Below are positions 1 to 64,000 of a DNA stretch of 64,000 nucleotides, one piece after another. The DNA lies in NCBI RefSeq assembly GCF_023634065.1, contig NZ_JALKCV010000013.1:62001-126000 (forward strand). Direction: 5' to 3'. Source of the DNA: Microbulbifer litoralis (GTDB taxonomy: Bacteria; Pseudomonadota; Gammaproteobacteria; Pseudomonadales; Cellvibrionaceae). Below the pieces are notes generated by a model, which saw only the letters and a program-made list of their open reading frames with translations, had not been told where the DNA came from and did not search any database. The position numbers were made by a program, and so were the translations under genes. Position 1 is the stretch's first letter, and every line of letters starts with the position of its first letter.

Positions 1-477
1 ACCGAAGCGGCCGGTGTCCAGCTTGCCACGCAGTGCACTGCCGTAGCGGGTATTTTCATCTTTCATCGCGTCCAGCACTTCCTGTTGCTGGTCCGCGCGC
101 GAGTCCACCGAATCGTAGATGGTGCGGCTATCCATGGTAACCAGCACAATGCCGTGGGAGGCGAAGAAGGGGCCCCAGTCCCGGTACATGACCTGGGTTC
201 CGGTGTAGGGTGGAGTGAAGACGATCAGCGAGTAGGGTGGCGCTGCGTCGGTGGGATGGTAAACCGTGGCCCCGCCCGGTGTGGAAAACAGTGGCATGGT
301 GTAGCTGTCGTAATCGTAGGGTCCGTTGTCACTGTAATTTCCGGGGGTATCCTCGTAGCGGCAGATGGCGTCCGAGGGACAGCTCTGTGCCTGGGCGGGG
401 GAAATACTGAAGGTCATCGCCAGCAGGATTCCCGCAATTGATAGCAGTGTTCTGACCGGGTTTTTCTTTATCATCAT
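1..477 (-). CDS. PET hydrolase/cutinase-like secreted alpha/beta-hydrolase, 3' part cut off by the window edge
   Basis: The frame is open from an ATG at 477 to the window edge (159 codons, no stop). The N-terminus is a signal peptide (MMIKKNPVRTLLSIAG followed by a hydrophobic core, cleavage near AQA-QS). Then come features of the polyesterase/dienelactone-hydrolase family: a TPPYTGTQ segment at the usual oxyanion-hole position, WGPFFASHGIVLVTMD, and a DSRADQQ...GKLDTGRFG stretch that in PETases leads directly to the GWSMG nucleophile elbow, which lies outside the window. A second ATG at 474 is possible; AAAGAGG upstream serves as ribosome site. It is divergent from the lipase-chaperone-like gene. 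An ester hydrolase of the cutinase type is likely; activity on plastics or on a natural polyester cannot be judged without the catalytic triad. Confidence 0.8.
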   Translation of the reverse strand, partial: MMIKKNPVRTLLSIAGILLAMTFSISPAQAQSCPSDAICRYEDTPGNYSDNGPYDYDSYTMPLFSTPGGATVYHPTDAAPPYSLIVFTPPYTGTQVMYRDWGPFFASHGIVLVTMDSRTIYDSVDSRADQQQEVLDAMKDENTRYGSALRGKLDTGRFG

Positions 478-745
478 CAAGGCCTCTTTATCTGGCAGTT
501 ATTATCCGCGCGGTTGCGCGCTTTAAATCTCACTCGCGGTGCCGCTGCGAGTGCGGAAAGCATAAGTGGCCGCTGCCGTTGCCAGAAAGTACAGAAGACA
601 CCAAAAAAGCCGCGCGCAGTACGCTGTTGTCACACTGGCGCTTATCCCCTCTCGTTGCCGACCGCCGACCTCTGGCACACTGTGAAAAGAGACGTAGTCT
701 TGTTGTGCTGCTGGTTTTTGTGTCGGTTACCCGGGAGGTAATGCC

Positions 746-1627
746 GTGAAATATTTTTGGGTGGGAGCGGGAGTTGTATCGTTCGGTATCACCATTGCGC
801 TGCTGTCCTGGCGACAGTCGGGCCCCGCCACAACGCGCGCGATAAAAGTGGCCGACAGCCCCGCGGCCGTTACCGCGACTGTGAAAAAAGCGGAGCAGGG
901 CCCAGTGACGACAACGCGGGAGCCGGAAGAAAACCCTGGGCATGCGGCGCTTGCCCCGCCGGAACCCGCCTCTGCGCGAATCTACGATGCGCTGCTGTTA
1001 CTGAACTTCGATAAAGACGGTGCCCTGATCCTCGATCGCAATACCCGCGGCGCCCTGGAGATCCTCTACCCGGAACTGGCTGTGTCCGGCGGTTCCATAA
1101 CCGCAACGCAGTTGCAGGCACTGCTCGAAGGGGCACTGCCGGAAGCCGCCGCGCAGCAGTTGACGGGGGTGGTGCGCAGCTATAGCGACTACCGCCAGGC
1201 GGAGCGGGACTTTCTCGGCGACAGTGGCGGCCGCAGGGTACCGGCGGACAGAAGCCGCTACCGGCAATTACTGGAACTGCGGCGCAACTATTTCGGCGAG
1301 GAACTGGCGAGCGGGCTCTTTGCCGAGGAGGAGATTCAGGCCCCGTATATCATGGATGCCATGGCGGTGGCGGGCGATGAGAACCTCAGCGGGGAAGAGC
1401 GGGCCCGGCGCCTGGCGGACCTGCAGCGGCAGTTCAACCGCGAGACCAGCCGGATGGGTTCCCCGCTGGCGCGCAGGATACTGGCGGCGCGGGTGCAGCG
1501 GATGCGCGCGGCGGGCGCCGGCGAGGCGCAGGTTTTTTCCGTGCGCAGCGAGGCGCTGGGCAGTGCCGAAGCCCAGCGGCTGGCCGAGGCTGAACACCAG
1601 CGGCAGGATGCGGCCGGCGGGCTATGA
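746..1627 (+). CDS. lipase-specific foldase/chaperone-like protein (LifO family)
   Basis: The 293-residue product starts at a GTG preceded by GGGAGG. It has an N-terminal membrane anchor (about residues 4-21), a proline/alanine-rich variable stretch, then an all-helical region rich in charged residues and Gln. The pattern LNFDKDGALILDRNTRGALEIL, LPEAAAQQL, YSDYRQAE and FAEEEIQAPYIMDAMAVAGDENLS matches the order of blocks in lipase chaperones, which are inner-membrane anchored and fold secreted lipases in the periplasm. The hallmark RxxFDY motif is not intact here: the equivalent position reads RGALEIL. No lipase gene is beside it; the neighbouring hydrolase belongs to another esterase family. 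Its last 6 bases overlap the end of the convergent regulator gene. Confidence 0.7.
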   Translation: MKYFWVGAGVVSFGITIALLSWRQSGPATTRAIKVADSPAAVTATVKKAEQGPVTTTREPEENPGHAALAPPEPASARIYDALLLLNFDKDGALILDRNTRGALEILYPELAVSGGSITATQLQALLEGALPEAAAQQLTGVVRSYSDYRQAERDFLGDSGGRRVPADRSRYRQLLELRRNYFGEELASGLFAEEEIQAPYIMDAMAVAGDENLSGEERARRLADLQRQFNRETSRMGSPLARRILAARVQRMRAAGAGEAQVFSVRSEALGSAEAQRLAEAEHQRQDAAGGL

Positions 1628-2785
1628 GCGCGCCGTTGCCACCTCTCCCTTCGGCGCCTGCGCCTGCTTTCGATACTCGGTCGGCGACATGCCCACCAGC
1701 CGGCTGAAGAAGCGGTGGAAGGCGGATTTACTGTTGAAGCCGGACTGCAGCAGGATATCGAGAATGGTCATATCCGCATTCTTGCCATCCGCCAGCAGCG
1801 CCTTGGCCTCTTCCACGCGATAGGAGTTCACGAACTCGAAGAAGTTGGTGCCGAAGTGTTTATTGATCACGGCCGAGACTTCTTTTGCCGGCAGCTCCAC
1901 CCGCTCGGAGAATTGTTCCAGGTTCAGGTTTTTTTTCAGGAAAACCTTATCGTCTTCCATGGCTTTGCGCACCCGGTCGATGGCGCTCTCGGACGGCTCG
2001 TCCTCCGGTGCCTCGCGGCTGGTCTCCGGTTTGGTGTCCAGCAGTTGGTGGGCATAGGTCAGCGTGTACGCGAAGAAGGCATTGATCAGGATAAAGGTGA
2101 CGTAGTTGTCGGCGATCCCCAAGTAGTCGGCGAGGGTGACGGACGAGAACTTGGCGAGGATATGAACCACCATGGTCCAGCCCCAACTGGCGGCGACGGC
2201 CAGCGTGAGGCCGTTGAGCCAGCTCAGTTCCTCGGTGGAGAAGTGCGAGTACTCGTCCTTGAGCTCGCCGCGGTAGCGGCGGATCAGCAGTACGGCGGCC
2301 ACGGCGTAGGCCAGTGGCACCAGCGTGGACAGGTCCCAGACGAAATCCACCAGGGCCTCGGGCATTCCCTGGCCGGCCACGGAGATACGGCGCAGGTCGT
2401 CGGCGCTGAGGTCGAAGATGGCGATGCAGAGCATCATCGCCACCGCCGGCAGCAGGTGCAGCGCGTGGTGCCGGCGCAGGCGCAGGTTCTGCTGGGTCAG
2501 GGCCGACACATAGAGATAGATGGCCGGGCCCTTCAGCATCAGCGCGGCGAACAGCAGGTAGGGGACGATGCGCTGCTCGAACAACTGTGACAGCGTGAAC
2601 TGGTCGTTCCACAGGATCAGGGTACTGGTGGAGGCCAGCGCCACGATCAGCAGGAAGGCGGTCAGCAGCAGGCCGTAGTTGCGTTCCCGCTGTGGCAGTA
2701 CCTGCTGGAAAATGGACAGCAGCAGGCATTCCGCGGCGGTCATCAGTAGTACCACGTCGGGGATATTGAATACGTATTCTTTCAT
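1622..2785 (-). CDS. AraC-family transcriptional regulator with membrane-spanning N-terminal domain
   Basis: The 387-residue protein has about six to seven hydrophobic helices in residues 1-240 (for example LLMTAAECLLLSIFQQ, LLLTAFLLIVALAS, YLLFAALMLKGPAIYLYV), a short acidic linker (residues 250-275), and a C-terminal AraC DNA-binding domain (about 285-380). Both helix-turn-helix parts are visible: FSERVELPAKEVSAVINKHF and ILDILLQSGFNSKSAFHRFF, ending with MSPTEYRKQ. Proteins of this layout are thought to sense signals at the membrane and to regulate neighbouring genes; the ligand is unknown. It is convergent with the lipase-chaperone-like gene and divergent from the GH81 laminarinase, which makes the GH81 gene a plausible target, but no operator was identified. 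Confidence 0.85.
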   Translation of the reverse strand: MKEYVFNIPDVVLLMTAAECLLLSIFQQVLPQRERNYGLLLTAFLLIVALASTSTLILWNDQFTLSQLFEQRIVPYLLFAALMLKGPAIYLYVSALTQQNLRLRRHHALHLLPAVAMMLCIAIFDLSADDLRRISVAGQGMPEALVDFVWDLSTLVPLAYAVAAVLLIRRYRGELKDEYSHFSTEELSWLNGLTLAVAASWGWTMVVHILAKFSSVTLADYLGIADNYVTFILINAFFAYTLTYAHQLLDTKPETSREAPEDEPSESAIDRVRKAMEDDKVFLKKNLNLEQFSERVELPAKEVSAVINKHFGTNFFEFVNSYRVEEAKALLADGKNADMTILDILLQSGFNSKSAFHRFFSRLVGMSPTEYRKQAQAPKGEVATARS

Positions 2786-3156
2786 CGGCGCTTGAGTAGT
2801 GCGTTATTTATTAGGGTTGTTTGTAGTCTTTGTTATGTCGCGCAGTATAGAGAATAACCAGTGCTGCGCCTATCTTGGCCTGTCGCGAATTTTGTGCCTG
2901 GGGAGGCCGGGTGCGCTGGATCACAGGGCTGGCGGTTATTTCTTTTTTGTTCCCGGAGTGGCGATAAAGTGGCATGCCCAGTTTCCGCCGCGGAGGGAAG
3001 TGGGGCGACTCGATGGTCGCCAGCAGTGACCATCGACTGGTTACGAGTCTGGATGCTGTGTCGCGGGGCGCGGTCATCGCGCGGAGTTCAAGCGTGGGCT
3101 TGGTTCGCGGTGCGCTATCCGGGCGAGGATTGACAACAATAACGACGGATACAGCA
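2786..3156. other. intergenic region between the AraC regulator and the GH81 gene
   Basis: The 371 bases between divergent genes contain no convincing coding frame of their own. The GH81 frame stays open upstream of the chosen ATG, but that extension lacks signal-peptide character. TTGACA at 3130-3135 is too close to the ATG (3157) to act as a -35 element for it. Promoters for both genes should lie here, but none could be fixed by eye. Confidence 0.6.
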
Positions 3157-6003
3157 ATGAAAACACTCAGCAAGTTGCTCTGGCTGGGCGCCGCCCTGTC
3201 AGCGGCGCCCCTCGCGCAGGCCGGCTTCACCAACTACGGTGCCGGCAATATCAGCGATACCATCAACCCCGCCGGCTACGGTTGCACCGTGGATCACGGC
3301 ACCTGGATTCACAATGCCGGTGTCGTCGAACCGGGCGTCAGTTCCTGTGATCCGATCGGCGCGCCCACGCCACTGCACCCGCAGTTGGTGGCGCCGGCGG
3401 CCAACGGGCCGACCATGACCCACCGCTGGTGGGGCTCGGTGTCCTTCTACGGCGAGATGACCATCGGCGATCCCGCCGATTCCGCCTATATCACCCCGGA
3501 CCCGGTCACCGCGCGCATCAGCAACCGCGGCGCGCGTATCCTGTCGATCCCGGCGGGCCTGCAGACGCTGGACAACCAGACCGTCTACCAGATCCCGGAC
3601 CCGTTCAGCGAAGTGTTCGACGGTATCGCCGTGGGCAACACCGCCTACAGCGATATGGAAGCCTTCCTGAAAGACTATAGTGACGGCTCGGTCACTGTGC
3701 AGTGGCGCAGCGGCGCCACGCCGGTCATGGAGGCCACCTTCGTCTACGGCTCGCCGTTCGTTTACTTCGACCTGCTGGCCGGACAGTTCGCGGTGCGCAC
3801 CAAGGCCGCCGACGGCGGCGAGAAGGGTACCTTCCACCAGGACGGCAACAGCCTCGGTATCTGGACCGATGTGGCCGGTATCCGCAACCATTTCCTGTTG
3901 GTGGGCGATGGTGCCACCCAGTTCAACAACCCGGCCGGCAGCGAGATCGCCATCACCGACAGCAATCGCCTGACGGTCGCCTGGCTGCCGGGGGCCGGCA
4001 CGCCGGATGCGGGCACCATCCAGACCTTCGCCCAGTACGCGCAGCAGCCGGTGGACGAGATGTTCATCGATTACGCGGTCAACCGCGCCGACAACTCGGT
4101 CAACGTGACCCATCACTACCGCTATCGGGGCGCACCGGTGAATACCCTCGCCGGCCTGCAGCCGCTGCACTGGAAAAACTCCAGCCAGCCGCTGTCCGGC
4201 TACAAGGCGCGCAGCGCCCGCGGTGTGGTGCAGTTCGCGGCCACCAGCCAGTTCAGCTACCAGTTGCCATTTGTCGGCCTGCTGCCGTTTTTCCCGGCCG
4301 GCGTCGGCGATTACGATCCGCAGACACTGCAGCAACTGGTGCAGGGTTTCATTGATCAGGGCCAGGCGAACTGGAATACCAACTCCGATACCTACTGGTC
4401 CGGCAAGAACTACGGCAAGGTGGCGGAACTGGCGGCCATCGCGCGCAGCAACGGCATGACCGCGCAGGCGGACCAGTTGACCAACTGGCTCAAGGCGGAA
4501 CTGGAGGACTGGTTCCGGGCCAACACCAGCGGCTCCCTGGATACCAGCAAGTATTTTGTCTACGACGACGAGTGGAACACGCTGCTGGGCTTCGACGAGT
4601 CCTTCGGCGCCCAGCAGCAGCTGAACGACCACCACTTCCACTACGGCTACTTCGTGCGCGCGGCGGCGGAGATCTGCCGCGTGGACCCGGCCTGGTGCGG
4701 CCCCAACGCCTACGGGCCGATGGTGGAACTGCTGATTCGCGACTACGCCGGTGGCCGCAACGACACCATGTTCCCGTACCTGCGCAACTTTGACCCGGCC
4801 AACGGCTTCTCCTGGGCCTCCGGTCACGCCAACTTTGCGCTGGGCAATAACAACGAGTCCACCTCCGAGGCGGCCAACGCCTACGGCGCCATCGTGCTCT
4901 ACGGCCTGATCACCGACAACCAGGACCTGGTGAACCGCGGCATCTATCTGCACACCCTGTCCACCGCGGCCTACTGGGAGTACTGGAACAACCTGGACCG
5001 CTACCGCGGCCTGGGCGGCGACCGGGACAACTTCGCGCCGGCGTACGACAAGATGACCACCTCCATTATCTGGGGCAACGGCCATGTCTTCTCCACCTGG
5101 TTCAGCGGCGCCTACGCCCATATCCTCGGTATCCAGGGCCTGCCGCTGTCGCCGCTGGTGCTGCATATCGGCCAGCACCCCGACTACCTGCAGGACTACG
5201 TGACCCTGGGCATGAGCGGAGAATCCAGCAACGGCAAGCCGTCCGGCCTGCCTGCCGGCCACTGGCGCGATGTCTGGTGGAATATCTGGGCCATGACCGA
5301 CGGCCAGGCGGCGGTCGCCGACTACGACAGCATGGCCGGCAACTACACCCCGGAGGAGGGTGAGACCAGGGCCCATACCTATCACTGGATCCACACCTAC
5401 AAGGAGCTGGGCCACCTGGCCAGCGGCAACGGCGGCCTGAGCGCCGACTACCCGGCGGCGCTGGCGTTCGACAACAACGGCGACAGGACCTACCTGGCCT
5501 ACAACTTCGGCGACACCGCGCGCACCGTGAGCTTCTCCGACGGCACCAGCTTCAGCGTGCCGGCCGGACAGATGTCGGTGGACGGCAGCAGCGGCGGCGG
5601 TGACCCGGATCCGGAACCCGGTTTCGAACTGACCATCCAGGCCGAGGACTACACCGCCATGGCCGGCGTGCAGACCGAGGCCACCTCGGACACCGGCGGC
5701 GGCGACAATGTGGGCTGGATCGAAACCGGGGACTGGATGGCCTACGCCGGCATCAGCCTGCCCGAGGCCGGCAGCTACCGGGTCGAGTACCGGGTCGCCA
5801 GCGAGGCCGGCGGGCGCCTGTCGCTGGACCTGAACGCCGGCAGCACGGTACTGGGAGAAGTAGATATTCCCGCCACCGGTGGCTGGCAGAGCTGGGACAC
5901 CGTATCCCAAACCGTCGATCTGCCCGCGGGTCCCTTCGACCTGGGCGTGTTCGCGGCCCAGGGCGGCTGGAACATCAACTGGATCCGCATCGTCAAGCTC
6001 TGA
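3157..6003 (+). CDS. secreted endo-1,3-beta-glucanase (laminarinase), GH81 with C-terminal CBM6
   Basis: The 948-residue product starts at the ATG that opens a clear signal peptide (MKTLSKLLWLGAALSAAPLAQA); the frame extends 61 codons upstream without signal character. The GH81 module covers about residues 40-760: MTHRWWGSVSFYG near the N-terminus, LNDHHFHYGY with the conserved Asp491, and GNNNESTSEA with Glu567 and Glu571, the region that carries the catalytic base in GH81. A short Gly/Ser/Pro linker precedes a CBM6 (about 824-948) with IQAEDYTAM, GDNVGWIETGDWMAY and NINWIRI. The family cleaves internal beta-1,3 bonds of laminarin or callose. It is followed by a stem-loop and by a terminator at 6210-6236. 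Glucokinase downstream could use the released glucose. Confidence 0.93.
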   Translation: MKTLSKLLWLGAALSAAPLAQAGFTNYGAGNISDTINPAGYGCTVDHGTWIHNAGVVEPGVSSCDPIGAPTPLHPQLVAPAANGPTMTHRWWGSVSFYGEMTIGDPADSAYITPDPVTARISNRGARILSIPAGLQTLDNQTVYQIPDPFSEVFDGIAVGNTAYSDMEAFLKDYSDGSVTVQWRSGATPVMEATFVYGSPFVYFDLLAGQFAVRTKAADGGEKGTFHQDGNSLGIWTDVAGIRNHFLLVGDGATQFNNPAGSEIAITDSNRLTVAWLPGAGTPDAGTIQTFAQYAQQPVDEMFIDYAVNRADNSVNVTHHYRYRGAPVNTLAGLQPLHWKNSSQPLSGYKARSARGVVQFAATSQFSYQLPFVGLLPFFPAGVGDYDPQTLQQLVQGFIDQGQANWNTNSDTYWSGKNYGKVAELAAIARSNGMTAQADQLTNWLKAELEDWFRANTSGSLDTSKYFVYDDEWNTLLGFDESFGAQQQLNDHHFHYGYFVRAAAEICRVDPAWCGPNAYGPMVELLIRDYAGGRNDTMFPYLRNFDPANGFSWASGHANFALGNNNESTSEAANAYGAIVLYGLITDNQDLVNRGIYLHTLSTAAYWEYWNNLDRYRGLGGDRDNFAPAYDKMTTSIIWGNGHVFSTWFSGAYAHILGIQGLPLSPLVLHIGQHPDYLQDYVTLGMSGESSNGKPSGLPAGHWRDVWWNIWAMTDGQAAVADYDSMAGNYTPEEGETRAHTYHWIHTYKELGHLASGNGGLSADYPAALAFDNNGDRTYLAYNFGDTARTVSFSDGTSFSVPAGQMSVDGSSGGGDPDPEPGFELTIQAEDYTAMAGVQTEATSDTGGGDNVGWIETGDWMAYAGISLPEAGSYRVEYRVASEAGGRLSLDLNAGSTVLGEVDIPATGGWQSWDTVSQTVDLPAGPFDLGVFAAQGGWNINWIRIVKL

Positions 6004-6012
6004 CCTGCGGTA

Positions 6013-6030
6013 GGGCGGGATTTCCCGCCC
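6013..6030 (+). other. stem-loop directly after the GH81 gene
   Basis: Arms GGGCGGGA (6013-6020) and TCCCGCCC (6023-6030) enclose TT, 9 bases after the stop codon. It lacks a T-tract; a transcript-stabilising role is possible. Confidence 0.5.
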
Positions 6031-6209
6031 GTCGGGGCAAAGTGACACGGCCCCAGTTTGCCCCGGCGCTGCAAAGTGGGCCGACAGACTGTGCATCTGC
6101 GGCGATGATCCGCCTCACGCGACCGCCGCCACGACAAGTGGCTCCCTGGTTATTGCGGTCGCCGAGGCAGTGGGCTCCATCGCCTTCTTCTTCTTTTTTC
6201 TGCTAATTG

Positions 6210-6236
6210 GACCGGCCCCAGTGCCGGTCTTTTTTT
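6210..6236 (+). terminator. rho-independent terminator after the GH81 gene
   Basis: Arms GACCGGC (6210-6216) and GCCGGTC (6223-6229) with a 6-base loop, followed by seven T (6230-6236). It lies about 200 bases beyond the GH81 stop and upstream of glucokinase, so it separates the two transcripts. Confidence 0.85.
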
Positions 6237-6398
6237 GTCCGCAGGTTGACGGCGGCCCCGGTGAGCGGCGCAGTTGGCGTCTGTCTACCCCTCCCGCCGG
6301 AGGGGAGTTGTCGACAAAGGCGGGGAGGGCTGGTTTTTTAGTCGCCGAATCCGTAACTTATAGCGCCGCTTTTCAGGGAGATACAACAGGAACAAGCC

Positions 6399-7361
6399 AT
6401 GACGAGCATCGTAGCGGATATCGGCGGCACCAACGCCCGTTTTGCCATCGCCAAGCCTGCCAACGGCGGCTATGAACTGCAGTGCCTCAAGGTGGTGGAC
6501 TGCCAGCAGTTTGCCGGCTTCGATGCCGCCTTCCACCACTGGCTCCAGGGCCTGGACCAGCCGGCCCCCGAGCGCGCCTGCATCGCCGCGGCCGGCCCGG
6601 TGGACAGCACCGCCGCCGGCGGCCGCGTCTATATGACCAACCTGGGTTGGAGCATCTGCGCCGAATCCCTGCGCCGGGAGTTTGACTTTGCCCACCTGGA
6701 ACTGATCAACGATTTCGCCGCGCTGGCCCTGTCGCTGCCCAAACTGGGTGCGGGTGACTATAAAGTCCTGCGCGATGTGCCGCGGGTCGAGGGCGCGCAG
6801 ATGGCGGTATTGGGCCCGGGCACCGGCCTGGGGGTGGCCGGCCTGGCGGTGGAAAACGGCCGCTACCACGTGCTCGCCGGCGAGGGCGGCCACGCCAACC
6901 TGGCGCCGGCCACGGAGCGGGACCTGGCACTGATACAGATACTGATGAAGAGCCGCCAGCCGGTCTTCAACGAGTGGGTGCTGTCCGGCAACGGCCTGGT
7001 GAACCTGTACCGCGCTGTGTGCGAATTGAACGGCAAGCCGGCCGAAGACCTGGCGCCGCCGGATGTCGGCACCCGGGGCCTGGACGGTTCCGACCCGCTG
7101 TGCCGCGAGACCCTGATCGATTTCCTCAACTTCCTCGGCAGCGCCGCCGGCGACGCGGCCCTGTATATCGGCGCCCGTGGCGGCGTATTCCTCGGCGGCG
7201 GTATACTCCCGCGCATTGCCGACCTGGTGCCAGCGAGTCAGCTGGAGCAGCGCTTCCTGGATAAGGGCCGGGTGGAAGGCTGGATGCAGTCCGTGCCCCT
7301 CTATGCCCTGAATGCGGGCTTCCAGGCCCTGATCGGCGCGGCGGTACAGCTGGAAGGCTGA
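6399..7361 (+). CDS. glk: glucokinase (E. coli Glk type)
   Basis: The 320-residue cytoplasmic enzyme phosphorylates glucose with ATP to glucose 6-phosphate. Signature blocks are ADIGGTNARFA at residues 5-15 (phosphate-binding), AAAGPVD, ELINDFAALA with the catalytic Asp, GPGTGLGVAGL, and GEGGHANLAP, followed by the C-terminal GGGILPRI block; length is normal for this family. AGGAAC lies upstream of the ATG. It stands at the head of the starch locus and also directly after the laminarinase, so it can serve glucose released from both alpha- and beta-glucans. Confidence 0.95.
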   Translation: MTSIVADIGGTNARFAIAKPANGGYELQCLKVVDCQQFAGFDAAFHHWLQGLDQPAPERACIAAAGPVDSTAAGGRVYMTNLGWSICAESLRREFDFAHLELINDFAALALSLPKLGAGDYKVLRDVPRVEGAQMAVLGPGTGLGVAGLAVENGRYHVLAGEGGHANLAPATERDLALIQILMKSRQPVFNEWVLSGNGLVNLYRAVCELNGKPAEDLAPPDVGTRGLDGSDPLCRETLIDFLNFLGSAAGDAALYIGARGGVFLGGGILPRIADLVPASQLEQRFLDKGRVEGWMQSVPLYALNAGFQALIGAAVQLEG

Positions 7362-8096
7362 GCAGGGGGGGCGTCGGCTACTGCCGCCGAGGGCGGATTC
7401 CATCCAGTCGGCGCGCGGCGGCTGAATTACTCGCCGCGAGCAAACCATTGTCGATACTGCCGAAAAGGGCTGCCTCGGGGCTGTTTGGCTGCGCTCCTGT
7501 ACCCCGGCCGGGGATCCTTCCCGCACTCCGATCACTCACTGTTGAGCGATTGTCGCCACACCGGCGATGACGGTCAGCAGGGCTCTGTCCTTTTCTTCCT
7601 GCAGCTCTTTCCTGCCAGCCTTTGAAGTCGGGAGTTATTTCCTCTGCCGACATTGTCGGGTGCGATCCGCAGGTGTTGACCGGATATCGGGCATCTCTAT
7701 TTTTTTGCCGCTGTATTTGCAGTTGGGCTCATCGATTATTTTATGTTTTCGGCATTGCAAGGCATTTCCTTGAGTAGCCAGGCATGAGGTTTCATGTCGG
7801 ACTACTGATGTATATGTTGGTAGGTCGGAAATTTATTGCCGTTTTATATTTGAATTACTTCTAACAATCGCGTTGAAAAATCCTTAATTTTTAGTATTTC
7901 TAGTACTGCATGTAGTCATATCTCGAAAAAATAAAATAAAGACTCCTCCTCCCCCAGCCGGGGGGAGGAGTCTTTTCTCTCCGCTGTTTAGATTCCGGGT
8001 TCCAGAAAAATCTTTCCGCAGACGCCTGCCGGTTGGCAGGCCGTCGGCATATTCCTGTTTCGATTACTTTATGTGGGCCGCTAGGGAGGTGGGCAG
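7362..8096. other. 735-base gene-free stretch with an AT-rich part and a strong hairpin
   Basis: No frame here looks coding; a 68-codon frame at 7567-7773 is cysteine-rich, has no ribosome site and resembles nothing. Bases from about 7740 to 7940 are clearly AT-richer than the rest of the window. The hairpin at 7941-7972 is described separately. A good ribosome site (GGGAGGTGGGCAG) for the next gene ends the region. Confidence 0.6.
7941..7976. terminator. strong GC hairpin between A-tract and T-tract; either bidirectional terminator or inverted pair of MalT-like boxes
   Basis: Left arm GACTCCTCCTCCCCC (7941-7955) and right arm GGGGGGAGGAGTC (7960-7972) pair with one bulge, flanked by an A-rich stretch (7926-7940) and TTTT (7973-7976). 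This is a typical bidirectional terminator shape. The arms also read GGGGAGGAGG on the minus strand (7945-7954) and GGGGAGGAGT on the plus strand, matching or nearly matching the E. coli MalT box consensus, so a regulatory role for the downstream genes cannot be excluded. Confidence 0.6.
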
Positions 8097-9251
8097 ATGA
8101 CTTATTTACGTAATATATTGTCTTCTATTTGGTACGGAAATCTCCATTTGCGGGACAGTGACAGGCAGAAATTGATTCTGGTTGTTATTTCCGTTGTCGG
8201 ATTCCTGGCGTGGCTGATTCCCCAGCCTATAATTTCTGACTTTCGTAGCATTGTCGAAGCGGATTCCGCACGGGTCTTCTATATGGCCAAAGACCTGGTG
8301 TTGGACAGTGTCTCTGCACCACTGGCCAGTATCCTGGTGGCTGGGTTGGTCGTGCGCGCGGTCTTTGTAATCCTGGTGGGCTGTGCGGATATGATCTTTT
8401 ACCGCCGCGTATCCGGACGACCATTTGATTACCAGGGCATGTTCAATATTTCCATGGTGAACCTGTTCCTGGTTTTCGGTGGCCTGTTTGCTTTTTTCAA
8501 CAGCGATATACAGAGCCTGCTCGAACACTACGATGAACTGGTGCAGAGCGTCCCCACGCTGATTGAGCTAAATGGCGTTGTGGCTCTCGTGGTTTCGATG
8601 TTGATCGGGGATTTCTGCTTTTACTGGTCTCACAGGCTATGCCACAACGTGCGTTTTTTCTGGAACCTGGGGCATATTTACCACCACCGTAACAGAAATC
8701 TGACACAGCTGACCTGTGCCATAGAGCCGACTTCCGTACTGTTGCAGGCTGCCGGTGGCCTGACCCTGGTTGTGTTGCCGCTGCTTTCGAAGCTTTTTAC
8801 CTCGAATATCCAAAACGCCGGCTGGGCCCTGGTTGTGGTCATGATTGTGGATGTTCTGGTCGACCCGTCCCACTCCCCGGTGCTCTATCGGATCGAGTCC
8901 CGCAGCCGCATTCTGAAATCGTTGCGATGGTTCTTTGTGACGGTCGGTGTGCACTACACGCATCACTCCCGGGAGGAAAAGCACAATATCCACTCGGGAT
9001 GTAACTTCGGGGCGCGACTGACCATCTGGGATCGCCTCTTCGGGACCTACCGGGAGCCGGACGACGAGCTTCCCGAAGCCGGCCTTTTCAGCGATACGGC
9101 AGATTATTGCATGAATCCAGTACGCTATATCTTACAGCCCTTTGTGCGGATGTCGGACGAGTTGAGAAGGAACAACATCATTCACTGGCCGATGATCCTG
9201 TTCGGGCCGACAACCTACCAGCCGCCAAATCAATCCCCTGTAAAGCCCTGA
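8097..9251 (+). CDS. fatty-acid hydroxylase/sterol desaturase superfamily membrane protein
   Basis: The 384-residue protein has several hydrophobic helices (about residues 24-42, 80-105, 115-135, 155-175 and 220-260) and the histidine clusters of the di-iron hydroxylase superfamily: SHRLCH, HIYHHRN, and VHYTHHSREEKHNIHSGCNFG followed by WDRLFGTY. These histidines bind two irons, and the family oxidises lipids at the inner membrane. The substrate is unknown. The start is supported by GGGAGG at good spacing. Base composition at the 5' end is lower in GC than neighbouring genes. It lies 87 bases before the LamB-type porin and may be cotranscribed with it; a role in starch use is not obvious. Confidence 0.85.
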   Translation: MTYLRNILSSIWYGNLHLRDSDRQKLILVVISVVGFLAWLIPQPIISDFRSIVEADSARVFYMAKDLVLDSVSAPLASILVAGLVVRAVFVILVGCADMIFYRRVSGRPFDYQGMFNISMVNLFLVFGGLFAFFNSDIQSLLEHYDELVQSVPTLIELNGVVALVVSMLIGDFCFYWSHRLCHNVRFFWNLGHIYHHRNRNLTQLTCAIEPTSVLLQAAGGLTLVVLPLLSKLFTSNIQNAGWALVVVMIVDVLVDPSHSPVLYRIESRSRILKSLRWFFVTVGVHYTHHSREEKHNIHSGCNFGARLTIWDRLFGTYREPDDELPEAGLFSDTADYCMNPVRYILQPFVRMSDELRRNNIIHWPMILFGPTTYQPPNQSPVKP

Positions 9252-9338
9252 TTGTGACCGGTGGTGAGCCCCGACAGCTTGTGGAGCATGTCCGGGCTGC
9301 CGCGTCTCCCTTCGTTTTCAGCAATCTCGGGTGTTGGT

Positions 9339-10565
9339 ATGGAACGCTGGTTTGCCGCTTTTCTGGTGTCTGCGCTGCTGTATTCCCCACAGACCTCTTC
9401 GGCGGAAGCCCTGGGGTTTTCCACCAGTGGTTATATCCGCTATGGCTACGGCCATACGCGCAACAGGAGCACGCATACCTGTTACCGGGCAAAGGGCGCG
9501 CACGGTGCTTCCCGGTTTGGCAACGAGTGCAATCAGTATATGGATTTCCAGCTGAAGCACGATTTGGGAAAAAAGGACGGTATCTACCTGCACAGTGAAA
9601 TTGGCTGGGATTTTTATGCTGAGGAAGGGAGGACGCTGGCACTGGTAAAACGGGATGAGCGCTTTTTGCAGTTGCATGGCCTGGGCGAGGTGAGCCTCTG
9701 GGCCGGGCGGCGTACCTATCGGCGCAAGGAGGCCCATTTACTGGATTTCAAGTATTCCAATCTCTGGGGAGAGGGATTTGGCTGGGAGGATGCTCCTTTG
9801 CTGCGTGGTCACTGGGCCTACGCCTACCTGTCCCGCCCCGCGGAAGAGGGCGACATCCATTCGCGACATATTACGCACGACTTCCGGGTCTACGACTTGC
9901 CGATCGATATTTTGCCCGTGCAGTCTGCCACTCTGGAATTATCCGCCAACTATGCCGAAATGAAACCAAAGCCAGGCTACTTCGACCGCCAAACCGGCTT
10001 CGAGGGATTTTCGCTCAATGCTGTGCTGGATCAGCAGTTCCGCCCGGGGGTGAGCCACAAGCTGTCGCTGCAGACTGGTTCCGGCGCCCTGGCTGATCTG
10101 GACTCCCGACTGTCGCTGCGTCGCGACAGAGAGGGGGACCCCATCTCCCCCGACAATTACAGAACAGTGCGGGTTGTCAGCGAATCCCTGATCGAGAACC
10201 TGGACCGCGCCTCGATAATGTTGACGCAGCTGTTTGAAAAGAGGTGGGTGCTCGGGACGCAGGATAGTGGTTTTACCTGGGGTAGCCTCGGCGGCCGGGT
10301 GAAGTTGTATCAATCTGATGCCATCAATTACGTACTGGATGGCTCTGTAGATTATGTCCGGGACGGCGAGGTGGGTGTCTCGTCGCTGGTAAAGAAACTG
10401 TCGGTTGCGTTGCAGTTTTCCCGCGGGCGCGGGTTTTACAATCGCCCGGCACTGCGTCTTTATGCCACCTATGCGGAACTCGACGATGATTATGCCCTGA
10501 CAACTAGGGAGGGCCTGTCGGAGTCGGGGGTCTCCTGTGGTATCCAGTTTGAAACCTGGTGGTAG
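9339..10565 (+). CDS. LamB/maltoporin-type outer-membrane carbohydrate porin
   Basis: The 408-residue product is counted from the ATG that opens a signal peptide (MERWFAAFLVSALLYSPQTSSAEA); the frame is open 26 codons further upstream from a GTG, but that extension hides the signal peptide. Mature-region blocks follow E. coli LamB: GYIRYGYG, SRFGNECNQYMDFQL (as in RLGNECETY), LWAGRRTYRRKEAHLLDF (as in WAGKRFYQRHDVHMIDF), and a terminal strand ending in aromatic residues (FETWW). It should form a trimeric beta-barrel for maltodextrins. Its place between glucokinase and the TonB receptor supports a starch role. Few gammaproteobacterial loci carry both a LamB porin and a maltodextrin TonB receptor side by side, as far as I recall. 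Confidence 0.85.
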   Translation: MERWFAAFLVSALLYSPQTSSAEALGFSTSGYIRYGYGHTRNRSTHTCYRAKGAHGASRFGNECNQYMDFQLKHDLGKKDGIYLHSEIGWDFYAEEGRTLALVKRDERFLQLHGLGEVSLWAGRRTYRRKEAHLLDFKYSNLWGEGFGWEDAPLLRGHWAYAYLSRPAEEGDIHSRHITHDFRVYDLPIDILPVQSATLELSANYAEMKPKPGYFDRQTGFEGFSLNAVLDQQFRPGVSHKLSLQTGSGALADLDSRLSLRRDREGDPISPDNYRTVRVVSESLIENLDRASIMLTQLFEKRWVLGTQDSGFTWGSLGGRVKLYQSDAINYVLDGSVDYVRDGEVGVSSLVKKLSVALQFSRGRGFYNRPALRLYATYAELDDDYALTTREGLSESGVSCGIQFETWW

Positions 10566-11013
10566 CCGGTATGCAGGCCGGAGCCTGTCCAAAGGTGGAC
10601 TCGGAGACACCCGCTGAGCTGCGGGGCGAAGGTGGCCCGGGTCGGGTGCCGGCAGTCAGTTGCGCCACCGGCTTTCCCCGGATGCCTCGCGCTGGCCTGC
10701 GAGGTTCTGTGCCGGATGGGGTCGCCGGAGGGGGGGGGGAGGGAAGCGGGGTTCCTTTCATCATTGCCCGGGGGAGGCTTTTATTTTCCCAGCGAGCAGA
10801 AGCTGAGACTTTTTTGCTCGTTGCGGCAGCGATCTGATTGTTTTCTGGACAGATGGCGGCTGTGAAATCATTATACGCAGCCTGGTCGGTACTGTGGCGG
10901 GTTGCGTACTGAAGGGGGAGAGAAAGTCTCTCCGGAGTTCGCCGCAGGCTGGGGGCCGGATCAGTGTGATCTGATAAAGTCTTTATAAAACAGTTGGTTA
11001 CGGTGCTGTATCG

Positions 11014-11035
11014 AACCGGGCTGCAGAGCCCGGTT
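11014..11035 (+). other. perfect stem-loop upstream of the TonB receptor
   Basis: Arms AACCGGGCT (11014-11022) and AGCCCGGTT (11027-11035) enclose GCAG. There is no T-tract, so it is not a classical terminator. It sits 11 bases before the MalT-like box. Function unknown; a leader structure or a second binding site are both possible. Confidence 0.5.
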
Positions 11036-11045
11036 GCTTCTCTCG

Positions 11046-11069
11046 CCTCCTCCCCCTCGGGGGAGGATG
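11046..11069. promoter_or_regulatory. putative MalT-like box pair upstream of the TonB receptor
   Basis: CCTCCTCCCC (reverse complement GGGGAGGAGG) at 11046-11055 faces GGGGAGGATG at 11060-11069. The first equals and the second matches 9 of 10 positions of the E. coli MalT box GGGGA(T/G)GAGG. The 18-mer CCCCCTCGGGGGAGGATG (11052-11069) recurs exactly at 36832-36849. The box ends 62 bases before the start codon. Binding is an inference. Confidence 0.5.
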
Positions 11070-11131
11070 TTATGGACAATGGGCGCTCATAGGATGCGAC
11101 TACTCACCATAACGATAAGTCCAGGGAGAAG

Positions 11132-13930
11132 ATGATGAGTCAATCCTATAAAGGCAAAGGGGTTTTCCGGCCCACTTTGCTGTCCGCTGCCGTAGCAGCC
11201 GTGAGTGTTTCATTGCCGGCTTTCGCTGCTGAAGAGGGCGTTTCCAACACCCTCGAAGAAGTAACTGTCACGGGCTTCCGCAAGAGTGTGATGGATGCCA
11301 TCGACACCAAGCGCGAAGCCACTGGTGTTGTCGAGGCTATATCCGCCGAGGATATCGGCAAGCTGCCGGACTCCTCCATCGCCGAATCGATCTCCCGCCT
11401 GCCGGGCCTGACCTCCCAGCGACTGGACGGCCGAGCGAGCCGCGTCAGCATCCGCGGCTTTGGTGAGAACGAGAGCGCCACTACCTTCAACGGCCGCGAA
11501 CAGGTCTCCATCGGCGACAACCGCGGCGTCGAGTTCGATCTGTATCCGTCCGAAATCATGAGCGGCGTGACGGTTCACAAGACGCCTACCGCCGATCTCG
11601 GTGCCGAGGGCATCGCCGGTGTGATCGATATGCAGTCGGTCAAGCCGCTGGATCGCGGCGAGCGCGTAATCAAGGTCAACAGCCAGTACGAAATGACCAG
11701 TTTCGACAAGCTGAACCCCGATGGTGAAGACAGTGGTCATCGCGCCACCCTGTCCTACATCGACCAGTTCGCCGACGACAGGATCGGTGTGGCGTTTGCC
11801 TACAACACCATGAGCTCGCCGAATCAGGAGGAGCGCTGGAATTCCTGGGGCTACCGCACCGATACGCCCGGACTGGAAGGCTACTCGGTATTGGGCGGTG
11901 CCAAGCCATTCGTGCGCTCTTCCGTACTGGATCGCGACAGTGCCATGCTGGTGCTCCAGGCCCAGCCCAATGACAGGTTGGACCTCACTTTCGATTCCCT
12001 CTACGTGGACTTCAACGATGAGAAGATCCTGCGCGGTATCGAAGTTCCCTTCGCCTGGGGGCAGGGTGAAGTAGTCGCCAACGAAATCGATGAAGCCACC
12101 GGTTTTGTGACCGACGGTACAGTGCTGGACCAACGCGTTGTGGTCCGCAACGATATGGAAAGCCGCGAGGCGAAGCTGAACTCCTTCGGCTTCAACGCCA
12201 AGTACGATGCCACCGACTCGCTGATTCTCGAGTTCGATGCCAGCCACTCCAAGGTCGAACGCAAAATCTGGAGTTTCGAGAGTTACTCCGGTACCGGCCG
12301 CGGCGACAGCCTGGGTGTGGGTGAGGATATCGGCTACACCTTCCGGTCCGGCAACACCGGGGCCCTGTTTACCCACCAGCTGGATTACAGCGACTGGGAC
12401 CTGATCAAGCTGGGCGGCCCGCTGAGCTGGGGTGCCAGCACCGCATTGAACAGCAAGTACGGCCTGGAAGAGGGGGACGTGCTCTATAACTCCGCCCAGG
12501 ACGGATTTATCAATGCACCGGAAATCGACGACGAACTGAGCACCTTCAAGCTCGCCGCCACGCAGATGGTGGATCTCGGTGTCGTCAACGAAATCTCCTT
12601 CGGGGTCTCCCACCGCGCGCGGGAAAAATCCAAAGACTCCAACGGCTACTACATGACCCTGGCCAATTTCGACGGTGAGTCCGAGGGGATGCTGACCGTG
12701 CCGGAAGAGTACCGCCTGGGTACCGTCTCCCTGGACTTTATCGGTATGGGGAACATGGTTGCGTATGACTCCGCCGGCCTGCTGGCTGACGGCTACTACG
12801 ACCTGCTCGATGAATCCCTCACCGGCATCCAGCACTTGACCAAATCCTTCACCGTGAGCGAGGACGTCACCGCGGCCTTCGCCCAGGCCGGCATCGACAC
12901 CGAGATCGCCGGCATGCCGCTGACCGGTAGCGTTGGTATGCGCTACGTCTACACCGACCAGCGCTCCGAAGGTTACGCCGGAACCGTCAATGCGGACGGG
13001 CTGGTTGAGGCCCTGGCTACCGATGTGAGCCACGACTACGATCACTGGCTGCCGAGTCTCAACCTGTCACTGGCGCTCGACGAGCAACAGACGGTGCGCT
13101 TCGGTGCCGCCAAGACCATCTCCCGCCCGCGCATGGACGAGATGAACGCGTCGCAGGAAGTGACCTACAGCCCTACCCCCAATGCAGACGGCTATTACTG
13201 GACCGTCACCGGCGGTAACCCGAACCTGGAGCCGAAGGAATCTCTGGGGCTGGATCTCACCTACGAAAACTACTTCAGTGATGAAGGCTACTTCTCCGTA
13301 GCTTACTTCTGGAAAGACCTGAAACAGTGGATTTTCGACGGCAACTACGAACTGGATATGAGCGGCGTTGCCGACCCGGCTACCGGCGAAGTGCCGGAGG
13401 AATCCCTGGCGTTTGCCAGCGGCAAGGTCAACGGCGGCGGTGGCACCCTGCAGGGCTATGAAGTGTCCGCCACCCTGCCATTCAACATGTTCAGCGAAGC
13501 ACTGGATGGTTTTGGTGTGATCGCCAGCCACACCGGTATCACCTCCGATGTGGAGGACCAGCACGGCAACGACTACGAGCTGCCGGGCCTGTCCGACCGC
13601 ATTGAGTCCCTGACCCTGTACTACGACAACTACGGTTTCTCCGCCCGCACCAGCGTGCGGAAGCGTTCCGACTTCAAGGGCGAAGTCTACGGTCTCGGTT
13701 TCGATACCACGCAGGTGGATGTACTGGGTGAGACCATTGTCGATGCGCAGCTCGGTTACGACTTTGGCGAGGCGGGCTTCACCGGCCTGGACGGCCTGTC
13801 GGTATACCTGCAAGGGACCAACCTGACCGATGAACCGTTCACGACCCTGAGCGGCGACAACGAACTGCAGGTTCGCGACTACCAGAGCTATGGCAAGACC
13901 TACCTGCTGGGCTTCAGCTACGAGTTCTAA
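11132..13930 (+). CDS. TonB-dependent outer-membrane receptor, probably for maltodextrins
   Basis: The 932-residue protein starts at tandem ATG codons (11132 or 11135) after AGGGAGAAG. It has a signal peptide ending at AFA-AEEG, a TonB-box-like stretch (EEVTVTG), a plug domain (about residues 45-165: SAEDIGKLPDSSIAESISRLPG, RVSIRGFGEN, SGVTVHKTPTADLGAEGIAGVIDM) and a C-terminal 22-strand barrel ending in ...YLLGFSYEF, the terminal aromatic residue typical of barrels. Receptors of this group (Caulobacter MalA type) import maltodextrins using TonB-ExbBD energy. The substrate call rests on its position among amylases. A strong terminator follows directly. Confidence 0.9.
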   Translation: MMSQSYKGKGVFRPTLLSAAVAAVSVSLPAFAAEEGVSNTLEEVTVTGFRKSVMDAIDTKREATGVVEAISAEDIGKLPDSSIAESISRLPGLTSQRLDGRASRVSIRGFGENESATTFNGREQVSIGDNRGVEFDLYPSEIMSGVTVHKTPTADLGAEGIAGVIDMQSVKPLDRGERVIKVNSQYEMTSFDKLNPDGEDSGHRATLSYIDQFADDRIGVAFAYNTMSSPNQEERWNSWGYRTDTPGLEGYSVLGGAKPFVRSSVLDRDSAMLVLQAQPNDRLDLTFDSLYVDFNDEKILRGIEVPFAWGQGEVVANEIDEATGFVTDGTVLDQRVVVRNDMESREAKLNSFGFNAKYDATDSLILEFDASHSKVERKIWSFESYSGTGRGDSLGVGEDIGYTFRSGNTGALFTHQLDYSDWDLIKLGGPLSWGASTALNSKYGLEEGDVLYNSAQDGFINAPEIDDELSTFKLAATQMVDLGVVNEISFGVSHRAREKSKDSNGYYMTLANFDGESEGMLTVPEEYRLGTVSLDFIGMGNMVAYDSAGLLADGYYDLLDESLTGIQHLTKSFTVSEDVTAAFAQAGIDTEIAGMPLTGSVGMRYVYTDQRSEGYAGTVNADGLVEALATDVSHDYDHWLPSLNLSLALDEQQTVRFGAAKTISRPRMDEMNASQEVTYSPTPNADGYYWTVTGGNPNLEPKESLGLDLTYENYFSDEGYFSVAYFWKDLKQWIFDGNYELDMSGVADPATGEVPEESLAFASGKVNGGGGTLQGYEVSATLPFNMFSEALDGFGVIASHTGITSDVEDQHGNDYELPGLSDRIESLTLYYDNYGFSARTSVRKRSDFKGEVYGLGFDTTQVDVLGETIVDAQLGYDFGEAGFTGLDGLSVYLQGTNLTDEPFTTLSGDNELQVRDYQSYGKTYLLGFSYEF

Positions 13931-13958
13931 TCCAGCCGGTTAGTGCCGCAATTGAAAG

Positions 13959-13992
13959 GCCCCTGCAATCCGGTATTGCAGGGGCTTTTTTT
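13959..13992 (+). terminator. rho-independent terminator after the TonB receptor gene
   Basis: Perfect 11-bp stem, arms GCCCCTGCAAT (13959-13969) and ATTGCAGGGGC (13975-13985), loop CCGGT, then seven T (13986-13992). It lies 29 bases after the stop codon. Confidence 0.95.
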
Positions 13993-14074
13993 GTCGATCG
14001 CGATAGGCCGTACAAGCGGGCAGACCGCTGTCGCGGACCAATCACTTCCGGCTTGTCGCGTTAAGGAGGGAGCC

Positions 14075-14578
14075 ATGAGCCAGAAACCAGTCGCTGTATT
14101 CCTGTACTATCTGCACAAGCTGTCCGCTCTCTCGGAGCGAGCCCGGGACATGGATGATGGTGAATTGCTGCAGGCGCGGCTTGCGCCGGAAATGTTTCCG
14201 CTGGGACAACAGATAACCACTGCGGTCAGCTTTGCTCCGAGAACCCTGTGCCCGTTGGCAAAATTGGAGGTGCCGGACCTGGGCTGCGCCGGAACCTTTG
14301 CCGAAATCCGCGCGCTGATCCAGCGCACGGAAGATTTTATCCGGCAGATTCCGGAGTCGGCGTTTGCCGACTTTGAAGCGCGGGAGGTGACTGTGACAGC
14401 CGGCTTCGCTGAACGGGTATTCACCGGCGATGACTTCCTGGACCTGTATGGGGTGCCGAACTTCCTGTTTCACTATGCGATGGCTTACGCAATACTGCGG
14501 GCCGCGGGTATCCCGGTGGGAAAAGGGGATTTCGACGGTTTTCACGAATACCCGGTGGGCTTCAGTTTTCCTGCCTGA
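14075..14578 (+). CDS. DUF1993-family protein
   Basis: The 167-residue protein starts at an ATG preceded by the strong ribosome site AAGGAGGG. It shows the DUF1993 pattern: an N-terminal LYYLHKLSALSERA helix, LAPEMFPLGQQITTAVSFA, a central TFAEIRALIQRTEDFI stretch, and a C-terminal LPNFLFHYAMAYAILR-like helix (here VPNFLFHYAMAYAILRAAG) followed by a short GKGDFDG tail. The family has a DinB-like helical bundle fold; no enzymatic role is established. It is probably cytoplasmic, having no signal peptide. It is transcribed toward the GH13 gene that follows on the other strand, and its relation to starch use is not evident. Confidence 0.85.
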   Translation: MSQKPVAVFLYYLHKLSALSERARDMDDGELLQARLAPEMFPLGQQITTAVSFAPRTLCPLAKLEVPDLGCAGTFAEIRALIQRTEDFIRQIPESAFADFEAREVTVTAGFAERVFTGDDFLDLYGVPNFLFHYAMAYAILRAAGIPVGKGDFDGFHEYPVGFSFPA

Positions 14579-14603
14579 GCCCACAGGAGCCCGGGAGGAG
14601 GTA

Positions 14604-14651
14604 TTTGCGACGAGGGGAACTCCACACAGGTATGGAGAGTTCCCCCGCAAA
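14604..14651. terminator. long imperfect hairpin between convergent genes
   Basis: TTTGCG (14604-14609) pairs with CGCAAA (14646-14651), and GGGGAACT (14614-14621) with AGTTCCCC (14638-14645). It lies between the DUF1993 stop and the GH13 stop. No T-tract is present, so its use as a bidirectional terminator is only probable from position. Confidence 0.5.
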
Positions 14652-14663
14652 CGACAGACTGGA

Positions 14664-16520
14664 TCAGCGCTCCCGGTTTCTGACCAGGATCAGGCCATCC
14701 AGGGCGCCGATGGTTATACCGCTGGATTGGCGGTCGACAGGCTGCGCCTTTTTGTCCAACGCATTCTGCCAGCTTGAGTTTTCCAGCATCTCTGTCGAAA
14801 TGGTCTGCTGCCGGGGGGCATTGTTCAATATCACCAGAACCTCGTTGCCGCGATACTTGCGTCGATAGCCATAGAGCTGGCGCTTATCATCAATCAGCAC
14901 GGGCTTGAAATTGCCCAGCTGTAGCGCCGGGTTCTCGTTGCGGATCCGAATCAGTGCGCGGTAGTGAGACAGCAGGTCCGCGTTGACGGCCACTTTGTCG
15001 GGCGAGCGCTTGCCGCCATCGGGCAGGTAAATTTCGTCTTCGTACTCGATGTCGGGCCAGATCATCGGCTTGCGCGAGTCCGGGTCATTTGCGCCCCACA
15101 TGCCCACTTCATCACCGTAATAGATCATCGGAGCTCCCACGTAGGTCATCTGGAAGATGGTAAAGAGCTTCTGTAGCTGGATCTCATCCTGGTTGGGTTT
15201 CCTGACAGAGTAATCGGGGTTATTGCCAGCCTGCGACTTCGTGAAGTAATCGCCCCAGTCCCTGAAGTTGCCTATTCCGCGGTTGACGATGTGCGAGCCG
15301 ATCCGGTTGGAGTCGTGACTGCCAAACAGGTTTTGCACGACGTAGGCGACACCCTGCGGGTAGAGTCCCCTGAGCTCGGCCAGTTTCCGGTTGAACTCAC
15401 TGACACTGATATCGGTATCGGCGGGATTGAAGAAGAACTCCGCTGCGGCAAAGGCAAAGTTGTAATTCATCTCGCCGTCGAACTCGTCACCCTGGAAGTA
15501 GGGCTTTACCTTTTCGGGCTTATCGACGATCTCTGCGGTCAGGTAGGCCTGGGGATTGATCGATTTTACGTGGCTGCGCCAGGCTTTCCAGAAGTTGTGA
15601 TGCACATCGTAAGCGACGTCCAGCCGCCAGCCATCGATGCCGTGCTCGATACCCTCGCCTTTCGGATTCATCCAGCGCCTGGTTGCGGCAAATACGTACT
15701 CTCTCGGGCCTGCTACCAGCCCGTTTTCATCTTCCCTGAATTCGGGCAGGGACTCCACGCCAAACCAGCCGGAGTACTTGAATTTCGTCCCTTTCTGTTC
15801 ATTGCGGAAAGACTCCACCATGAACCAATCCCTGTAGGGAGACTTCTCCTGGTATTTGAGCAGGTTCTGGAAGGCGAAACTCTCGGTGCCCATATGATTG
15901 AACACACCGTCGAATATGATCCTGATACCGCGTTTATGGGCTTCGTCGATCAGCTCCAGTGCCAGCTCATCGGCGCTCGTCCAGACCCAGGTCGAGGGAT
16001 CCAGCGGGTTTTCGCCGGCCATCAGTTTCCGGTCGCCCTTGGGGTCCGGCCCGAAATTGGGGTCGATATGGTGGTAGCTGGCGCCGTCATACTTGTGCAG
16101 CGAGGGGGAGTCGAAGACCGGATTCAGGTAAATCGCATTGATACCGAGGTCGCTCACGTAGTCGAGCTGATCGATGATCCCCTGGAGGTCGCCGCCGTAA
16201 CGGCGCCGCAGCAGGTGTTTCCAGAGCTCCGGCTCGCCGTTGGCTTTTTCGTAGGGCTGCAGCCGATACCAGTCGCTGCCCCAGGGGTGAATCTGCCATT
16301 CCCTGGGCGGCTCCTGCGGATCGGCGCCGAGTATATCCTTCATCTTTGGGTCGTTGGAGGAATCGCCATTGCGGAAACGCTCGGGAAAGATCTGGTACCA
16401 GACCGCCCGCTTTGCCCATTGCGGTACGAACTCATCGCCGTCTTGGGCGCTGGAAAGCTGGGTACTGCCGAGCATGGCAGCGGACAGGGTTATCGCAGCA
16501 AGCCGTTTTATATTCTTCAT
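14664..16520 (-). CDS. periplasmic GH13 alpha-amylase family enzyme (neopullulanase/maltodextrin hydrolase-like)
   Basis: The 618-residue protein has a signal peptide (MKNIKRLAAITLSAAMLGSTQLSSA-Q). The catalytic barrel starts with WAKRAVWYQIFPERFRNGD. A short domain-B insertion precedes IIFDGVFNHMG, GIDGWRLDVAYD with nucleophile Asp301, LTAEI with Glu330, and FGSHDSNR with Asp403; a C-terminal beta domain follows. The block order and the inserted DPQEPPREWQIHPWGSDWY region resemble the cyclomaltodextrinase/neopullulanase group, but no starch-binding N-domain is present. It should cut alpha-1,4 bonds in maltodextrins or pullulan fragments in the periplasm. The gene is monocistronic and convergent with the DUF1993 gene. 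Confidence 0.88.
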   Translation of the reverse strand: MKNIKRLAAITLSAAMLGSTQLSSAQDGDEFVPQWAKRAVWYQIFPERFRNGDSSNDPKMKDILGADPQEPPREWQIHPWGSDWYRLQPYEKANGEPELWKHLLRRRYGGDLQGIIDQLDYVSDLGINAIYLNPVFDSPSLHKYDGASYHHIDPNFGPDPKGDRKLMAGENPLDPSTWVWTSADELALELIDEAHKRGIRIIFDGVFNHMGTESFAFQNLLKYQEKSPYRDWFMVESFRNEQKGTKFKYSGWFGVESLPEFREDENGLVAGPREYVFAATRRWMNPKGEGIEHGIDGWRLDVAYDVHHNFWKAWRSHVKSINPQAYLTAEIVDKPEKVKPYFQGDEFDGEMNYNFAFAAAEFFFNPADTDISVSEFNRKLAELRGLYPQGVAYVVQNLFGSHDSNRIGSHIVNRGIGNFRDWGDYFTKSQAGNNPDYSVRKPNQDEIQLQKLFTIFQMTYVGAPMIYYGDEVGMWGANDPDSRKPMIWPDIEYEDEIYLPDGGKRSPDKVAVNADLLSHYRALIRIRNENPALQLGNFKPVLIDDKRQLYGYRRKYRGNEVLVILNNAPRQQTISTEMLENSSWQNALDKKAQPVDRQSSGITIGALDGLILVRNRER

Positions 16521-16885
16521 CTTTAACTTCTCTTCTGTGGGCCTGTGTCAATGCAAAATAAAACCTGGAAGGGATCTGCGCAGGAGCTGGTCGCAGGCGG
16601 CAACCGGGTATGAAGCGGGGCTGTGGCTCTTGCGATAACAGCTTCCAAGGGTCTCGGTGTAATAACCTGCCAGTATCCACCAGAAGGTCGGCTGTTGCGT
16701 CAGCCCCATACGGGGAGTAGGGAGAGCCGCCGGGTGGACCGGCGGTTAAAAGGAGGGCAGGTAAATCAGCGCTGTTCGACTGAGTCCACTTTTTGAGTCA
16801 GACGCTGGCTCTGAACTTTGTCACTATCGGGATCGCCCGTTTCGACCGATGCTTTGGGGCTTGGTTGCCCCCGCAACCGGGGTTT
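16521..16885. other. intergenic region upstream of the GH13 gene
   Basis: The 365 bases contain no supported gene. GGGGAGTAGG at 16712-16721 differs from the MalT box consensus at one position but stands alone. Inverted repeat GGTTGC/GCAACC at 16863-16878 lies next to the end of the FG-GAP gene; its adjacent T-run is on the wrong strand for a terminator of that gene. Confidence 0.5.
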
Positions 16886-19800
16886 TTAGCGGGTAACATT
16901 CATATTGACTCTGGTTCCATAGCTCAATTCCTGAATCCCGTCGCCATCCAGATCGATAAAATGGACACTGTTGAGTGGGATTGAGCTGGATATCTCCGGC
17001 GAACGATATACCGTCTTGCCGGAGTATGGATCCACAATCGCAATAAACGAATTCCCGGAGCTGTAGAGGTAGTTATGGCTTACATTGAGCAGAAGGTTTC
17101 TATGGCCGTCGCCGTAATTTTCGATCGCCAGTGCGCGAATGTAATTCCCAATGGAAAATACCGAGCGCAACGTCAGGTCCGGCTCGTATATCAGTACCCA
17201 GTTTTGGTCGGAGTAATATCTCGCGACTACGGCGATCTCCCGTGTACCGTCACCATCGAGATCCTCTATGGCAATATCTGTAATGGAGGCGTTGTCGCTC
17301 ACTTCGGCTATATCCCGGATACTGGCGGAATACATCTTGTTGAGAACGCCGTCCCGGCGGGAGGTTACCGACAACTCGGTGCCAGAGGCTGTGACAAGTT
17401 CGGCGGAGTCGTCGTCGTTGAGATCGGCAATGGAAACATCGCGGCCGCCGCCGGCACTGTCGCTCCAGATCAGGGTAGAGTTGGCGACATCGTAAGCAAA
17501 GGTTGCACCATCGGAGGAGGTGACCACAAAATCGGCCAACTGGTCGCCGTTCAGGTCGCCGCAGGCGGTGGCGACACCGGATTCATTTAGCGAAGGGGCT
17601 GTCCACAGGGTGCTTTGGGTCGACGGATCATAGAGGTAGACCGCCGGGTTGTAGACTTCATTGGTGGCGATAAACAGCTCGTAGACGCCGTCGAGATTGT
17701 AGTCGGCGGGACACAAGGCCAGTGCGCCTTCCCAGTTGGATCCCTGCTCCTGCCCTATTTCCAGGACGCCGGTATCGGGGTCCAGGTAAATGAGGCGGGA
17801 ACCCTCACCGCCGCTATCGGTGCTCAGGGAGGCGAAAGAGAGACGGCGCTCGCCGCTGCTCAGGGTGATTGGTTCGCCGCCGAAGAAGGTGCCGTCCAGC
17901 TGGCTCGGCGAGGTGTTAATCCATTCTATTTCAAAGTCTGGGTTCAGCCCCGCGACAACGAGGGCATCAGCCCCACTGTGGCCGGTACCCGATCCCCAGA
18001 TTATCTCCGCTTTGCCATCGTTATCCGCATCGCCGATCAGTAGGCCGCTCTCGTCGCTCCCCGATGTGGTTGATATCCACTCTTCGGTCAGGCCGGATCC
18101 CGAGGTGAAGGTGTAGGCCGCCGCCGATCCCACCACTATTTCCGCTTCCGGGTCGGCGTCGATATTTCCGACGGCAATAGCGGCATATCTCGTGTTCGAT
18201 TTTTCCGTCAGGATAGCTTTTTCCGTAGCGCTATAGACCCGAAGTGCATAGGAGCTATTTGAAATGCCGACGATCTCGTCGATACCGTCGCCATCCAGGT
18301 CGCCGGTCTGCACTTCTCTGTAGCCAAAACCCTCGCCGAAGATCCATTCGTTTTCATAGCTGCTGCCACTGTAACCGAAGATATAGCCATTGGAGAGAAC
18401 TATCTCGATTTGTGGATCTGAATCGGTATTCCCGAGCGTCATGGCCGATCCCAATACGATTTCTGAAGACTGCCATTCCAGTTCCAGGCTTTGAGCGTCT
18501 CGGATCTGTATTATCTGTCCGGTGCCGTAGGTGTGGCCGAGGTCGATCAACAGTACCAGCTCAAGTTGCTTATCGAGGTCCGTGTCGGCCAGGTGTATCG
18601 CGCGAACGCTGTGGCCATCAATCTCGATAAACTCCGCCAGTTTTCTTGTGGCGCCATCTAGGATCAGGAGTTTAGTCTGCGTGTCGTGGTAACTTGAAGT
18701 GAGGCCGACAAAAAATTCTGCTTGCCCATCGCCATTGATTTCTGCGGCGGCAATAGATGAGATGTTTTCATCTTCGCCCGCCAGGCTGAATGGGTAGAGC
18801 CAGTCCTGTATATAGTCGGTTCCATTGTGGGAGAGTGTGAAGAGCCTCTGCCGCCCGTCGGTGATCAACAGTTCATTCTTGTCATCGTTGTCAAAGTCCC
18901 CCAGGCGAATTTGCTCCTGGTTCTTGGCTACCTCAATGCCGCTGCGGCTGAGAGGGTAACGCCTGTCTTCATCGATAACTCTGATAGTGCTGCCGGCAGT
19001 TTCACTATTGTTGTCTCCAGTGACGACGACTTCCCAGTTGAAGTTGGTTTCGTCGACAAACAAAGGCCCGGTTGGTGTCCAGGTTATATTGCCCTTGTCG
19101 TCGATTTCCATGCCGTTGGGACGGGCGAGGAACTGAAAATCGAGCGGGTCGTCATCTTTGTCCTGTGCATCGATCCTGAAGTTTACCGCTTGTCCGTAAA
19201 TGGCGCTTTCCGGGACACCGCTCAATTTCACACTCGGTGGGCTGTCGGCAATCGTCAGCGTGGCAGAATCGGCATCGTCACCATAGCCATCGGTAACCTG
19301 CAGCGCCACTTGCACCCGGTCGTCTTTATGGAAGAATTTCGGAGCCAGGGTTTCGCCGCTGGCTTCCGGTATTTCCTCGCCGTTGACCATCCAAGTATAC
19401 ACATAGCTGAGATCGCGGCGGTCGTGATTCGAAACGCTCACTTCCGCCTGCAATTCTGAATCGGTAAAGGCCGGGGAGGGGGTTATTTGCAGGCTGGTTA
19501 TCTGCGGTGGCGTATTGCGAACCAGTACGCGTACTTCGGAGGGCTCGGAACTCTGTTCGCCATCACTCACCAGCAGTTGGAATACCAGTTCGCCATCTTC
19601 CGAAGGACTCGTAAAGCTGGCCGTGGCTTTATCGGCATTCCGGATTTCCACTTCAGCGCCGGCGGTTTGGGTCCACGAATAGCTTAGAGAGTCTCCGTCA
19701 GCGTCCTCGGCTTTGCCGTTGAGCGGGATTTCCCGGCCGCTGATGACGGGACTGTCGGCACTCGCCTCGGATTGGGGAGCGCTGTTCAATATGATGGTAC

Positions 19801-20302
19801 CAATGTTCCGGCTTGTGGACTTGTCGCCATCAGTGACGATAAGGAAGAGACCGATTTCATCACCTTTAGCAAAGAACTCGGGGCTCAATTGATCGGTTTC
19901 CTCTCCGGGAATTTCATTGCCGTTGAGAATCCAATGGTAGGTGTAGGTGAGGTCATCGCCGTCCGGATCATTGGCCTCCGCCTTTGCCAAAAGAGGGGTA
20001 TCGCTATAGGCCGGGTTAGGCGAGAGGCTCAGGTTTTCAATAGCCGGCGGTTGGTTGGAGGGGCCACCTGAGCTGCTACTGGATCCTCCGCTGGATGAGC
20101 TGCCCGAGGAGGAACTACCGGATGAGCTGGTGGATCCGTTAGATGAACTGCTACTCGAAGAACTGCTGCTTACAGGTCCGCCGGATGAGCTGCCCCCACC
20201 TGAACCACTGTCAGACGAGCCACCGCCACCACCGCAAGCGGCGAGAGACAAAGTAAATAGCGTGAAAAGCAGGTTTCGGGTTGAGGGGGCAATATGGATC
20301 AT
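16886..20302 (-). CDS. large surface lipoprotein with polyserine linker, Ig-like domains and FG-GAP repeats
   Basis: The 1138-residue product is counted from the ATG at 20302 (GGAAGG upstream); a GTG 12 codons earlier is an alternative. A lipobox LSLAAC puts the lipidated Cys at residue 23, followed by Gly/Ser- and polyserine-rich linker to about residue 85. Three to four PKD/cadherin-like Ig repeats follow (each with NGEEIPE or NGNEIPG and DGDDLTYTYHW patterns), then about eight to ten FG-GAP/VCBS repeats with calcium-loop motifs such as DFDNDDKNE, DLDGDGIDE, DADNDGKAE and DLDGDGTRE, likely a seven-bladed propeller or two. No catalytic motif was seen. Likely an outer-membrane calcium-binding adhesion or glycan-binding protein; its GC content is lower than its neighbours. 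Confidence 0.8.
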   Translation of the reverse strand: MIHIAPSTRNLLFTLFTLSLAACGGGGGSSDSGSGGGSSSGGPVSSSSSSSSSSNGSTSSSGSSSSGSSSSGGSSSSSGGPSNQPPAIENLSLSPNPAYSDTPLLAKAEANDPDGDDLTYTYHWILNGNEIPGEETDQLSPEFFAKGDEIGLFLIVTDGDKSTSRNIGTIILNSAPQSEASADSPVISGREIPLNGKAEDADGDSLSYSWTQTAGAEVEIRNADKATASFTSPSEDGELVFQLLVSDGEQSSEPSEVRVLVRNTPPQITSLQITPSPAFTDSELQAEVSVSNHDRRDLSYVYTWMVNGEEIPEASGETLAPKFFHKDDRVQVALQVTDGYGDDADSATLTIADSPPSVKLSGVPESAIYGQAVNFRIDAQDKDDDPLDFQFLARPNGMEIDDKGNITWTPTGPLFVDETNFNWEVVVTGDNNSETAGSTIRVIDEDRRYPLSRSGIEVAKNQEQIRLGDFDNDDKNELLITDGRQRLFTLSHNGTDYIQDWLYPFSLAGEDENISSIAAAEINGDGQAEFFVGLTSSYHDTQTKLLILDGATRKLAEFIEIDGHSVRAIHLADTDLDKQLELVLLIDLGHTYGTGQIIQIRDAQSLELEWQSSEIVLGSAMTLGNTDSDPQIEIVLSNGYIFGYSGSSYENEWIFGEGFGYREVQTGDLDGDGIDEIVGISNSSYALRVYSATEKAILTEKSNTRYAAIAVGNIDADPEAEIVVGSAAAYTFTSGSGLTEEWISTTSGSDESGLLIGDADNDGKAEIIWGSGTGHSGADALVVAGLNPDFEIEWINTSPSQLDGTFFGGEPITLSSGERRLSFASLSTDSGGEGSRLIYLDPDTGVLEIGQEQGSNWEGALALCPADYNLDGVYELFIATNEVYNPAVYLYDPSTQSTLWTAPSLNESGVATACGDLNGDQLADFVVTSSDGATFAYDVANSTLIWSDSAGGGRDVSIADLNDDDSAELVTASGTELSVTSRRDGVLNKMYSASIRDIAEVSDNASITDIAIEDLDGDGTREIAVVARYYSDQNWVLIYEPDLTLRSVFSIGNYIRALAIENYGDGHRNLLLNVSHNYLYSSGNSFIAIVDPYSGKTVYRSPEISSSIPLNSVHFIDLDGDGIQELSYGTRVNMNVTR

Positions 20303-20512
20303 GGGTCGGCCCTTCCGGGGCATTATTGGTTTTATCACAGTGGGTCGCTGGGCCCGATACGGGCAGCTTATTCTTGATAACTATGCCACGGGATTCAAGC
20401 CGGGGAGTTCTGTACGGCAGGGGGGATATCTGCACTCCGGGCAGGGACAAAAGCGGGCCCGGAGCGCCAAAACCGCGGTATACGGTGTTTAGGGGAGGGG
20501 TTGTGCGTCAGG

Positions 20513-20534
20513 ACCGCCGGGTCTATCCGGCGGT
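20513..20534. other. stem-loop overlapping the 3' end of the universal stress gene
   Basis: Arms ACCGCCGG (20513-20520) and CCGGCGGT (20527-20534) enclose GTCTAT and include the stop codon region of the minus-strand gene. No T-tract follows on the minus strand, so a terminator function is weakly supported. Confidence 0.4.
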
Positions 20535-21365
20535 TGCGGACGCATTACATACCATTACATCCACGTCGAGAGACCCGATCACCCGCTCCGCGGTATTGCC
20601 CCGCAGCAGCGAGCCGGTTTCCCCGTACTGGTTCAGGGTGCCCATCACCACCAGGTCCGCGTCGACTTCCTTTGCCACCTCGGCCACGACTTCGTTGGTA
20701 TAGCCCTGCTTGACGTGAATGCGGTGCGTGGGCACGCCGGTCTTGTCGGCCAGCTTGGCCAGGGCGCCGCGGTCCGGGTAGAGCATGGAGTCCAGGTAGG
20801 CGTTCACCAGGTGCAGTTCGGCACCGTAGCGCTCGGCAAAGTAGCTGGCCTGGGAGCTGATCAGTCGATTGAGTTCGCGCTGGGCAGTCTTCTGGGCCTG
20901 GAAGTTGACGGTGGCCAGTACCACCTTGCGGTTGCTTTTGGCTCCGGGGCGAATCAGCACGACCGGGCACTTGGCCTGTTTCAGTACCTGCCACTTGGAT
21001 TCGGCAAAGGTGAAGCGACGGCTGGTTTTGGCGTGCACCGGCAGGTAGACCAGTTCGGCGCCGTAGCGTTTGGATTCCTGGATGATCGCGCCCTGCCAGT
21101 CGCTCGACCAGCAGACCTGCAGTTCGTAGTCCAGGCCGGCGTCCTCCACCGGTTTGCGGATCTGGTCGCGGAACCAGAATTCGTCGCGGAACAGGTGATC
21201 ATTGCTTGCGCGGGTGTCGACGGCCTCGCCATCCACGGCCACGAAGATGACCAGTTTGGGCTGCGGGTCACGCAGCTTTGCGGTGGTGAGCACGCGCTCA
21301 AGGGCGACATGGTTGTCGTCGTTGGGGTCGACGACGACAAAGATGGTTTTCGGCTCGGCTTGCAT
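20523..21365 (-). CDS. tandem universal stress protein (two UspA domains)
   Basis: The 280-residue cytoplasmic protein has two Usp folds. The first (about residues 1-140) begins TIFVVVDPNDDNHVALERVL and ends ECPVVLIR-like (AKCPVVLIRPG); the second (about 145-275) begins KVVLATVNFQ and ends with VVMGTLNQYGETGSLLRGN and a final VMVCNA strand. The second domain keeps the ATP-binding pattern G-2x-G-9x-G(S/T) only approximately (GTLNQYGETGSLLRGNTAE), so nucleotide binding is uncertain. Layout resembles E. coli UspE. Such proteins act in general stress survival. No link to polysaccharide use is visible; it is a housekeeping insertion in the locus. Confidence 0.88.
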   Translation of the reverse strand: MQAEPKTIFVVVDPNDDNHVALERVLTTAKLRDPQPKLVIFVAVDGEAVDTRASNDHLFRDEFWFRDQIRKPVEDAGLDYELQVCWSSDWQGAIIQESKRYGAELVYLPVHAKTSRRFTFAESKWQVLKQAKCPVVLIRPGAKSNRKVVLATVNFQAQKTAQRELNRLISSQASYFAERYGAELHLVNAYLDSMLYPDRGALAKLADKTGVPTHRIHVKQGYTNEVVAEVAKEVDADLVVMGTLNQYGETGSLLRGNTAERVIGSLDVDVMVCNASATAG

Positions 21366-21524
21366 TTTCTCTCCTCGGCTGGGAATTCCATGTTCCCGTG
21401 CCGCGCCAGCCGCGCATACCCCTCGGCCGGCAGCGGCCGGCGGGGAGAGATTAACATACCTTTGTCATAAACAGTGGGGCGGGGGATGGGTTGCCGGTGA
21501 ATCGGGGAGGCCTGTTCCCGGGTG

Positions 21525-21552
21525 GGACCGGCCCCCTGGCGGGGGCCGGTCC
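21525..21552. terminator. perfect 12-bp inverted repeat between DUF3014 and universal stress genes
   Basis: Arms GGACCGGCCCCC (21525-21536) and GGGGGCCGGTCC (21541-21552) enclose TGGC. It lies just after the stop of the minus-strand DUF3014 gene. No T-tract follows, so it is a strong hairpin of probable, not proven, terminator function. Confidence 0.55.
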
Positions 21553-21583
21553 GTTGGAACAATATTGATGACGGTTGCCCGGT

Positions 21584-22420
21584 TCAGTCGCCGGCAGAGG
21601 GCGATACCTGCTCCAGTTCCGCTTTCAGCTCCCGCAGCTTTTCCTTGACCCGCGCGGCATTGTCCGGCCCCATCCGGATCATCAGCTTGTGCACGCCGGG
21701 CAGCCGCTCCAGTTTGGGATCGGCGAATTTGTAGTAGACCGACGGGCGCACCAGTTGGATGGGCTGTTCCGCTTCGGAGGCGGCCAGGGCCTGGTCGATG
21801 GCCTTCAGCACCACGTCGTGGAAACTCTGGTTGCGCATGCCCAGTTCGCCGTAGGCCTCCTGCAGCCGCGGGTACCAGAAGCGGTAGAGATCGACGGCCT
21901 TGGCTGTGTCCATCATCGCCAGCAGCCGCACCGGCACGTCGTAGCGCTGGTAGTTCTCTTCCGACAGCACCATGCCGGTGGCGCCTTCTTCTTTCACCGC
22001 CAATTCGCCCTGCGGGGCCTTGTAGGGCCGGTTCTTGGCCATCATCTGGCCGCTGGAGGCGGCGTTGACCGCGGCTACCCACTTGCGCAGCAGTTCGTCG
22101 GAAACCAGCCAGCGGCCGAGGGCGCCGTCCGGCGCCAGGCTGAGCAGGTCGCCGCGGAAGGTTTCATCGCTGTCGTTCAGTGGCGGGAGTTCGCGCTCCG
22201 GCTCGGCGGGCTCGGGTGCGGGTTGCGCTGTTTCCGGCTCGGCGGGTTCGGGCTCCAGGTCCGGCGCCGGCTCTTCCTGCGGTTGGGGCTCTTCGGTCAC
22301 CACGGGCGGTGCGGGTTTGGGCGGTTTGTCCGCGGAGAGAATAAAGTAGGCGGCAATGGCGACGGTGGCGATGACGGCCAGGCCGATGATCCAGCCGCGA
22401 TTTGATTGATGTTCCGACAT
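21584..22420 (-). CDS. DUF3014-family membrane-anchored protein
   Basis: The 278-residue product starts at an ATG preceded by AAGGAGAGCCGGGG; a longer frame exists but has no ribosome site. Residues 10-28 (WIIGLAVIATVAIAAYFIL) form one membrane helix, followed by a proline/glutamate-rich periplasmic spacer (about 33-85) and a conserved globular domain (about 90-275). That domain has LPPLNDSDETFRGDL, RWLVSDELLRKWVAAVNAASSG, RYDVPVRLLAMMDTAKAVDLYRFWYPRLQEAY and VKLPGVHKL-like blocks, the pattern of DUF3014. Function is unknown for the family. It is divergent from the malS-like gene and upstream of the universal stress gene on the same strand. Confidence 0.88.
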   Translation of the reverse strand: MSEHQSNRGWIIGLAVIATVAIAAYFILSADKPPKPAPPVVTEEPQPQEEPAPDLEPEPAEPETAQPAPEPAEPERELPPLNDSDETFRGDLLSLAPDGALGRWLVSDELLRKWVAAVNAASSGQMMAKNRPYKAPQGELAVKEEGATGMVLSEENYQRYDVPVRLLAMMDTAKAVDLYRFWYPRLQEAYGELGMRNQSFHDVVLKAIDQALAASEAEQPIQLVRPSVYYKFADPKLERLPGVHKLMIRMGPDNAARVKEKLRELKAELEQVSPSAGD

Positions 22421-22573
22421 CCCCGGCTCTCCTTGATTGAGTCTCTGGGCGCGATGGTTCCACGTGTTCTGTGACGGATCTCCCAACGGGAAAGTTCCCG
22501 CCATTGTCCCTTTGTATGGTAGCTGCCGCGATAATGCAATCGGCGCGACCGCCCGGACAGACTTAATGGTCGC

Positions 22574-22598
22574 GCTACGCCCCCGTCCCCGGAGGATG
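22574..22598. promoter_or_regulatory. putative MalT-like box upstream of the malS-like gene
   Basis: GCTACGCCCC (22574-22583) is followed by a degenerate inverted copy ending in GGAGGATG (22591-22598). The same start GCTACGCCCC and a GGATG end occur before the chloride-type amylase (24382-24405). The end lies 66 bases before the start codon, as at the MFS gene. Confidence 0.4.
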
Positions 22599-22664
22599 TG
22601 GGCGGTGCTGCCAATGGTAGAGTGGGATGATCGAAATACCGTTGATGTCTAGCGAGAGAATAAA

Positions 22665-24317
22665 ATGAAACGTATCGCCGCCGGCCTGATTGCCCTGTTG
22701 GGGCTCAACGCCTGTACCGACCCGAGCGTCGCGGAACCACAGACCAGCGACAACGCCTGGTCCAGCGCCACCGTCTATTTCCTGCTGCCGGACCGTTTCC
22801 GCAATGGCGATCCCGACAACGACCTCAGCTATGGCCGCAAGCGCGACGGGGCCCGGCTGCGCAACTTTGCCGGCGGCGACCTGCGCGGTGTGATCGGCAA
22901 GCTCGAGGAGGGCTACTTCAACGACCTGGGGGTGGACGCCCTGTGGATGTCGCCGGTCTACCGGCAGATCGAGGGCGCCACCGACGAGGGCACCGGGCGC
23001 ACCTACGCCTACCACGGCTACTGGCCCCGGGACTGGACTGCCGTCGACCGCAATTTCGGTACCGAGGCGGATCTGGCCGAGTTGATCGATAGCGCACACC
23101 GCCGGGGGATCCGTGTACTGCTGGATGTGGTCATCAACCACACCGGGCCGGTCACGGAAAAGGATCCGCTGTGGCCGCAGTCCTGGGTCAGGCCCGGGCC
23201 CGTCTGCGACTGGTCCGGATTCGCCGGCACCGTGGCCTGCACGCTGGTCGAGAACCTGCCGGATATCCGCACCGAGCGCGAGGAGCCGGTGGCATTGCCG
23301 CCGCAGCTGGTTGAACAGTGGCGCCGGGAAGGGCGCCTGGCGCAGGAGCAGGCGGAGCTGGATGCCTTTTTCGAGCGCACCGGTTATCCGCGCACGCCGA
23401 GATACTACCTGATCAAGTGGGCGACCGACTGGGTGCGGGAATACGGTGTGGACGGTTTCCGTGTGGACACCACCAAGCATGTGGAGCCGGAGGCCTGGGC
23501 GCAACTCAAAAAAGAGGCGGATACGGCACTGGCGCAGTGGCGGGCCGAAAACCCCGAGCGGAAACTCGGCGACCGCGACTTTTACATGGTGGGTGAAGTC
23601 TACGGCTACGGTATCAATGATTTCGGTGCGAGCGAGGGGCGGGACTACGATTTCGGCGATCGCAAAGTGGATTTTTTCGACTACGGTTTCGACAGCCTGA
23701 TCAATTTCGACCTGGTGCAGAGCGCCGACGGGGACATGGAGACAATTTTCTCCAGCTATTCCGACAGCCTGCACGGCGGGGCCCTCGATGGCGTTGGCGT
23801 GCTCAACTACCTGGCGTCCCACGACGATATGCATTCCTTCGACCGCGAGCGCCAACGCGCGCGAGAGGCGGCGATCAAGCTGCTGTTGGCCCCGGGGGCC
23901 GCACAGATCTATTACGGCGATGAACTGGGCCGCACCCTGACCGCGTCCGCCAACGGCGACGCCCAGTTGCGCAGCCCGATGAACTGGGCGGACCTGGACG
24001 AGCCGCAAACCCGCGAGTTGCTGTCCCACTGGCAGAAGCTGGGCCGCTTCCGGCGCGCGCATACCGCAGTCGGGGCCGGTGTCCACAGTCAACTGGCCGA
24101 CAAGCCCTACACCTTTGCCCGCACCCTGGACGGCTCGCCCTCGGTGGTGGTCGCGGTCGACAGCGGGCGGGGACAGAAGTCCATCACAGTCGGCGACATT
24201 TTTGCCGAAGGCACAAAGCTGCAGGATTTCTATTCCGGCAAAACGGCGTTGGTCGAGGGCGGTCGCGTGAGCCTGGATACACCCTCCGGGCTGGTGCTGC
24301 TGGCGCCGGCGGAATAG
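22665..24317 (+). CDS. periplasmic GH13 alpha-amylase lipoprotein (MalS-like)
   Basis: The 550-residue protein carries a lipobox (LGLNAC, Cys17), so it is a lipoprotein. The barrel begins SSATVYFLLPDRFRNGDPDND. Catalytic blocks are LLDVVINHTG, GVDGFRVDTTKHVEPEAW with nucleophile Asp268, MVGEVYGYG with Glu311 and LASHDDMHS with Asp387. The sequence GFRVDTTKHVE and the long insertion between residues 165 and 245 resemble periplasmic alpha-amylase MalS (GH13 subfamily 19), which trims long maltodextrins from the reducing end. The malS call is by motif resemblance only. Monocistronic, with a terminator at 24340-24366. Confidence 0.88.
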   Translation: MKRIAAGLIALLGLNACTDPSVAEPQTSDNAWSSATVYFLLPDRFRNGDPDNDLSYGRKRDGARLRNFAGGDLRGVIGKLEEGYFNDLGVDALWMSPVYRQIEGATDEGTGRTYAYHGYWPRDWTAVDRNFGTEADLAELIDSAHRRGIRVLLDVVINHTGPVTEKDPLWPQSWVRPGPVCDWSGFAGTVACTLVENLPDIRTEREEPVALPPQLVEQWRREGRLAQEQAELDAFFERTGYPRTPRYYLIKWATDWVREYGVDGFRVDTTKHVEPEAWAQLKKEADTALAQWRAENPERKLGDRDFYMVGEVYGYGINDFGASEGRDYDFGDRKVDFFDYGFDSLINFDLVQSADGDMETIFSSYSDSLHGGALDGVGVLNYLASHDDMHSFDRERQRAREAAIKLLLAPGAAQIYYGDELGRTLTASANGDAQLRSPMNWADLDEPQTRELLSHWQKLGRFRRAHTAVGAGVHSQLADKPYTFARTLDGSPSVVVAVDSGRGQKSITVGDIFAEGTKLQDFYSGKTALVEGGRVSLDTPSGLVLLAPAE

Positions 24318-24339
24318 ACCGGCTTCCCGTCTCCGGCAG

Positions 24340-24366
24340 ATCCCCCGCGATCGGGCGGGGGATTTT
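24340..24366 (+). terminator. rho-independent terminator after the malS-like gene
   Basis: Arms ATCCCCCGC (24340-24348) and GCGGGGGAT (24355-24363), loop GATCGG, then TTTT (24363-24366). It lies 22 bases after the stop codon. Confidence 0.8.
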
Positions 24367-24381
24367 CTGGCGCTTGAATTT

Positions 24382-24405
24382 GCTACGCCCCACAGTGGGT
24401 GGATG
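24382..24405. promoter_or_regulatory. putative MalT-like box upstream of the chloride-type amylase
   Basis: GCTACGCCCCACAGTGGGTGGATG has a GC-rich inverted character (CCCAC/GTGGG) and ends in GGTGGATG like the other starch-gene boxes. It lies 99 bases before the start codon, further than at the other genes. Weaker match than 11046-11069. Confidence 0.35.
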
Positions 24406-24504
24406 CCGGGGATTTCCCCCTTTCCTTAAGCTGTTCCCGCGCTGCCCGGCAAGCTGTTCGGCCGGCAGTTGAAAACTCCTGAATAACAATAACGGGAAAC
24501 AGCG

Positions 24505-26499
24505 ATGAAACCACAGACCCAGACCAGCAACTGGTTTGCGGGCGCGGCCATGGTGCTCGGCGCGCTCGCCAGTAACAATCTTTCCGCCGGCACAGCATTT
24601 GTGCACCTGTTCGAATGGCGTTGGAATGATATCGCCAGCGAGTGTGAAAACTTCCTCGGTCCCAAGGGCTACGATGCAGTACAGATCTCGCCGCCGCAGG
24701 AACATATCAGCCTCGACACCTGGTGGGCCCGCTACCAGCCGGTAACCTACACCAACCTCACCAGTCGCAGCGGTACCGAGTCGGAGCTGGCCAGCATGAT
24801 CCAGCGTTGCCACGCCGCCGGCGTCAAGGTGTACGCGGATGCGGTGATCAATCACACCGCCGCCTGGAACAGCGGCGGCACCGGCTGGGGCGGCACGCCC
24901 TGGAGCCTGACCAACCACCCGGAATTCTCCCCCGCGGATTATCACTCCAACTGCGATATCGACAACTATGCGGATGCCGGCAATGTCTGGAATTGCCGCC
25001 TCAGCGGACTGCCGGACCTGGATACCGGTTCCGGTTATGTGCGCGACACCCTGGCGGCCTACTTCAGCAAGCTGTCGAATATGGGCGTGGACGGATTCCG
25101 TATCGATGCGGTCAAGCATATGAGCCCCGCCGACCTCGGTGCCATTCTCGGCGCCGCCGGCAACCCCTGGGTTTTCTCCGAGGTGATCGGCGCGGCCGGG
25201 GAGGCGGCGGAAATCCAACCCGCAAACTACACCCACCTGGGGCGGGTTACCGAGTTCAAGTACGGCACCGATGTGGCCAGCAATTTCAACGGCCAGATCA
25301 GGAACCTGGAGACCATCGGCGAGTCCTGGGGACTGCTGCCCTCGTCCGACGCCGTGCAATTTATCGATAACCACGACCGCGAGCGCGGCCACGGCGGCGG
25401 GGGCAATTTCACCTATAAGGATGGAGCCAAATACAACCTGGCGAATGTATTCATGCTGGCGCATCCCTACGGCTACCCGAAAGTGATGTCCGGCTACGCG
25501 TTTACCGACACCGATATCGGCCCGCCCGCCAGCGGCCCGCAGGACTGCGGCAACAGCGCCTGGATCTGCCAGCACCGCTGGGGCAACATCGCCAACATGG
25601 TCGGTTTTCGCAACCATGTGGACGGCACCCCGCTGCAGAACTGGTGGGACAACGGCGATAACCAGATCGCTTTCAGCCGCGGGCAGAAGGGGTTTGTCGT
25701 GATCAACAACGAAAGCGGCGGCCTGGAGCAGGACCTGTACACCGGCCTGCCCGCCGGGGACTACTGCAATGTCCTGGCGGGAGACGAGCCTTGCAGCGGC
25801 GATGTGATCAGCGTGGATGCCGATGGCTACGCACAGTTCAGTGTGGCCGCCAACAGCGCCGCGGCGATTCACGGCGGCGCCCCCGCAGCGCCCTGCAGCG
25901 ACTGCATCGCGCAGAATTTCCCGCAGCTCCATTTCCGCGGTACGCCCAATAACTGGGGTGCCGCAGCCATGGAACTGGTGGCGGACAACACCTGGCGTAC
26001 GACGGTGGTGTTTGACGGCAGCAGCGAACAGCGTTTCAAGTTTGATGTGGAGGGCGACTGGAGCTGGAATTACGGCGACAGCGACGCCGACGGTGTCCTG
26101 GAGCAGGGCGGTGGCGATATCCACACACCGGTCAGCGGTCGCTATCGCGTGGAGGTCAACGACCAGACCCTGGCCTACAGCCTGACCTGCCTGTCGGATT
26201 GCGGCGCCCTGCAATCCAACCTGCCGTCACTCTATTTTCGCGGCACAGCCAACAGCTGGGGCAGCACGGCGATGACACTGGTGGCGGACAATACCTGGCA
26301 AGCAACGGTGTCCTTCGACGGCAGTACCGATCAACGTTTCAAGGTGGACGTCCACGGCGACTGGAGTGAAAACTACGGCGACAACGACGCGGACGGCACC
26401 CTGGAGCAGACCGGTGCCGATATCTACACGGATGTCAGCGGCAGTTATCGTGTCACCGTAAACGACGCGGCCATGAGCTACTCGATCGAGGCCCAATAG
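24505..26499 (+). CDS. secreted chloride-type GH13 alpha-amylase with two C-terminal starch-binding-like modules
   Basis: The 664-residue protein has a signal peptide ending near LSA-GTAF. The catalytic part (about 30-455) follows the Pseudoalteromonas haloplanktis amylase closely: TAFVHLFEWRWNDIA, GFRIDAVKHM with nucleophile Asp201, FSEVIG with Glu226, FIDNHDRERGHGG with Asp291, and YPKVMSGY. By analogy the chloride ligands are Arg199, Asn289 and Lys326, all present, so chloride activation is likely. Two tandem modules (about 472-560 and 573-664) share RGT.N.WG and DNTW patterns and about half their residues; they resemble starch-binding beta-sandwiches, but I cannot assign a CBM family. It should start attack on starch outside the cell or in the periplasm. 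Confidence 0.92.
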   Translation: MKPQTQTSNWFAGAAMVLGALASNNLSAGTAFVHLFEWRWNDIASECENFLGPKGYDAVQISPPQEHISLDTWWARYQPVTYTNLTSRSGTESELASMIQRCHAAGVKVYADAVINHTAAWNSGGTGWGGTPWSLTNHPEFSPADYHSNCDIDNYADAGNVWNCRLSGLPDLDTGSGYVRDTLAAYFSKLSNMGVDGFRIDAVKHMSPADLGAILGAAGNPWVFSEVIGAAGEAAEIQPANYTHLGRVTEFKYGTDVASNFNGQIRNLETIGESWGLLPSSDAVQFIDNHDRERGHGGGGNFTYKDGAKYNLANVFMLAHPYGYPKVMSGYAFTDTDIGPPASGPQDCGNSAWICQHRWGNIANMVGFRNHVDGTPLQNWWDNGDNQIAFSRGQKGFVVINNESGGLEQDLYTGLPAGDYCNVLAGDEPCSGDVISVDADGYAQFSVAANSAAAIHGGAPAAPCSDCIAQNFPQLHFRGTPNNWGAAAMELVADNTWRTTVVFDGSSEQRFKFDVEGDWSWNYGDSDADGVLEQGGGDIHTPVSGRYRVEVNDQTLAYSLTCLSDCGALQSNLPSLYFRGTANSWGSTAMTLVADNTWQATVSFDGSTDQRFKVDVHGDWSENYGDNDADGTLEQTGADIYTDVSGSYRVTVNDAAMSYSIEAQ

Positions 26500-26765
26500 C
26501 GGCTGCACCGACCCGCTCGCGGACGGGGCCGGGTAGCGCATTCCCCGCCCCTGTCCCATCCCCCTTCGGATCTGCGGCGCCAGCTGGGCGTCGATTTTGC
26601 CTTGAGCGGTCGCGACAAGGAAAAGTATTCCGCGACAAAGCTGATAATTCCGTCACGCTTTTGGCGAGACTCCCGGGCCAGCCCCTCAAATCGCCGGCGT
26701 GGCGACATGGTGGCTACTAGTCTCTGTACGTTGGATCGTCAAGGATAAAAACGAGGGACGGGCAG

Positions 26766-27734
26766 ATGCGGTGGTATCGGAAAACCGACAGAAAGGGATC
26801 CCGCAAAACCTCGCGGGTATCACTGAGGGCGCGGATACTGGGTGGCCTGTTACTGGTGCTGCTGGCCACAGGGGCCAGCGCCGGCCTGCTGGACCTGCTC
26901 AGAAATACCAAGGTGGACATCAATACAGGCTTGCTCGACCTGCGTCTCGAAAACCTGGTGTTGGACCTGGGTCTTCTGCTGGGCCTGATCGAACTGGAAA
27001 TAGACGGCAACCAGGTCCTTGCCATTCTGTCGCTGCCCGGCGATATCGAAACCGACCTGCTGATCAGCTTCGACCGGGTGCTCGGGCTCACCGAGCAGAA
27101 CATCGGCCTCTCCGCGCGCGAGTTCGACCCCGTCGACCCGGATCTGCTGCAGCGCCTGCCGCCGGGCGCCCACGTCGTGCCCCAGGCCGATTTTCCGATG
27201 ATGGTGCAGATTGAACCGGTCGGCGGCCTGGCCTTTTCCGATACCGTGGAACTGGAACTCCACACCCACAACCTCGAGTACCAGCCGGGCACCAACCTGC
27301 GCCTGTTCGCCGCTTCCGGCGGTGAGGACTTTCGCGATATCACCACCTACGTGGGCTCGGGCAGTTACCGCTGCCGCGGCCGGCGGGGCAAGTTTTCCGA
27401 ATTCCTGGTGGTCGAGGACACCCGCGATACCGATGTGGTGATCGCCGGCAAGTTCGATTTCCTGCAGGACAAACTGCACGAATTCCGCGGCCAGATGCCC
27501 AGCTGGATCTACTGGAGCCTCTACCTGAAAGTGGCCCACGCGAAGGGCGCCTGGGCCTTTGACAACGACGCCGGGGCGGTGTGGAAACTGAAATCCGCCA
27601 TCGCCACCGTCGAGGGTTACGGCGGCTACTGGATTCCCAATACCTGGCGCTCCAGCCGCGATATCGACAATGTCGCCGGCGAACTCAGTGCCGCGGCGCA
27701 AACCCTGATCTTCAGCCTGGAGCTCCCCGACTGA
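26766..27734 (+). CDS. unknown secreted protein coupled to a TPR protein
   Basis: The 322-residue product starts at an ATG after GAGGGACGGG. An N-terminal basic stretch precedes a hydrophobic segment (LLLVLLATGASAGLL, about residues 26-41), a likely signal peptide with cleavage near ASA-G. Residues 44-95 are rich in Leu/Asp repeats (NTGLLDLRLENLVLDLGLLLGLIELEIDG), followed by a mixed globular part with two Cys-free beta-type stretches and an Arg-rich YRCRGRRGKF motif holding the only obvious Cys. I do not recognise the family with certainty; it may correspond to a DUF found in marine gammaproteobacteria. Its stop overlaps the start of the next gene in TGATG, so the two are probably translationally coupled. 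Confidence 0.7.
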   Translation: MRWYRKTDRKGSRKTSRVSLRARILGGLLLVLLATGASAGLLDLLRNTKVDINTGLLDLRLENLVLDLGLLLGLIELEIDGNQVLAILSLPGDIETDLLISFDRVLGLTEQNIGLSAREFDPVDPDLLQRLPPGAHVVPQADFPMMVQIEPVGGLAFSDTVELELHTHNLEYQPGTNLRLFAASGGEDFRDITTYVGSGSYRCRGRRGKFSEFLVVEDTRDTDVVIAGKFDFLQDKLHEFRGQMPSWIYWSLYLKVAHAKGAWAFDNDAGAVWKLKSAIATVEGYGGYWIPNTWRSSRDIDNVAGELSAAAQTLIFSLELPD

Positions 27735-30232
27735 TGCCCGAATATCGCGATACAGACCACGGAGTTGAGCCGCCAGCCGGCAGCAGTATCCGCCGCGGGC
27801 TGGTCCTGTTCTTTACCGCCCTCGCCATTGCCGTGCTGTTCGGGGTGCTCGGGGCACAGAGGATCGCGAAACCGCAGCCGCCATCCGCCGGTGCGGCCTA
27901 TGCACTCGCGGTGTTGCCGGTACAGGTCGCGGGGGCCCCTGGAAACAGCGATTGGCTGGAGCGCGGCGGGCAGGTGCTGTTGAACCAGTCGCTGCAGGAG
28001 TTGCGGGAAATCCGCCTGTTGCAGTCCGGCGATGTCAACCGCGCGCTGCACCTGTTCCAGCAGGCCTATCCGGGCGCGGACGATCCCCAGACGGCCAGGA
28101 TCGGCCGCCTGATGGGCGCCGACTACCTGCTGGCCGCACAGGTTGCCCCGGCGCAGCGCGGCTACCGGGTTGTGCTGAAGCTGCGCAGCCTGCACGCGGG
28201 GGCGCGCGAGGCACAGGTCCTGGCGGAGAGACAGCTCGAGCAAGACTCGCTGCCGGCATTTTTCCAGGGCGCCCACACCCTCGTGCGGGACGCATTGAGG
28301 ATCGACGGGGCATCGGCTGAAGAGGTTCCCCTGTGGACCGCCGATGCACAGCGCTTCACCGAGGCAAAGCGGGCCTACCAACTGGGCCAGCTGCAGAAAG
28401 CGCGGGATGCGGTGGAGCAACTGGTGCGCTCCCAGCCTGACTACGGGCCGGGTTGGCTGTTGCGGGCCCGTATCGCCAGTGAGCAGGGCGATGCGGCACA
28501 GGCGCAAGCCAGCCTCGAGCGCGCCGTCAACGCCGGCCGCCCGGACTCGGTGACGGCCCACTGGGCCCAGGCCCTGTCCGCCCGCTGGCGGGGGGACGCG
28601 GAGGCGGCAGAGACTTTCCTGCGCGGGCTGATCGAGACTTTTCCCGGCCGCACCCGCGCGCGTATGGAGCTGGCCGCGCTGAAAATGGAACAGGGGTTGT
28701 TTGAAGAGGCTCTCGTGGAACTCCAACGCGTGGTCGAGCTGGACCCGAAACACCCCCGCGCCTGGCTGGAACTCTCCAAGGCCGCCATTGTCGCCGGCCG
28801 CGCCCAGCGCGCCGTGGATGAATTCCTGCCGCGCGCACTGGAAACCCACGAACGCCTGCGCGACCTGGCCGGTCGCGGCGATGTACTGAATGCCTACGGC
28901 GTCGCCTACCAGCGTCTCGGCCAGTTGCAGCAGGCGCGGGACTACTACCGCCAGGGCCTGGAGATGCGGCGCGCCGAGGGCGACAGCCGCGGCCAGGTGG
29001 TCAGTCTCGGCAACCTCGCGGCACTGCACAGCATACGCGGCGAAGGGGAGATCGCGGCGCGGCAACTGCGCGAGGCGCTGGCCCTGGCCGAGGGGCTTCG
29101 CGACGAAACTTCCCAGAGCGAAATCTACAACCAGATGGGCCTGCTGGCGGAAGAGCGCGGCCGCTACAGTGAGGCGCTGCAGCACTACCGCGCTTCCCTG
29201 GCCATCCGCATGCGCCTGGAGGATATCTGGCTGCGTGCCGAGAGCCAGAACAATGTCGGCTTTATCTATTTTCTGTTGTCCGACTACGATCACGCCATGG
29301 TTTACTGGCGCAGCGCGCGGGAGAATTTTGCCGCTGCCCACGACGCCATGGGCGAAGTGGAAGTGCAGCAGAATATCGCCCAGCTGCAGTTGCAGCGGGG
29401 CAACTGGCCCGAGGCGTACAGCGCGCTGCGTGCCGGTGAGAAGCTGGCCCGGCGGGAAAAACTTGAGGATTACGAAGTGGTCATCCGCGCCTACCTCGGA
29501 CGGTTGGCTTTCCTGCAGGGGCGCTTCCGGGCCGCGGCGGAAACCTGGGAATCGGTCAGCGGGTTTATGCACCGCCGCGGCGACAGGCGGGGTATTGTCG
29601 AGTTCGATCTCTGGCGAGCCGAGCTCTCCCTGGCGTTGGGCCAGCTCAAGCGCGCGTCGCGACAGTTGCAGGTGCTGCAGAAAAACCTGCTCGAGTACGG
29701 CAGCACCGAGCAGAAGGTCTCGGCAAAGCTGTTGCGACTGCAATTGGCCAGCGACAGCGGCGAGCCCCGGCGCGCGGCGGAAATCTACCGCGAAATACAG
29801 CCGCTGCTGGGGCCGGAGGTGCCGCATTACCTGGCGCTGCGCACGCGTATCGCGGCGCTGGAGCTGGGGCTTGCGGGGGAGGAAGAGGCCGGGCTGGAAA
29901 AAGTGGCGTGGGCCGATTACCCGGTAGAGCACCTGCGCTGGCTGGAGGCGAAGTCCCGCCGACAGCGGCAGGGCGGCGACTGGAAAGGGCTGCAACAGAG
30001 CCTGGCGGTCGCACAGCCGGTATTGAAAAAGGTGGATGGCTACTGGCGCAGCTATGTATTCAACCACCTGGATTTCCTGTTGTCGCAGCAACTGGGGCGC
30101 GCCGACCTGGCCGCCCGCGCCAGTGCCAACCGCCTCTACAGCAATCTGCTGGAGCAGGTGGCCGACGAAGACAGGGCGGCATTCCGCGCCCACAACCCGC
30201 TGCCGCGGGAGCTGGCAATGCATGTCAATTGA
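27734..30232 (+). CDS. membrane-anchored TPR protein with N-terminal periplasmic-type domain
   Basis: The 832-residue product starts at the ATG overlapping the upstream stop codon; the open frame continues 51 codons further upstream inside that gene without a ribosome site. Residues 19-42 (GLVLFFTALAIAVLFGVLG) form a membrane helix. Residues about 55-190 (YALAVLPVQVAGAPGNSDWLERGGQVLLNQSL, TARIGRLMGADYLLAAQV) resemble the small alpha/beta domain that precedes TPRs in some adenylate-cyclase- and CadC-like sensors. From residue 210 to the end are about fourteen tetratricopeptide-type repeats, for example PDYGPGWLLRARIASEQGD and RTRARMELAALKMEQGLFEEA. It probably scaffolds a protein complex on the periplasmic side of the membrane. 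No enzymatic motif was seen. A perfect palindrome spans its stop codon. Confidence 0.78.
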   Translation: MPEYRDTDHGVEPPAGSSIRRGLVLFFTALAIAVLFGVLGAQRIAKPQPPSAGAAYALAVLPVQVAGAPGNSDWLERGGQVLLNQSLQELREIRLLQSGDVNRALHLFQQAYPGADDPQTARIGRLMGADYLLAAQVAPAQRGYRVVLKLRSLHAGAREAQVLAERQLEQDSLPAFFQGAHTLVRDALRIDGASAEEVPLWTADAQRFTEAKRAYQLGQLQKARDAVEQLVRSQPDYGPGWLLRARIASEQGDAAQAQASLERAVNAGRPDSVTAHWAQALSARWRGDAEAAETFLRGLIETFPGRTRARMELAALKMEQGLFEEALVELQRVVELDPKHPRAWLELSKAAIVAGRAQRAVDEFLPRALETHERLRDLAGRGDVLNAYGVAYQRLGQLQQARDYYRQGLEMRRAEGDSRGQVVSLGNLAALHSIRGEGEIAARQLREALALAEGLRDETSQSEIYNQMGLLAEERGRYSEALQHYRASLAIRMRLEDIWLRAESQNNVGFIYFLLSDYDHAMVYWRSARENFAAAHDAMGEVEVQQNIAQLQLQRGNWPEAYSALRAGEKLARREKLEDYEVVIRAYLGRLAFLQGRFRAAAETWESVSGFMHRRGDRRGIVEFDLWRAELSLALGQLKRASRQLQVLQKNLLEYGSTEQKVSAKLLRLQLASDSGEPRRAAEIYREIQPLLGPEVPHYLALRTRIAALELGLAGEEEAGLEKVAWADYPVEHLRWLEAKSRRQRQGGDWKGLQQSLAVAQPVLKKVDGYWRSYVFNHLDFLLSQQLGRADLAARASANRLYSNLLEQVADEDRAAFRAHNPLPRELAMHVN

Positions 30233-30243
30233 CATGCATTGCC
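30214..30243. repeat. perfect 30-bp palindrome across the TPR stop codon
   Basis: GGCAATGCATGTCAA (30214-30228) is followed directly by its exact reverse complement (30229-30243), and the stop codon TGA (30230-30232) lies inside it. It is AT-richer than its surroundings and has no loop, so it can bind a dimeric protein or form a cruciform. It lies between the TPR gene and the convergent GH13 gene. Confidence 0.85.
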
Positions 30244-30321
30244 CGGGGAGATACCGCGGCGAGGCAGGCTTCCCGGATTCCGCTGCGTAGTGGGCCGGAG
30301 TGAAGGTTCCGGAGCCGGGGG

Positions 30322-32169
30322 TTACTGCGTGACGCGGAAAATATGGCTGGCCCGCGGTGCCAGCTCCAGCGCGATGGAGCCACTGGTCCCTTCCACATGC
30401 AACTGCGCATCGGTGTCGCCGAGCTGGTCAACCAGCGGGTAGTTGCCGTCGGCCAGTTGCCACTGTTGCATCAGTGCCTGCGGTAGCTGCAGTTCGGCCG
30501 GGCTGCTGTCGGCGGCGAAGTTGGCTACCACCAGCAGCTTCTCGTCCCCATCCCAGCGTGCAAACGCGAATTGCCGATCGCCGTAACCTTCCAGCGCCGC
30601 GTAGTTGTCACTGCGCAGCGCGGCGTTGCCGGCGGAGAAGTTCATCAACCGCCGGTAGAATTCCCGCAGTCGCTGTTCATCCGCAGTGGACTCTCCCTGC
30701 AGCCAGCGGCGCACACTGGGGACCGACCAGTAATCAAAAATGGTGGTGCGGCTGGCCTTGCCGAAACCGGCGTCCTCGCTCGCCGGCTCGCCCAGTTCCT
30801 GGCCGAAGTACACCAGCGTTGGCGCGGCGGATACGGTGGCGGAGACGAGCATGGCCGGCTTGCCGGCCTCGGCGTCGCCGGCGAATTCCGGGCTGGCGAT
30901 GCGCTGCTCGTCGTGGTTTTCCATAAAGTGCAGCATATGCGGGGCGATATCCTCGAGGCTCCGCTGGATCTCGGCGACCTTGTCGGTATCGCCCTTGCCT
31001 TCCATTACTGCGCGAATCGCGTCGTAGGTGCCTACCTTGTCGTACAGGTAGTCCATCTTGCCGAGGTGGATATAGTCGCGGTAGCGCTCCGGGGTATAGA
31101 TCTCGGCCAGCAGCAACGTGTCCGGCTTCTCCATCTTGATGGAGGAATTCAGGTAACTCCAGAATTCCACCGGCACCATGCCGGCCATATCGTAACGGAA
31201 ACCGTCGACGCCGAAGTCGAGCCAGTAGTGGGTGATATCGCGGAATTTTTCCCAGGAATCCGGCACATCCCTGTCGGCCCAGAATTCCGCGTGGGCTTTG
31301 TAGTCCTTCTGTGCAAACTCTGCGGACAGCTGCGGGAAATCCTCACGGCCATCCGGGCGTACGCCGAAATTGATCTTGACTGTCTCGTACCAGTCGTCAA
31401 TGGCCGGCTGTGCCGCGCGGGCGCCGTTGCCGGTCCACTTGGCCGGGCGCTCTTCGAACCGGCCGTCCGCCAACGGGTGCGGTTCGCCCCCCAGCGGCCG
31501 GTAGTCATCGCTCTCGGGCACCCGGAAGTCCTCGCCCACCACATAGTAGAAATTGTTGTCGCGGTCGTAGGTGACCGAGGTGTCGTCGCCGGCACCAAAA
31601 TCCCCCACGCCGTCCGGTTTGTCGAGGGATTCGTAAGCGCGGGCCACGTGGTTGGGCACGATATCGATGATGACCTTGAGCCCCTGCTCGTGGCTGCGGT
31701 CAATCAGCGCGCGGAACTCGTCCAGACGCTTTGCCGGATCTTCCGCCAGGTCCGGGTTGACGCTGTAGTAATCCTTGATCGCGTAGGGAGAGCCGGCGCG
31801 GCCCTTGACCACATCCGGGTCGTCATTGCCGATGCCGTACTGTGTGTAATCGCCGACCAGTGCGTGGTGCAGCGAGCCGGTATACCAGATGTAATTGGCT
31901 CCCAGCTCGCGGATCTGCTGCAGCACTTGCGGCGTAAAATCGTTGAACTTGCCCGTGCCGTTTTCGTCGATGGTGCCCCAGGGTTTGTTGGTGGGGTTGG
32001 TGTTGCCGAACAGGCGCGGCAGGGCCTGGTAGATCACCGGTTTTTCCACGGGCGCCGCGCTATTGTCACTTGCGGAGTCGGGGCCCCGCGGGTCCGGGGT
32101 GGATTCTTCGCTGCAGCCGCCGGCGATGGCGAGCGTGGCGGCGGCGATCAGGGATTGGATTTTCTTCAT
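30322..32169 (-). CDS. GH13 alpha-amylase family lipoprotein
   Basis: The 615-residue protein has a lipobox (LAIAGGC, Cys19). The barrel starts PVIYQALPRLFGNTN. Catalytic blocks are VIIDIVPNHVA, VDGFRYDMAGMVPVEFW with nucleophile Asp327, LLAEIYTP with Glu356 and MENHDEQR with Asp420; a large insertion (about residues 185-290) separates the third and fourth beta strands. The order GNTNPTNKPWGTI near the N-terminus is unlike classical endo-amylases and may indicate a maltogenic or exo-acting specificity, not determined. It is the last gene of a minus-strand operon: 34809-36734, 32244-34679, then this one, with 74 bases before it. Confidence 0.85.
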   Translation of the reverse strand: MKKIQSLIAAATLAIAGGCSEESTPDPRGPDSASDNSAAPVEKPVIYQALPRLFGNTNPTNKPWGTIDENGTGKFNDFTPQVLQQIRELGANYIWYTGSLHHALVGDYTQYGIGNDDPDVVKGRAGSPYAIKDYYSVNPDLAEDPAKRLDEFRALIDRSHEQGLKVIIDIVPNHVARAYESLDKPDGVGDFGAGDDTSVTYDRDNNFYYVVGEDFRVPESDDYRPLGGEPHPLADGRFEERPAKWTGNGARAAQPAIDDWYETVKINFGVRPDGREDFPQLSAEFAQKDYKAHAEFWADRDVPDSWEKFRDITHYWLDFGVDGFRYDMAGMVPVEFWSYLNSSIKMEKPDTLLLAEIYTPERYRDYIHLGKMDYLYDKVGTYDAIRAVMEGKGDTDKVAEIQRSLEDIAPHMLHFMENHDEQRIASPEFAGDAEAGKPAMLVSATVSAAPTLVYFGQELGEPASEDAGFGKASRTTIFDYWSVPSVRRWLQGESTADEQRLREFYRRLMNFSAGNAALRSDNYAALEGYGDRQFAFARWDGDEKLLVVANFAADSSPAELQLPQALMQQWQLADGNYPLVDQLGDTDAQLHVEGTSGSIALELAPRASHIFRVTQ

Positions 32170-32243
32170 CGGTCATTGTGCCCTTGAATCTTGTTTATTC
32201 TGCAGGATGGGGACGATCCGCTCTGCCCATCCTGCGTCTATTA

Positions 32244-34679
32244 CTAGTATTTGACGGCCAGTCCGAGTGGGTTGCCACTCCAATCGAATTTGATGCGCAA
32301 CTGTCCGGTGGACTTGTCCAGCCAGGCGCCTCGGGCGGCTTTGTCGAAATCGCTTTCGCGCGCCAGTATCCGGAATGGCTGCCCGTCGACAGCAACGCGC
32401 GCCGGCGCCGTCTTCCAGTTGTGGATGTTCAGGTGGATACGGCGCTGTTCCGGTGCGCCGTGGTAGCCGTCGCCCTCGCTGGTAAAACGGAAGTCGATGC
32501 CGTCGGCGCTGCGCTCGGCGTTGAACTCGAGCATCTGGTATTCGCCGCGCCCGTAGGCGTCGACGGTCTGGCCGTCGTCCTCGTAGACGGAGCCGCTGGA
32601 ACGGGTTGCCGTCGGGTGGGCGTAGTAGTCCAGGTTCAGTGTTTTGCTGGAGTAGTCGCGGGTATTGTCGAGGTCGTCGACGGTGGGGACAAAGGCGCCG
32701 GCGCGTACCAGTACCGGGATAGTCTCCAGCTCCACATCCACCTGCGCCGCGTCGCCGCTGTACTGCTCGTCGCTCCAGTAATCGAACCAGACACCACCGG
32801 GCAGTTTCACTTCCACCCGATCGACGCCGGCGTCGGTCACCGGTGCCACCAGGAAGGCGTCGCCCCACAGGTAGGCCTCCCTGTAATCGATCAGGTCGGT
32901 ATCCTTCTCGTTTTCAAAAAACAATGGACGCATCAGCGGCATGCCGGTGCGGCTGTTTTCGAATGCCAGGGTGTAGTTGTAGGGCAGCAGGCGGTAGCGC
33001 AGTTTGACGTAGTCGCGCACGATGTCGCGGGTCTTGCGGTCGTGGAAGACCGGTTCCGGCGCTATCTCTTCCTGCGCGTGCGGGCGGTAGACCGGCTGGA
33101 AGACGCCGTACTGCAGCCAGCGGATATACAGTTCGCGATCGAATTCCTCGCCGCCGGCAAAGCCGCCCAGGTCGGAGTGGGTGTAGCCGAATCCCAGCAG
33201 GCCCATCTGTAGCGACAATTCCACCTGCGGTTTGAGGCCGCCCCAGGAGCGGCTCACATCGCCGGTCCAGGGAATCATGCCGTAACGCTGGGAGCCGGCG
33301 AAACCGGCGCGCATCATGATAAACGGGCGCCGCCCGGGATAGTTTTCCGTCTGGCGTTCGAACAGCAGTTGTGCCCAGCGGTGGCCGTAGGCGTTGTGGA
33401 CTTCGTCCGCTGTGCCGATGGCGTGCACTGTGTCCGCCGGGTGCACTTCCGGTTCGCCCAGGTCACCCCACCAGCCGGCGACGCCCTGCTGGTAGAGGCC
33501 GTGGTAGATATTCCAGAACCAGTCGCGGCCGTCTTTGGAGAAGACATCCACCAGGCCGGTATTGCCAAAAAAGAAGTCGAAGCGCTTGGGATCGCCGGCC
33601 AGGTTTTTCGCCAGCGCGTTTGCGGCCACAGCGTCGTCCCAGCGTTTGGAGCTGGTCAGCACAAAGGGCTCGGTGACGAGAATGGTCTGGATACCGCGCT
33701 CCTTCAGGTCGGCCAGCATTTTCTCCGGCTCGGGGAAGGCGTTTCTGTCCCAGGCCAGGTTGCCCATGTGGCCCTGGACATCCGGGCCGAACCAGTAGAG
33801 GTCCAGCACCAGTGCATCCAGCGGGAAATCCTCATCGGCGAATTTCTCCACCGTATCCCGCACTTCTTTTTCTGTGTGGTAGCCAAAGCGGGAGGCGAAG
33901 TTGCCCAGTGCCCAGCGCGGCGGCAGCGGCTGGCGGCCGCTTACGTCGACATAGTGTTCGATCAGCTGTGGATAGCTATCCCCGGCGACGACGATGTAGC
34001 TGGTGCGGCCGGCCGCCGCCTCGAACTGCAACACGTCCTCCTCGCTGGCACCCAGGTCCATGGCACCGCTGGCGCTGTTGTCGAACAGCAGCAGGTACTT
34101 GTTGCTGCTCATGACTGCCGGCAGGCCGAAGTACATCTGGCTGGACTCGGTGGTGTAGCCGTAGTGGGCCTTGTTGTAGAGCGGCAGGCGCTGGCCGCGG
34201 CGGTCCATGCCCAGCACCCGCTCGCCGCCGCCGAGCAGTTTTTCCTGTGGCTGTAGCGAGAAGCGGAAACCGCGCAGGGTTTCGGTAGCGAAAAAACCGC
34301 TTTCCTCGCCGACAAGCAGCCGGCCGCGGTGCAGGTACTCGATGCGGAACGGGGATTTGTGGATCAGGGCGGTGAGGCCGGGCAGGCTGTAGGCCAGCCT
34401 GTCCCGCCCCTCGGTGAGTTTGGCCGCGACGGTGCGTTGGCGCTCACTGTCGATGGCAAAGGAGGGCAGCTGTTTCAGGCCATCGCGCCGATAGTGGACT
34501 TCCAGCGCTGCATCGTTGAGGGGGGTCAGGGTAACGCTGCCGTCGCTGAGCGCGATGGTCAGTGTGTCCGAGTCCAGTTGATGGCTCCGGTACTCGCGCG
34601 TTTCGCCGGCGCTGGCGAGGCCGGCGTAGAACAGGAAAACAAGCGCGAAACCGCGCAGCAGGGTATTTCGGTTTGTCAT
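32244..34679 (-). CDS. GH31 alpha-glucosidase (periplasmic or outer-membrane)
   Basis: The 811-residue protein has a signal peptide (MTNRNTLLRGFALVFLFYAGLASAG). The GH31 barrel begins about residue 245 (GRQPLPPRWALGNFASRFGYHTEKEV). The nucleophile is Asp406 in WWGDLGEPE and the acid/base is Asp474 in PWTGDVSRSWGG. A C-terminal beta domain with a DYWSDEQY stretch ends the protein. GH31 enzymes release glucose or isomaltose-type units from the non-reducing ends of maltodextrins; alpha-xylosidase specificity also exists in the family and cannot be excluded by motif. In context it most likely finishes starch digestion in the periplasm. It lies between two GH13 genes in one minus-strand operon. 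Confidence 0.9.
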   Translation of the reverse strand: MTNRNTLLRGFALVFLFYAGLASAGETREYRSHQLDSDTLTIALSDGSVTLTPLNDAALEVHYRRDGLKQLPSFAIDSERQRTVAAKLTEGRDRLAYSLPGLTALIHKSPFRIEYLHRGRLLVGEESGFFATETLRGFRFSLQPQEKLLGGGERVLGMDRRGQRLPLYNKAHYGYTTESSQMYFGLPAVMSSNKYLLLFDNSASGAMDLGASEEDVLQFEAAAGRTSYIVVAGDSYPQLIEHYVDVSGRQPLPPRWALGNFASRFGYHTEKEVRDTVEKFADEDFPLDALVLDLYWFGPDVQGHMGNLAWDRNAFPEPEKMLADLKERGIQTILVTEPFVLTSSKRWDDAVAANALAKNLAGDPKRFDFFFGNTGLVDVFSKDGRDWFWNIYHGLYQQGVAGWWGDLGEPEVHPADTVHAIGTADEVHNAYGHRWAQLLFERQTENYPGRRPFIMMRAGFAGSQRYGMIPWTGDVSRSWGGLKPQVELSLQMGLLGFGYTHSDLGGFAGGEEFDRELYIRWLQYGVFQPVYRPHAQEEIAPEPVFHDRKTRDIVRDYVKLRYRLLPYNYTLAFENSRTGMPLMRPLFFENEKDTDLIDYREAYLWGDAFLVAPVTDAGVDRVEVKLPGGVWFDYWSDEQYSGDAAQVDVELETIPVLVRAGAFVPTVDDLDNTRDYSSKTLNLDYYAHPTATRSSGSVYEDDGQTVDAYGRGEYQMLEFNAERSADGIDFRFTSEGDGYHGAPEQRRIHLNIHNWKTAPARVAVDGQPFRILARESDFDKAARGAWLDKSTGQLRIKFDWSGNPLGLAVKY

Positions 34680-34715
34680 CGCTCTATTACATCTCGATTA
34701 TCTGGTCGGTGTCCC

Positions 34716-34784
34716 GTAGGAGCCTGCTTTGCAGGCGAATAGGGTCGATGCCCGTTCCGGTTCGCCTGCGGGGCAGGCTCCTAC
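34716..34784. repeat. inverted pair of REP-like elements
   Basis: GTAGGAGCCTGCTTTGCAGG... (34716-34739) and its inverted partner (34761-34784) match at 22 of 24 positions and each form a stem with GCCTGC/GCAGGC. They resemble the Pseudomonas-type REP sequence beginning GTAGGAGC and ending GCGAA. They lie between the GH13 (cyclomaltodextrinase-like) gene and the GH31 gene of the operon. Confidence 0.75.
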
Positions 34785-34808
34785 AGCCGTTGCGCAGCGA
34801 CCTGCCGA

Positions 34809-36734
34809 TCAATCCAGTTCCAGCACCAGCACATCCCGCGCCGGGATCTCCAACTGATCCAGTGTGTGGCGTTTGCCAGTCAGGACGTCGACGCCCGCGG
34901 TGTTGTCACCGAGCGCTTCCGCAAAGCGTGCCGCCGGCAGCCGATAGGGTTCGTCGCCTTTGTTGATCGCCACCATCACCGTGTCGTTATCGTTGTAGCG
35001 GAAATACACATAGGTGTTTTCCCGCGGTGAGAAGTGTTTCAGCTTGCCGCTGTGAATCACCGGTGCCTGCCGGCGCCAGCGGAACAGTCTGCGCACGGTT
35101 TCCTGCGCCTGCTGTTGGCGCTGGTCCAGGCCCTTGCCGCTAAACGCATCGCGCTCGTCGCCGGTCCAGCCGCCGGGGAAGTCGCTGCGCACGATGCCGT
35201 CGTTGCGTTCTTTTGGGCTCTCCATCAGTACTTCGTCGCCGTAGAAAAACTGCGGGATGCCGCGCATCGTGGCCAGGTAGGCGACCGCCATCTTGAACAG
35301 CGCGGGGTCGTCATTGAGCTGGCTGAACAGGCGGCTGGTGTCGTGGTTGCCGCCGAAGATCACCAGCCGCTGCGGCTGCGGATAGAGGAAGTCGTTGGCC
35401 AGTGATTCGTACAGGGTGGTGAGGCCGCTGTCCCAGCTGTCCTCCCGGGCGAGACCTTCGCGCAACGCATAGTGCAGCGGGAAGTCCATCATGCTCTTCA
35501 GGCGGCCGCCGCTGACCTGTGCGTCTTCGCCGCGCTGCCAGTGGGCCACCAGCGCCGGGTTGCGGGTCCACTCCTCGCCGACGATATTGAAATCCGGGTA
35601 CTCCCGGTGGATGCGCGCCGCCCACTGCTGCAGGAAGTCGCCGTCGGAATAGGCATAGGTGTCGGCGCGAATGCCGGACAGGCCGGCGTACTCGATCCAC
35701 CAGACGCTGTTCTGGACCAGGTAGTTGGCCAGCAGCGGATTGCGCTGGTTCAGGTCTGGCATCGAGTCCACGAACCAGCCCTGCACGAAGGCCGCGCGGT
35801 CGCTGTCGCTCGCGTGCGGGTCCACCAGTGTGGTGCGGCTGTGGTTGGTGAGTGTGTACTCGCCCTCGTCGGTGCCGTCGCCGTTCAGCCAGCTCGCCGC
35901 GGGCAGGTCGCGCATCCACCAGTGGCCGCTGCCGATATGGTTGAGCACCACATCCTGGATCACGCCGATATCCCGCTCGCGCGCCGCGCCGACGAATTCG
36001 CGAAATTCGTCGTTGCTGCCGAAGCGCGGGTCGATGCGGTAGAAGTCGGTGGCGGAGTAGCCGTGGTAGGAGTAGGCCGACTGGTCGTTTTCCACCAGCG
36101 GGTTGGGCCATACCTGGGTGAAGCCCATGTCGGCGATATAGTCCAGGTGTTCGCGCATGCCGGCGATATCGCCGCCGTGGCGGCCGCCGGGGTTGTCGCG
36201 GTCGGCTCCCTCGCGGGTGTCGGCGGTGCTGTCGTTGGCGGTGTCGCCATTGGCGAAGCGGTCCGGGGTGATCAGGTAGATGGCGTCGCTGCTGTCGAAG
36301 CCGCGGCGCCCGGCGGAGCCCGCGGCCCGCGCTTTCAGTGTGTAGTCGATCACCGCCTGTGTCTCGCCGCCGTCCTGCAGGGCGATTTCCAGCGTGCCGG
36401 GCTCGGTTTCCGGTGCCAGCCGCAGGTTGATGAACAGGTAGTTGTCGTTGTCGGTGGTCTCGCTGCCCAGCAGGGTCACGCCGGGGTAGTCGAGTCGCGG
36501 TTCGAGACCGGCGATATCGCGGCCGTGAACCATCAGTTGCAGTTCTTCCGCCGCCATATCCGTCCACCAGAACGGCGGTTCGACGCGCTCGACGGTGTCG
36601 GCGCTGGCGGGGAGGGCCAGGCAGGCGAGCAAGGCGATGAGTAAGTACTTGGTTACCTGGCGGGTATGGTAGAATCTGACGCCAGTGCGGGTCGTGGCCT
36701 GGCGGGCGGAGTGATATCGGATGCTCGGAATCAT
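34809..36734 (-). CDS. GH13 cyclomaltodextrinase/neopullulanase-like enzyme with N-terminal beta domain
   Basis: The 641-residue protein starts at the only good ATG; its signal peptide has a long basic n-region and ends at ALPASA-DT. An N-terminal immunoglobulin-like domain (about residues 48-145, VEPPFWWTDMAAEELQLMVHG) is typical of cyclomaltodextrinases. The barrel shows DAIYLITPDRFANGD, VIQDVVLNHIGSGHWWM, SGIRADTYAYSDG with nucleophile Asp358, NIVGEEW with Glu387 and GGNHDTSR with Asp465. The family cleaves cyclodextrins, pullulan or short maltodextrins. First gene of the minus-strand operon with GH31 and a GH13 lipoprotein. It is divergent from the MFS carrier, sharing one control region. 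Confidence 0.9.
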   Translation of the reverse strand: MIPSIRYHSARQATTRTGVRFYHTRQVTKYLLIALLACLALPASADTVERVEPPFWWTDMAAEELQLMVHGRDIAGLEPRLDYPGVTLLGSETTDNDNYLFINLRLAPETEPGTLEIALQDGGETQAVIDYTLKARAAGSAGRRGFDSSDAIYLITPDRFANGDTANDSTADTREGADRDNPGGRHGGDIAGMREHLDYIADMGFTQVWPNPLVENDQSAYSYHGYSATDFYRIDPRFGSNDEFREFVGAARERDIGVIQDVVLNHIGSGHWWMRDLPAASWLNGDGTDEGEYTLTNHSRTTLVDPHASDSDRAAFVQGWFVDSMPDLNQRNPLLANYLVQNSVWWIEYAGLSGIRADTYAYSDGDFLQQWAARIHREYPDFNIVGEEWTRNPALVAHWQRGEDAQVSGGRLKSMMDFPLHYALREGLAREDSWDSGLTTLYESLANDFLYPQPQRLVIFGGNHDTSRLFSQLNDDPALFKMAVAYLATMRGIPQFFYGDEVLMESPKERNDGIVRSDFPGGWTGDERDAFSGKGLDQRQQQAQETVRRLFRWRRQAPVIHSGKLKHFSPRENTYVYFRYNDNDTVMVAINKGDEPYRLPAARFAEALGDNTAGVDVLTGKRHTLDQLEIPARDVLVLELD

Positions 36735-36771
36735 GGTGCTGACCGGGTCGTTATTGTGGGGTCGATCGAAT

Positions 36772-36788
36772 ACTGCGCCGGGCGCAGT
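36772..36788. promoter_or_regulatory. palindrome in the GH13/MFS divergent control region
   Basis: ACTGCGC (36772-36778) and GCGCAGT (36782-36788) enclose CGG. It lies 37 bases upstream of the minus-strand start. It is a candidate operator only; no second copy was noticed in the window. Confidence 0.3.
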
Positions 36789-36825
36789 TGGGCCAGCTTT
36801 ATGGTATTTCGGTGACAGCCGCCCG

Positions 36826-36849
36826 CATCCACCCCCTCGGGGGAGGATG
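36826..36849. promoter_or_regulatory. putative MalT-like box pair in the divergent GH13/MFS promoter region
   Basis: CATCCACCCC (reverse complement GGGGTGGATG) faces GGGGAGGATG. The 18-mer CCCCCTCGGGGGAGGATG (36832-36849) is identical to that before the TonB receptor. Its plus-strand end lies 66 bases before the MFS start; its minus-strand end lies 91 bases before the GH13 start. Confidence 0.5.
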
Positions 36850-36915
36850 GCCCCGCCGGGGTGCCGTGCAAAGATGGCCCGATAAGCATAAACAGTTCCA
36901 GCGGTGAGCCTTCCC

Positions 36916-38442
36916 ATGTCGCAAACAGAGTCAGCGTCTCCAACAGCATCCCCGGCGGCGAAGCAGCCGAAACTCCCCTTCTGGCAGGTGTGGAACGTCA
37001 GCCTCGGCTTCCTCGGCGTGCAGTTCGGCTTTGCGCTGCAGAATGCCAACGCCAGCCGCATCCTGTCCGACCTGGGGGCGGACCTGCACGCGCTGTCGCT
37101 GTTCTGGATAGTGGCGCCATTGATGGGGCTGATCGTGCAGCCGATCGTCGGTTCGGCGTCCGACCGCACCTGGAGCCGCTTCGGCCGCCGCAACCCCTAT
37201 ATCCTGTTCGGCGCCATCGCCGCGGCCCTGGGCATGGCGTTCATGCCCAACGCGGGCATCGCCGTGGCCTTCATCGCGCCGATCCTGTTCGGCGGTGTGA
37301 TGCTGGCGCTGATGGACGCCGCCTTCAATGTGACCATGCAGCCGTTTCGCGCGCTGGTATCCGATATGGTGCCGCCCGAACAGCGTACGCTGGGTTACTC
37401 GGTGCAGTCGCTGCTGATCAATATCGGCGCGGTCATGGGCTCCATGTTGCCGTTTATCCTGACCAACGTGGTCGGGCTGGAGAACACCGCGCGCGCGGGC
37501 GAGGTGGCGCCGTCGGTGATCTGGGCCTTCTATCTCGGCGGCTCGGTGCTGCTGGGCTCGGTGCTGTGGACCGTATTCCGCACCAAGGAGTACCCGCCGC
37601 AAGAGTACAACGCCTACAAGGGCATCGACGGCGAGCAGTTGGCCCGCGAGCAGGCTGAACGCCAGTCCCTGCCGCAGCGCCTGGCGGGTTTCTGCCGGCT
37701 GCTGGTAAGTATGCCGAAGACCATGCGCCAACTGGCGGTGGTGCAGTTCTTCTCCTGGTTTGCGCTGTTTATCATGTGGGTCTACACCACACCGGCGATC
37801 ACCCAGCACGTCTGGGGCGTGGAGGCCAAGTGGTTCGATTCGCACTACCTGCAGAGCGTGGGCGAGATCCCGGCGCATATCGCCGCGGCCAAGGGCGCGG
37901 CCGGGGACTGGGTGGGTATCCTGTTTGCCGCCTACTCGCTGTTTGCGGCCATCTTCTCCATCGCGCTGGCGAAGATTGCCAACACCATCGGCCGCAAGCC
38001 CACCTACGCGCTGTCGCTGGGACTGGGCGGCCTGTGCTATATCAGCTTCCTGTTTTTCCAGGGCGGCGCACCGACGCCGGTGAACCTGTTGATTACCGAG
38101 GTGACGGTGCCCAGCGGCGCACTGGGGCTGCTGCTGCCGATGATCGGTATCGGGATCTGCTGGGCGGCGATCCTGGCGATGCCCTACTCGATTCTGTCCG
38201 AGGCGCTGCCGGCCAGCAAGACCGGGGTCTATATGGGCATCTTCAATTTCACCATCGCCGCGCCGCAAATCGTCTCGGCACTGGTGGCCGGGCCGATACT
38301 GGCCGGGGTGTTCGGCAACCAGGCGATCTACATCATCGTGCTGGCGGGCGGCTTTATGCTGCTCGGGGCCCTGTCGGTGTTCTTTGTCCGCGAGCCGGAC
38401 AGCGAGGTGCGCGCCGCGGAGGCTGGTGCCGTCGCCGTATAG
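36916..38442 (+). CDS. MFS sugar carrier, probably maltose/maltodextrin or glucose (SLC45/GPH-like)
   Basis: The 508-residue protein is counted from an ATG preceded by GGTGAG; a GTG at 36904 would add four codons. Twelve membrane helices are visible. The N-terminal half holds SLGFLGVQFGFALQNANASRI and the cytoplasmic loop GSASDRTWSRFGRRNPYI, typical of the sucrose/maltose (SLC45 or GPH-like) branch of the MFS. It probably takes up maltose or maltodextrins across the inner membrane with protons. It is divergent from the GH13-GH31-GH13 operon and shares its control region. A strong terminator follows. Confidence 0.88.
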   Translation: MSQTESASPTASPAAKQPKLPFWQVWNVSLGFLGVQFGFALQNANASRILSDLGADLHALSLFWIVAPLMGLIVQPIVGSASDRTWSRFGRRNPYILFGAIAAALGMAFMPNAGIAVAFIAPILFGGVMLALMDAAFNVTMQPFRALVSDMVPPEQRTLGYSVQSLLINIGAVMGSMLPFILTNVVGLENTARAGEVAPSVIWAFYLGGSVLLGSVLWTVFRTKEYPPQEYNAYKGIDGEQLAREQAERQSLPQRLAGFCRLLVSMPKTMRQLAVVQFFSWFALFIMWVYTTPAITQHVWGVEAKWFDSHYLQSVGEIPAHIAAAKGAAGDWVGILFAAYSLFAAIFSIALAKIANTIGRKPTYALSLGLGGLCYISFLFFQGGAPTPVNLLITEVTVPSGALGLLLPMIGIGICWAAILAMPYSILSEALPASKTGVYMGIFNFTIAAPQIVSALVAGPILAGVFGNQAIYIIVLAGGFMLLGALSVFFVREPDSEVRAAEAGAVAV

Positions 38443-38459
38443 TGGACCAGGCTATAGAG

Positions 38460-38487
38460 ACAAAAAGCCCCGTACGGGGCTTTTTGT
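38460..38487. terminator. bidirectional terminator between the MFS carrier and the SDR gene
   Basis: A perfect 28-bp palindrome with the core AAAAAGCCCCGTACGGGGCT and T-run on one side, A-run on the other, so it can end both convergent transcripts. It marks the border between the starch locus and the oxidative pentose cluster. Confidence 0.95.
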
Positions 38488-38519
38488 AGGGAAAAGGAAT
38501 TGGGAGCGGGCGAGCCGCT

Positions 38520-39341
38520 TCAGTCCGCGCCGGCCGCCGACAGGGTGTTGCCGGAAACGCTGACATCCTCCTGGGACGGGTAGGGCCAGTTGGCCTTGCT
38601 GAAGGCGCCGCCGTCGACCCACAGGGTCTGGCCGCTGACGAAAGACGCTTTTTCATCGGCGAGAAATTCCACTGCGCGGGCGATATCGTCGGTGTAGCCG
38701 ACGCGCCCCAGCGGTGTGATTGCCGCCCAGCTGCCGGCGTAGTCCGGCGCTTCGCGCTCGGTGCGCTCGGTCAGGACGCCGCCGGGCGCCACGCAGTTGA
38801 CGCGGATCCCGTATTCCCCCAGCTCGATTGCCGAGGTCTTGGTGAGCATCTCGATTCCGCCCTTGCTGGCGGCGTAGTCGACCAGGTTGGGAAAGGCGAG
38901 CTTGTTGCAGCCGGAGCCGATATTGACGATGGCGCCGCGTACGCCGCTCTCCACCATCAATCGCGCAGCGCGCTGGGTATTCAGGAAGCAGCCCTTCAGG
39001 TTGGTGCGAATCACCCGGTCCCAGTCGTCTTCGGACAGCTCGAGCAACGGCGCCCATGTCTGTACGCCGGCGTTGTTCACCAGCAGGTCCGGCACCCGCT
39101 GGAAATGCTCCACCACCTCGCGATAGAAGGCATCCACCTCTTTGCTGTCGCCCACATCGCAGCGGGCGAACAGGACCTGGCGACCCAGCCCTTCGACTTC
39201 TGCTACCAGTCGGCGCGCCTCGACGTCGTCGCGCAGATTGTTGACCGCGATATCCCAGCCCGCCCGGGCCAGGTAGAGGGCTATTCCCCTGCCGATGCCG
39301 GTAGTACCACCTGTGACTACCGCCAGCTTGTTGTTCTTCAT
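38520..39341 (-). CDS. SDR-family NAD(P)-dependent sugar 1-dehydrogenase (probable D-xylose or other aldose dehydrogenase)
   Basis: The 273-residue protein starts at an ATG preceded by GAGATCGAAGT; the frame is open 19 codons further. Motifs of classical short-chain dehydrogenases are present: TGGTTGIGRG (residues 9-18), NNAGV, catalytic Ser in NIGSGCNK and YAASK with Tyr and Lys, followed by VAPGGVLTERTE. In Caulobacter the D-xylose dehydrogenase XylB of the Weimberg pathway is of this family, and the gene lies next to a LacI regulator, a lactonase and two dehydratases. The oxidation of xylose (or glucose, arabinose) to the lactone is the likely reaction; the exact sugar is not shown by sequence. 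It is separated from its regulator by a LacI-type operator. Confidence 0.8.
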   Translation of the reverse strand: MKNNKLAVVTGGTTGIGRGIALYLARAGWDIAVNNLRDDVEARRLVAEVEGLGRQVLFARCDVGDSKEVDAFYREVVEHFQRVPDLLVNNAGVQTWAPLLELSEDDWDRVIRTNLKGCFLNTQRAARLMVESGVRGAIVNIGSGCNKLAFPNLVDYAASKGGIEMLTKTSAIELGEYGIRVNCVAPGGVLTERTEREAPDYAGSWAAITPLGRVGYTDDIARAVEFLADEKASFVSGQTLWVDGGAFSKANWPYPSQEDVSVSGNTLSAAGAD

Positions 39342-39439
39342 ACTTCGATCTCTATCCATACAGCCGATCATGTGCCCGGCGATCGCCAGCCGGACCAATA
39401 AATGGGATGACCCTGAGTAGTGTGAACGCTACCATGTTA

Positions 39440-39453
39440 TGTAAACGTTTACA
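39440..39453. promoter_or_regulatory. LacI-family operator between the SDR gene and its regulator
   Basis: Perfect palindrome TGTAAACGTTTACA, the form bound by LacI/GalR proteins with a central CG. It lies between the divergent SDR gene (start 39341) and the LacI gene (start 39558), within an AT-rich stretch, so it can control both. Confidence 0.9.
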
Positions 39454-39503
39454 ATTAACATAAAGCGTGGCAGTAATGGGGCGGCGTTGGCGATGGATGC
39501 CGC

Positions 39504-39517
39504 TGAAAACGTTACCA
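39504..39517. promoter_or_regulatory. weak second LacI-type site in the regulator leader
   Basis: TGAAAACGTTACCA matches the strong operator at 11 of 14 positions, with the central AACGTT intact. It lies 40 bases before the GTG of the regulator gene. Possible autoregulatory site; low confidence. Confidence 0.35.
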
Positions 39518-39557
39518 TAACCTCCCGACCGGAAGTCTCTCGCACAGGAAACCACAG

Positions 39558-40592
39558 GTGTCGATCAAACAAGTTGCCAAAGAAGCCGGCGTTTCCATCG
39601 CCACGGTATCCCGCTATCTGAACAGCCCCGAGCATGTGCGGGAGAAGACCCGCCTCAAGGTCCAGGAGGCGATCGACAAGACCGGCTTCTCGCGCAACGC
39701 GCTGGCGCGCAATTTCCGCCGCGGCAAGACCAGTCTGGTGATGGTGGTGCTGTCGGCCGTGGGCGATCCCTTTTTCTCCGGCGTGATGCGCGGTATCTGG
39801 CGGGTGGCGCGGCGCGAGGGCTACAGCATCCTGATCAGTGAAACCCAGTTCAACACCACCGGTTTCAATGAATATGCGGATATGGTGTTCTCCAAGCAGG
39901 CGGACGGCATCATCCTGCTGGCGAGCATCTCGCCCTTCATGCGCGACGGCGGGGCCGGCAGCAGTGCCCTGGAACGCCGCGCGGACGGCACCGTGCCGCC
40001 GGTGGTGATCGGCTGTGAGACGGTGACGCCGGAGCTGAGCCATTTCCCCAGCGTGCGTGTGGACAATATCGGCGCCGCCCGCGAGGCCGCCGGTCACCTG
40101 ATCGACCTGGGGCACAAACGCATCGCCTTTATCTCCGGCGCGCACGATTCGCTGCTGACCAGCGACCGCGAGCGCGGCTACCGGGCCGCCATGGAGGATG
40201 CCGGCCTGCCGGTGGCGGAGGGTTGGGTGCAGGAGGGCCAATTGAGCATCGACGGCGCGCGCCGCGCAACGCGGGAACTGCTGGCGCTGGAGTCGCGTCC
40301 CAGCGCCATTTTCTGTGCCACCGACGAAATGGCGCTGGGCGCCATGCACGAGATCCGCGCCCACGGGCTGGAGATTCCCGGGGACATATCGATCATCGGT
40401 TTCGACGATATGCGCTACGCCGCGACCGCCTCACCGCCGCTGACCACCATCGCCCAGCCCGCCGAGGAGATCGGCGAGCACACCATGGAACGCCTGTGCC
40501 GTGCCATGCGCGGTGACGATATCGGCGCCGAGCCGGAGGTGGTGCCACACCGGCTGGTACTGCGCAGTTCCACCGCGCCGCCGCGGGAGTGA
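39558..40592 (+). CDS. LacI-family transcriptional repressor of the oxidative pentose cluster
   Basis: The 344-residue protein starts at GTG (ACAGGAAAC upstream). Residues 1-55 are the LacI helix-turn-helix and hinge: SIKQVAKEAGVSIATVSRYLNSPEHV and FSRNALARNFRRG. The periplasmic-binding-protein-type core follows, with SAVGDPFFSGVMRGIW, VDNIGAAREAAGHLI, IFCATDEMALGAMHEIR and IIGFDDMRYA. It likely binds the palindromes TGTAAACGTTTACA at 39440, 40618 and (one mismatch) 43201 and releases them when xylose or a pathway intermediate binds. By position it corresponds to Caulobacter XylR. It is divergent from the SDR gene. Confidence 0.92.
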   Translation: MSIKQVAKEAGVSIATVSRYLNSPEHVREKTRLKVQEAIDKTGFSRNALARNFRRGKTSLVMVVLSAVGDPFFSGVMRGIWRVARREGYSILISETQFNTTGFNEYADMVFSKQADGIILLASISPFMRDGGAGSSALERRADGTVPPVVIGCETVTPELSHFPSVRVDNIGAAREAAGHLIDLGHKRIAFISGAHDSLLTSDRERGYRAAMEDAGLPVAEGWVQEGQLSIDGARRATRELLALESRPSAIFCATDEMALGAMHEIRAHGLEIPGDISIIGFDDMRYAATASPPLTTIAQPAEEIGEHTMERLCRAMRGDDIGAEPEVVPHRLVLRSSTAPPRE

Positions 40593-40617
40593 CGGGGCGC
40601 CGCCGCGGCCAATTGGG

Positions 40618-40631
40618 TGTAAACGTTTACA
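40618..40631. promoter_or_regulatory. LacI-family operator before the sugar porter
   Basis: Perfect TGTAAACGTTTACA, identical to the site at 39440. It overlaps the -35 element of the promoter for the porter-lactonase transcript, which fits repression by blocking RNA polymerase. Confidence 0.9.
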
Positions 40632-40655
40632 TCCCCGCTCCGGAAGTTGTATAAA
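40626..40655 (+). promoter_or_regulatory. sigma70-type promoter of the porter and lactonase genes
   Basis: TTTACA at 40626-40631 and TATAAA at 40650-40655 are separated by 18 bases. The -35 box lies inside the LacI-type operator. It lies 125 bases before the porter start codon. Confidence 0.65.
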
Positions 40656-40780
40656 AGACAGGACGATGCCGCTTTGGCAGTGGCGCCCGGGGCTGGCCCC
40701 TGTTACAACATCCGCCTGGCATCGATAACAATAATCACCGGCCGCACCGCGGCCGCTACAGCGAGTGAGGGAATAACAAG

Positions 40781-42226
40781 ATGAATCCCACGACCGACAG
40801 CGCCGTACTGGGCGAAGCGCCCGCGGCCGCACAATCGGAAACCAATCACGCGATGGTGATCGCCATCAGCGCCGTGGCCACCCTCGGTGGCTTCCTGTTC
40901 GGCTTCGACAGCGGCGTGATCAACGGCACCGTCGACGGCCTGCAAAGCGCGTTCAATTCGGACAGCGCCGGTACCGGCTTCAATGTCGCCTCCATGTTGC
41001 TGGGCTGCGCCGCCGGCGCCTTCTTCGCCGGCTCGCTGGCGGACAAGTTCGGTCGCAAGGCGCTGCTGGTGGTCTCGGCCATCTTCTTTATCGTCTCCGC
41101 CTGGGGCTCCGGCGTCGCCACCGGCTCGCTGGAGTTCGTGGTCTACCGCATTCTCGGCGGCCTGGCCGTGGGCGCCGCCAGTGTCATGACACCGGCCTAT
41201 ATCAGCGAGGTGGCACCGGCCGCCTACCGCGGGCGCCTGGCCACGGTGCAGCAGGTGGCGATCATCAGCGGCCTCTTCTGCGCCTTTGTCAGCAACTACG
41301 CCATCGCCAACTGGGCCGGTGCCTCCACCGAGGTGCTGTGGATGGGCTTCGAGGCCTGGCGCTGGATGTTCTGGATGGAACTGATCCCGGCCGCGGTGTT
41401 CCTGGTCGGTCTCTACTTCATCCCCGAGAGCCCGCGCTTCCTGGTCGCCAGTGGCAATGGCGACGGCGCGCAGAAAGTACTGGGCAGGCTGTTCGGCGAC
41501 AGCGCCGGCGCCGACAAGGTCAGCGAGATCCGCGATTCCCTGGCGGAAGATCACCGCCCGAGCCTGCGCGACCTGCTCGACCCCACCAGCGGCAAGCTGC
41601 GCCGCATCGTCTGGGTGGGTATCGGCCTGGCGGTATTCCAGCAACTGGTGGGCATCAACGTGGTCTTCTACTACGGCGCCGTGCTCTGGCAGTCGGTGGG
41701 CTTTACCGAGAGCGATGCGCTGCTGATCAATGTGGTGTCCGGTGCGGTCAGTATCGCCGCTGTCATCACCGCGCTGATCCTGGTGGACAGGATCGGCCGC
41801 AAGCCGCTGCTGTGGTTCGGCTCCATCGGCATGGCGGTGACGCTGGCGATCATGGCCCTCGCCTTTTCCCAGGCAACCATCGACGACAGCGGCTCCCTGA
41901 GCCTGTCCGACGGTATCGGTACCATCGCGCTGCTGTCGGCCAACGCCTATGTGGTTTTCTTCAACGCCTCCTGGGGCCCGGTGATGTGGGTGATGCTGGG
42001 GGAGATGTTCCCCAACCAGATGCGCGGCTCCGGCCTGGCGGTCAGTGGCCTGGCGCAGTGGCTGGCGAATTTCGGCATCACCCTGTCGTTCCCGGTGCTG
42101 CTGGCCTCGATTCAGCTGTCCGGCAGTTACGGCCTCTACGCCCTGGCGGCGGCGATCTCGATTTTCTTCGTGGGTAAATACGTGCACGAAACCCGCGGTC
42201 GCGAACTGGAACAGATGGAAGGTTGA
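40781..42226 (+). CDS. MFS sugar:proton symporter (sugar porter family, XylE/GalP-like)
   Basis: The 481-residue inner-membrane protein has twelve hydrophobic helices and all sugar-porter signatures: GFLFGFDSGVINGT near the N-terminus, the loop GSLADKFGRKALL, PAYISEVAPAAYRGRL, PESPRFLV, and in the second half QQLVGINVVFYYGAVL and DRIGRKPL. The last part has WVMLGEMFPNQMRGSGLAV. This is the XylE, GalP and GLUT group; xylose or a related sugar is likely from its context with XylX- and XylD-like enzymes and a LacI operator overlapping its promoter. Its stop is 8 bases before the lactonase start, so the two are cotranscribed. Confidence 0.92.
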   Translation: MNPTTDSAVLGEAPAAAQSETNHAMVIAISAVATLGGFLFGFDSGVINGTVDGLQSAFNSDSAGTGFNVASMLLGCAAGAFFAGSLADKFGRKALLVVSAIFFIVSAWGSGVATGSLEFVVYRILGGLAVGAASVMTPAYISEVAPAAYRGRLATVQQVAIISGLFCAFVSNYAIANWAGASTEVLWMGFEAWRWMFWMELIPAAVFLVGLYFIPESPRFLVASGNGDGAQKVLGRLFGDSAGADKVSEIRDSLAEDHRPSLRDLLDPTSGKLRRIVWVGIGLAVFQQLVGINVVFYYGAVLWQSVGFTESDALLINVVSGAVSIAAVITALILVDRIGRKPLLWFGSIGMAVTLAIMALAFSQATIDDSGSLSLSDGIGTIALLSANAYVVFFNASWGPVMWVMLGEMFPNQMRGSGLAVSGLAQWLANFGITLSFPVLLASIQLSGSYGLYALAAAISIFFVGKYVHETRGRELEQMEG

Positions 42227-42234
42227 GGACAGTC

Positions 42235-43122
42235 ATGCAGCAGTACGGCAAAGACCTGCAGTGTATCTGGGAAGCCGGCGCCACCCTCGGCGAGGGGCCG
42301 CTGTGGGTGGAGCGCGAGCGCGCGCTCTACTGGGTGGATATCAAGCGGATGCAATTGCACCGCTGTGATATCGATGGCGGCAACCGCCGCAGCTGGCAGT
42401 TCGAGAGTCCGCTCAGTGCACTGGCGCCCCGCGCCGGCGGCGGCTTTATCGGCACTTTCCGCGAGGGCTTTGCCACTGTCGACCTGCGCGGCAGCGAGGC
42501 CGCGGTGCATCCGCTGGGCGGTCCCGAGGCGGACCTGCCCGGCAACCGCTTCAACGATGGCAAGGTGGATACCCGCGGCAACTTCTGGGCCGGCAGTATG
42601 GACGACGGCGAGGAAAACCCCACCGGCGCCCTCTACCGGCTCGACCGCGACCTGCAGTGGTGTCTACAGGACGACGACTATGTGATTACCAACGGCCCGG
42701 CCTTCAGTCCCGACGGCCGCAGGATGTATCACAACGACACCCTGAAGCGCACCGTCTACGCCTTCGACCTGGACGAAAACGGCCGCCCGGGCAACCGGCG
42801 CGTTTTCCTCGAGCTACCGCAGGAGTCCGGTTTTCCCGACGGCCTGACCGTGGATGCCGAAGGCTGCCTGTGGCAGTGCCACTGGAACGGTTGGGGTATC
42901 ACGCGCTTCTCGCCCGCGGGTGAGACCATCGGCCGCATCGAGTTGCCAGTGGCCAATATCACCAGCTGCACCTTCGCCGGCCCGGACCTGGATACGCTGC
43001 TGATCACCAGCGCCCGCAAAGGCCTCAGTGACGGGGAGCTGGCGGAGCAGCCGCTGGCCGGTGGCGTCTTCCGCTGCACACCGGGCGTGCGCGGTGTGGA
43101 GCAGCCGCTGTTTCGCGGCTGA
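42235..43122 (+). CDS. xylC: SMP-30/gluconolactonase family sugar lactonase (probable xylonolactonase)
   Basis: The 295-residue protein is counted from an ATG preceded by GAGGAC; a TTG four codons earlier is also in frame. Characteristic blocks of the six-bladed propeller are LGEGPLWVERERALYWVDIK with the metal-binding Glu, GNRFNDGKVDTRGNFWAGSMDD, YVITNGPAFSPDGRRMYHNDT and GFPDGLTVDAEGCLWQCHW with Asp for metal binding. The family opens aldonolactones (gluconolactone, xylonolactone, arabinonolactone). It lies between the sugar porter and a XylX-like gene, so D-xylonolactone is the most likely substrate. The gene symbol is by context. Confidence 0.85.
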   Translation: MQQYGKDLQCIWEAGATLGEGPLWVERERALYWVDIKRMQLHRCDIDGGNRRSWQFESPLSALAPRAGGGFIGTFREGFATVDLRGSEAAVHPLGGPEADLPGNRFNDGKVDTRGNFWAGSMDDGEENPTGALYRLDRDLQWCLQDDDYVITNGPAFSPDGRRMYHNDTLKRTVYAFDLDENGRPGNRRVFLELPQESGFPDGLTVDAEGCLWQCHWNGWGITRFSPAGETIGRIELPVANITSCTFAGPDLDTLLITSARKGLSDGELAEQPLAGGVFRCTPGVRGVEQPLFRG

Positions 43123-43200
43123 GCGGCTTCGTCGTCATTCCGGACTTGATTTGAAACAGGGTATCCACGGCGCCTTTTTCGGATCCGGTTCGGATCTGGA

Positions 43201-43214
43201 TGTAAACGTTTACT
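43201..43214. promoter_or_regulatory. LacI-family operator before the XylX-like gene
   Basis: TGTAAACGTTTACT differs from the perfect palindrome only in the last base. It lies 20 bases before the ATG of the XylX-like gene (43235), so it may be a roadblock or overlap the transcription start rather than the -35 box. Confidence 0.8.
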
Positions 43215-43234
43215 TAAATTGATGTGAGTGAGTC

Positions 43235-44431
43235 ATGACTGTAACCGAGAGCCTGCAAACACAAACCCTGCCGGAGGACGGCCTGGCCGGCACGCTGCTC
43301 GGCCGCGCCTGGATACCGGCGGAAGTGTCGCCGTCCGGCATCGCCGGCCCCAGCCCGGTATGGCTGTGCGAGGACGGTGTCTTCGACCTGAGTGCGCTGG
43401 CGCCGACGCTGGCGCAACTGGTGGAGGCGGGCATCAGGCCGGGCAGCGCCGATGTCGGCAAGGCCCATCGTATCGGCTCTGTCGATGAAATCCTGCAGAA
43501 CACCGAGTCGCCCGGGCGCGACCCGTCGCTGCCGCACTTCCTGGCGCCGGTAGACCTGCAGGCGATCAAGGCCTGCGGCGTCACCTTTGTCTGCTCCATG
43601 CTCGAGCGGGTCATCGAGGAGCGGGCCGCCGGCGATCCGGCCCGGGCCAAAGCGTTGCGGGAAAAGCTGGCCGACAAGATCGGCGGCGATATCACCGGGG
43701 TGGTTCCCGGCTCCGCGGAAGCCGAATCACTGAAGGCCGCACTGCAGGAAGCGGGTATCTGGTCCCAGTACCTGGAGGTTGGCATCGGCCCCTTCGCCGA
43801 GGTGTTTACCAAATCCCAGCCGCTGTCGGCGGTGGGCCCCGGCGACCAGGTGGGGGTGCATCCGGTTTCCTCCTGGAACAACCCGGAGCCGGAAGTGGTG
43901 TTGATCGTCGACAGTCGCGGCAACACCGTCGGCGCGACGCTCGGCAACGATGTCAACCTGCGCGATATCGAGGGCCGCAGCGCATTGCTGCTGGGCAAGG
44001 CCAAGGACAACAACGCCTCCTGCGCCATCGGGCCCTTTATCCGCCTGTTCGACAAGACCTTTTCCATCGACGACGTGCGCTCTGCCGAAGTCACGCTGGA
44101 AATCGAGGGCGAGGACGGCTTCGCGCTGCGCGAAGTCAGCCCCATGAGCGAAATCAGCCGCGATCCGCTGAACCTGGTGGAACAGACCATCGGCCGCACG
44201 CACCAGTACCCGGACGGCGTGGCACTGTTTACCGGCACCCTGTTCGCGCCCACCCAGGACCGCGACAGTGAAGGCGCAGGCTTTACCCACAAAGAGGGCG
44301 ACCGCGTGCGTATCAGCTCGCCCAAGCTGGGTGCGCTGACCAACCGCGTCACCACCAGTGACAAGGCGCCCGAATGGACCTTTGGCTTTTCCGCACTGAT
44401 TCGGAATCTGGCGGCCAGGGGACTATTGTAA
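43235..44431 (+). CDS. xylX: 2-keto-3-deoxy-D-xylonate dehydratase-like enzyme (fumarylacetoacetate hydrolase family)
   Basis: The 398-residue protein matches Caulobacter XylX in length and in nearly every block I can recall: LLGR, VDLQAIKACGVTFVCSMLERVIEERAAGD, WSQYLEVGIGPFAEVFTK, GDQVGVHPVSSWNNPEPEVVLI, LGNDVNLRDIEGRSALLL and KAKDNNASCAIGPF, ending ALIRNLAARGLL. The C-terminal half is the fumarylacetoacetate-hydrolase fold with Glu/Asp metal ligands. It removes water from 2-keto-3-deoxy-xylonate to give 2-oxoglutarate semialdehyde. The gene has its own LacI-type operator just upstream. Assignment to the xylose rather than the arabinose branch is by similarity to XylX. Confidence 0.9.
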   Translation: MTVTESLQTQTLPEDGLAGTLLGRAWIPAEVSPSGIAGPSPVWLCEDGVFDLSALAPTLAQLVEAGIRPGSADVGKAHRIGSVDEILQNTESPGRDPSLPHFLAPVDLQAIKACGVTFVCSMLERVIEERAAGDPARAKALREKLADKIGGDITGVVPGSAEAESLKAALQEAGIWSQYLEVGIGPFAEVFTKSQPLSAVGPGDQVGVHPVSSWNNPEPEVVLIVDSRGNTVGATLGNDVNLRDIEGRSALLLGKAKDNNASCAIGPFIRLFDKTFSIDDVRSAEVTLEIEGEDGFALREVSPMSEISRDPLNLVEQTIGRTHQYPDGVALFTGTLFAPTQDRDSEGAGFTHKEGDRVRISSPKLGALTNRVTTSDKAPEWTFGFSALIRNLAARGLL

Positions 44432-44607
44432 TTGCGGGGACCGCGGCGCCTGTAAACGGGTGTTGAGGGGGCCGCGCCGCCTCTGGGCGCCGGCCCCGCG
44501 GCCAGTCCCGCCACATTTGCAGCCATAGGGCGTCCGGCAAAAATCCAGACATGAAAAGGGCCTTCCGGGCCCTGCATTGTTTTAAAATTAATTATATGAT
44601 TTAACCT

Positions 44608-46395
44608 ATGAATAAGAAGCGGAAACTCAGAAGCACGGACTGGTTCAACGATCCGAGCCAGCCGGACCAGACGGCGATCTATATCGAGCGCTACCTGAAT
44701 TACGGCCTCACCCGCGAGGAACTGCAGTCCGGCAAACCGATCATCGGTATCGCCCAGACCGGCAGCGACCTGGCGCCGTGCAACCGCCACCATATGGACC
44801 TGGCCAAGCGCGTGCGCGACGGCATTCGCGACGCCGGTGGCGTGCCGTTCGAGTTCCCGGTGCACGCGATCCACGAAATGGGCAAGAGGCCCACCGCGGC
44901 GCTGGATCGCAACCTGGCCTACCTGGGGCTGGTGGAAATCCTGTACGGCTACCCGCTGGACGGCGTAGTGCTGACCACCGGCTGCGACAAGACCACCCCC
45001 GCCACGCTGATGGCCGCGGCGGCGGTGGATATCCCCGCAATCGTGCTGTCCGGCGGCCCGATGCTGAACGGCTGGGGCCGCGACGACACCAATCGCCGCG
45101 TGGGCTCCGGTTCCATCATCTGGACCTCGCGCGAAGACTACGCCCGCGGCGATATCGACTACGAACAGTTCATGGACAATGTCACCGACTCCGCGCCCAG
45201 CATCGGCCACTGCAACACCATGGGCACCGCGCTGACCATGAACAGCCTGGCGGAAGCGCTGGGCATGTCGCTGCCGGGCTGCGCGGCGATTCCGGCCCCC
45301 TACAAAGATCGCCCGGCGATGGCTTACTACACCGGCCAGCGCATCGTCGACATGGTGTTCGAGGACCTGAAACCCTCGGACATCATGACCCGCGAATCCT
45401 TCCTCAATGCCATCCGCCTCTGCTCCGCCATCGGCGGCTCCACCAATGCACCGCCGCACCTGCAGGCCATCGCCAACCGCGTGGGGGTGAAACTCTCGAT
45501 CGAGGACTGGCAGGACTACGGCGAAAAAATCCCGCTGCTGGTGAACTGCCAGCCCGCGGGTGACTACCTGGGTGAGGATTTCCACCGCGCCGGCGGCGTG
45601 CCGGCGGTGATGGGCGAACTGCTGCGCGCCGGCGTCGCCGACGGTAACTGCCTGAATGTCAGCGGCAAGACCCTGGGCGAACTCTACGGCGAAAAGGCAT
45701 CGCGCAACGAGCAGGTGATCCTGCCCTACGGCGCGCCGCTGATGGAGAACGCCGGCTTCGCGGTGATGCGCGGCAACCTGTTCGACAACGCCATCATGAA
45801 AAAATCGGTGATCGGCGACAGTTTCCGCAAACACTACCTGGAAAACCCTGAGCATCCGAATGTACTGCGCGGCCGCGCCATCGTGTTCGACGGGCCGGAG
45901 GACTACCACCACCGCATCGACGACCCGTCGCTGAACGTGGACGAGCACTGTGTACTGGTGATCCGCAACTGTGGCCCGTTGGGTTACCCGGGTTCCGCCG
46001 AGGTGGTCAATATGCGCCCGCCCAACTACCTGATCAAGCGCGGGATTACCGGCCTGCCCTGTATCGGCGACGGTCGCCAGAGCGGTACCTCCGCCAGCCC
46101 GTCGATCCTGAATGCCTCCCCCGAGGCGGCCGCCGGCGGTGGCCTGGCACTGCTGCGCACCGACGACCGCATCCAGGTGGACCTGAACAACAACCGTGTG
46201 GATGTGCTGGTGGACGAAGCGGAACTGGAACGCCGCCGCGCCGACCTGCCGCCACCGCAGCTGGTCAACCAGACACCGTGGCAGGAAATCTACCGCAAAC
46301 ACGTAACGCAACTGGACGAGGGCGGCGATATGAAAATGGAAGAGCAGCATATTCGCATCGTCGAAACCCACGGCACGCCGAGAAATTCCCACTAG
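44608..46395 (+). CDS. xylD: D-xylonate dehydratase-like enzyme (IlvD/Edd family)
   Basis: The 595-residue protein has the pattern of Caulobacter XylD: RSTDWFNDPSQPDQTAIYIERY at the N-terminus, KPIIGIAQTGSDLAPCNRHH, TTGCDKTTPA, GHCNTMGTALTMN and FDGPEDYHHRI. The three cysteines in APCN, TGCDK and GHCNT are the iron-sulfur cluster ligands of the IlvD/Edd family. It converts D-xylonate to 2-keto-3-deoxy-xylonate. No clear ribosome site precedes the ATG; AT-rich sequence at 44578-44605 lies directly before it and may hold a promoter. Its last codon and stop lie in the inverted-repeat element that follows. Confidence 0.92.
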   Translation: MNKKRKLRSTDWFNDPSQPDQTAIYIERYLNYGLTREELQSGKPIIGIAQTGSDLAPCNRHHMDLAKRVRDGIRDAGGVPFEFPVHAIHEMGKRPTAALDRNLAYLGLVEILYGYPLDGVVLTTGCDKTTPATLMAAAAVDIPAIVLSGGPMLNGWGRDDTNRRVGSGSIIWTSREDYARGDIDYEQFMDNVTDSAPSIGHCNTMGTALTMNSLAEALGMSLPGCAAIPAPYKDRPAMAYYTGQRIVDMVFEDLKPSDIMTRESFLNAIRLCSAIGGSTNAPPHLQAIANRVGVKLSIEDWQDYGEKIPLLVNCQPAGDYLGEDFHRAGGVPAVMGELLRAGVADGNCLNVSGKTLGELYGEKASRNEQVILPYGAPLMENAGFAVMRGNLFDNAIMKKSVIGDSFRKHYLENPEHPNVLRGRAIVFDGPEDYHHRIDDPSLNVDEHCVLVIRNCGPLGYPGSAEVVNMRPPNYLIKRGITGLPCIGDGRQSGTSASPSILNASPEAAAGGGLALLRTDDRIQVDLNNNRVDVLVDEAELERRRADLPPPQLVNQTPWQEIYRKHVTQLDEGGDMKMEEQHIRIVETHGTPRNSH

Positions 46396-46557
46396 TGGGT
46401 CGCTTGTAAAGTTCGGTAACAAAGGAGCACAGCCAAATCGTTCAGGTCAAGGCGAGAAAGCGCTGGAATAGCAGCGTTATTTCAAGCTTTCTCAACGCGG
46501 AGCTGGACGATTTGGCGAAGTGAACTGTTACCTAATTTTGCGAGCGGCCCACTAGTG
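46390..46557. repeat. 168-bp imperfect inverted-repeat element (MITE-like) that includes the xylD stop codon
   Basis: The two arms are nearly mirror copies: both ends start CACTAGTGGG, then CGCT, AAA, TT, GGTAAC, GCCAAATCGT, CAG and GAGAAAGC recur at matching distances on the opposite strand (arms about 70 bases, with a few mismatches and one size change). The centre holds GCTGGAATAGCAGCGTTATT. The left end contains the last His codon and stop codon of the XylD gene. No transposase and no clear target duplication are visible. Confidence 0.8.
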
Positions 46558-46568
46558 ATCCGAGAGCT

Positions 46569-46592
46569 CCCCTCTCCCCGACCGGAGAGGGG
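46569..46592. other. GC-rich stem-loop upstream of the GH3 gene
   Basis: Arms CCCCTCTCC (46569-46577) and GGAGAGGGG (46584-46592) enclose CCGACC. It lies 54 bases before the GH3 start codon. It has no T-tract; function unknown. Confidence 0.5.
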
Positions 46593-46646
46593 CTGGGGGA
46601 AGGGCCTCCGTGCCAACGCCAACTGAACAATAAAAAAGAAACCGCG

Positions 46647-49600
46647 ATGATCAGAAAAAGCCGAACCACAAAGACCCTGGCCGCAATCGTATCCGCAACC
46701 TTGCTGTTCCCCGGCATCTGCGCCGCAGAGGAATCCGCGCGCAACCTCGGCCTCTGGCCCAGAGTCTCCAGCCCCGACGCCGACCCGGCCATTGAACGCC
46801 GGGTGGAATCCCTGCTGAAAAAAATGACGCTGGAAGAAAAAGTCGGCCAGATCATGCAGCCGGAAATCCAGTCGATCACCCCGGAGCAGGTAAAAAAATA
46901 CCATATCGGTTCGGTGCTGAACGGCGGTGGCTCCATGCCCGAGCGCAACAGCAATGCCGGCCCGGACGACTGGTTGGCACTGGCCGATGCCTACTGGGAG
47001 GCGTCCATGGACACCGCCGACGGCGGCACCGCGATCCCGGTTTTCTGGGGCACGGACGCCGTGCACGGCAACGGCAACCTGCTGGGCGCGACGCTGTTCC
47101 CGCACAATATCGGTCTCGGCGCCGCCGGCGATCCAGAACTGGTCAAGGCCATCGGTACCGCCACCGCGGAAGAGGTGCGCACCACCGGCGTCGAGTGGGT
47201 GTTTGCGCCGACGCTGGCGGTGGCCCAGAACGATTTCTGGGGCCGCACCTACGAGAGCTACAGCGAGAATCCCGAGCTGGTGCGCGAATATGCGGCGGCC
47301 ATGGTCGAGGGGCTGCAGGGCGAAGCCGGTTCCGATGAGTTCCTGTCGGAAAAGCACGTCCTCGCCTCCGCCAAGCATTTCCTCGCCGACGGCGGCACCT
47401 TCGAGGGTGACGACCAGGGCAATGCGCGTATCGGCGAAAAGGAACTGGTGAAGATTCACAACGCCGGCTATCCGGCGGCCATCGAGAGCGGCGTGCAGAC
47501 GATCATGGCCAGCTTCTCGTCCTGGAACGGCGAAAAGACCCACGGCAACGAATACCTGCTGACCGAGGTGCTGAAAAAACGCATGGGTTTCGACGGCCTG
47601 GTGGTGGGCGACTGGAACGGCCACGGCCAGGTGCCCGGCTGTACCAACGACAGCTGCCCGCAGGCGGTCAACGCCGGTATCGACCTGCTGATGGTCACCT
47701 ACGACTGGAAAAACATGATCGCCAATACACTGCAGCAGGTGGGCAGCGGGGAAATTCCCGAAGCGCGGCTGGACGACGCGGTGCGGCGTATCCTGCGCGT
47801 CAAGCTGCGCGCCGGCCTGTTCGACAGGAAGCCGTCGGCGCGCGCGCTGGCCGGCGACGAATCCGCAGTCGGCAGTGCGGAACACCGCGCACTGGCACGC
47901 CGCGCCGTGCGCGAGAGCCTGGTGCTGCTGAAAAACCGCGACGGTATACTGCCGCTGGACCCGAGCGGGGATATCCTCGTCGCCGGTCCCGGGGCAGACT
48001 CCATCGCCATGCAGTCCGGCGGCTGGAGTGTGAGCTGGCAGGGTACCGGAATTGCCAATGAAAAATTCCCCGGTGCCACCTCCATCTATGCCGGTATCCG
48101 CGAGGCGGTGGAGAGTGCAGGCGGCAGTGCGCGGCTGTCGGCGAACGGCAATTTCGACAGCAAGCCCGATGTGGCCGTGGTGGTGTTCGGCGAAACCCCC
48201 TACGCGGAGGGCCAGGGTGACCTGAATTCGCTGGAATTCGAGGCCGGCCGCAAAAACAGCCTCGCACTGCTGGAAAAATTCCGCGCGGCGGATATTCCGG
48301 TGGTGTCGATCTTCCTGTCCGGGCGCCCGCGCTGGGTCAACCCGGAACTGAACGCCTCCGATGCCTTCGTCGCCGCCTGGCTGCCGGGCACCGAGGGTGC
48401 CGGTGTGGCGGACGTGATCATTGCCGACCGGGACGGCGAGCCGCGCCACGATTTTCGCGGACGCCTGTCGTTCTCCTGGCCCAGGCTGCCACTGCAGGGC
48501 CGCCTGAATCCGCAGCACCCGGATTACGATCCCCTGTTCGCCTACGGCTACGGCCTGGACTACCGCTCTGGTAAAAGCGGGCCGGAAAACCTGGCCGAGA
48601 ATGTGCCCGGCCTGATGCGCGGCCAGCCCAGCGAATACGATCTCTATGTCGGTCGGCCGCTACAGCCCTGGGGCATCCAGATCGAGGATTTCGAGCAGAA
48701 CCAGATGTTGAGCGGCGCCTTCGCCAGGCTGCCCAGTGGCCGGGTAACGGTGATGACCAGCGACAAGGAGGTGCAGGAGGATGCGTTGACCTTAGAGTGG
48801 CAGGACACCTGGCTCGCCCGCCTGAGCCTCAAACACGGCGGCCCGCTGGACCTGAGCAGTTACGTCGACGGGGGCGTGCTGTCTTTCGACCTGAAAGTGG
48901 AGGACCTGGAAGAGGGCGACCTGGCACTGGAACTGCAGTGCGGTGACAACTGCGAGCGCCGCGTGAATCTCAGCCCGCTGGCGCGGGAGAGTATCGGCGA
49001 GGGCTGGCAGCGCCTGAGCTACAGGCTCGCCTGTTTCGTGCGCGACGGCGACGATTTTTCCAAAGTCACGGTTCCCTTCTCCCTGAACGCCGGCGGCGAG
49101 GGCCGGGTGGCCGTGGCCAACGTACGGCTGGAAAAAAATGGCGAGGCCAGCCAGGCCTGTCCCGACTATCGAAGCCTGTCCGTCACCCCGGCGATGCTCG
49201 ACACCTACTGGGCGCGGGACTGGTGGCTGCCGCGTCACAAGGAAAAACTGGCGATGCTGGAAAAGCGCGATATCGACCTGCTGATGATCGGTGACTCCAT
49301 AACCGAGGGCTGGGCCAATGCCGGCAAGGACGTCTGGGAAAAATATTACGGCGACCGCAATGCACTGAACCTGGGGTTCGGCGGCGACCGCACCGAGAAC
49401 CTGCTCTGGCGCCTGCGCCACGGCGAGGTGGACGGCATCGAACCCAGCGTCGGGGTGCTGATGATCGGCACCAACAACACCGGCCACCGCCGCGAGGCAC
49501 CGGAACTCACCGCCGCCGGTATTCGCGCGGTGCTGGACGAACTGCGCGAGCGCCAGCCGCAAATGAAGATACTGTTGCTGGGCGTTTTCCCCCGCGACCC

Positions 49601-49829
49601 GCAACCCGGCACGCCGATGCGGAAAATCAACCGCGATATCAACGAGATCATCGCCGGTTATGCCGATAACCGGCATATTTTCTATCGGGAAATCTACGAC
49701 GAATTCCTGACCGGGGACGGCGAGCTGACAAAAGAGATCATGCCGGATTTCCTGCACCCGAACGAGCGTGGCTACGAGATCTGGGCCGAGGCCATGGAGC
49801 CTACGCTGGCCAGGTTGCTGGAGGAGTGA
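46647..49829 (+). CDS. GH3 beta-glycosidase fused to an SGNH/GDSL hydrolase domain
   Basis: The 1060-residue protein has a signal peptide (MIRKSRTTKTLAAIVSATLLFPGICA-A). Residues about 50-640 are a complete GH3 enzyme of the exo-beta-glucanase type: KMTLEEKVGQIMQPE, PVFWGTDAVHGNGN, KHFLADGGT and nucleophile Asp322 in GLVVGDWNGHG. Residues about 650-850 resemble the beta-sandwich domain seen after GH3 in ExoP-type enzymes. Residues about 855-1060 are an SGNH hydrolase: Ser884 in IGDSITEGW, the Gly block LGFGGDRTENLLWRL, the Asn block MIGTNNTGH, and Asp1034/His1037 in PDFLHPNERG. All four SGNH blocks are intact, so both enzymes should be active. Such an enzyme could remove glucose and an ester (perhaps acetyl) from the same xyloglucan chain; this specificity is inference. 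Confidence 0.92.
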   Translation: MIRKSRTTKTLAAIVSATLLFPGICAAEESARNLGLWPRVSSPDADPAIERRVESLLKKMTLEEKVGQIMQPEIQSITPEQVKKYHIGSVLNGGGSMPERNSNAGPDDWLALADAYWEASMDTADGGTAIPVFWGTDAVHGNGNLLGATLFPHNIGLGAAGDPELVKAIGTATAEEVRTTGVEWVFAPTLAVAQNDFWGRTYESYSENPELVREYAAAMVEGLQGEAGSDEFLSEKHVLASAKHFLADGGTFEGDDQGNARIGEKELVKIHNAGYPAAIESGVQTIMASFSSWNGEKTHGNEYLLTEVLKKRMGFDGLVVGDWNGHGQVPGCTNDSCPQAVNAGIDLLMVTYDWKNMIANTLQQVGSGEIPEARLDDAVRRILRVKLRAGLFDRKPSARALAGDESAVGSAEHRALARRAVRESLVLLKNRDGILPLDPSGDILVAGPGADSIAMQSGGWSVSWQGTGIANEKFPGATSIYAGIREAVESAGGSARLSANGNFDSKPDVAVVVFGETPYAEGQGDLNSLEFEAGRKNSLALLEKFRAADIPVVSIFLSGRPRWVNPELNASDAFVAAWLPGTEGAGVADVIIADRDGEPRHDFRGRLSFSWPRLPLQGRLNPQHPDYDPLFAYGYGLDYRSGKSGPENLAENVPGLMRGQPSEYDLYVGRPLQPWGIQIEDFEQNQMLSGAFARLPSGRVTVMTSDKEVQEDALTLEWQDTWLARLSLKHGGPLDLSSYVDGGVLSFDLKVEDLEEGDLALELQCGDNCERRVNLSPLARESIGEGWQRLSYRLACFVRDGDDFSKVTVPFSLNAGGEGRVAVANVRLEKNGEASQACPDYRSLSVTPAMLDTYWARDWWLPRHKEKLAMLEKRDIDLLMIGDSITEGWANAGKDVWEKYYGDRNALNLGFGGDRTENLLWRLRHGEVDGIEPSVGVLMIGTNNTGHRREAPELTAAGIRAVLDELRERQPQMKILLLGVFPRDPQPGTPMRKINRDINEIIAGYADNRHIFYREIYDEFLTGDGELTKEIMPDFLHPNERGYEIWAEAMEPTLARLLEE

Positions 49830-49875
49830 TCCGAAATGAGCGGTGGCAATTGAATTCCCCGGACGGTATGCACTG

Positions 49876-51495
49876 ATGGTCAACGATTCCCGAAGAAATC
49901 TTTTCAAGGCCGTGCTGGCCGGCACCGCCTCGGCACCTTTCGCCGGCCTGGCCCGGGCCTCCGGATGCCCGGCGGATAACGATAGCGGTGCGCCGCAGTG
50001 GCAGCGCGGTGTCGAGGGGCAGCGCAAGGCCGACCTGGGCAACGGCCGCTACCTGAATCCGATTGTTACCGGCGACCACCCGGACCCGACCATCGTCAAG
50101 GATGGCGATGACTACTACATGACGTTTTCGTCCTTTTACTCCTATCCCGGGCTGATTATCTGGCACTCCACCGACCTGGTGAACTGGAGCCCGATAGGGC
50201 CGGCGCTGTTCAAGCCGCTGGGTGCCATCTGGGCCGTGGATCTGTGCAAGCACGGGGATCGCTACTACATCTATATTCCGGCCAATCCCGATGACCGCGG
50301 CTGGTCCATCTATGTGATCTGGGCCGACGATATACGTGGACCCTGGAGCGATCCCGTCGATATGGAAATCCACGGCTGTATCGATCCCGGCCATATCGTG
50401 GGCGAGGACGGCAGGCGCTACCTGTTCGTAAACGGCATCCGTAAGATCCGCCTCCGCGACGATGGCCTCGCCGCCGACGGCGAACTGGAGCAGGCCTACG
50501 ACCCCTGGCGCTACCCGGATCACTGGGTAGTGGAAAACTTCGCCCCGGAGGGACCGAAACTGTTGCGCCGCGGCGAGTGGTTTTACCTGGTAACGGCCGT
50601 CGGCGGTACCGCCGGCCCGCCCACCGGACATATGGTGATCGCGGCCCGCTCGCGCTCCATTCACGGCCCCTGGGAGCACTGCCCGCACAATCCGCTGGTG
50701 CGCACCACCGACGCCGCCGAACCCTGGTGGTCGCGCGGCCACGCGACCCTGGTGGAGGGCCCCGCCGGCGACTGGTGGATGGTTTATCACGGTTACGAAA
50801 ACGGTTATCGCACGCTCGGGCGCCAGACACTGCTGGAACCGGTGGAGTGGACCGACGACGGCTGGTTTCGCGCTGTCGGGGGAGACCTGTCGAAACCCCT
50901 GCCGGCACCGGCCGGTGGCGAGACCGGTGTGGCCGGCTTTGCACTGTCGGACGACTTTGGCCGCAACCGCCTGGGTGTGCAGTGGGCCTTTCACGATCCG
51001 GCACCGGGCGAACAACAGCGCGTCCACTACGAGGCGGAGGGGCTGCGGATTGCCGCTGGCGGCAGCACGCCCGCGGACAGTGCGCCGCTGACCTGTACCG
51101 TCGGCGATCGCGCCTATGTGGCCGAAGTGACCATCGACCTGCTGGATGGAGGCGAGGGCGGATTGCTGCTGTTCTACAACCACAAAGCATTTGTCGGACT
51201 GGGTTTCTCTGCGGAACATGTAAAGACTTTCCAGTATGCGCAGGAGCAGGCCTGGTTTCGCCAGCCAATGCGCTCCACCGGCGTGCGGGTGCGAATGGAG
51301 AATCGCGACAATGTCGTGACCTACCACTACTCGCAGGACGGCGGAAAAAGCTGGACGCAACACGGCCACCGCATGGAGGTTTCCGGTATTCACCACAATG
51401 TATTCGGCGGTTTCCTGAGCCTGCGCATCGGTATCTACAGTGCCGGAAAGGGCAGTATCCGCCTGCGGGACTTTAATTACCGCGCACTGGTTTGA
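49876..51495 (+). CDS. Tat-exported GH43 beta-xylosidase/alpha-arabinofuranosidase
   Basis: The 539-residue protein is counted from the ATG that opens a twin-arginine signal, NDSRRNLFK (consensus S/T-R-R-x-F-L-K), followed by a hydrophobic segment and ARA-S cleavage; a GTG 11 codons earlier is possible. The five-bladed propeller holds the GH43 triad: Asp in GDHPDPTIV, Asp in GCIDPGHIV and Glu in FAPEGPKLL. A C-terminal beta-sandwich (about residues 350-539) is common in GH43 subfamilies such as 12. It should remove xylose or arabinose from hemicellulose side chains in the periplasm. It follows the GH3 gene by 46 bases. Confidence 0.88.
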   Translation: MVNDSRRNLFKAVLAGTASAPFAGLARASGCPADNDSGAPQWQRGVEGQRKADLGNGRYLNPIVTGDHPDPTIVKDGDDYYMTFSSFYSYPGLIIWHSTDLVNWSPIGPALFKPLGAIWAVDLCKHGDRYYIYIPANPDDRGWSIYVIWADDIRGPWSDPVDMEIHGCIDPGHIVGEDGRRYLFVNGIRKIRLRDDGLAADGELEQAYDPWRYPDHWVVENFAPEGPKLLRRGEWFYLVTAVGGTAGPPTGHMVIAARSRSIHGPWEHCPHNPLVRTTDAAEPWWSRGHATLVEGPAGDWWMVYHGYENGYRTLGRQTLLEPVEWTDDGWFRAVGGDLSKPLPAPAGGETGVAGFALSDDFGRNRLGVQWAFHDPAPGEQQRVHYEAEGLRIAAGGSTPADSAPLTCTVGDRAYVAEVTIDLLDGGEGGLLLFYNHKAFVGLGFSAEHVKTFQYAQEQAWFRQPMRSTGVRVRMENRDNVVTYHYSQDGGKSWTQHGHRMEVSGIHHNVFGGFLSLRIGIYSAGKGSIRLRDFNYRALV

Positions 51496-51882
51496 AGCAG
51501 AAGTTTGAATAAATAAAAGCCGGGCCAAACCGGCATTATCCACTTATCAAAGCAGTCTGATTGCTTTCGCACCATCACAAGCAGACGAACAAAGAGCATT
51601 CACAGCATCGCTGTGCCTGCTGTTTGTGTGTGTCGTGGTGACGGTGCGAGTAAAGCGGGATGACTGACAGCCATCTTTTTCTTCCCGTTCGTCTCTTATC
51701 CAGGCCCGGCGCACAGCGCCCGTACCCACTTGTCTGTTCGGGACGGGTTATCCGCGCGGAATTTCCGGTTGTATCCGCTGCGGTCTTTTGCACTGCAGTT
51801 GCCGACCGGCATCCGCAGTGCACCTTTCACATAGGCCTGTTAGCAGTATCGGCTGAATAAAAACTGACAAAAGGACAGTTCA
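51496..51882. other. intergenic region before the GH74 gene, with a long inverted repeat
   Basis: The 387 bases contain no convincing gene; short open frames on both strands have no family resemblance. The inverted repeat at 51563-51656 and an inner hairpin CACAGC/GCTGTG (51601-51615) are the only structure seen. AAAGGACAG just before 51883 provides the ribosome site of the next gene. Confidence 0.6.
51563..51656. repeat. imperfect 94-bp inverted repeat
   Basis: CGCACCATCAC (51568-51578) pairs with GTGACGGTGCG (51638-51648) with one mismatch; GCTTT (51563-51567) and AAAGC (51652-51656) extend the stem with a 3-base bulge. The inner hairpin at 51601-51615 lies at its tip. It could be a structured RNA or a degenerate mobile-element relic. 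Confidence 0.55.
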
Positions 51883-54636
51883 ATGAGAGATAAACGGATA
51901 ACACCGGGAGCGCGAAATATACGGCGCATGGGTTGCAACCTGCTAAAGGCCGGTGCCCTCGCCCTGATTGCGGGCGGTGTCGGTGCCGCGCCACAGGAGG
52001 ACTACGACTGGCAGAATGTGCGTATCGATGGCGGCGGTTTTGTGCCCGGAATCATCTTCAATCGCAGCGAGCCGGACCTGATCTACGCGCGTACGGATAT
52101 CGGTGGCGCCTATCGCTGGAACGAAACCGCACAGAAATGGGAGCCGTTGCTGGACTGGGTCGGCTGGGACAACTGGGGCTGGAACGGTGTCATGAGCATG
52201 GCCACGGACCCGGTTGACCCGGACCGCGTCTACGCGGCGCTGGGGATGTATACCAATGACTGGGACCCGAACAACGGCGCCATCGCCCGTTCCACTGACC
52301 GCGGCGAAACCTGGGCCGTGACTGAACTGCCATTCAAGGTGGGCGGCAACATGCCTGGTCGCGGTATGGGGGAGCGGCTGCGTATCGACCCCAACGACAA
52401 CAGTGTCATTTATTTCGGTGCCGAGGGCGGCAACGGTCTCTGGCGCAGCACGGACTACGGCGCGAGCTGGTTAGAGGTGGAGAGCTTTCCCAATCCCGGC
52501 AGTTACGCTGCGGATCCGGCCGATCCCAACAATTACCTGAATCAACTGCAGGGCGTGGTCTGGGTCACCTTCGATCCCTCGTCCGGCACGCCGGGCCAGG
52601 GCAGTGATGTCATCTACGCGGGCGTGGCGGACAAGGCGGAATCCCTGTACCGCTCCACCGATGGCGGTGCCAGTTGGGAAGCCATCCCCGGTGCACCGGC
52701 GGGTTACATTCCGCACAAAGGCGTCTACGACGAGGTGAACGGTGTCCTCTATGTAGCCACCAGCGATACCGGTGGCCCCTACGATGGCGAGGACGGTGCC
52801 GTATGGAAATTCGACGCCACCGCCGAAACCTGGACGGATATCACACCGGTCAGTGGCGACGACCTGTATTTCGGCTTCTCCGGTCTGACCATCGATCGCC
52901 AGAATCCGGACACTATCATGGTGGCCTCGCTGAATTCCTGGTGGCCGGATATGGTGCTGTTCCGCAGTACCGATGCCGGCGCCAGTTGGACGCGCATCTG
53001 GGAGTGGGGCGCCTACCCGGAGCGCAGCAAACGCTACACCATGGATATCAGCAGCGTGCCGTGGCTGGATCTGGGCGCGAATCCGCAACCACCGGAGGAG
53101 GCACTGAAGCTCGGCTGGATGAATGAATCGGTGGAAATCGACCCGCACGACTCCAACCGCTTCATGTACGGTACCGGCGCCACCATTTACGGTTCCAACG
53201 ACCTGACGAACTGGGATGCCGGCGGCGTGATCACCATCGAGCCGATGATCGAGGGGCTGGAGGAAACCGCGGTACTGGACCTGGCCAGCCCGCCCAGCGG
53301 CGATGCACCGGTGTTTTCTGCGCTGGGCGATATCGGCGGTTTCAAACACACCGACCTGGATGCGGTGCCGGACCTGATGTACCAGATGCCGTACCTGACC
53401 AGCACTACCGGTATCGATTTCGCCGCGCTGGATCCGTCCATCATGGTGCGGGTCGGCAATGCGGATGAGGCGCATATCGGCGTTTCCACCTCCGCCGGCG
53501 ACAGCTGGTGGCAGCCGCAGGAACCGGCCGGCGTGACCGGCGGCGGCAATGTGGCAACCAGTGCGGACGGTGGCAGCATCGTCTGGAGCCCCGAGGGCGC
53601 AGCGGTGCACTATTCCACCACCTTCGGCAGTTCCTGGACCGCCGCCAGCGGCGTGCCGGACGGCGCGCGAATCGAGAGCGACCGGGTAAACCCGGGCAAG
53701 TACTACGGTTTCGCCGGCGGTACTTTTTATGTTTCCACCGATGGCGGTGCGACTTTTACAGCCACCGCTGCCAGCGGCCTGCCGGAATCCGGCAAGTTCC
53801 TGGCCGCACCGGGAATCGAGGGCCATATCTGGCTCGCCGGTGGCGGTGTCGACACCGACGGCACCGAGGTGACCGGCCTGTGGCGCTCTACCGATTCCGG
53901 TGCCAGCTTCGGGAAAGTCGCGACTGTCGGCGAGGGAGTGAATATCGGCCTCGGTGCAGCCGCCCCGGGTGCCGCTTACCAGACGCTCTACCTGGTGGGC
54001 ACGGTAGACGATGTGACCGGTATCTTCCGCTCCACCGATGAAGGCGCCAGTTGGGTGCGCATCAACGACGACCTGCACCAGTACGGCAATATGGGCGAGG
54101 CCATCAGCGGCGATCCGCGCCTCTACGGCCGCGTCTATCTCGGCACCAACGGCCGCGGCCTGCTGTATGCCGATCCGGTGGGCGGTGGTTCCAGTTCGTC
54201 GTCCAGCAGTTCCAGTTCATCGAGTAGTTCCTCGTCCAGCTCGAGCTCTTCCAGCAGCAGCTCGTCCAGTTCGAGTTCCTCGAGCAGTTCCAGCTCGTCG
54301 AGTTCCAGCAGCTCCTCGTCGTCCAGCTCCGGCGGTTCCGGCGAACTCGCCTGCGGTGTCGGTGCGCTGAACGACTGGGGTGGCGGTTTTGTACAGAACT
54401 TTACCGTGACCAACGATGGCAGTACGGCGGTGAGCGGTTGGACGGTACAGCTGGATTTCGGCCAGTCCGTGACCGTCACCAACGCCTGGGGGATCAGCCT
54501 GGGGGCTACCAGCGGCAGCCTGCTGAGCGGCGGCAATGTCGGCTACAACGGCGAGTTGCAGCCCGGCGACAGCGCCAGTTTCGGGGTGCAGGGCAATCCC
54601 GGGGATCTGGGTACCGTCAGTTGTACTGCGCAGTAA
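51883..54636 (+). CDS. GH74 xyloglucanase with polyserine linker and CBM2
   Basis: The 917-residue protein has a signal sequence (cleavage near VGA-AP). The GH74 module (about residues 40-765) consists of two seven-bladed propellers with repeated WRSTDGGASW-type Asp-box motifs. Catalytic Asp72 lies in RTDIGGAYRW and Asp483 in ALGDIGGF, the same spacing as the pair in Clostridium Xgh74A. A polyserine linker of more than 40 Ser (about 54187-54330) precedes a CBM2 of about 95 residues (ACGVGALNDWGGGFVQNFTV, GWTVQLDFGQ). It should cut the xyloglucan backbone outside the cell while held to cellulose. Serine codons in the linker are mixed (TCC, TCG, AGT, AGC). Confidence 0.95.
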   Translation: MRDKRITPGARNIRRMGCNLLKAGALALIAGGVGAAPQEDYDWQNVRIDGGGFVPGIIFNRSEPDLIYARTDIGGAYRWNETAQKWEPLLDWVGWDNWGWNGVMSMATDPVDPDRVYAALGMYTNDWDPNNGAIARSTDRGETWAVTELPFKVGGNMPGRGMGERLRIDPNDNSVIYFGAEGGNGLWRSTDYGASWLEVESFPNPGSYAADPADPNNYLNQLQGVVWVTFDPSSGTPGQGSDVIYAGVADKAESLYRSTDGGASWEAIPGAPAGYIPHKGVYDEVNGVLYVATSDTGGPYDGEDGAVWKFDATAETWTDITPVSGDDLYFGFSGLTIDRQNPDTIMVASLNSWWPDMVLFRSTDAGASWTRIWEWGAYPERSKRYTMDISSVPWLDLGANPQPPEEALKLGWMNESVEIDPHDSNRFMYGTGATIYGSNDLTNWDAGGVITIEPMIEGLEETAVLDLASPPSGDAPVFSALGDIGGFKHTDLDAVPDLMYQMPYLTSTTGIDFAALDPSIMVRVGNADEAHIGVSTSAGDSWWQPQEPAGVTGGGNVATSADGGSIVWSPEGAAVHYSTTFGSSWTAASGVPDGARIESDRVNPGKYYGFAGGTFYVSTDGGATFTATAASGLPESGKFLAAPGIEGHIWLAGGGVDTDGTEVTGLWRSTDSGASFGKVATVGEGVNIGLGAAAPGAAYQTLYLVGTVDDVTGIFRSTDEGASWVRINDDLHQYGNMGEAISGDPRLYGRVYLGTNGRGLLYADPVGGGSSSSSSSSSSSSSSSSSSSSSSSSSSSSSSSSSSSSSSSSSSSSSSSGGSGELACGVGALNDWGGGFVQNFTVTNDGSTAVSGWTVQLDFGQSVTVTNAWGISLGATSGSLLSGGNVGYNGELQPGDSASFGVQGNPGDLGTVSCTAQ

Positions 54637-54690
54637 TGCCGGGATCTGCTTAACGACGGGAAAAACAGTTGTAGGTTTTCCCTGGACATC

Positions 54691-54715
54691 AGGGCCGGCT
54701 TAGCGCCGGCCCTTT
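54691..54715. terminator. terminator between convergent GH74 and GH43 genes
   Basis: Arms AGGGCCGGC (54691-54699) and GCCGGCCCT (54705-54713), loop TTAGC, followed by TTT. A second stem GGGAAAA/TTTTCCC lies at 54658-54682. The hairpin ends at the stop codon of the minus-strand GH43, so it can serve both genes. Confidence 0.75.
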
Positions 54716-56445
54716 CAATCGGACGCAGCGCTTCCCTCCGCATACATTCCCACCACAGCACCGACAAAACCGCCTGCCATTGCCGAAGTCAGTACCCTGG
54801 CGTCGGCGTTGTCGAGCAGCACCTGGTAGTTCTTCCGATCGAGGCTGTAGGAGAAGTCCAGCTCTGCGTTGTCCACATCCATACGCAGGTAGATCGGGGT
54901 ATCGGGTTCGATGGCAATTTTCGCCTCGGCAATGGTGTCGCCGTGGGTCGCATCGTCCTTGCCCGCCTTCTTGCGTACCCGGAGAACGGTCTCGCCGGAG
55001 GCGTTCCTGCCCAGGCCGAAGACGTAGAAGTAGTTGTCGCCCTGCAGCGCGAGTAGCCCGGCCTCGTCGCCTGGATCCCGCGGATTGAAATACATCTCGG
55101 TAGCGAAGGATGCTTTCATATGGGCCAGCCTGCGGCCGACGAAAGAGGGTTGTTTGCGTTCACCGATGCGATCCTGCCGGGCCCGCAACTTCAGCGCCCC
55201 TTTTCCCGTACTCCACCAGCGGGAATCCGGTGTGCGGATAAACATCCAGTGCGGGTCGAGTGTCTCGCGGGTAAATTCCTCCCGCACGGAGAAGTTGCCG
55301 GTCATGGCGCGGTCGGCAGGCCTGTCCTGCGGCAGATCGGGTTTCTTGACCGTATAGGGAACTGCGCGGCCCTTTTCCAGGATTACCGGCCAGCCATCTT
55401 GCCAGTTTACCGGCAGCAGGAATGTCTCCCGGCCGGTATGAAAATTGCCGGGATCCTGCGGTGGCGTATCCAGGTCGTAAACGCGCGTGCCCAGGAATAC
55501 CGCCCACCAGTCGCCGTTGCTGTCCCGGAACATATCCGCGTGGCCGGTCGCGGTCACCGGATATTTACGATCGTCGGGCAGGCCGTGCTGGGTGAGTATC
55601 GGGTTATCCGGGTTGGCGGTATAGGGCCCGAAGACATCGTCGGACCTGAACACCAGTTGCTGGTGATAATAGCCGGTGCCGCCACCCGGTGCAGACAGGT
55701 AGTAGCTGCCGTCGACCTTGTAGAGGTGCGGCCCCTCGAGGTAGTCCGTATTCCAGCGCGGCACATCGCCGCCGTCGACCAGCAATACATCCTCGGACAG
55801 CGGTTTGAAGGTACGCGGGTCCACCTCGACGACGCGAATGGCGGTATGTGCCGGATAGCGTTTCTTCTCCGGCTCGCCGTGATGCACGACATAGGTCTTG
55901 CCGTCATCATCGAAGAAAATGGAGGGATCGATGCCGTCCAGGTACGGCATCCAGATCGGGTCCGACCAGGGGCCCGCGGGGTCGGTTGCGGTAACGACAA
56001 AGTTGCCGCCGCAGCCGACGCAGGTGTTGATGACATAGAAGGTGCCGTCGCTGTACTCGATCGCCGGCGCATAGACGCCGGCGTTGGTGAGCGGCAGGCC
56101 GTCAAACGAAACCTGGCCCGGCCGGTGCAGGGCGTTGCCGATCTGTGTCCAGTTGACCAGGTCGCGACTGTGGAATACGGGGATGCCGGGAAAGAAACCG
56201 AAGGTGGAGTTGACCAGGTAGTAATCCTCTCCCACACGCACGACGCTCGGGTCTGGGTGGTAGCCGGCCAGGATCGGGTTGCGGTACTCGTCCTCCGACA
56301 GCGGCATCTTGAAGACGTCGTCGTCGCCGCTGTATTCAAACCACGAAAAGCGGGCCTCGGCAGTGTCGCCGTCCCGGCCGATGGCGGCGGGGCCGGAAAA
56401 CAGCGGTGCCAGACAGAAAAAAACGATCAGAAGGTTTTTATTCAC
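54715..56445 (-). CDS. GH43 secreted glycosidase (xylosidase/arabinofuranosidase type)
   Basis: The 576-residue protein is counted from a GTG preceded by GGAG; its first residues form a signal peptide (NKNLLIVFFCLAPLFSGPAA). The upstream frame stays open much further but is non-coding in character. GH43 residues are Asp in AGYHPDPSVV, Asp in DGIDPSIFF and Glu in TDYLEGPHLYK. A C-terminal beta-sandwich (about residues 350-576, FVGRRLAHMKASFATEMYF) again suggests GH43 subfamily 11/12 enzymes. It is probably extracellular or periplasmic and differs from the Tat-exported GH43 of the plus strand. Last gene of the minus-strand operon with the symporter and second GH74. Confidence 0.88.
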   Translation of the reverse strand: MNKNLLIVFFCLAPLFSGPAAIGRDGDTAEARFSWFEYSGDDDVFKMPLSEDEYRNPILAGYHPDPSVVRVGEDYYLVNSTFGFFPGIPVFHSRDLVNWTQIGNALHRPGQVSFDGLPLTNAGVYAPAIEYSDGTFYVINTCVGCGGNFVVTATDPAGPWSDPIWMPYLDGIDPSIFFDDDGKTYVVHHGEPEKKRYPAHTAIRVVEVDPRTFKPLSEDVLLVDGGDVPRWNTDYLEGPHLYKVDGSYYLSAPGGGTGYYHQQLVFRSDDVFGPYTANPDNPILTQHGLPDDRKYPVTATGHADMFRDSNGDWWAVFLGTRVYDLDTPPQDPGNFHTGRETFLLPVNWQDGWPVILEKGRAVPYTVKKPDLPQDRPADRAMTGNFSVREEFTRETLDPHWMFIRTPDSRWWSTGKGALKLRARQDRIGERKQPSFVGRRLAHMKASFATEMYFNPRDPGDEAGLLALQGDNYFYVFGLGRNASGETVLRVRKKAGKDDATHGDTIAEAKIAIEPDTPIYLRMDVDNAELDFSYSLDRKNYQVLLDNADARVLTSAMAGGFVGAVVGMYAEGSAASD

Positions 56446-56621
56446 TGAAATACTCCGGGAATAAGGTGCTGTGTTCGGCACACCGCGAACTGTGCGAGAG
56501 GGGCAACGGAGCGCAGCGACGTGCCCATCTTCCGCCGCCTTGATGGATACGCTGCGCTTTGTCCTTCTTGCGAAAACTGCCATGTCACCGCTTGGCTCCA
56601 TACCTTCCGGTTTGGGCTGGC

Positions 56622-58202
56622 TCACCACCAGGTAGCGTAGAGTGCCGCCAGAATCAGCGTCACGCCCAGGGCGGCCAGGTTGAAACCCTGGCTGGTGGTG
56701 AAACTGATCTCGCCGATGGCGACCGCCTCGCCGCCGCCCCGATGAGTTGCTGCGGTATCGCGGGTTTCCAGCAGCGAAATGATCACCGCCAGCACCAGGC
56801 AGATCAGGAATACCAGCCCCATGCGATCGATAAACGGCAGCTCCGGCCACCATTTCCACATTACCAGTGACAGCAGCGCCGAGCTGATGGCGGCCACCAG
56901 GGCGCCGTTGGCGGTTGTGCGCGACCAGAAGACACCGAGTACGAACAGCACGGTAATACCCGGTGTAAAGAAGCCGGTGAATTCCTGGATATACTGGAAG
57001 GCCTGCTCGAATTGCCCCAGCAATGGTTGCGCGCAGATCATGCCCAGTACCAGGGAAATCACCGCGGCGGTGCGGCCAACGCGCACATAGTGTTTTTCAC
57101 TTCTGCCCGGCTGGTAGCGGGCGTAGATATCCATTGTGAAAATGGTGGAGATGCTGTTGGTCATGGATGCCAGCGAGGAGACGATGGCGGCCACCAGCGC
57201 CGCGAACACCAGCCCCTTGAAGCCGACCGGCATCAGGTTCATCAGCTGCGGATAGGCCTGGTCCGGCCGCTCCAGGTTCGGGATCAGCACCACGGCGGCG
57301 ATACCCGGCAACACCACGATCAGCGGCATCAGCAGTTTCAGGTAGGCGGCGAAGGCGATGCCCTTCTGGCCCTCCTCGATATTCTTTGCCGCCAGCGCCC
57401 GCTGGATGATGTACTGGTTGAAGCCCCAGTAGGCGAAATTTACCACCCACATGCCGCCGAGTAGTACCGAGAGCCCCGGCAGGCTCATATAGTGGGGATT
57501 GTCTTCCGCCAGGATCATGTCGAATTTTTCCGGCGCCCGCTGCGTAAGCTCGATAAACCCGGCAATGATACCCCGGCCGTCCGCAATCAGGTCCAGGGCC
57601 AGGTAGGACAATACCAGCCCGCCGAGCACCAGCAGCACCACTTGGATGATATCGGTCAGAGCCACGGCCTTGAGTCCGCCGTAGAGGGAGTAGGCCGCCG
57701 AGAACAGGCCCAGGAACAGCAGCCCGAACAGTAATTCGACGCCGGCGATGGCATTGATGGCCAGGGCACCCAGCCACAGCACCGAGGTCAGGTTTACGAA
57801 CACATAGACACCCAGCCAGAAGACGGCCAGCACGACTTTTACCCGGCTGTCGTAGCGCTGCTCCAGGAACTGGGGCATGGTGTAGATGCCCTTGCGCACG
57901 AACACCGGCAGGAAATACTTGCCCACCAGGATAAGAGTGATTGCGCCGATCCACTCGTAGGAAGCGATGGCCAGGCCGATGGCATAGCCGGAACCGGACA
58001 TGCCGATGATCTGCTCGGCGGAGATATTGGCCGCGATCAGCGAGGCCCCCACCGCCCACCAGGGCAGGCCCTTGCCGGCGAGGAAATAATCCCGGGTGTT
58101 TTTCTGGTGGCCGCTTTTCTCCCGCGACACCAGGTAGCCGATGGTGATCAGCATCGCCACGTAGGCGATAAAGATCAGCAGGTCGATGGACGCCAGTTGC
58201 AT
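56622..58202 (-). CDS. sodium/solute symporter (SSS family, SGLT-like)
   Basis: The 526-residue membrane protein is counted from an ATG preceded by GAGAGGTGAG. About fourteen helices are visible. Family blocks are NTRDYFLAGKGLPWWAVGASLIAANISAEQIIGMSGSGYA, GLKAVALTDIIQVVLL and SLASMTNSISTIFTMDIYAR near the sodium-binding region. The SGLT group imports glucose, galactose, xylose or oligosaccharides with sodium. Its location between GH43 and GH74 suggests uptake of a xyloglucan-derived sugar such as glucose, galactose or xylose. The GH74 stop lies 23 bases upstream, so the two genes are cotranscribed. Confidence 0.9.
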   Translation of the reverse strand: MQLASIDLLIFIAYVAMLITIGYLVSREKSGHQKNTRDYFLAGKGLPWWAVGASLIAANISAEQIIGMSGSGYAIGLAIASYEWIGAITLILVGKYFLPVFVRKGIYTMPQFLEQRYDSRVKVVLAVFWLGVYVFVNLTSVLWLGALAINAIAGVELLFGLLFLGLFSAAYSLYGGLKAVALTDIIQVVLLVLGGLVLSYLALDLIADGRGIIAGFIELTQRAPEKFDMILAEDNPHYMSLPGLSVLLGGMWVVNFAYWGFNQYIIQRALAAKNIEEGQKGIAFAAYLKLLMPLIVVLPGIAAVVLIPNLERPDQAYPQLMNLMPVGFKGLVFAALVAAIVSSLASMTNSISTIFTMDIYARYQPGRSEKHYVRVGRTAAVISLVLGMICAQPLLGQFEQAFQYIQEFTGFFTPGITVLFVLGVFWSRTTANGALVAAISSALLSLVMWKWWPELPFIDRMGLVFLICLVLAVIISLLETRDTAATHRGGGEAVAIGEISFTTSQGFNLAALGVTLILAALYATWW

Positions 58203-58225
58203 GGCTCTCACCTCTCTCGTGTTTA

Positions 58226-60454
58226 CTATTGTGTACTGCCGCCAGCGGCAGCCGTTCTTTTATCCTGCCGGGAAGCCGTCGATGGCTGTGACGGTTCGCC
58301 CATCACGATGCCGCGACCGTCGGTGCCGACATAGACGCGGCCGAAGTGGCGCGGATCGCCGGCCAGGGTGCGGTAGCGCCGGCCGTACTCGCTGTCGGCG
58401 CCGTTGATGCGCTGCCAGTTTCCATCTGCGTCGTCCGAGCGCCAGATGGCCCGCAGTCCGTCGCGCGTGCCGATGGCGAACAGCGCCGGGTGGTCGCGGC
58501 CGGGAGCGGCCTTGCCGAACGCCATTTCCTCCACGGCGATGTCGCTCTGCAATTGCCGAAAATTGCGGCCGCCGTCAGTGGAGCGGAACAGCCCCTTGTC
58601 CGATACCAGCCACAGCTCGCCACTGCGTCCCGGCGTGGCCAGCAATGGCCAGGCCTGTTCGCGGTTTTTTGGGGCTTTCATCCCCGCGGGCAGGCCCTGT
58701 GTGTTGAGCGGCTCGAAGGTGCGGGCCGCGTCGTCGCTCGCGTAGATCTTGCCGCGGGCAAAATCCAGCGCGTAGAAACGCTCGCCGTCGACGCGGTCGG
58801 CCACCGGGCGCAGGCCTACGGGCAGGTTCTTTACGGCTTGCCAGTGGCGGCCGCGATCGACGCTGCGCTGGGGCCGCGGCGCCATGAACACGAAGGTATC
58901 GCCATCGGCGGAGACGGTGATCGCGTCGTCACCGCTCAGGTCATAGCGCCGGGATTTTCCGTTCACGGAGACCGGCGGCACGGTCAGTGGCTGCCAGTGG
59001 CGGCCGCTGTCGGCGGACCAGGCCAGCGTCGGCACCGGTCCCTCGGCGCGGTGTGGCGGTGTGCCGCTGCGCACGACGATTTCCGGTGCGGCACCGGCGT
59101 AATCGATGTTATTGGTGTTGGCAAACACCGGCGTTGTCAGCATGGTCCGCGGCGAGCGGTCGAAATCCTCGTGCACAAAGCCGCTGATGTCGCCGAAGCC
59201 GCTCAGTAGTTCCGGCCCCTGTGGCAGGCTGGTCAGTGTGATCACCGCGGTCTGTTCGATACCGGCGACCCAGGGGCGCCAGGGCAGTTTCCGTGCGGCC
59301 AGCTTTTCCGTGCGGTAGACCGTGGCGCCGGTGGTATAGACCAGGGTGTGGTCGTCGAACGGATCGAAGGCCAGGCCGGCGATCCACCAGCCGAAATCCG
59401 GCTCGTCGTTGCCCCAGTAGAGATAGGGCGTGGCGCTGACATCGCGCTCGCTGCGGGATGCCAGTTCCCGCCAGCTTTCGCCGCCGTCGCGGCTGACAAA
59501 AATATTGTCGCGTGGCTGCCAGCGGTCGACCGTGGCCACGGCGACGACATCCGGATTCTGGCCGCTGGCGCTGAGCCCCATAAATCCACCCTCGGCGCCT
59601 TTCGGTGGCGGGGTGATATCGCTCCATTGTCCGCTGTCGGTATCGAGCTTGTAGACGGCGCCGCCGTGGATGCCGTTGGGGCCGATATCGTCGCTGTAGG
59701 TGATATACAGGCGGTCGCCAGCGGCGGCGGCCTGGACCGGCAGCAGCGCCTGTGGTCCGCCGGCAATCCGTTTCCAGCTGGCGCCGCCGTCGCCGGAGCG
59801 GTAAATACCCGCGGCGGGTCTATCGGCCACGCCGGCGAAAATGTTGCCATGGGTAAACAGTACAAAACTGATACCGCCGCGACTGCTCCAGCGCTCCTGT
59901 GGCTGGCCGAGCCCGGCGTGGGGAAAACTGTCCAGCTTTCGCCAGCTGGCGCCGCGATCAAGGCTCTGCCAGAGGCCGTCGAAGCGGGAGCCGAACAACA
60001 ACTGGTCCGTATTGTCGGGGTTGATCGCCAGCCGCTCGCCCAGGCCGCGGCCGTCCTCGTTGCCGCCCATGGCGAAGGGGACTCGTATCACCTTCCAGCT
60101 GCGGCCGCGGTCGAAGGAGCGCAGCATCGCGGCCGGGTAGTGCTTGTACATGCCCGCGGCCATATGTACCACGTCCGCATCGCCCGGGTCCGCGGCGATA
60201 CTCTCGATACCGAAATAACTGGATTCGGCCATGCCGTCCTGCAGTGGCATCCAGCGCTGCCGTGACTGCTCCCAGCGATAGGCGCCGCCCATGTCCGTGC
60301 GCAGGTAGGCGAGGTTTTCCTCCGCCCGGCTGAAAACGATATTGGGCGCAAAGCCGCCGGCACCGACGGTGATATTGCGCCAGTGGTAGTTTTCGCCCGC
60401 GGCGGTTGTGCCGGCGATAAACAGCAGAATTGTGGGTACCAGTCTTTTCAACAT
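58226..60454 (-). CDS. second GH74 xyloglucan-active enzyme, without CBM
   Basis: The 742-residue protein has a signal peptide (MLKRLVPTILLFIAGTTAA-G). The two-propeller GH74 architecture is shown by Asp-box repeats (SFDRGRSW, SGDGGASW, SRDGGESW, STDGGRNF). Catalytic Asp54 lies in RTDMGGAYRW and Asp422 in FGDISGF; spacing is shorter than in the first GH74 (368 versus 411 residues), so loops differ. No linker or CBM follows, so it probably acts in the periplasm or on soluble oligosaccharides; exo- versus endo-action is not determined. It is upstream of the symporter and downstream of the halogenase-like gene on the same strand. Confidence 0.88.
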   Translation of the reverse strand: MLKRLVPTILLFIAGTTAAGENYHWRNITVGAGGFAPNIVFSRAEENLAYLRTDMGGAYRWEQSRQRWMPLQDGMAESSYFGIESIAADPGDADVVHMAAGMYKHYPAAMLRSFDRGRSWKVIRVPFAMGGNEDGRGLGERLAINPDNTDQLLFGSRFDGLWQSLDRGASWRKLDSFPHAGLGQPQERWSSRGGISFVLFTHGNIFAGVADRPAAGIYRSGDGGASWKRIAGGPQALLPVQAAAAGDRLYITYSDDIGPNGIHGGAVYKLDTDSGQWSDITPPPKGAEGGFMGLSASGQNPDVVAVATVDRWQPRDNIFVSRDGGESWRELASRSERDVSATPYLYWGNDEPDFGWWIAGLAFDPFDDHTLVYTTGATVYRTEKLAARKLPWRPWVAGIEQTAVITLTSLPQGPELLSGFGDISGFVHEDFDRSPRTMLTTPVFANTNNIDYAGAAPEIVVRSGTPPHRAEGPVPTLAWSADSGRHWQPLTVPPVSVNGKSRRYDLSGDDAITVSADGDTFVFMAPRPQRSVDRGRHWQAVKNLPVGLRPVADRVDGERFYALDFARGKIYASDDAARTFEPLNTQGLPAGMKAPKNREQAWPLLATPGRSGELWLVSDKGLFRSTDGGRNFRQLQSDIAVEEMAFGKAAPGRDHPALFAIGTRDGLRAIWRSDDADGNWQRINGADSEYGRRYRTLAGDPRHFGRVYVGTDGRGIVMGEPSQPSTASRQDKRTAAAGGSTQ

Positions 60455-60478
60455 CTTGCAATCACCATAATTCTTGTA

Positions 60479-60555
60479 GAGCTCCGGCTCGGCAACGCCG
60501 GCATAGCCGGCGCATTATTGGGCGGGCCTGCGGCCCGCAAGCCGAACTGGAGCTC
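60479..60555. repeat. inverted repeat between the halogenase-like gene and the second GH74
   Basis: GAGCTCCGGCTCGGC (60479-60493) and GCCGAACTGGAGCTC (60541-60555) pair at 13 of 15 positions; inside are two smaller stems GCCGGC/GCCGGC and GCGGGC/GCCCGC. It may be a transcript-processing or REP-like structure in the operon. Confidence 0.55.
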
Positions 60556-60584
60556 GGCGCGCCCAGGATGCGGGCCCGGAAAAT

Positions 60585-62090
60585 TCAGCCGGCCTCCAGC
60601 TGCGCCAGAAACTCACCGTGGGTGGGCGCACTGTCGGCGCCCGCGGCCACGGCGCGGCGCATTTTCTCCAGTACCTGCGCCAGCTGTTCCGTGTCCAGGC
60701 TGTCCACCTCCGGCAGGTAGCGGCGCGGGCGGTAACCCAGGCCGTTGTAGAGGGCGAGCCAGCTGGCCTCTCTGAAAGACTCCTGTTCGTAGACCAGCAT
60801 ACGGCCGTCCTCGGCGAAGGCGTCCAGTTTGGCCTGCAGGGAATCCGGTACCGGCATGGCGCGCATCTCGCGCCAGAAATCGCTGTCGTCGCGGCCGTTC
60901 AGCTTGTAGTGCAGGATGATGAAATCCCGCAGCCGCTCGTACTCCTCCCGGTTGAGGCGGTTGGCCTCGCGGATTTTTTCCGGTTCCGGTACCAGCTCGG
61001 GAAGGAACTGCAGCAGCTTTTCGATCCCGGTCTGGATCAGGGAAATACTGGTGCTTTCCAGCGGTTCGATAAAGCCCGACGCCAGCCCCAGTGCCACACA
61101 GTTCCGGTGCCAGAACTGCTTGCGCATACCGGCGGTAAAGCGGATCGGGCGCGGTTCGCCCAGCGGCGGGCCGTCCAGGTTGCTTAACAGCGACTCGCGC
61201 GCCCGATCCAGTGTCATGTGGGCACTGGAAAACACGTGGCCGTTGCCGCTGCGGTGCTGCAGCGGAATCCGCCAGCGCCAGCCGGCGGCAGTGGCGCTGG
61301 CGCGGGTGAAGGGGGGCGGTGCGGAAGTCCGACGGCTCTGGACCGCCAGTGCGGTGTCGACCGGCAGCCAGTGGCGCCAGTCCTCGTAGCCCGTCTCCAG
61401 CGCCTGTTCGATCAGCAGTCCGCGGAAGCCGGAGCAGTCGATAAACAGATCGCCGTCCAGTTGGCTGCCGTTTTCCAGGTGCAGTGTTTCGATATCGCCG
61501 CTGTGCGGGTTCAGGGCCACGTCGGTCACCCTGCCCTCCACCCGGCGCACGCCGCGCGTCTCGGCATAATCGCGCAGCAGGCGCGCATAGCGACCGGCAT
61601 CGAAATGGTAGGCGTAGCTGTACAGGGCCAGCGGAGTCGCAGCGCTGTCGTCCGGTTGCGCGAAGCGGCCGGCCTTGGCCATGGCGGCGGACAGGCAGTA
61701 CTCCTGCAATGGTGCCGCGCGGCCCTCGCGGTGCAGCTTCAGCCAGCAGGGGAAAAAGGGCAGCCCGGCGACTGGTGCGCCGAAGTCGGCAAACGGGTGA
61801 AAGAAACTGTGGCCGGGTGTACGCCAGCCGCAGAATTCGATACCCAGTTTGAAAGTGGCGCCGGTGGCGTTGACGAACTCCCGCTCGTTGATGCCCAGGT
61901 ACTGGTTCAGGCTGATGATGCTGGGCACCGTCGCCTCGCCGACACCCACGGTACCTATCTGATCGGATTCCACCAGCTGTATCTGCAGCGCGTGTTGCCG
62001 GTAGTGGTGGGAGAGTGTCGCCGCGGCCATCCAGCCGGCGGTACCACCGCCGACGATGGTGATTTTCTGTATCTTCCCCGTCGCCATCAT
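60585..62090 (-). CDS. tryptophan-halogenase-like flavoprotein
   Basis: The 501-residue protein starts at tandem ATG codons (62090 or 62087) overlapping the upstream stop. It belongs to the flavin-dependent halogenase family: VGGGTAGWMAA (FAD-binding GxGxxG, residues 14-24), GATFKLGIEF with the lysine equivalent to catalytic Lys79 of PrnA, GWRWRIPL (the WxWxIP motif), and FIEPLESTSI with the conserved Glu. All expected catalytic residues are present. Members next to polysaccharide genes are common in related bacteria but their substrate is unknown. Without signal peptide it is cytoplasmic. The gene is translationally coupled to the GH97 gene. Confidence 0.88.
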   Translation of the reverse strand: MMATGKIQKITIVGGGTAGWMAAATLSHHYRQHALQIQLVESDQIGTVGVGEATVPSIISLNQYLGINEREFVNATGATFKLGIEFCGWRTPGHSFFHPFADFGAPVAGLPFFPCWLKLHREGRAAPLQEYCLSAAMAKAGRFAQPDDSAATPLALYSYAYHFDAGRYARLLRDYAETRGVRRVEGRVTDVALNPHSGDIETLHLENGSQLDGDLFIDCSGFRGLLIEQALETGYEDWRHWLPVDTALAVQSRRTSAPPPFTRASATAAGWRWRIPLQHRSGNGHVFSSAHMTLDRARESLLSNLDGPPLGEPRPIRFTAGMRKQFWHRNCVALGLASGFIEPLESTSISLIQTGIEKLLQFLPELVPEPEKIREANRLNREEYERLRDFIILHYKLNGRDDSDFWREMRAMPVPDSLQAKLDAFAEDGRMLVYEQESFREASWLALYNGLGYRPRRYLPEVDSLDTEQLAQVLEKMRRAVAAGADSAPTHGEFLAQLEAG

Positions 62091-64000
62091 TCGACAACCA
62101 TGACGAAACCGCCGTTGGCGGCCATGGACAGTTGCAGGTTTTCGCGGGATTGCAGCGCGCCCCGGCTGGAGGCGAAAGGTTGTTCCGGGTCGTCGTGCAG
62201 CAGTAGTGTGCGATTGCCCAGCCGATCCAGTTGGCTGATGTTCAGCTTCAGCGATTTCGCTTCCGCCTCGCCATTGATACCGGCAATATACCAGCGCTCT
62301 CCGCTGCGGCGCGCCAGTACTGCGTGCTCGCCGGGGTAACCGGCCAGCAGGTGCGTCTCGTCCCAGGCGGTGGGCAGTTTTTCCAGGTAATCGCGGTAGT
62401 CTGCGGGCAGGGCGCGGATGGATTCGGCACTGTCGCCGATATGCTGGACGCCGGATTCAAACACCACCAGCAGCGCGGCCTCGTGGGCGCTGCTGGTGCT
62501 GCGCCCGGCCAGCGGTTGTGAAAACAGTGCCGGCGTATAGTCCATGGGGCCGATTGCGTTGCGCGCGAAAGGCAGGGTGCTGTTCTGTCGTGGCGCCCGG
62601 TCGTCGTAGTCGGTTTCCTTCTGGAAGGTATAGAACTCGGCGCCGCGCACGGCTTCCATGGTGACCAGGTTGGGCCAGGTTCGGCGCCAGCCCCGGGGAA
62701 TGGTGCTGCCGTGGAAGTTGACCAGCAGCTGGAAATCCGCCGCGTCCTGCAGAATGCCCTGGTAGAGCCCGATCAAATCCTGCTTGTCGCTCTGGAAAAA
62801 ATCCACCTTGATACCGGCCACACCCAGCGCCTGCAGCCGGGCGAACTCCGCGCGGCGCTTGGCGCGTTTGTGGATGCGGTTGCGCGGCTGTTCGCCGATA
62901 AAATTGTGGCGGCCACCGGAGTTGTACCAGAAGAACAGCCTGACATGCTTCTGCTTTGCGTAGGCAACCAGTTGCTCCATGGCGTCCGTTGCGATGATAT
63001 TCCAGTTGGCGTCCATCAGCGAGTAGCGCCAGCCCATTTCCGCGGCCAGGTCGATGGAGTTTTTCAACGCCCCCAGGTCGCGGCTGCTGCCGTGGTCCGA
63101 CAGCCAGCTCCAGGAGGCGATACCCGGTTCGATCCAGTCGGTATTCCCGATACGGTTGGGCGGCGACAGATGGTAGGCGAGATTGCTCTCGACGAGTTCG
63201 GCGAGGCCGCTTCCGGCAATGGCGAAACGCCAGGGCATTTTCCACGGCAGTGTGGCGGCGGGGATATTCAGCCCGTGCCCCAGCGCGCTGCCTTCCGAGG
63301 GGGGCGCGATGCGGTAGTTGCCGCCGGGTGCCTGTGCCCGCAGGTGGGAGCCGTGAAAGTTTTCGTTCAGGCCGGCCTCGTGAATCAGTAGCCAGGCGCC
63401 GTTTTTCCGGAACAGGGACGGGAAACCCCAGCCGACCCCCAGGTCCGCCGGCGTCGCGCTGCCGCTGGGCAGGTTCAACCAGGCGGTTTCGTAGGAGGGG
63501 TGATAGGCGGTGGTGAAGTCGTAGGGCTGGCCCCAGAAGTCGGCGCCAGTGCCGACATTGAAGGCCGTTTTCTCCTCCACCATCTGGTAGTGCAGGTCGC
63601 TCTGCTGCGGCAGCACATAGCGGAAGGCGAGGCCGTCGTTGTAGGCGCGCAGTTGCAGATCGAGCGCCATGCCGGTTTCCGCGTCCTCGAACGACAGCGT
63701 CAGCGCGCGGTAGCGGGCGCGATTCTGCAGTCGCTTGCCGGTGGCCAGCGTGTAGCGGTCTTCTCCGCTGCCCGCCTCCCTGCCGGTGAATTTCACCGTG
63801 CTGGAGAAATCACTGACATCCGCTTCCAGCGGTCCCTGGCTGAGCCTGAAACCGCGGATCATCGGGCCCAGCCGGGACCAGTCCAGTAACTCGGTGGTGT
63901 TGCCGTCACCGTGGAGCAGCATACGGTATTCGAGACCTTGTGCCCGATCCTGGCGCACCTGGATTTCGCGGCTGCTGTCCGGGGACTGCAGGGACCAGTC
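62087..64000 (-). CDS. GH97 alpha-glycosidase, 5' part cut off by the window edge
   Basis: The frame is open through the right edge; 637 codons are in the window. The N-terminal beta-domain (DWSLQSPDSSREIQV, YRMLLHGD, LDWSRLGPMIRGF) leads to the catalytic barrel with WGQPYDFTTAYHPSYE, MGWRYSLMDANWN, FFWYNSGGRHNF and GIKVDFFQSDKQDLI, followed by VNFHGSTIPRGWRRTWPNLVTMEAVRGAE, where the GH97 acid/base Glu lies. The Asp in IKVDFFQSD is the nucleophile position of the retaining GH97 alpha-galactosidase branch, whereas inverting alpha-glucosidases use Glu elsewhere. It could remove galactose from xyloglucan side chains. Start and signal peptide are outside the window. Its stop overlaps the halogenase start in ATGA. 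Confidence 0.88.
   Translation of the reverse strand, partial: DWSLQSPDSSREIQVRQDRAQGLEYRMLLHGDGNTTELLDWSRLGPMIRGFRLSQGPLEADVSDFSSTVKFTGREAGSGEDRYTLATGKRLQNRARYRALTLSFEDAETGMALDLQLRAYNDGLAFRYVLPQQSDLHYQMVEEKTAFNVGTGADFWGQPYDFTTAYHPSYETAWLNLPSGSATPADLGVGWGFPSLFRKNGAWLLIHEAGLNENFHGSHLRAQAPGGNYRIAPPSEGSALGHGLNIPAATLPWKMPWRFAIAGSGLAELVESNLAYHLSPPNRIGNTDWIEPGIASWSWLSDHGSSRDLGALKNSIDLAAEMGWRYSLMDANWNIIATDAMEQLVAYAKQKHVRLFFWYNSGGRHNFIGEQPRNRIHKRAKRRAEFARLQALGVAGIKVDFFQSDKQDLIGLYQGILQDAADFQLLVNFHGSTIPRGWRRTWPNLVTMEAVRGAEFYTFQKETDYDDRAPRQNSTLPFARNAIGPMDYTPALFSQPLAGRSTSSAHEAALLVVFESGVQHIGDSAESIRALPADYRDYLEKLPTAWDETHLLAGYPGEHAVLARRSGERWYIAGINGEAEAKSLKLNISQLDRLGNRTLLLHDDPEQPFASSRGALQSRENLQLSMAANGGFVMVVE

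Follow-up and report, generated by a model that had tools for sequence, protein, structure and literature searches.

A predicted MalT-type operator dyad at the starch genes of Microbulbifer litoralis and its relatives

Several starch genes of Microbulbifer litoralis are preceded by a GC-rich inverted repeat, which raises the question of whether these repeats are operators and, if so, which regulator they would serve. The repeats lie in a 64-kb stretch of DNA (C13:62001-126000 of the 5.0 Mb genome), hereafter called the window. An initial annotation had drawn attention to the 18-mer CCCCCTCGGGGGAGGATG, and the same letters indeed stand at 11052-11069 and 36832-36849; with up to three mismatches, four matches were observed in the window versus 0.21 in shuffles. 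It had further placed copies before a malS-like gene and an amylase gene, and GGAGGATG at 22591 and GGTGGATG at 24398 are present as described, as is GCTACGCCCC at 22574 and 24382. The two 8-mers alone are not rare, as GGAGGATG occurs at 7 and GGTGGATG at 10 places in the window when both strands are counted, and GCTACGCCCC with up to one mismatch is rarer there than expected by chance (3 observed versus 8.46). The whole dyad is a single inverted repeat of 23-24 bp, CTNCNCCCC-N5/6-GGGNGGATG, which with up to one mismatch gave six rows at five places (11047, 24383, 7946, 36826/36827, and 22575), compared with 0.05 per 64-kb window in 20 Markov simulations. The signal is the whole dyad, not the 8-mers. 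The proposed agreement with the E. coli MalT consensus at 9 or 10 of 10 positions was also confirmed, the full score belonging to the minus-strand copies at 7945 and 11046.

The predicted operator before the TonB-dependent receptor gene (11132..13930, plus strand; TIGR01782; presumably a maltodextrin receptor) occupies 11046..11069 on the plus strand, has a core that reads TCCTCC-N8-GGAGGA, and is followed by the -10-like hexamer TAGGAT at 11090-11095, offset 20 from the box. A two-way operator is predicted at 36826..36849, between an MFS sugar carrier gene (36916..38442, plus strand) and a minus-strand group comprising genes for a GH13 cyclomaltodextrinase-like enzyme (34809..36734, the first of the group), a GH31 enzyme (32244..34679), and a GH13 enzyme (30322..32169). 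Its minus side carries the TANNNT hexamer TACCAT at offset 19, and on the MFS side AAAGAT, which is not a TANNNT hexamer, was noted by eye at offset 20. The predicted operator of the malS-like GH13 alpha-amylase gene (22665..24317, plus strand) is of the N6 form and lies at 22575..22598 on the plus strand, with -10-like TAGAGT at 22618-22623 (offset 19). A further one at 24383..24405 (plus strand) precedes a gene that we name amyC (24505..26499, plus strand), which encodes a GH13 alpha-amylase with an Alpha-amylase_C domain; its -10 is weak, as TAAGCT at offset 21 fails a stricter -10 test. The annotated gaps of 62, 66, and 66 nt from box end to start codon hold for the TonB receptor (ATG at 11132), the malS-like gene (22665), and the MFS carrier (36916), and a fourth gap, to the amyC ATG (24505), measures 99 nt.

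The whole genome was scanned with a sequence-only model from which the M. litoralis genome's own sites were kept out. The model was built on 34 distinct sites in relatives, picked for preceding starch or malT genes; loci L063 and L075 were dropped, and 15 sites from malT flanks were added by score. Of 2467 first-look candidates 150 were scored, which gave three loci below E = 0.06, all at starch genes: window 11046 (E 1.3e-4), window 36826 (E 0.0014 and 0.055), and C1:794914, which lies between malT and a GH13 gene that we read as alpha-glucosidase-type. The next match, C1:361383 (E = 1.5), is flanked by an mpl-like frame, recognized by eye, and a PPi-phosphofructokinase gene; no hit up to E = 10 among the 150 scored candidates fell at the genome's own weaker sites of malT, malS, and amyC. 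With up to two mismatches, the CTACG form gave 11 matches in the genome versus 1 for the control pattern, and the only perfect ones are at the promoters of malT (C1:792022), where the left half reads CCTACGCCCC, and amyC (window 24383). Rows of this form on C2, C3, C5, C7, C8, and C17 fall on open frames and were attributed to chance, as was GGGGGAGGATG at C11:13882, which lies within a gene for prephenate dehydrogenase/EPSP synthase; the C3:25439 match is weak and without a tie to starch. The box-preceded set comprises the TonB receptor, the MFS carrier with the GH13-GH31 group, the malS-like gene, amyC, malT, and the GH13 gene after malT.

No malT-like gene had been recognized in the window by the annotation, which agrees with our profile searches: the one TPR_MalT match there, a TPR protein at 27581-30232, scores 42.1 against a cut-off of 45, has no HTH match, and was rejected as the regulator. 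A search of the whole genome located a candidate at C1:792129-794852, which reaches 867.7 bits with NF003420 (cut-off 537) in a nearly full-length alignment (profile positions 1-898 of 903). The TPR_MalT profile hits the genome at C1:793473-794480 with 323.9 bits, and the single protein chain combines AAA_22 (32.3 bits), TPR_MalT (319.9 bits), and GerE (61.4 bits) domains and matches the MalT structures PDB 8bob and 1hz4. Its alignment with E. coli MalT spans 910 columns at 36% identity, the recognition region is nearly identical, with VAxxTIKTHIRxLYQKL common to both, and its closest named MalT relatives are from Microbulbifer (93 and 88% identical; five named loci compared). Judged by these features, the product is a true MalT ortholog.

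Both regulator and dyad extend across the genus, as malT was found in 47 of 48 Microbulbifer genomes and a longer dyad pattern, with up to two mismatches, in 47 of 48, including all 47 that carry malT. The sole genome lacking both, G033, is 80% complete. The control is not clean, as the reversed pattern gave 25 matches versus 159 for the longer pattern (palindromes counted twice), 21 of the 25 in G023 and G041, genomes with long C/G runs. One locus per relative was compared in 29 of 47 relatives for each of two patterns (58 loci). For the longer pattern, 27 of 29 loci adjoin homologs of the TonB receptor (11), the MFS carrier (9), or malT (7), with identities of 32%-89%, and in L063 and L075 no such homolog stands beside the site; L066 has a match to the first minus-strand GH13 protein, on which none of the counts depends. 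The CTACG pattern, with up to one mismatch, was found in 44 of 48 genomes (85 matches versus 4 for the control), and a starch or malT gene, malS homologs included, lies downstream in 27 of the 29 relatives. The exceptions are L112, with no starch-gene match downstream, and L108, truncated by a contig end, which makes four of 58 loci untied to starch genes (L063, L075, L108, and L112). In five of the 27 tied loci (L101, L102, L116, L120, and L121) the similarity to amyC is confined to its C-terminal part, and in L127 the match to the amyC homolog begins 557 nt beyond the box. The sole longer-pattern match in G012 (L063, up to two mismatches) is not at a starch gene.

At family level, NF003420 scored above its cut-off in 49 of 144 genomes (47 Microbulbifer, G054, and G113). 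The exact operator was present in 38 of the 144 (36 malT-bearing Microbulbifer, G054, and G085; control pattern 0/144) and missing from 11 of the 47 malT-bearing Microbulbifer genomes. It thus occurs in 37 of 49 genomes with malT versus 1 of 95 without (Fisher P ~1e-22, which overstates independence owing to kinship, genomes of one genus not being independent samples). The one in G085, which has no malT above the cut-off, lies inside an open frame and was rejected as an operator. In G054, from another genus, sites were found in the malT-GH13 gap (two mismatches), before the MFS gene (one), and before the TonB gene (none), with no site found before its malT, and G113 has a MalT above the cut-off, yet no site was found in the surrounding 19 kb. 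Across the order, 10 of 390 genomes match, namely 8 of 10 Microbulbifer and two others with exact matches (G188 and G310), against a rough estimate of about three chance matches outside the genus over all genomes scanned.

The distance from box to promoter is likewise constrained. Among 40 distinct non-malT sites of relatives, a TANNNT hexamer starts 18-21 nt past the box in 33, whereas other four-wide windows (the copy at offset 24 also excluded) hold 0-3 of 40; the seven distinct MFS sites lack TANNNT in this range, and ACAAT-type hexamers were seen in them near the same place by eye. We infer from these -10-like hexamers that the box overlaps the -35 position of a predicted sigma-70-type promoter. 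The malT loci were compared in 30 of 47. An upstream site (up to three mismatches) is present in 16 of the 30, own genome included, in all cases with CATAAT or TACAAT exactly 33 nt after, and none was found in the other 14 at this threshold. A site after the malT stop occurs in 23 of the 30 loci, each time with CATACT exactly 20 nt after, while scanning the coding bodies of malT in the same way gives an expectation of 0.02 sites per 220 nt. All 23 loci with this downstream site have the GH13 gene downstream of malT (78-100% identical), and the 7 without it show none there.

Taken together, we consider it very probable that a MalT regulon of starch genes has this dyad as its operator, as the initial annotation had suggested: the motif is not scattered at random, in that the relatives' model points to starch loci, the genome encodes a MalT ortholog, and the genome scans did not place the palindrome at many unrelated genes. 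Maltotriose, whose role as inducer is assumed by analogy with E. coli, and ATP would activate MalT, a STAND ATPase with a LuxR-type DNA-binding domain, which would then multimerise and bind CTNCNCCCC-N5/6-GGGNGGATG. Because the dyad at most non-malT sites ends 18-21 nt before TANNNT, where a -35 hexamer would sit, MalT bound there should stand in for the -35 contact and bring in sigma-70 RNA polymerase, as in class II activation, whereby the starch TonB receptor, sugar carrier, amylases, and glucosidases would be switched on. Where malT bears the dyad, 33 nt before its predicted -10, it is probably under its own control, with a geometry unlike that of the other sites.

It could be argued that the dyad belongs to another starch regulator, such as a second MalT-like LuxR protein, encoded on C12 beside a TonB receptor-like frame and scoring 347.8 bits with NF003420, below the cut-off, or an unseen LacI-type repressor like MalR, which serves the TonB-based system of Shewanella according to excerpts of PMC2996990. 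We regard this as unlikely, since such paralogs (290-363 bits) appear in 12 of 48 Microbulbifer genomes among the matches listed (five candidates scored per genome), compared with 47 for malT, the site is carried by malT and its neighbour gene, and its position suits an activator. In addition, the half-site agrees with the E. coli consensus GGGGA(T/G)GAGG at 9 or 10 of 10 positions, G or T being allowed at position 9, in 43 of 52 sites (46 of the 58 relatives' loci plus six own sites, after untied loci and some near copies had been removed by hand).

An origin of the palindromes as RNA hairpins, that is terminators or attenuators, or as a dispersed repeat appears still more improbable. It would suit the TonB and MFS copies, which are GC-rich near-perfect dyads, and the copy at 7946-7970, which is terminator-like on both strands. 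However, all copies but the latter stand upstream of a predicted -10 and would therefore lie outside any transcript begun at that promoter, the half-sites are fixed while the spacer varies, and the genome holds few matches, most of them at starch genes; the terminator reading was thus rejected for every copy except 7946. The hairpin annotated at 7941-7972 does exist and sits between divergently oriented genes. Its dyad (7946..7968, plus strand, one mismatch) has TAGATT at offset 20 and a pair of FA-hydroxylase and LamB-family porin genes downstream (the latter at 9261..10565, plus strand), and the FA-hydroxylase gene was found in its own genome alone among 48 (E up to 1e-60). We treat this copy as a candidate operator or terminator. 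Chance similarity in a GC-rich genome would explain the abundance of the 8-mers, but is hardly credible for the dyad in view of the shuffles, the simulation, the reversed-pattern controls, and its being conserved before the same genes throughout the genus.

The predicted MalT regulon resembles that of E. coli and Klebsiella in its orthologous activator, in the place of the box relative to the -10, and in its targets, which include malS-like and maltodextrin enzyme genes; GGGGCGTAGG in the E. coli malE promoter is the reverse complement of CCTACGCCCC from the M. litoralis malT promoter. The half-sites are close to the E. coli type and so is the predicted -35 placement, whereas the direct-repeat pair was not found. 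E. coli promoters, reportedly and going by the title of Vidal-Ingigliardi 1991, use MalT boxes in direct repeat, in contrast to the one inverted repeat in Microbulbifer. A second same-direction box (8/10, up to 60 nt upstream) was found in 2 of the 52 sites versus 7 of 52 in the control, hence not above control, and an opposite-direction one in 7 versus 6. Also different from E. coli are the inclusion of a TonB receptor and an MFS carrier among the targets and the site at malT itself in about half of the Microbulbifer loci examined. The inverted pair CCTAATCCCCCGCAGGATGAGG in E. coli malP has a closer spacing than the Microbulbifer dyad.

In the excerpted literature, E. coli MalT is described as multimerising and binding cooperatively (PMC4381067, PMC10427625) and is set against LuxR-family proteins that bind inverted repeats (PMC9628970). 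The nearest match to the dyad is the palindromic motif TCATCC-5nt-GGATGA of MalT from Actinoplanes sp. SE50/110, which, in excerpts of PMC7567727, overlaps the -35 region, with the start site 34.4 +/- 1.0 nt away, and belongs to MalT-dependent genes, the protein not activating maltose genes. Both motifs are palindromic and lie over the -35, a placement that in Microbulbifer follows from the -10-like hexamers, but the half-sites differ, the core-to-core spacing is wider than the 5 nt of Actinoplanes, and the Microbulbifer sites stand at starch genes. The maltodextrin regulon of Shewanella likewise places a TonB receptor, a symporter, and enzymes of starch breakdown under the control of a single regulator, although, as far as the excerpts of PMC2996990 go, that regulator, MalR, is from another family (LacI type) and 'MalT' there denotes a carrier.

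We lean slightly towards the view that a single symmetric dyad, set at an invariant distance from the -10 and without a direct-repeat array, makes up the entire MalT operator of Microbulbifer and one neighbouring genus. On this view, a STAND activator would work from one dimer-type site, and the dyad in a position shifted by 13 bp would provide malT feedback. MalT is a model STAND protein, and to our knowledge what has been learned of its box arrangement comes mainly from E. coli and Klebsiella; a literature search by title returned no account of MalT in Microbulbifer, 'malt' there probably being mostly the grain. If true, the single-dyad arrangement would offer a minimal system in which to address the long-standing question of MalT box arrangement, and its genus-wide fixed spacing a clean test of how a MalT multimer is seated on DNA. 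Our analysis also names a predicted regulator of starch use, together with its presumed targets, for a group of marine polysaccharide degraders.

Two weaker sites may extend the MalT regulon. A candidate operator at 16698..16720 (minus strand, two mismatches, about one site of that quality per window being expected by chance) precedes a gene for a GH13 cyclomaltodextrinase-like enzyme (14664..16520, minus strand), with a -10-like hexamer at offset 20. The other, C19:56666 (two mismatches; TAGCTT at offset 20), lies 59 nt before a maltose O-acetyltransferase-like gene, whose product scores 206 bits, under the family cut-off of 314, and which probably belongs to the box-preceded set.

The starch TonB receptor gene (window 11132-13930, forward strand) is adjoined by an FA-hydroxylase/LamB gene pair (window 8097-10565), the first gene of which looks, from sequence comparison, like a recent arrival, because it found no match at E values up to 1e-60 in the 47 other Microbulbifer genomes. 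The gene at window 6285-7535 is without a match in Pfam or NCBIfam, and in 11 of the 29 relatives' loci its homologs are divergent to the starch TonB receptor gene, with the operator in between. In the interior of the starch locus (window 26766-30232), a DUF6689 gene is followed by that of a TPR-repeat protein, which gave a weak MalT-TPR match.

A second LuxR/STAND protein, MalT-like, is encoded on contig C12 (1180-3987 of extracted locus L014) and adjoins a TonB receptor-like frame; among the matches listed, such paralogs were observed in 12 of the 48 genomes of the genus. In another genome of the comparison set, a further copy of malT appears to survive as a remnant (G017:C1:3585728-3586042) about 2 kb beyond the intact gene; it corresponds to the C-terminal end, at 78% identity, and contains stops. 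A weak operator-like palindrome of the genome under study (G000:C1:361383; 1501-1523 of locus L089) has an mpl-like frame on one side and a gene for a PPi-dependent phosphofructokinase on the other, and could link the regulon to glycolysis.
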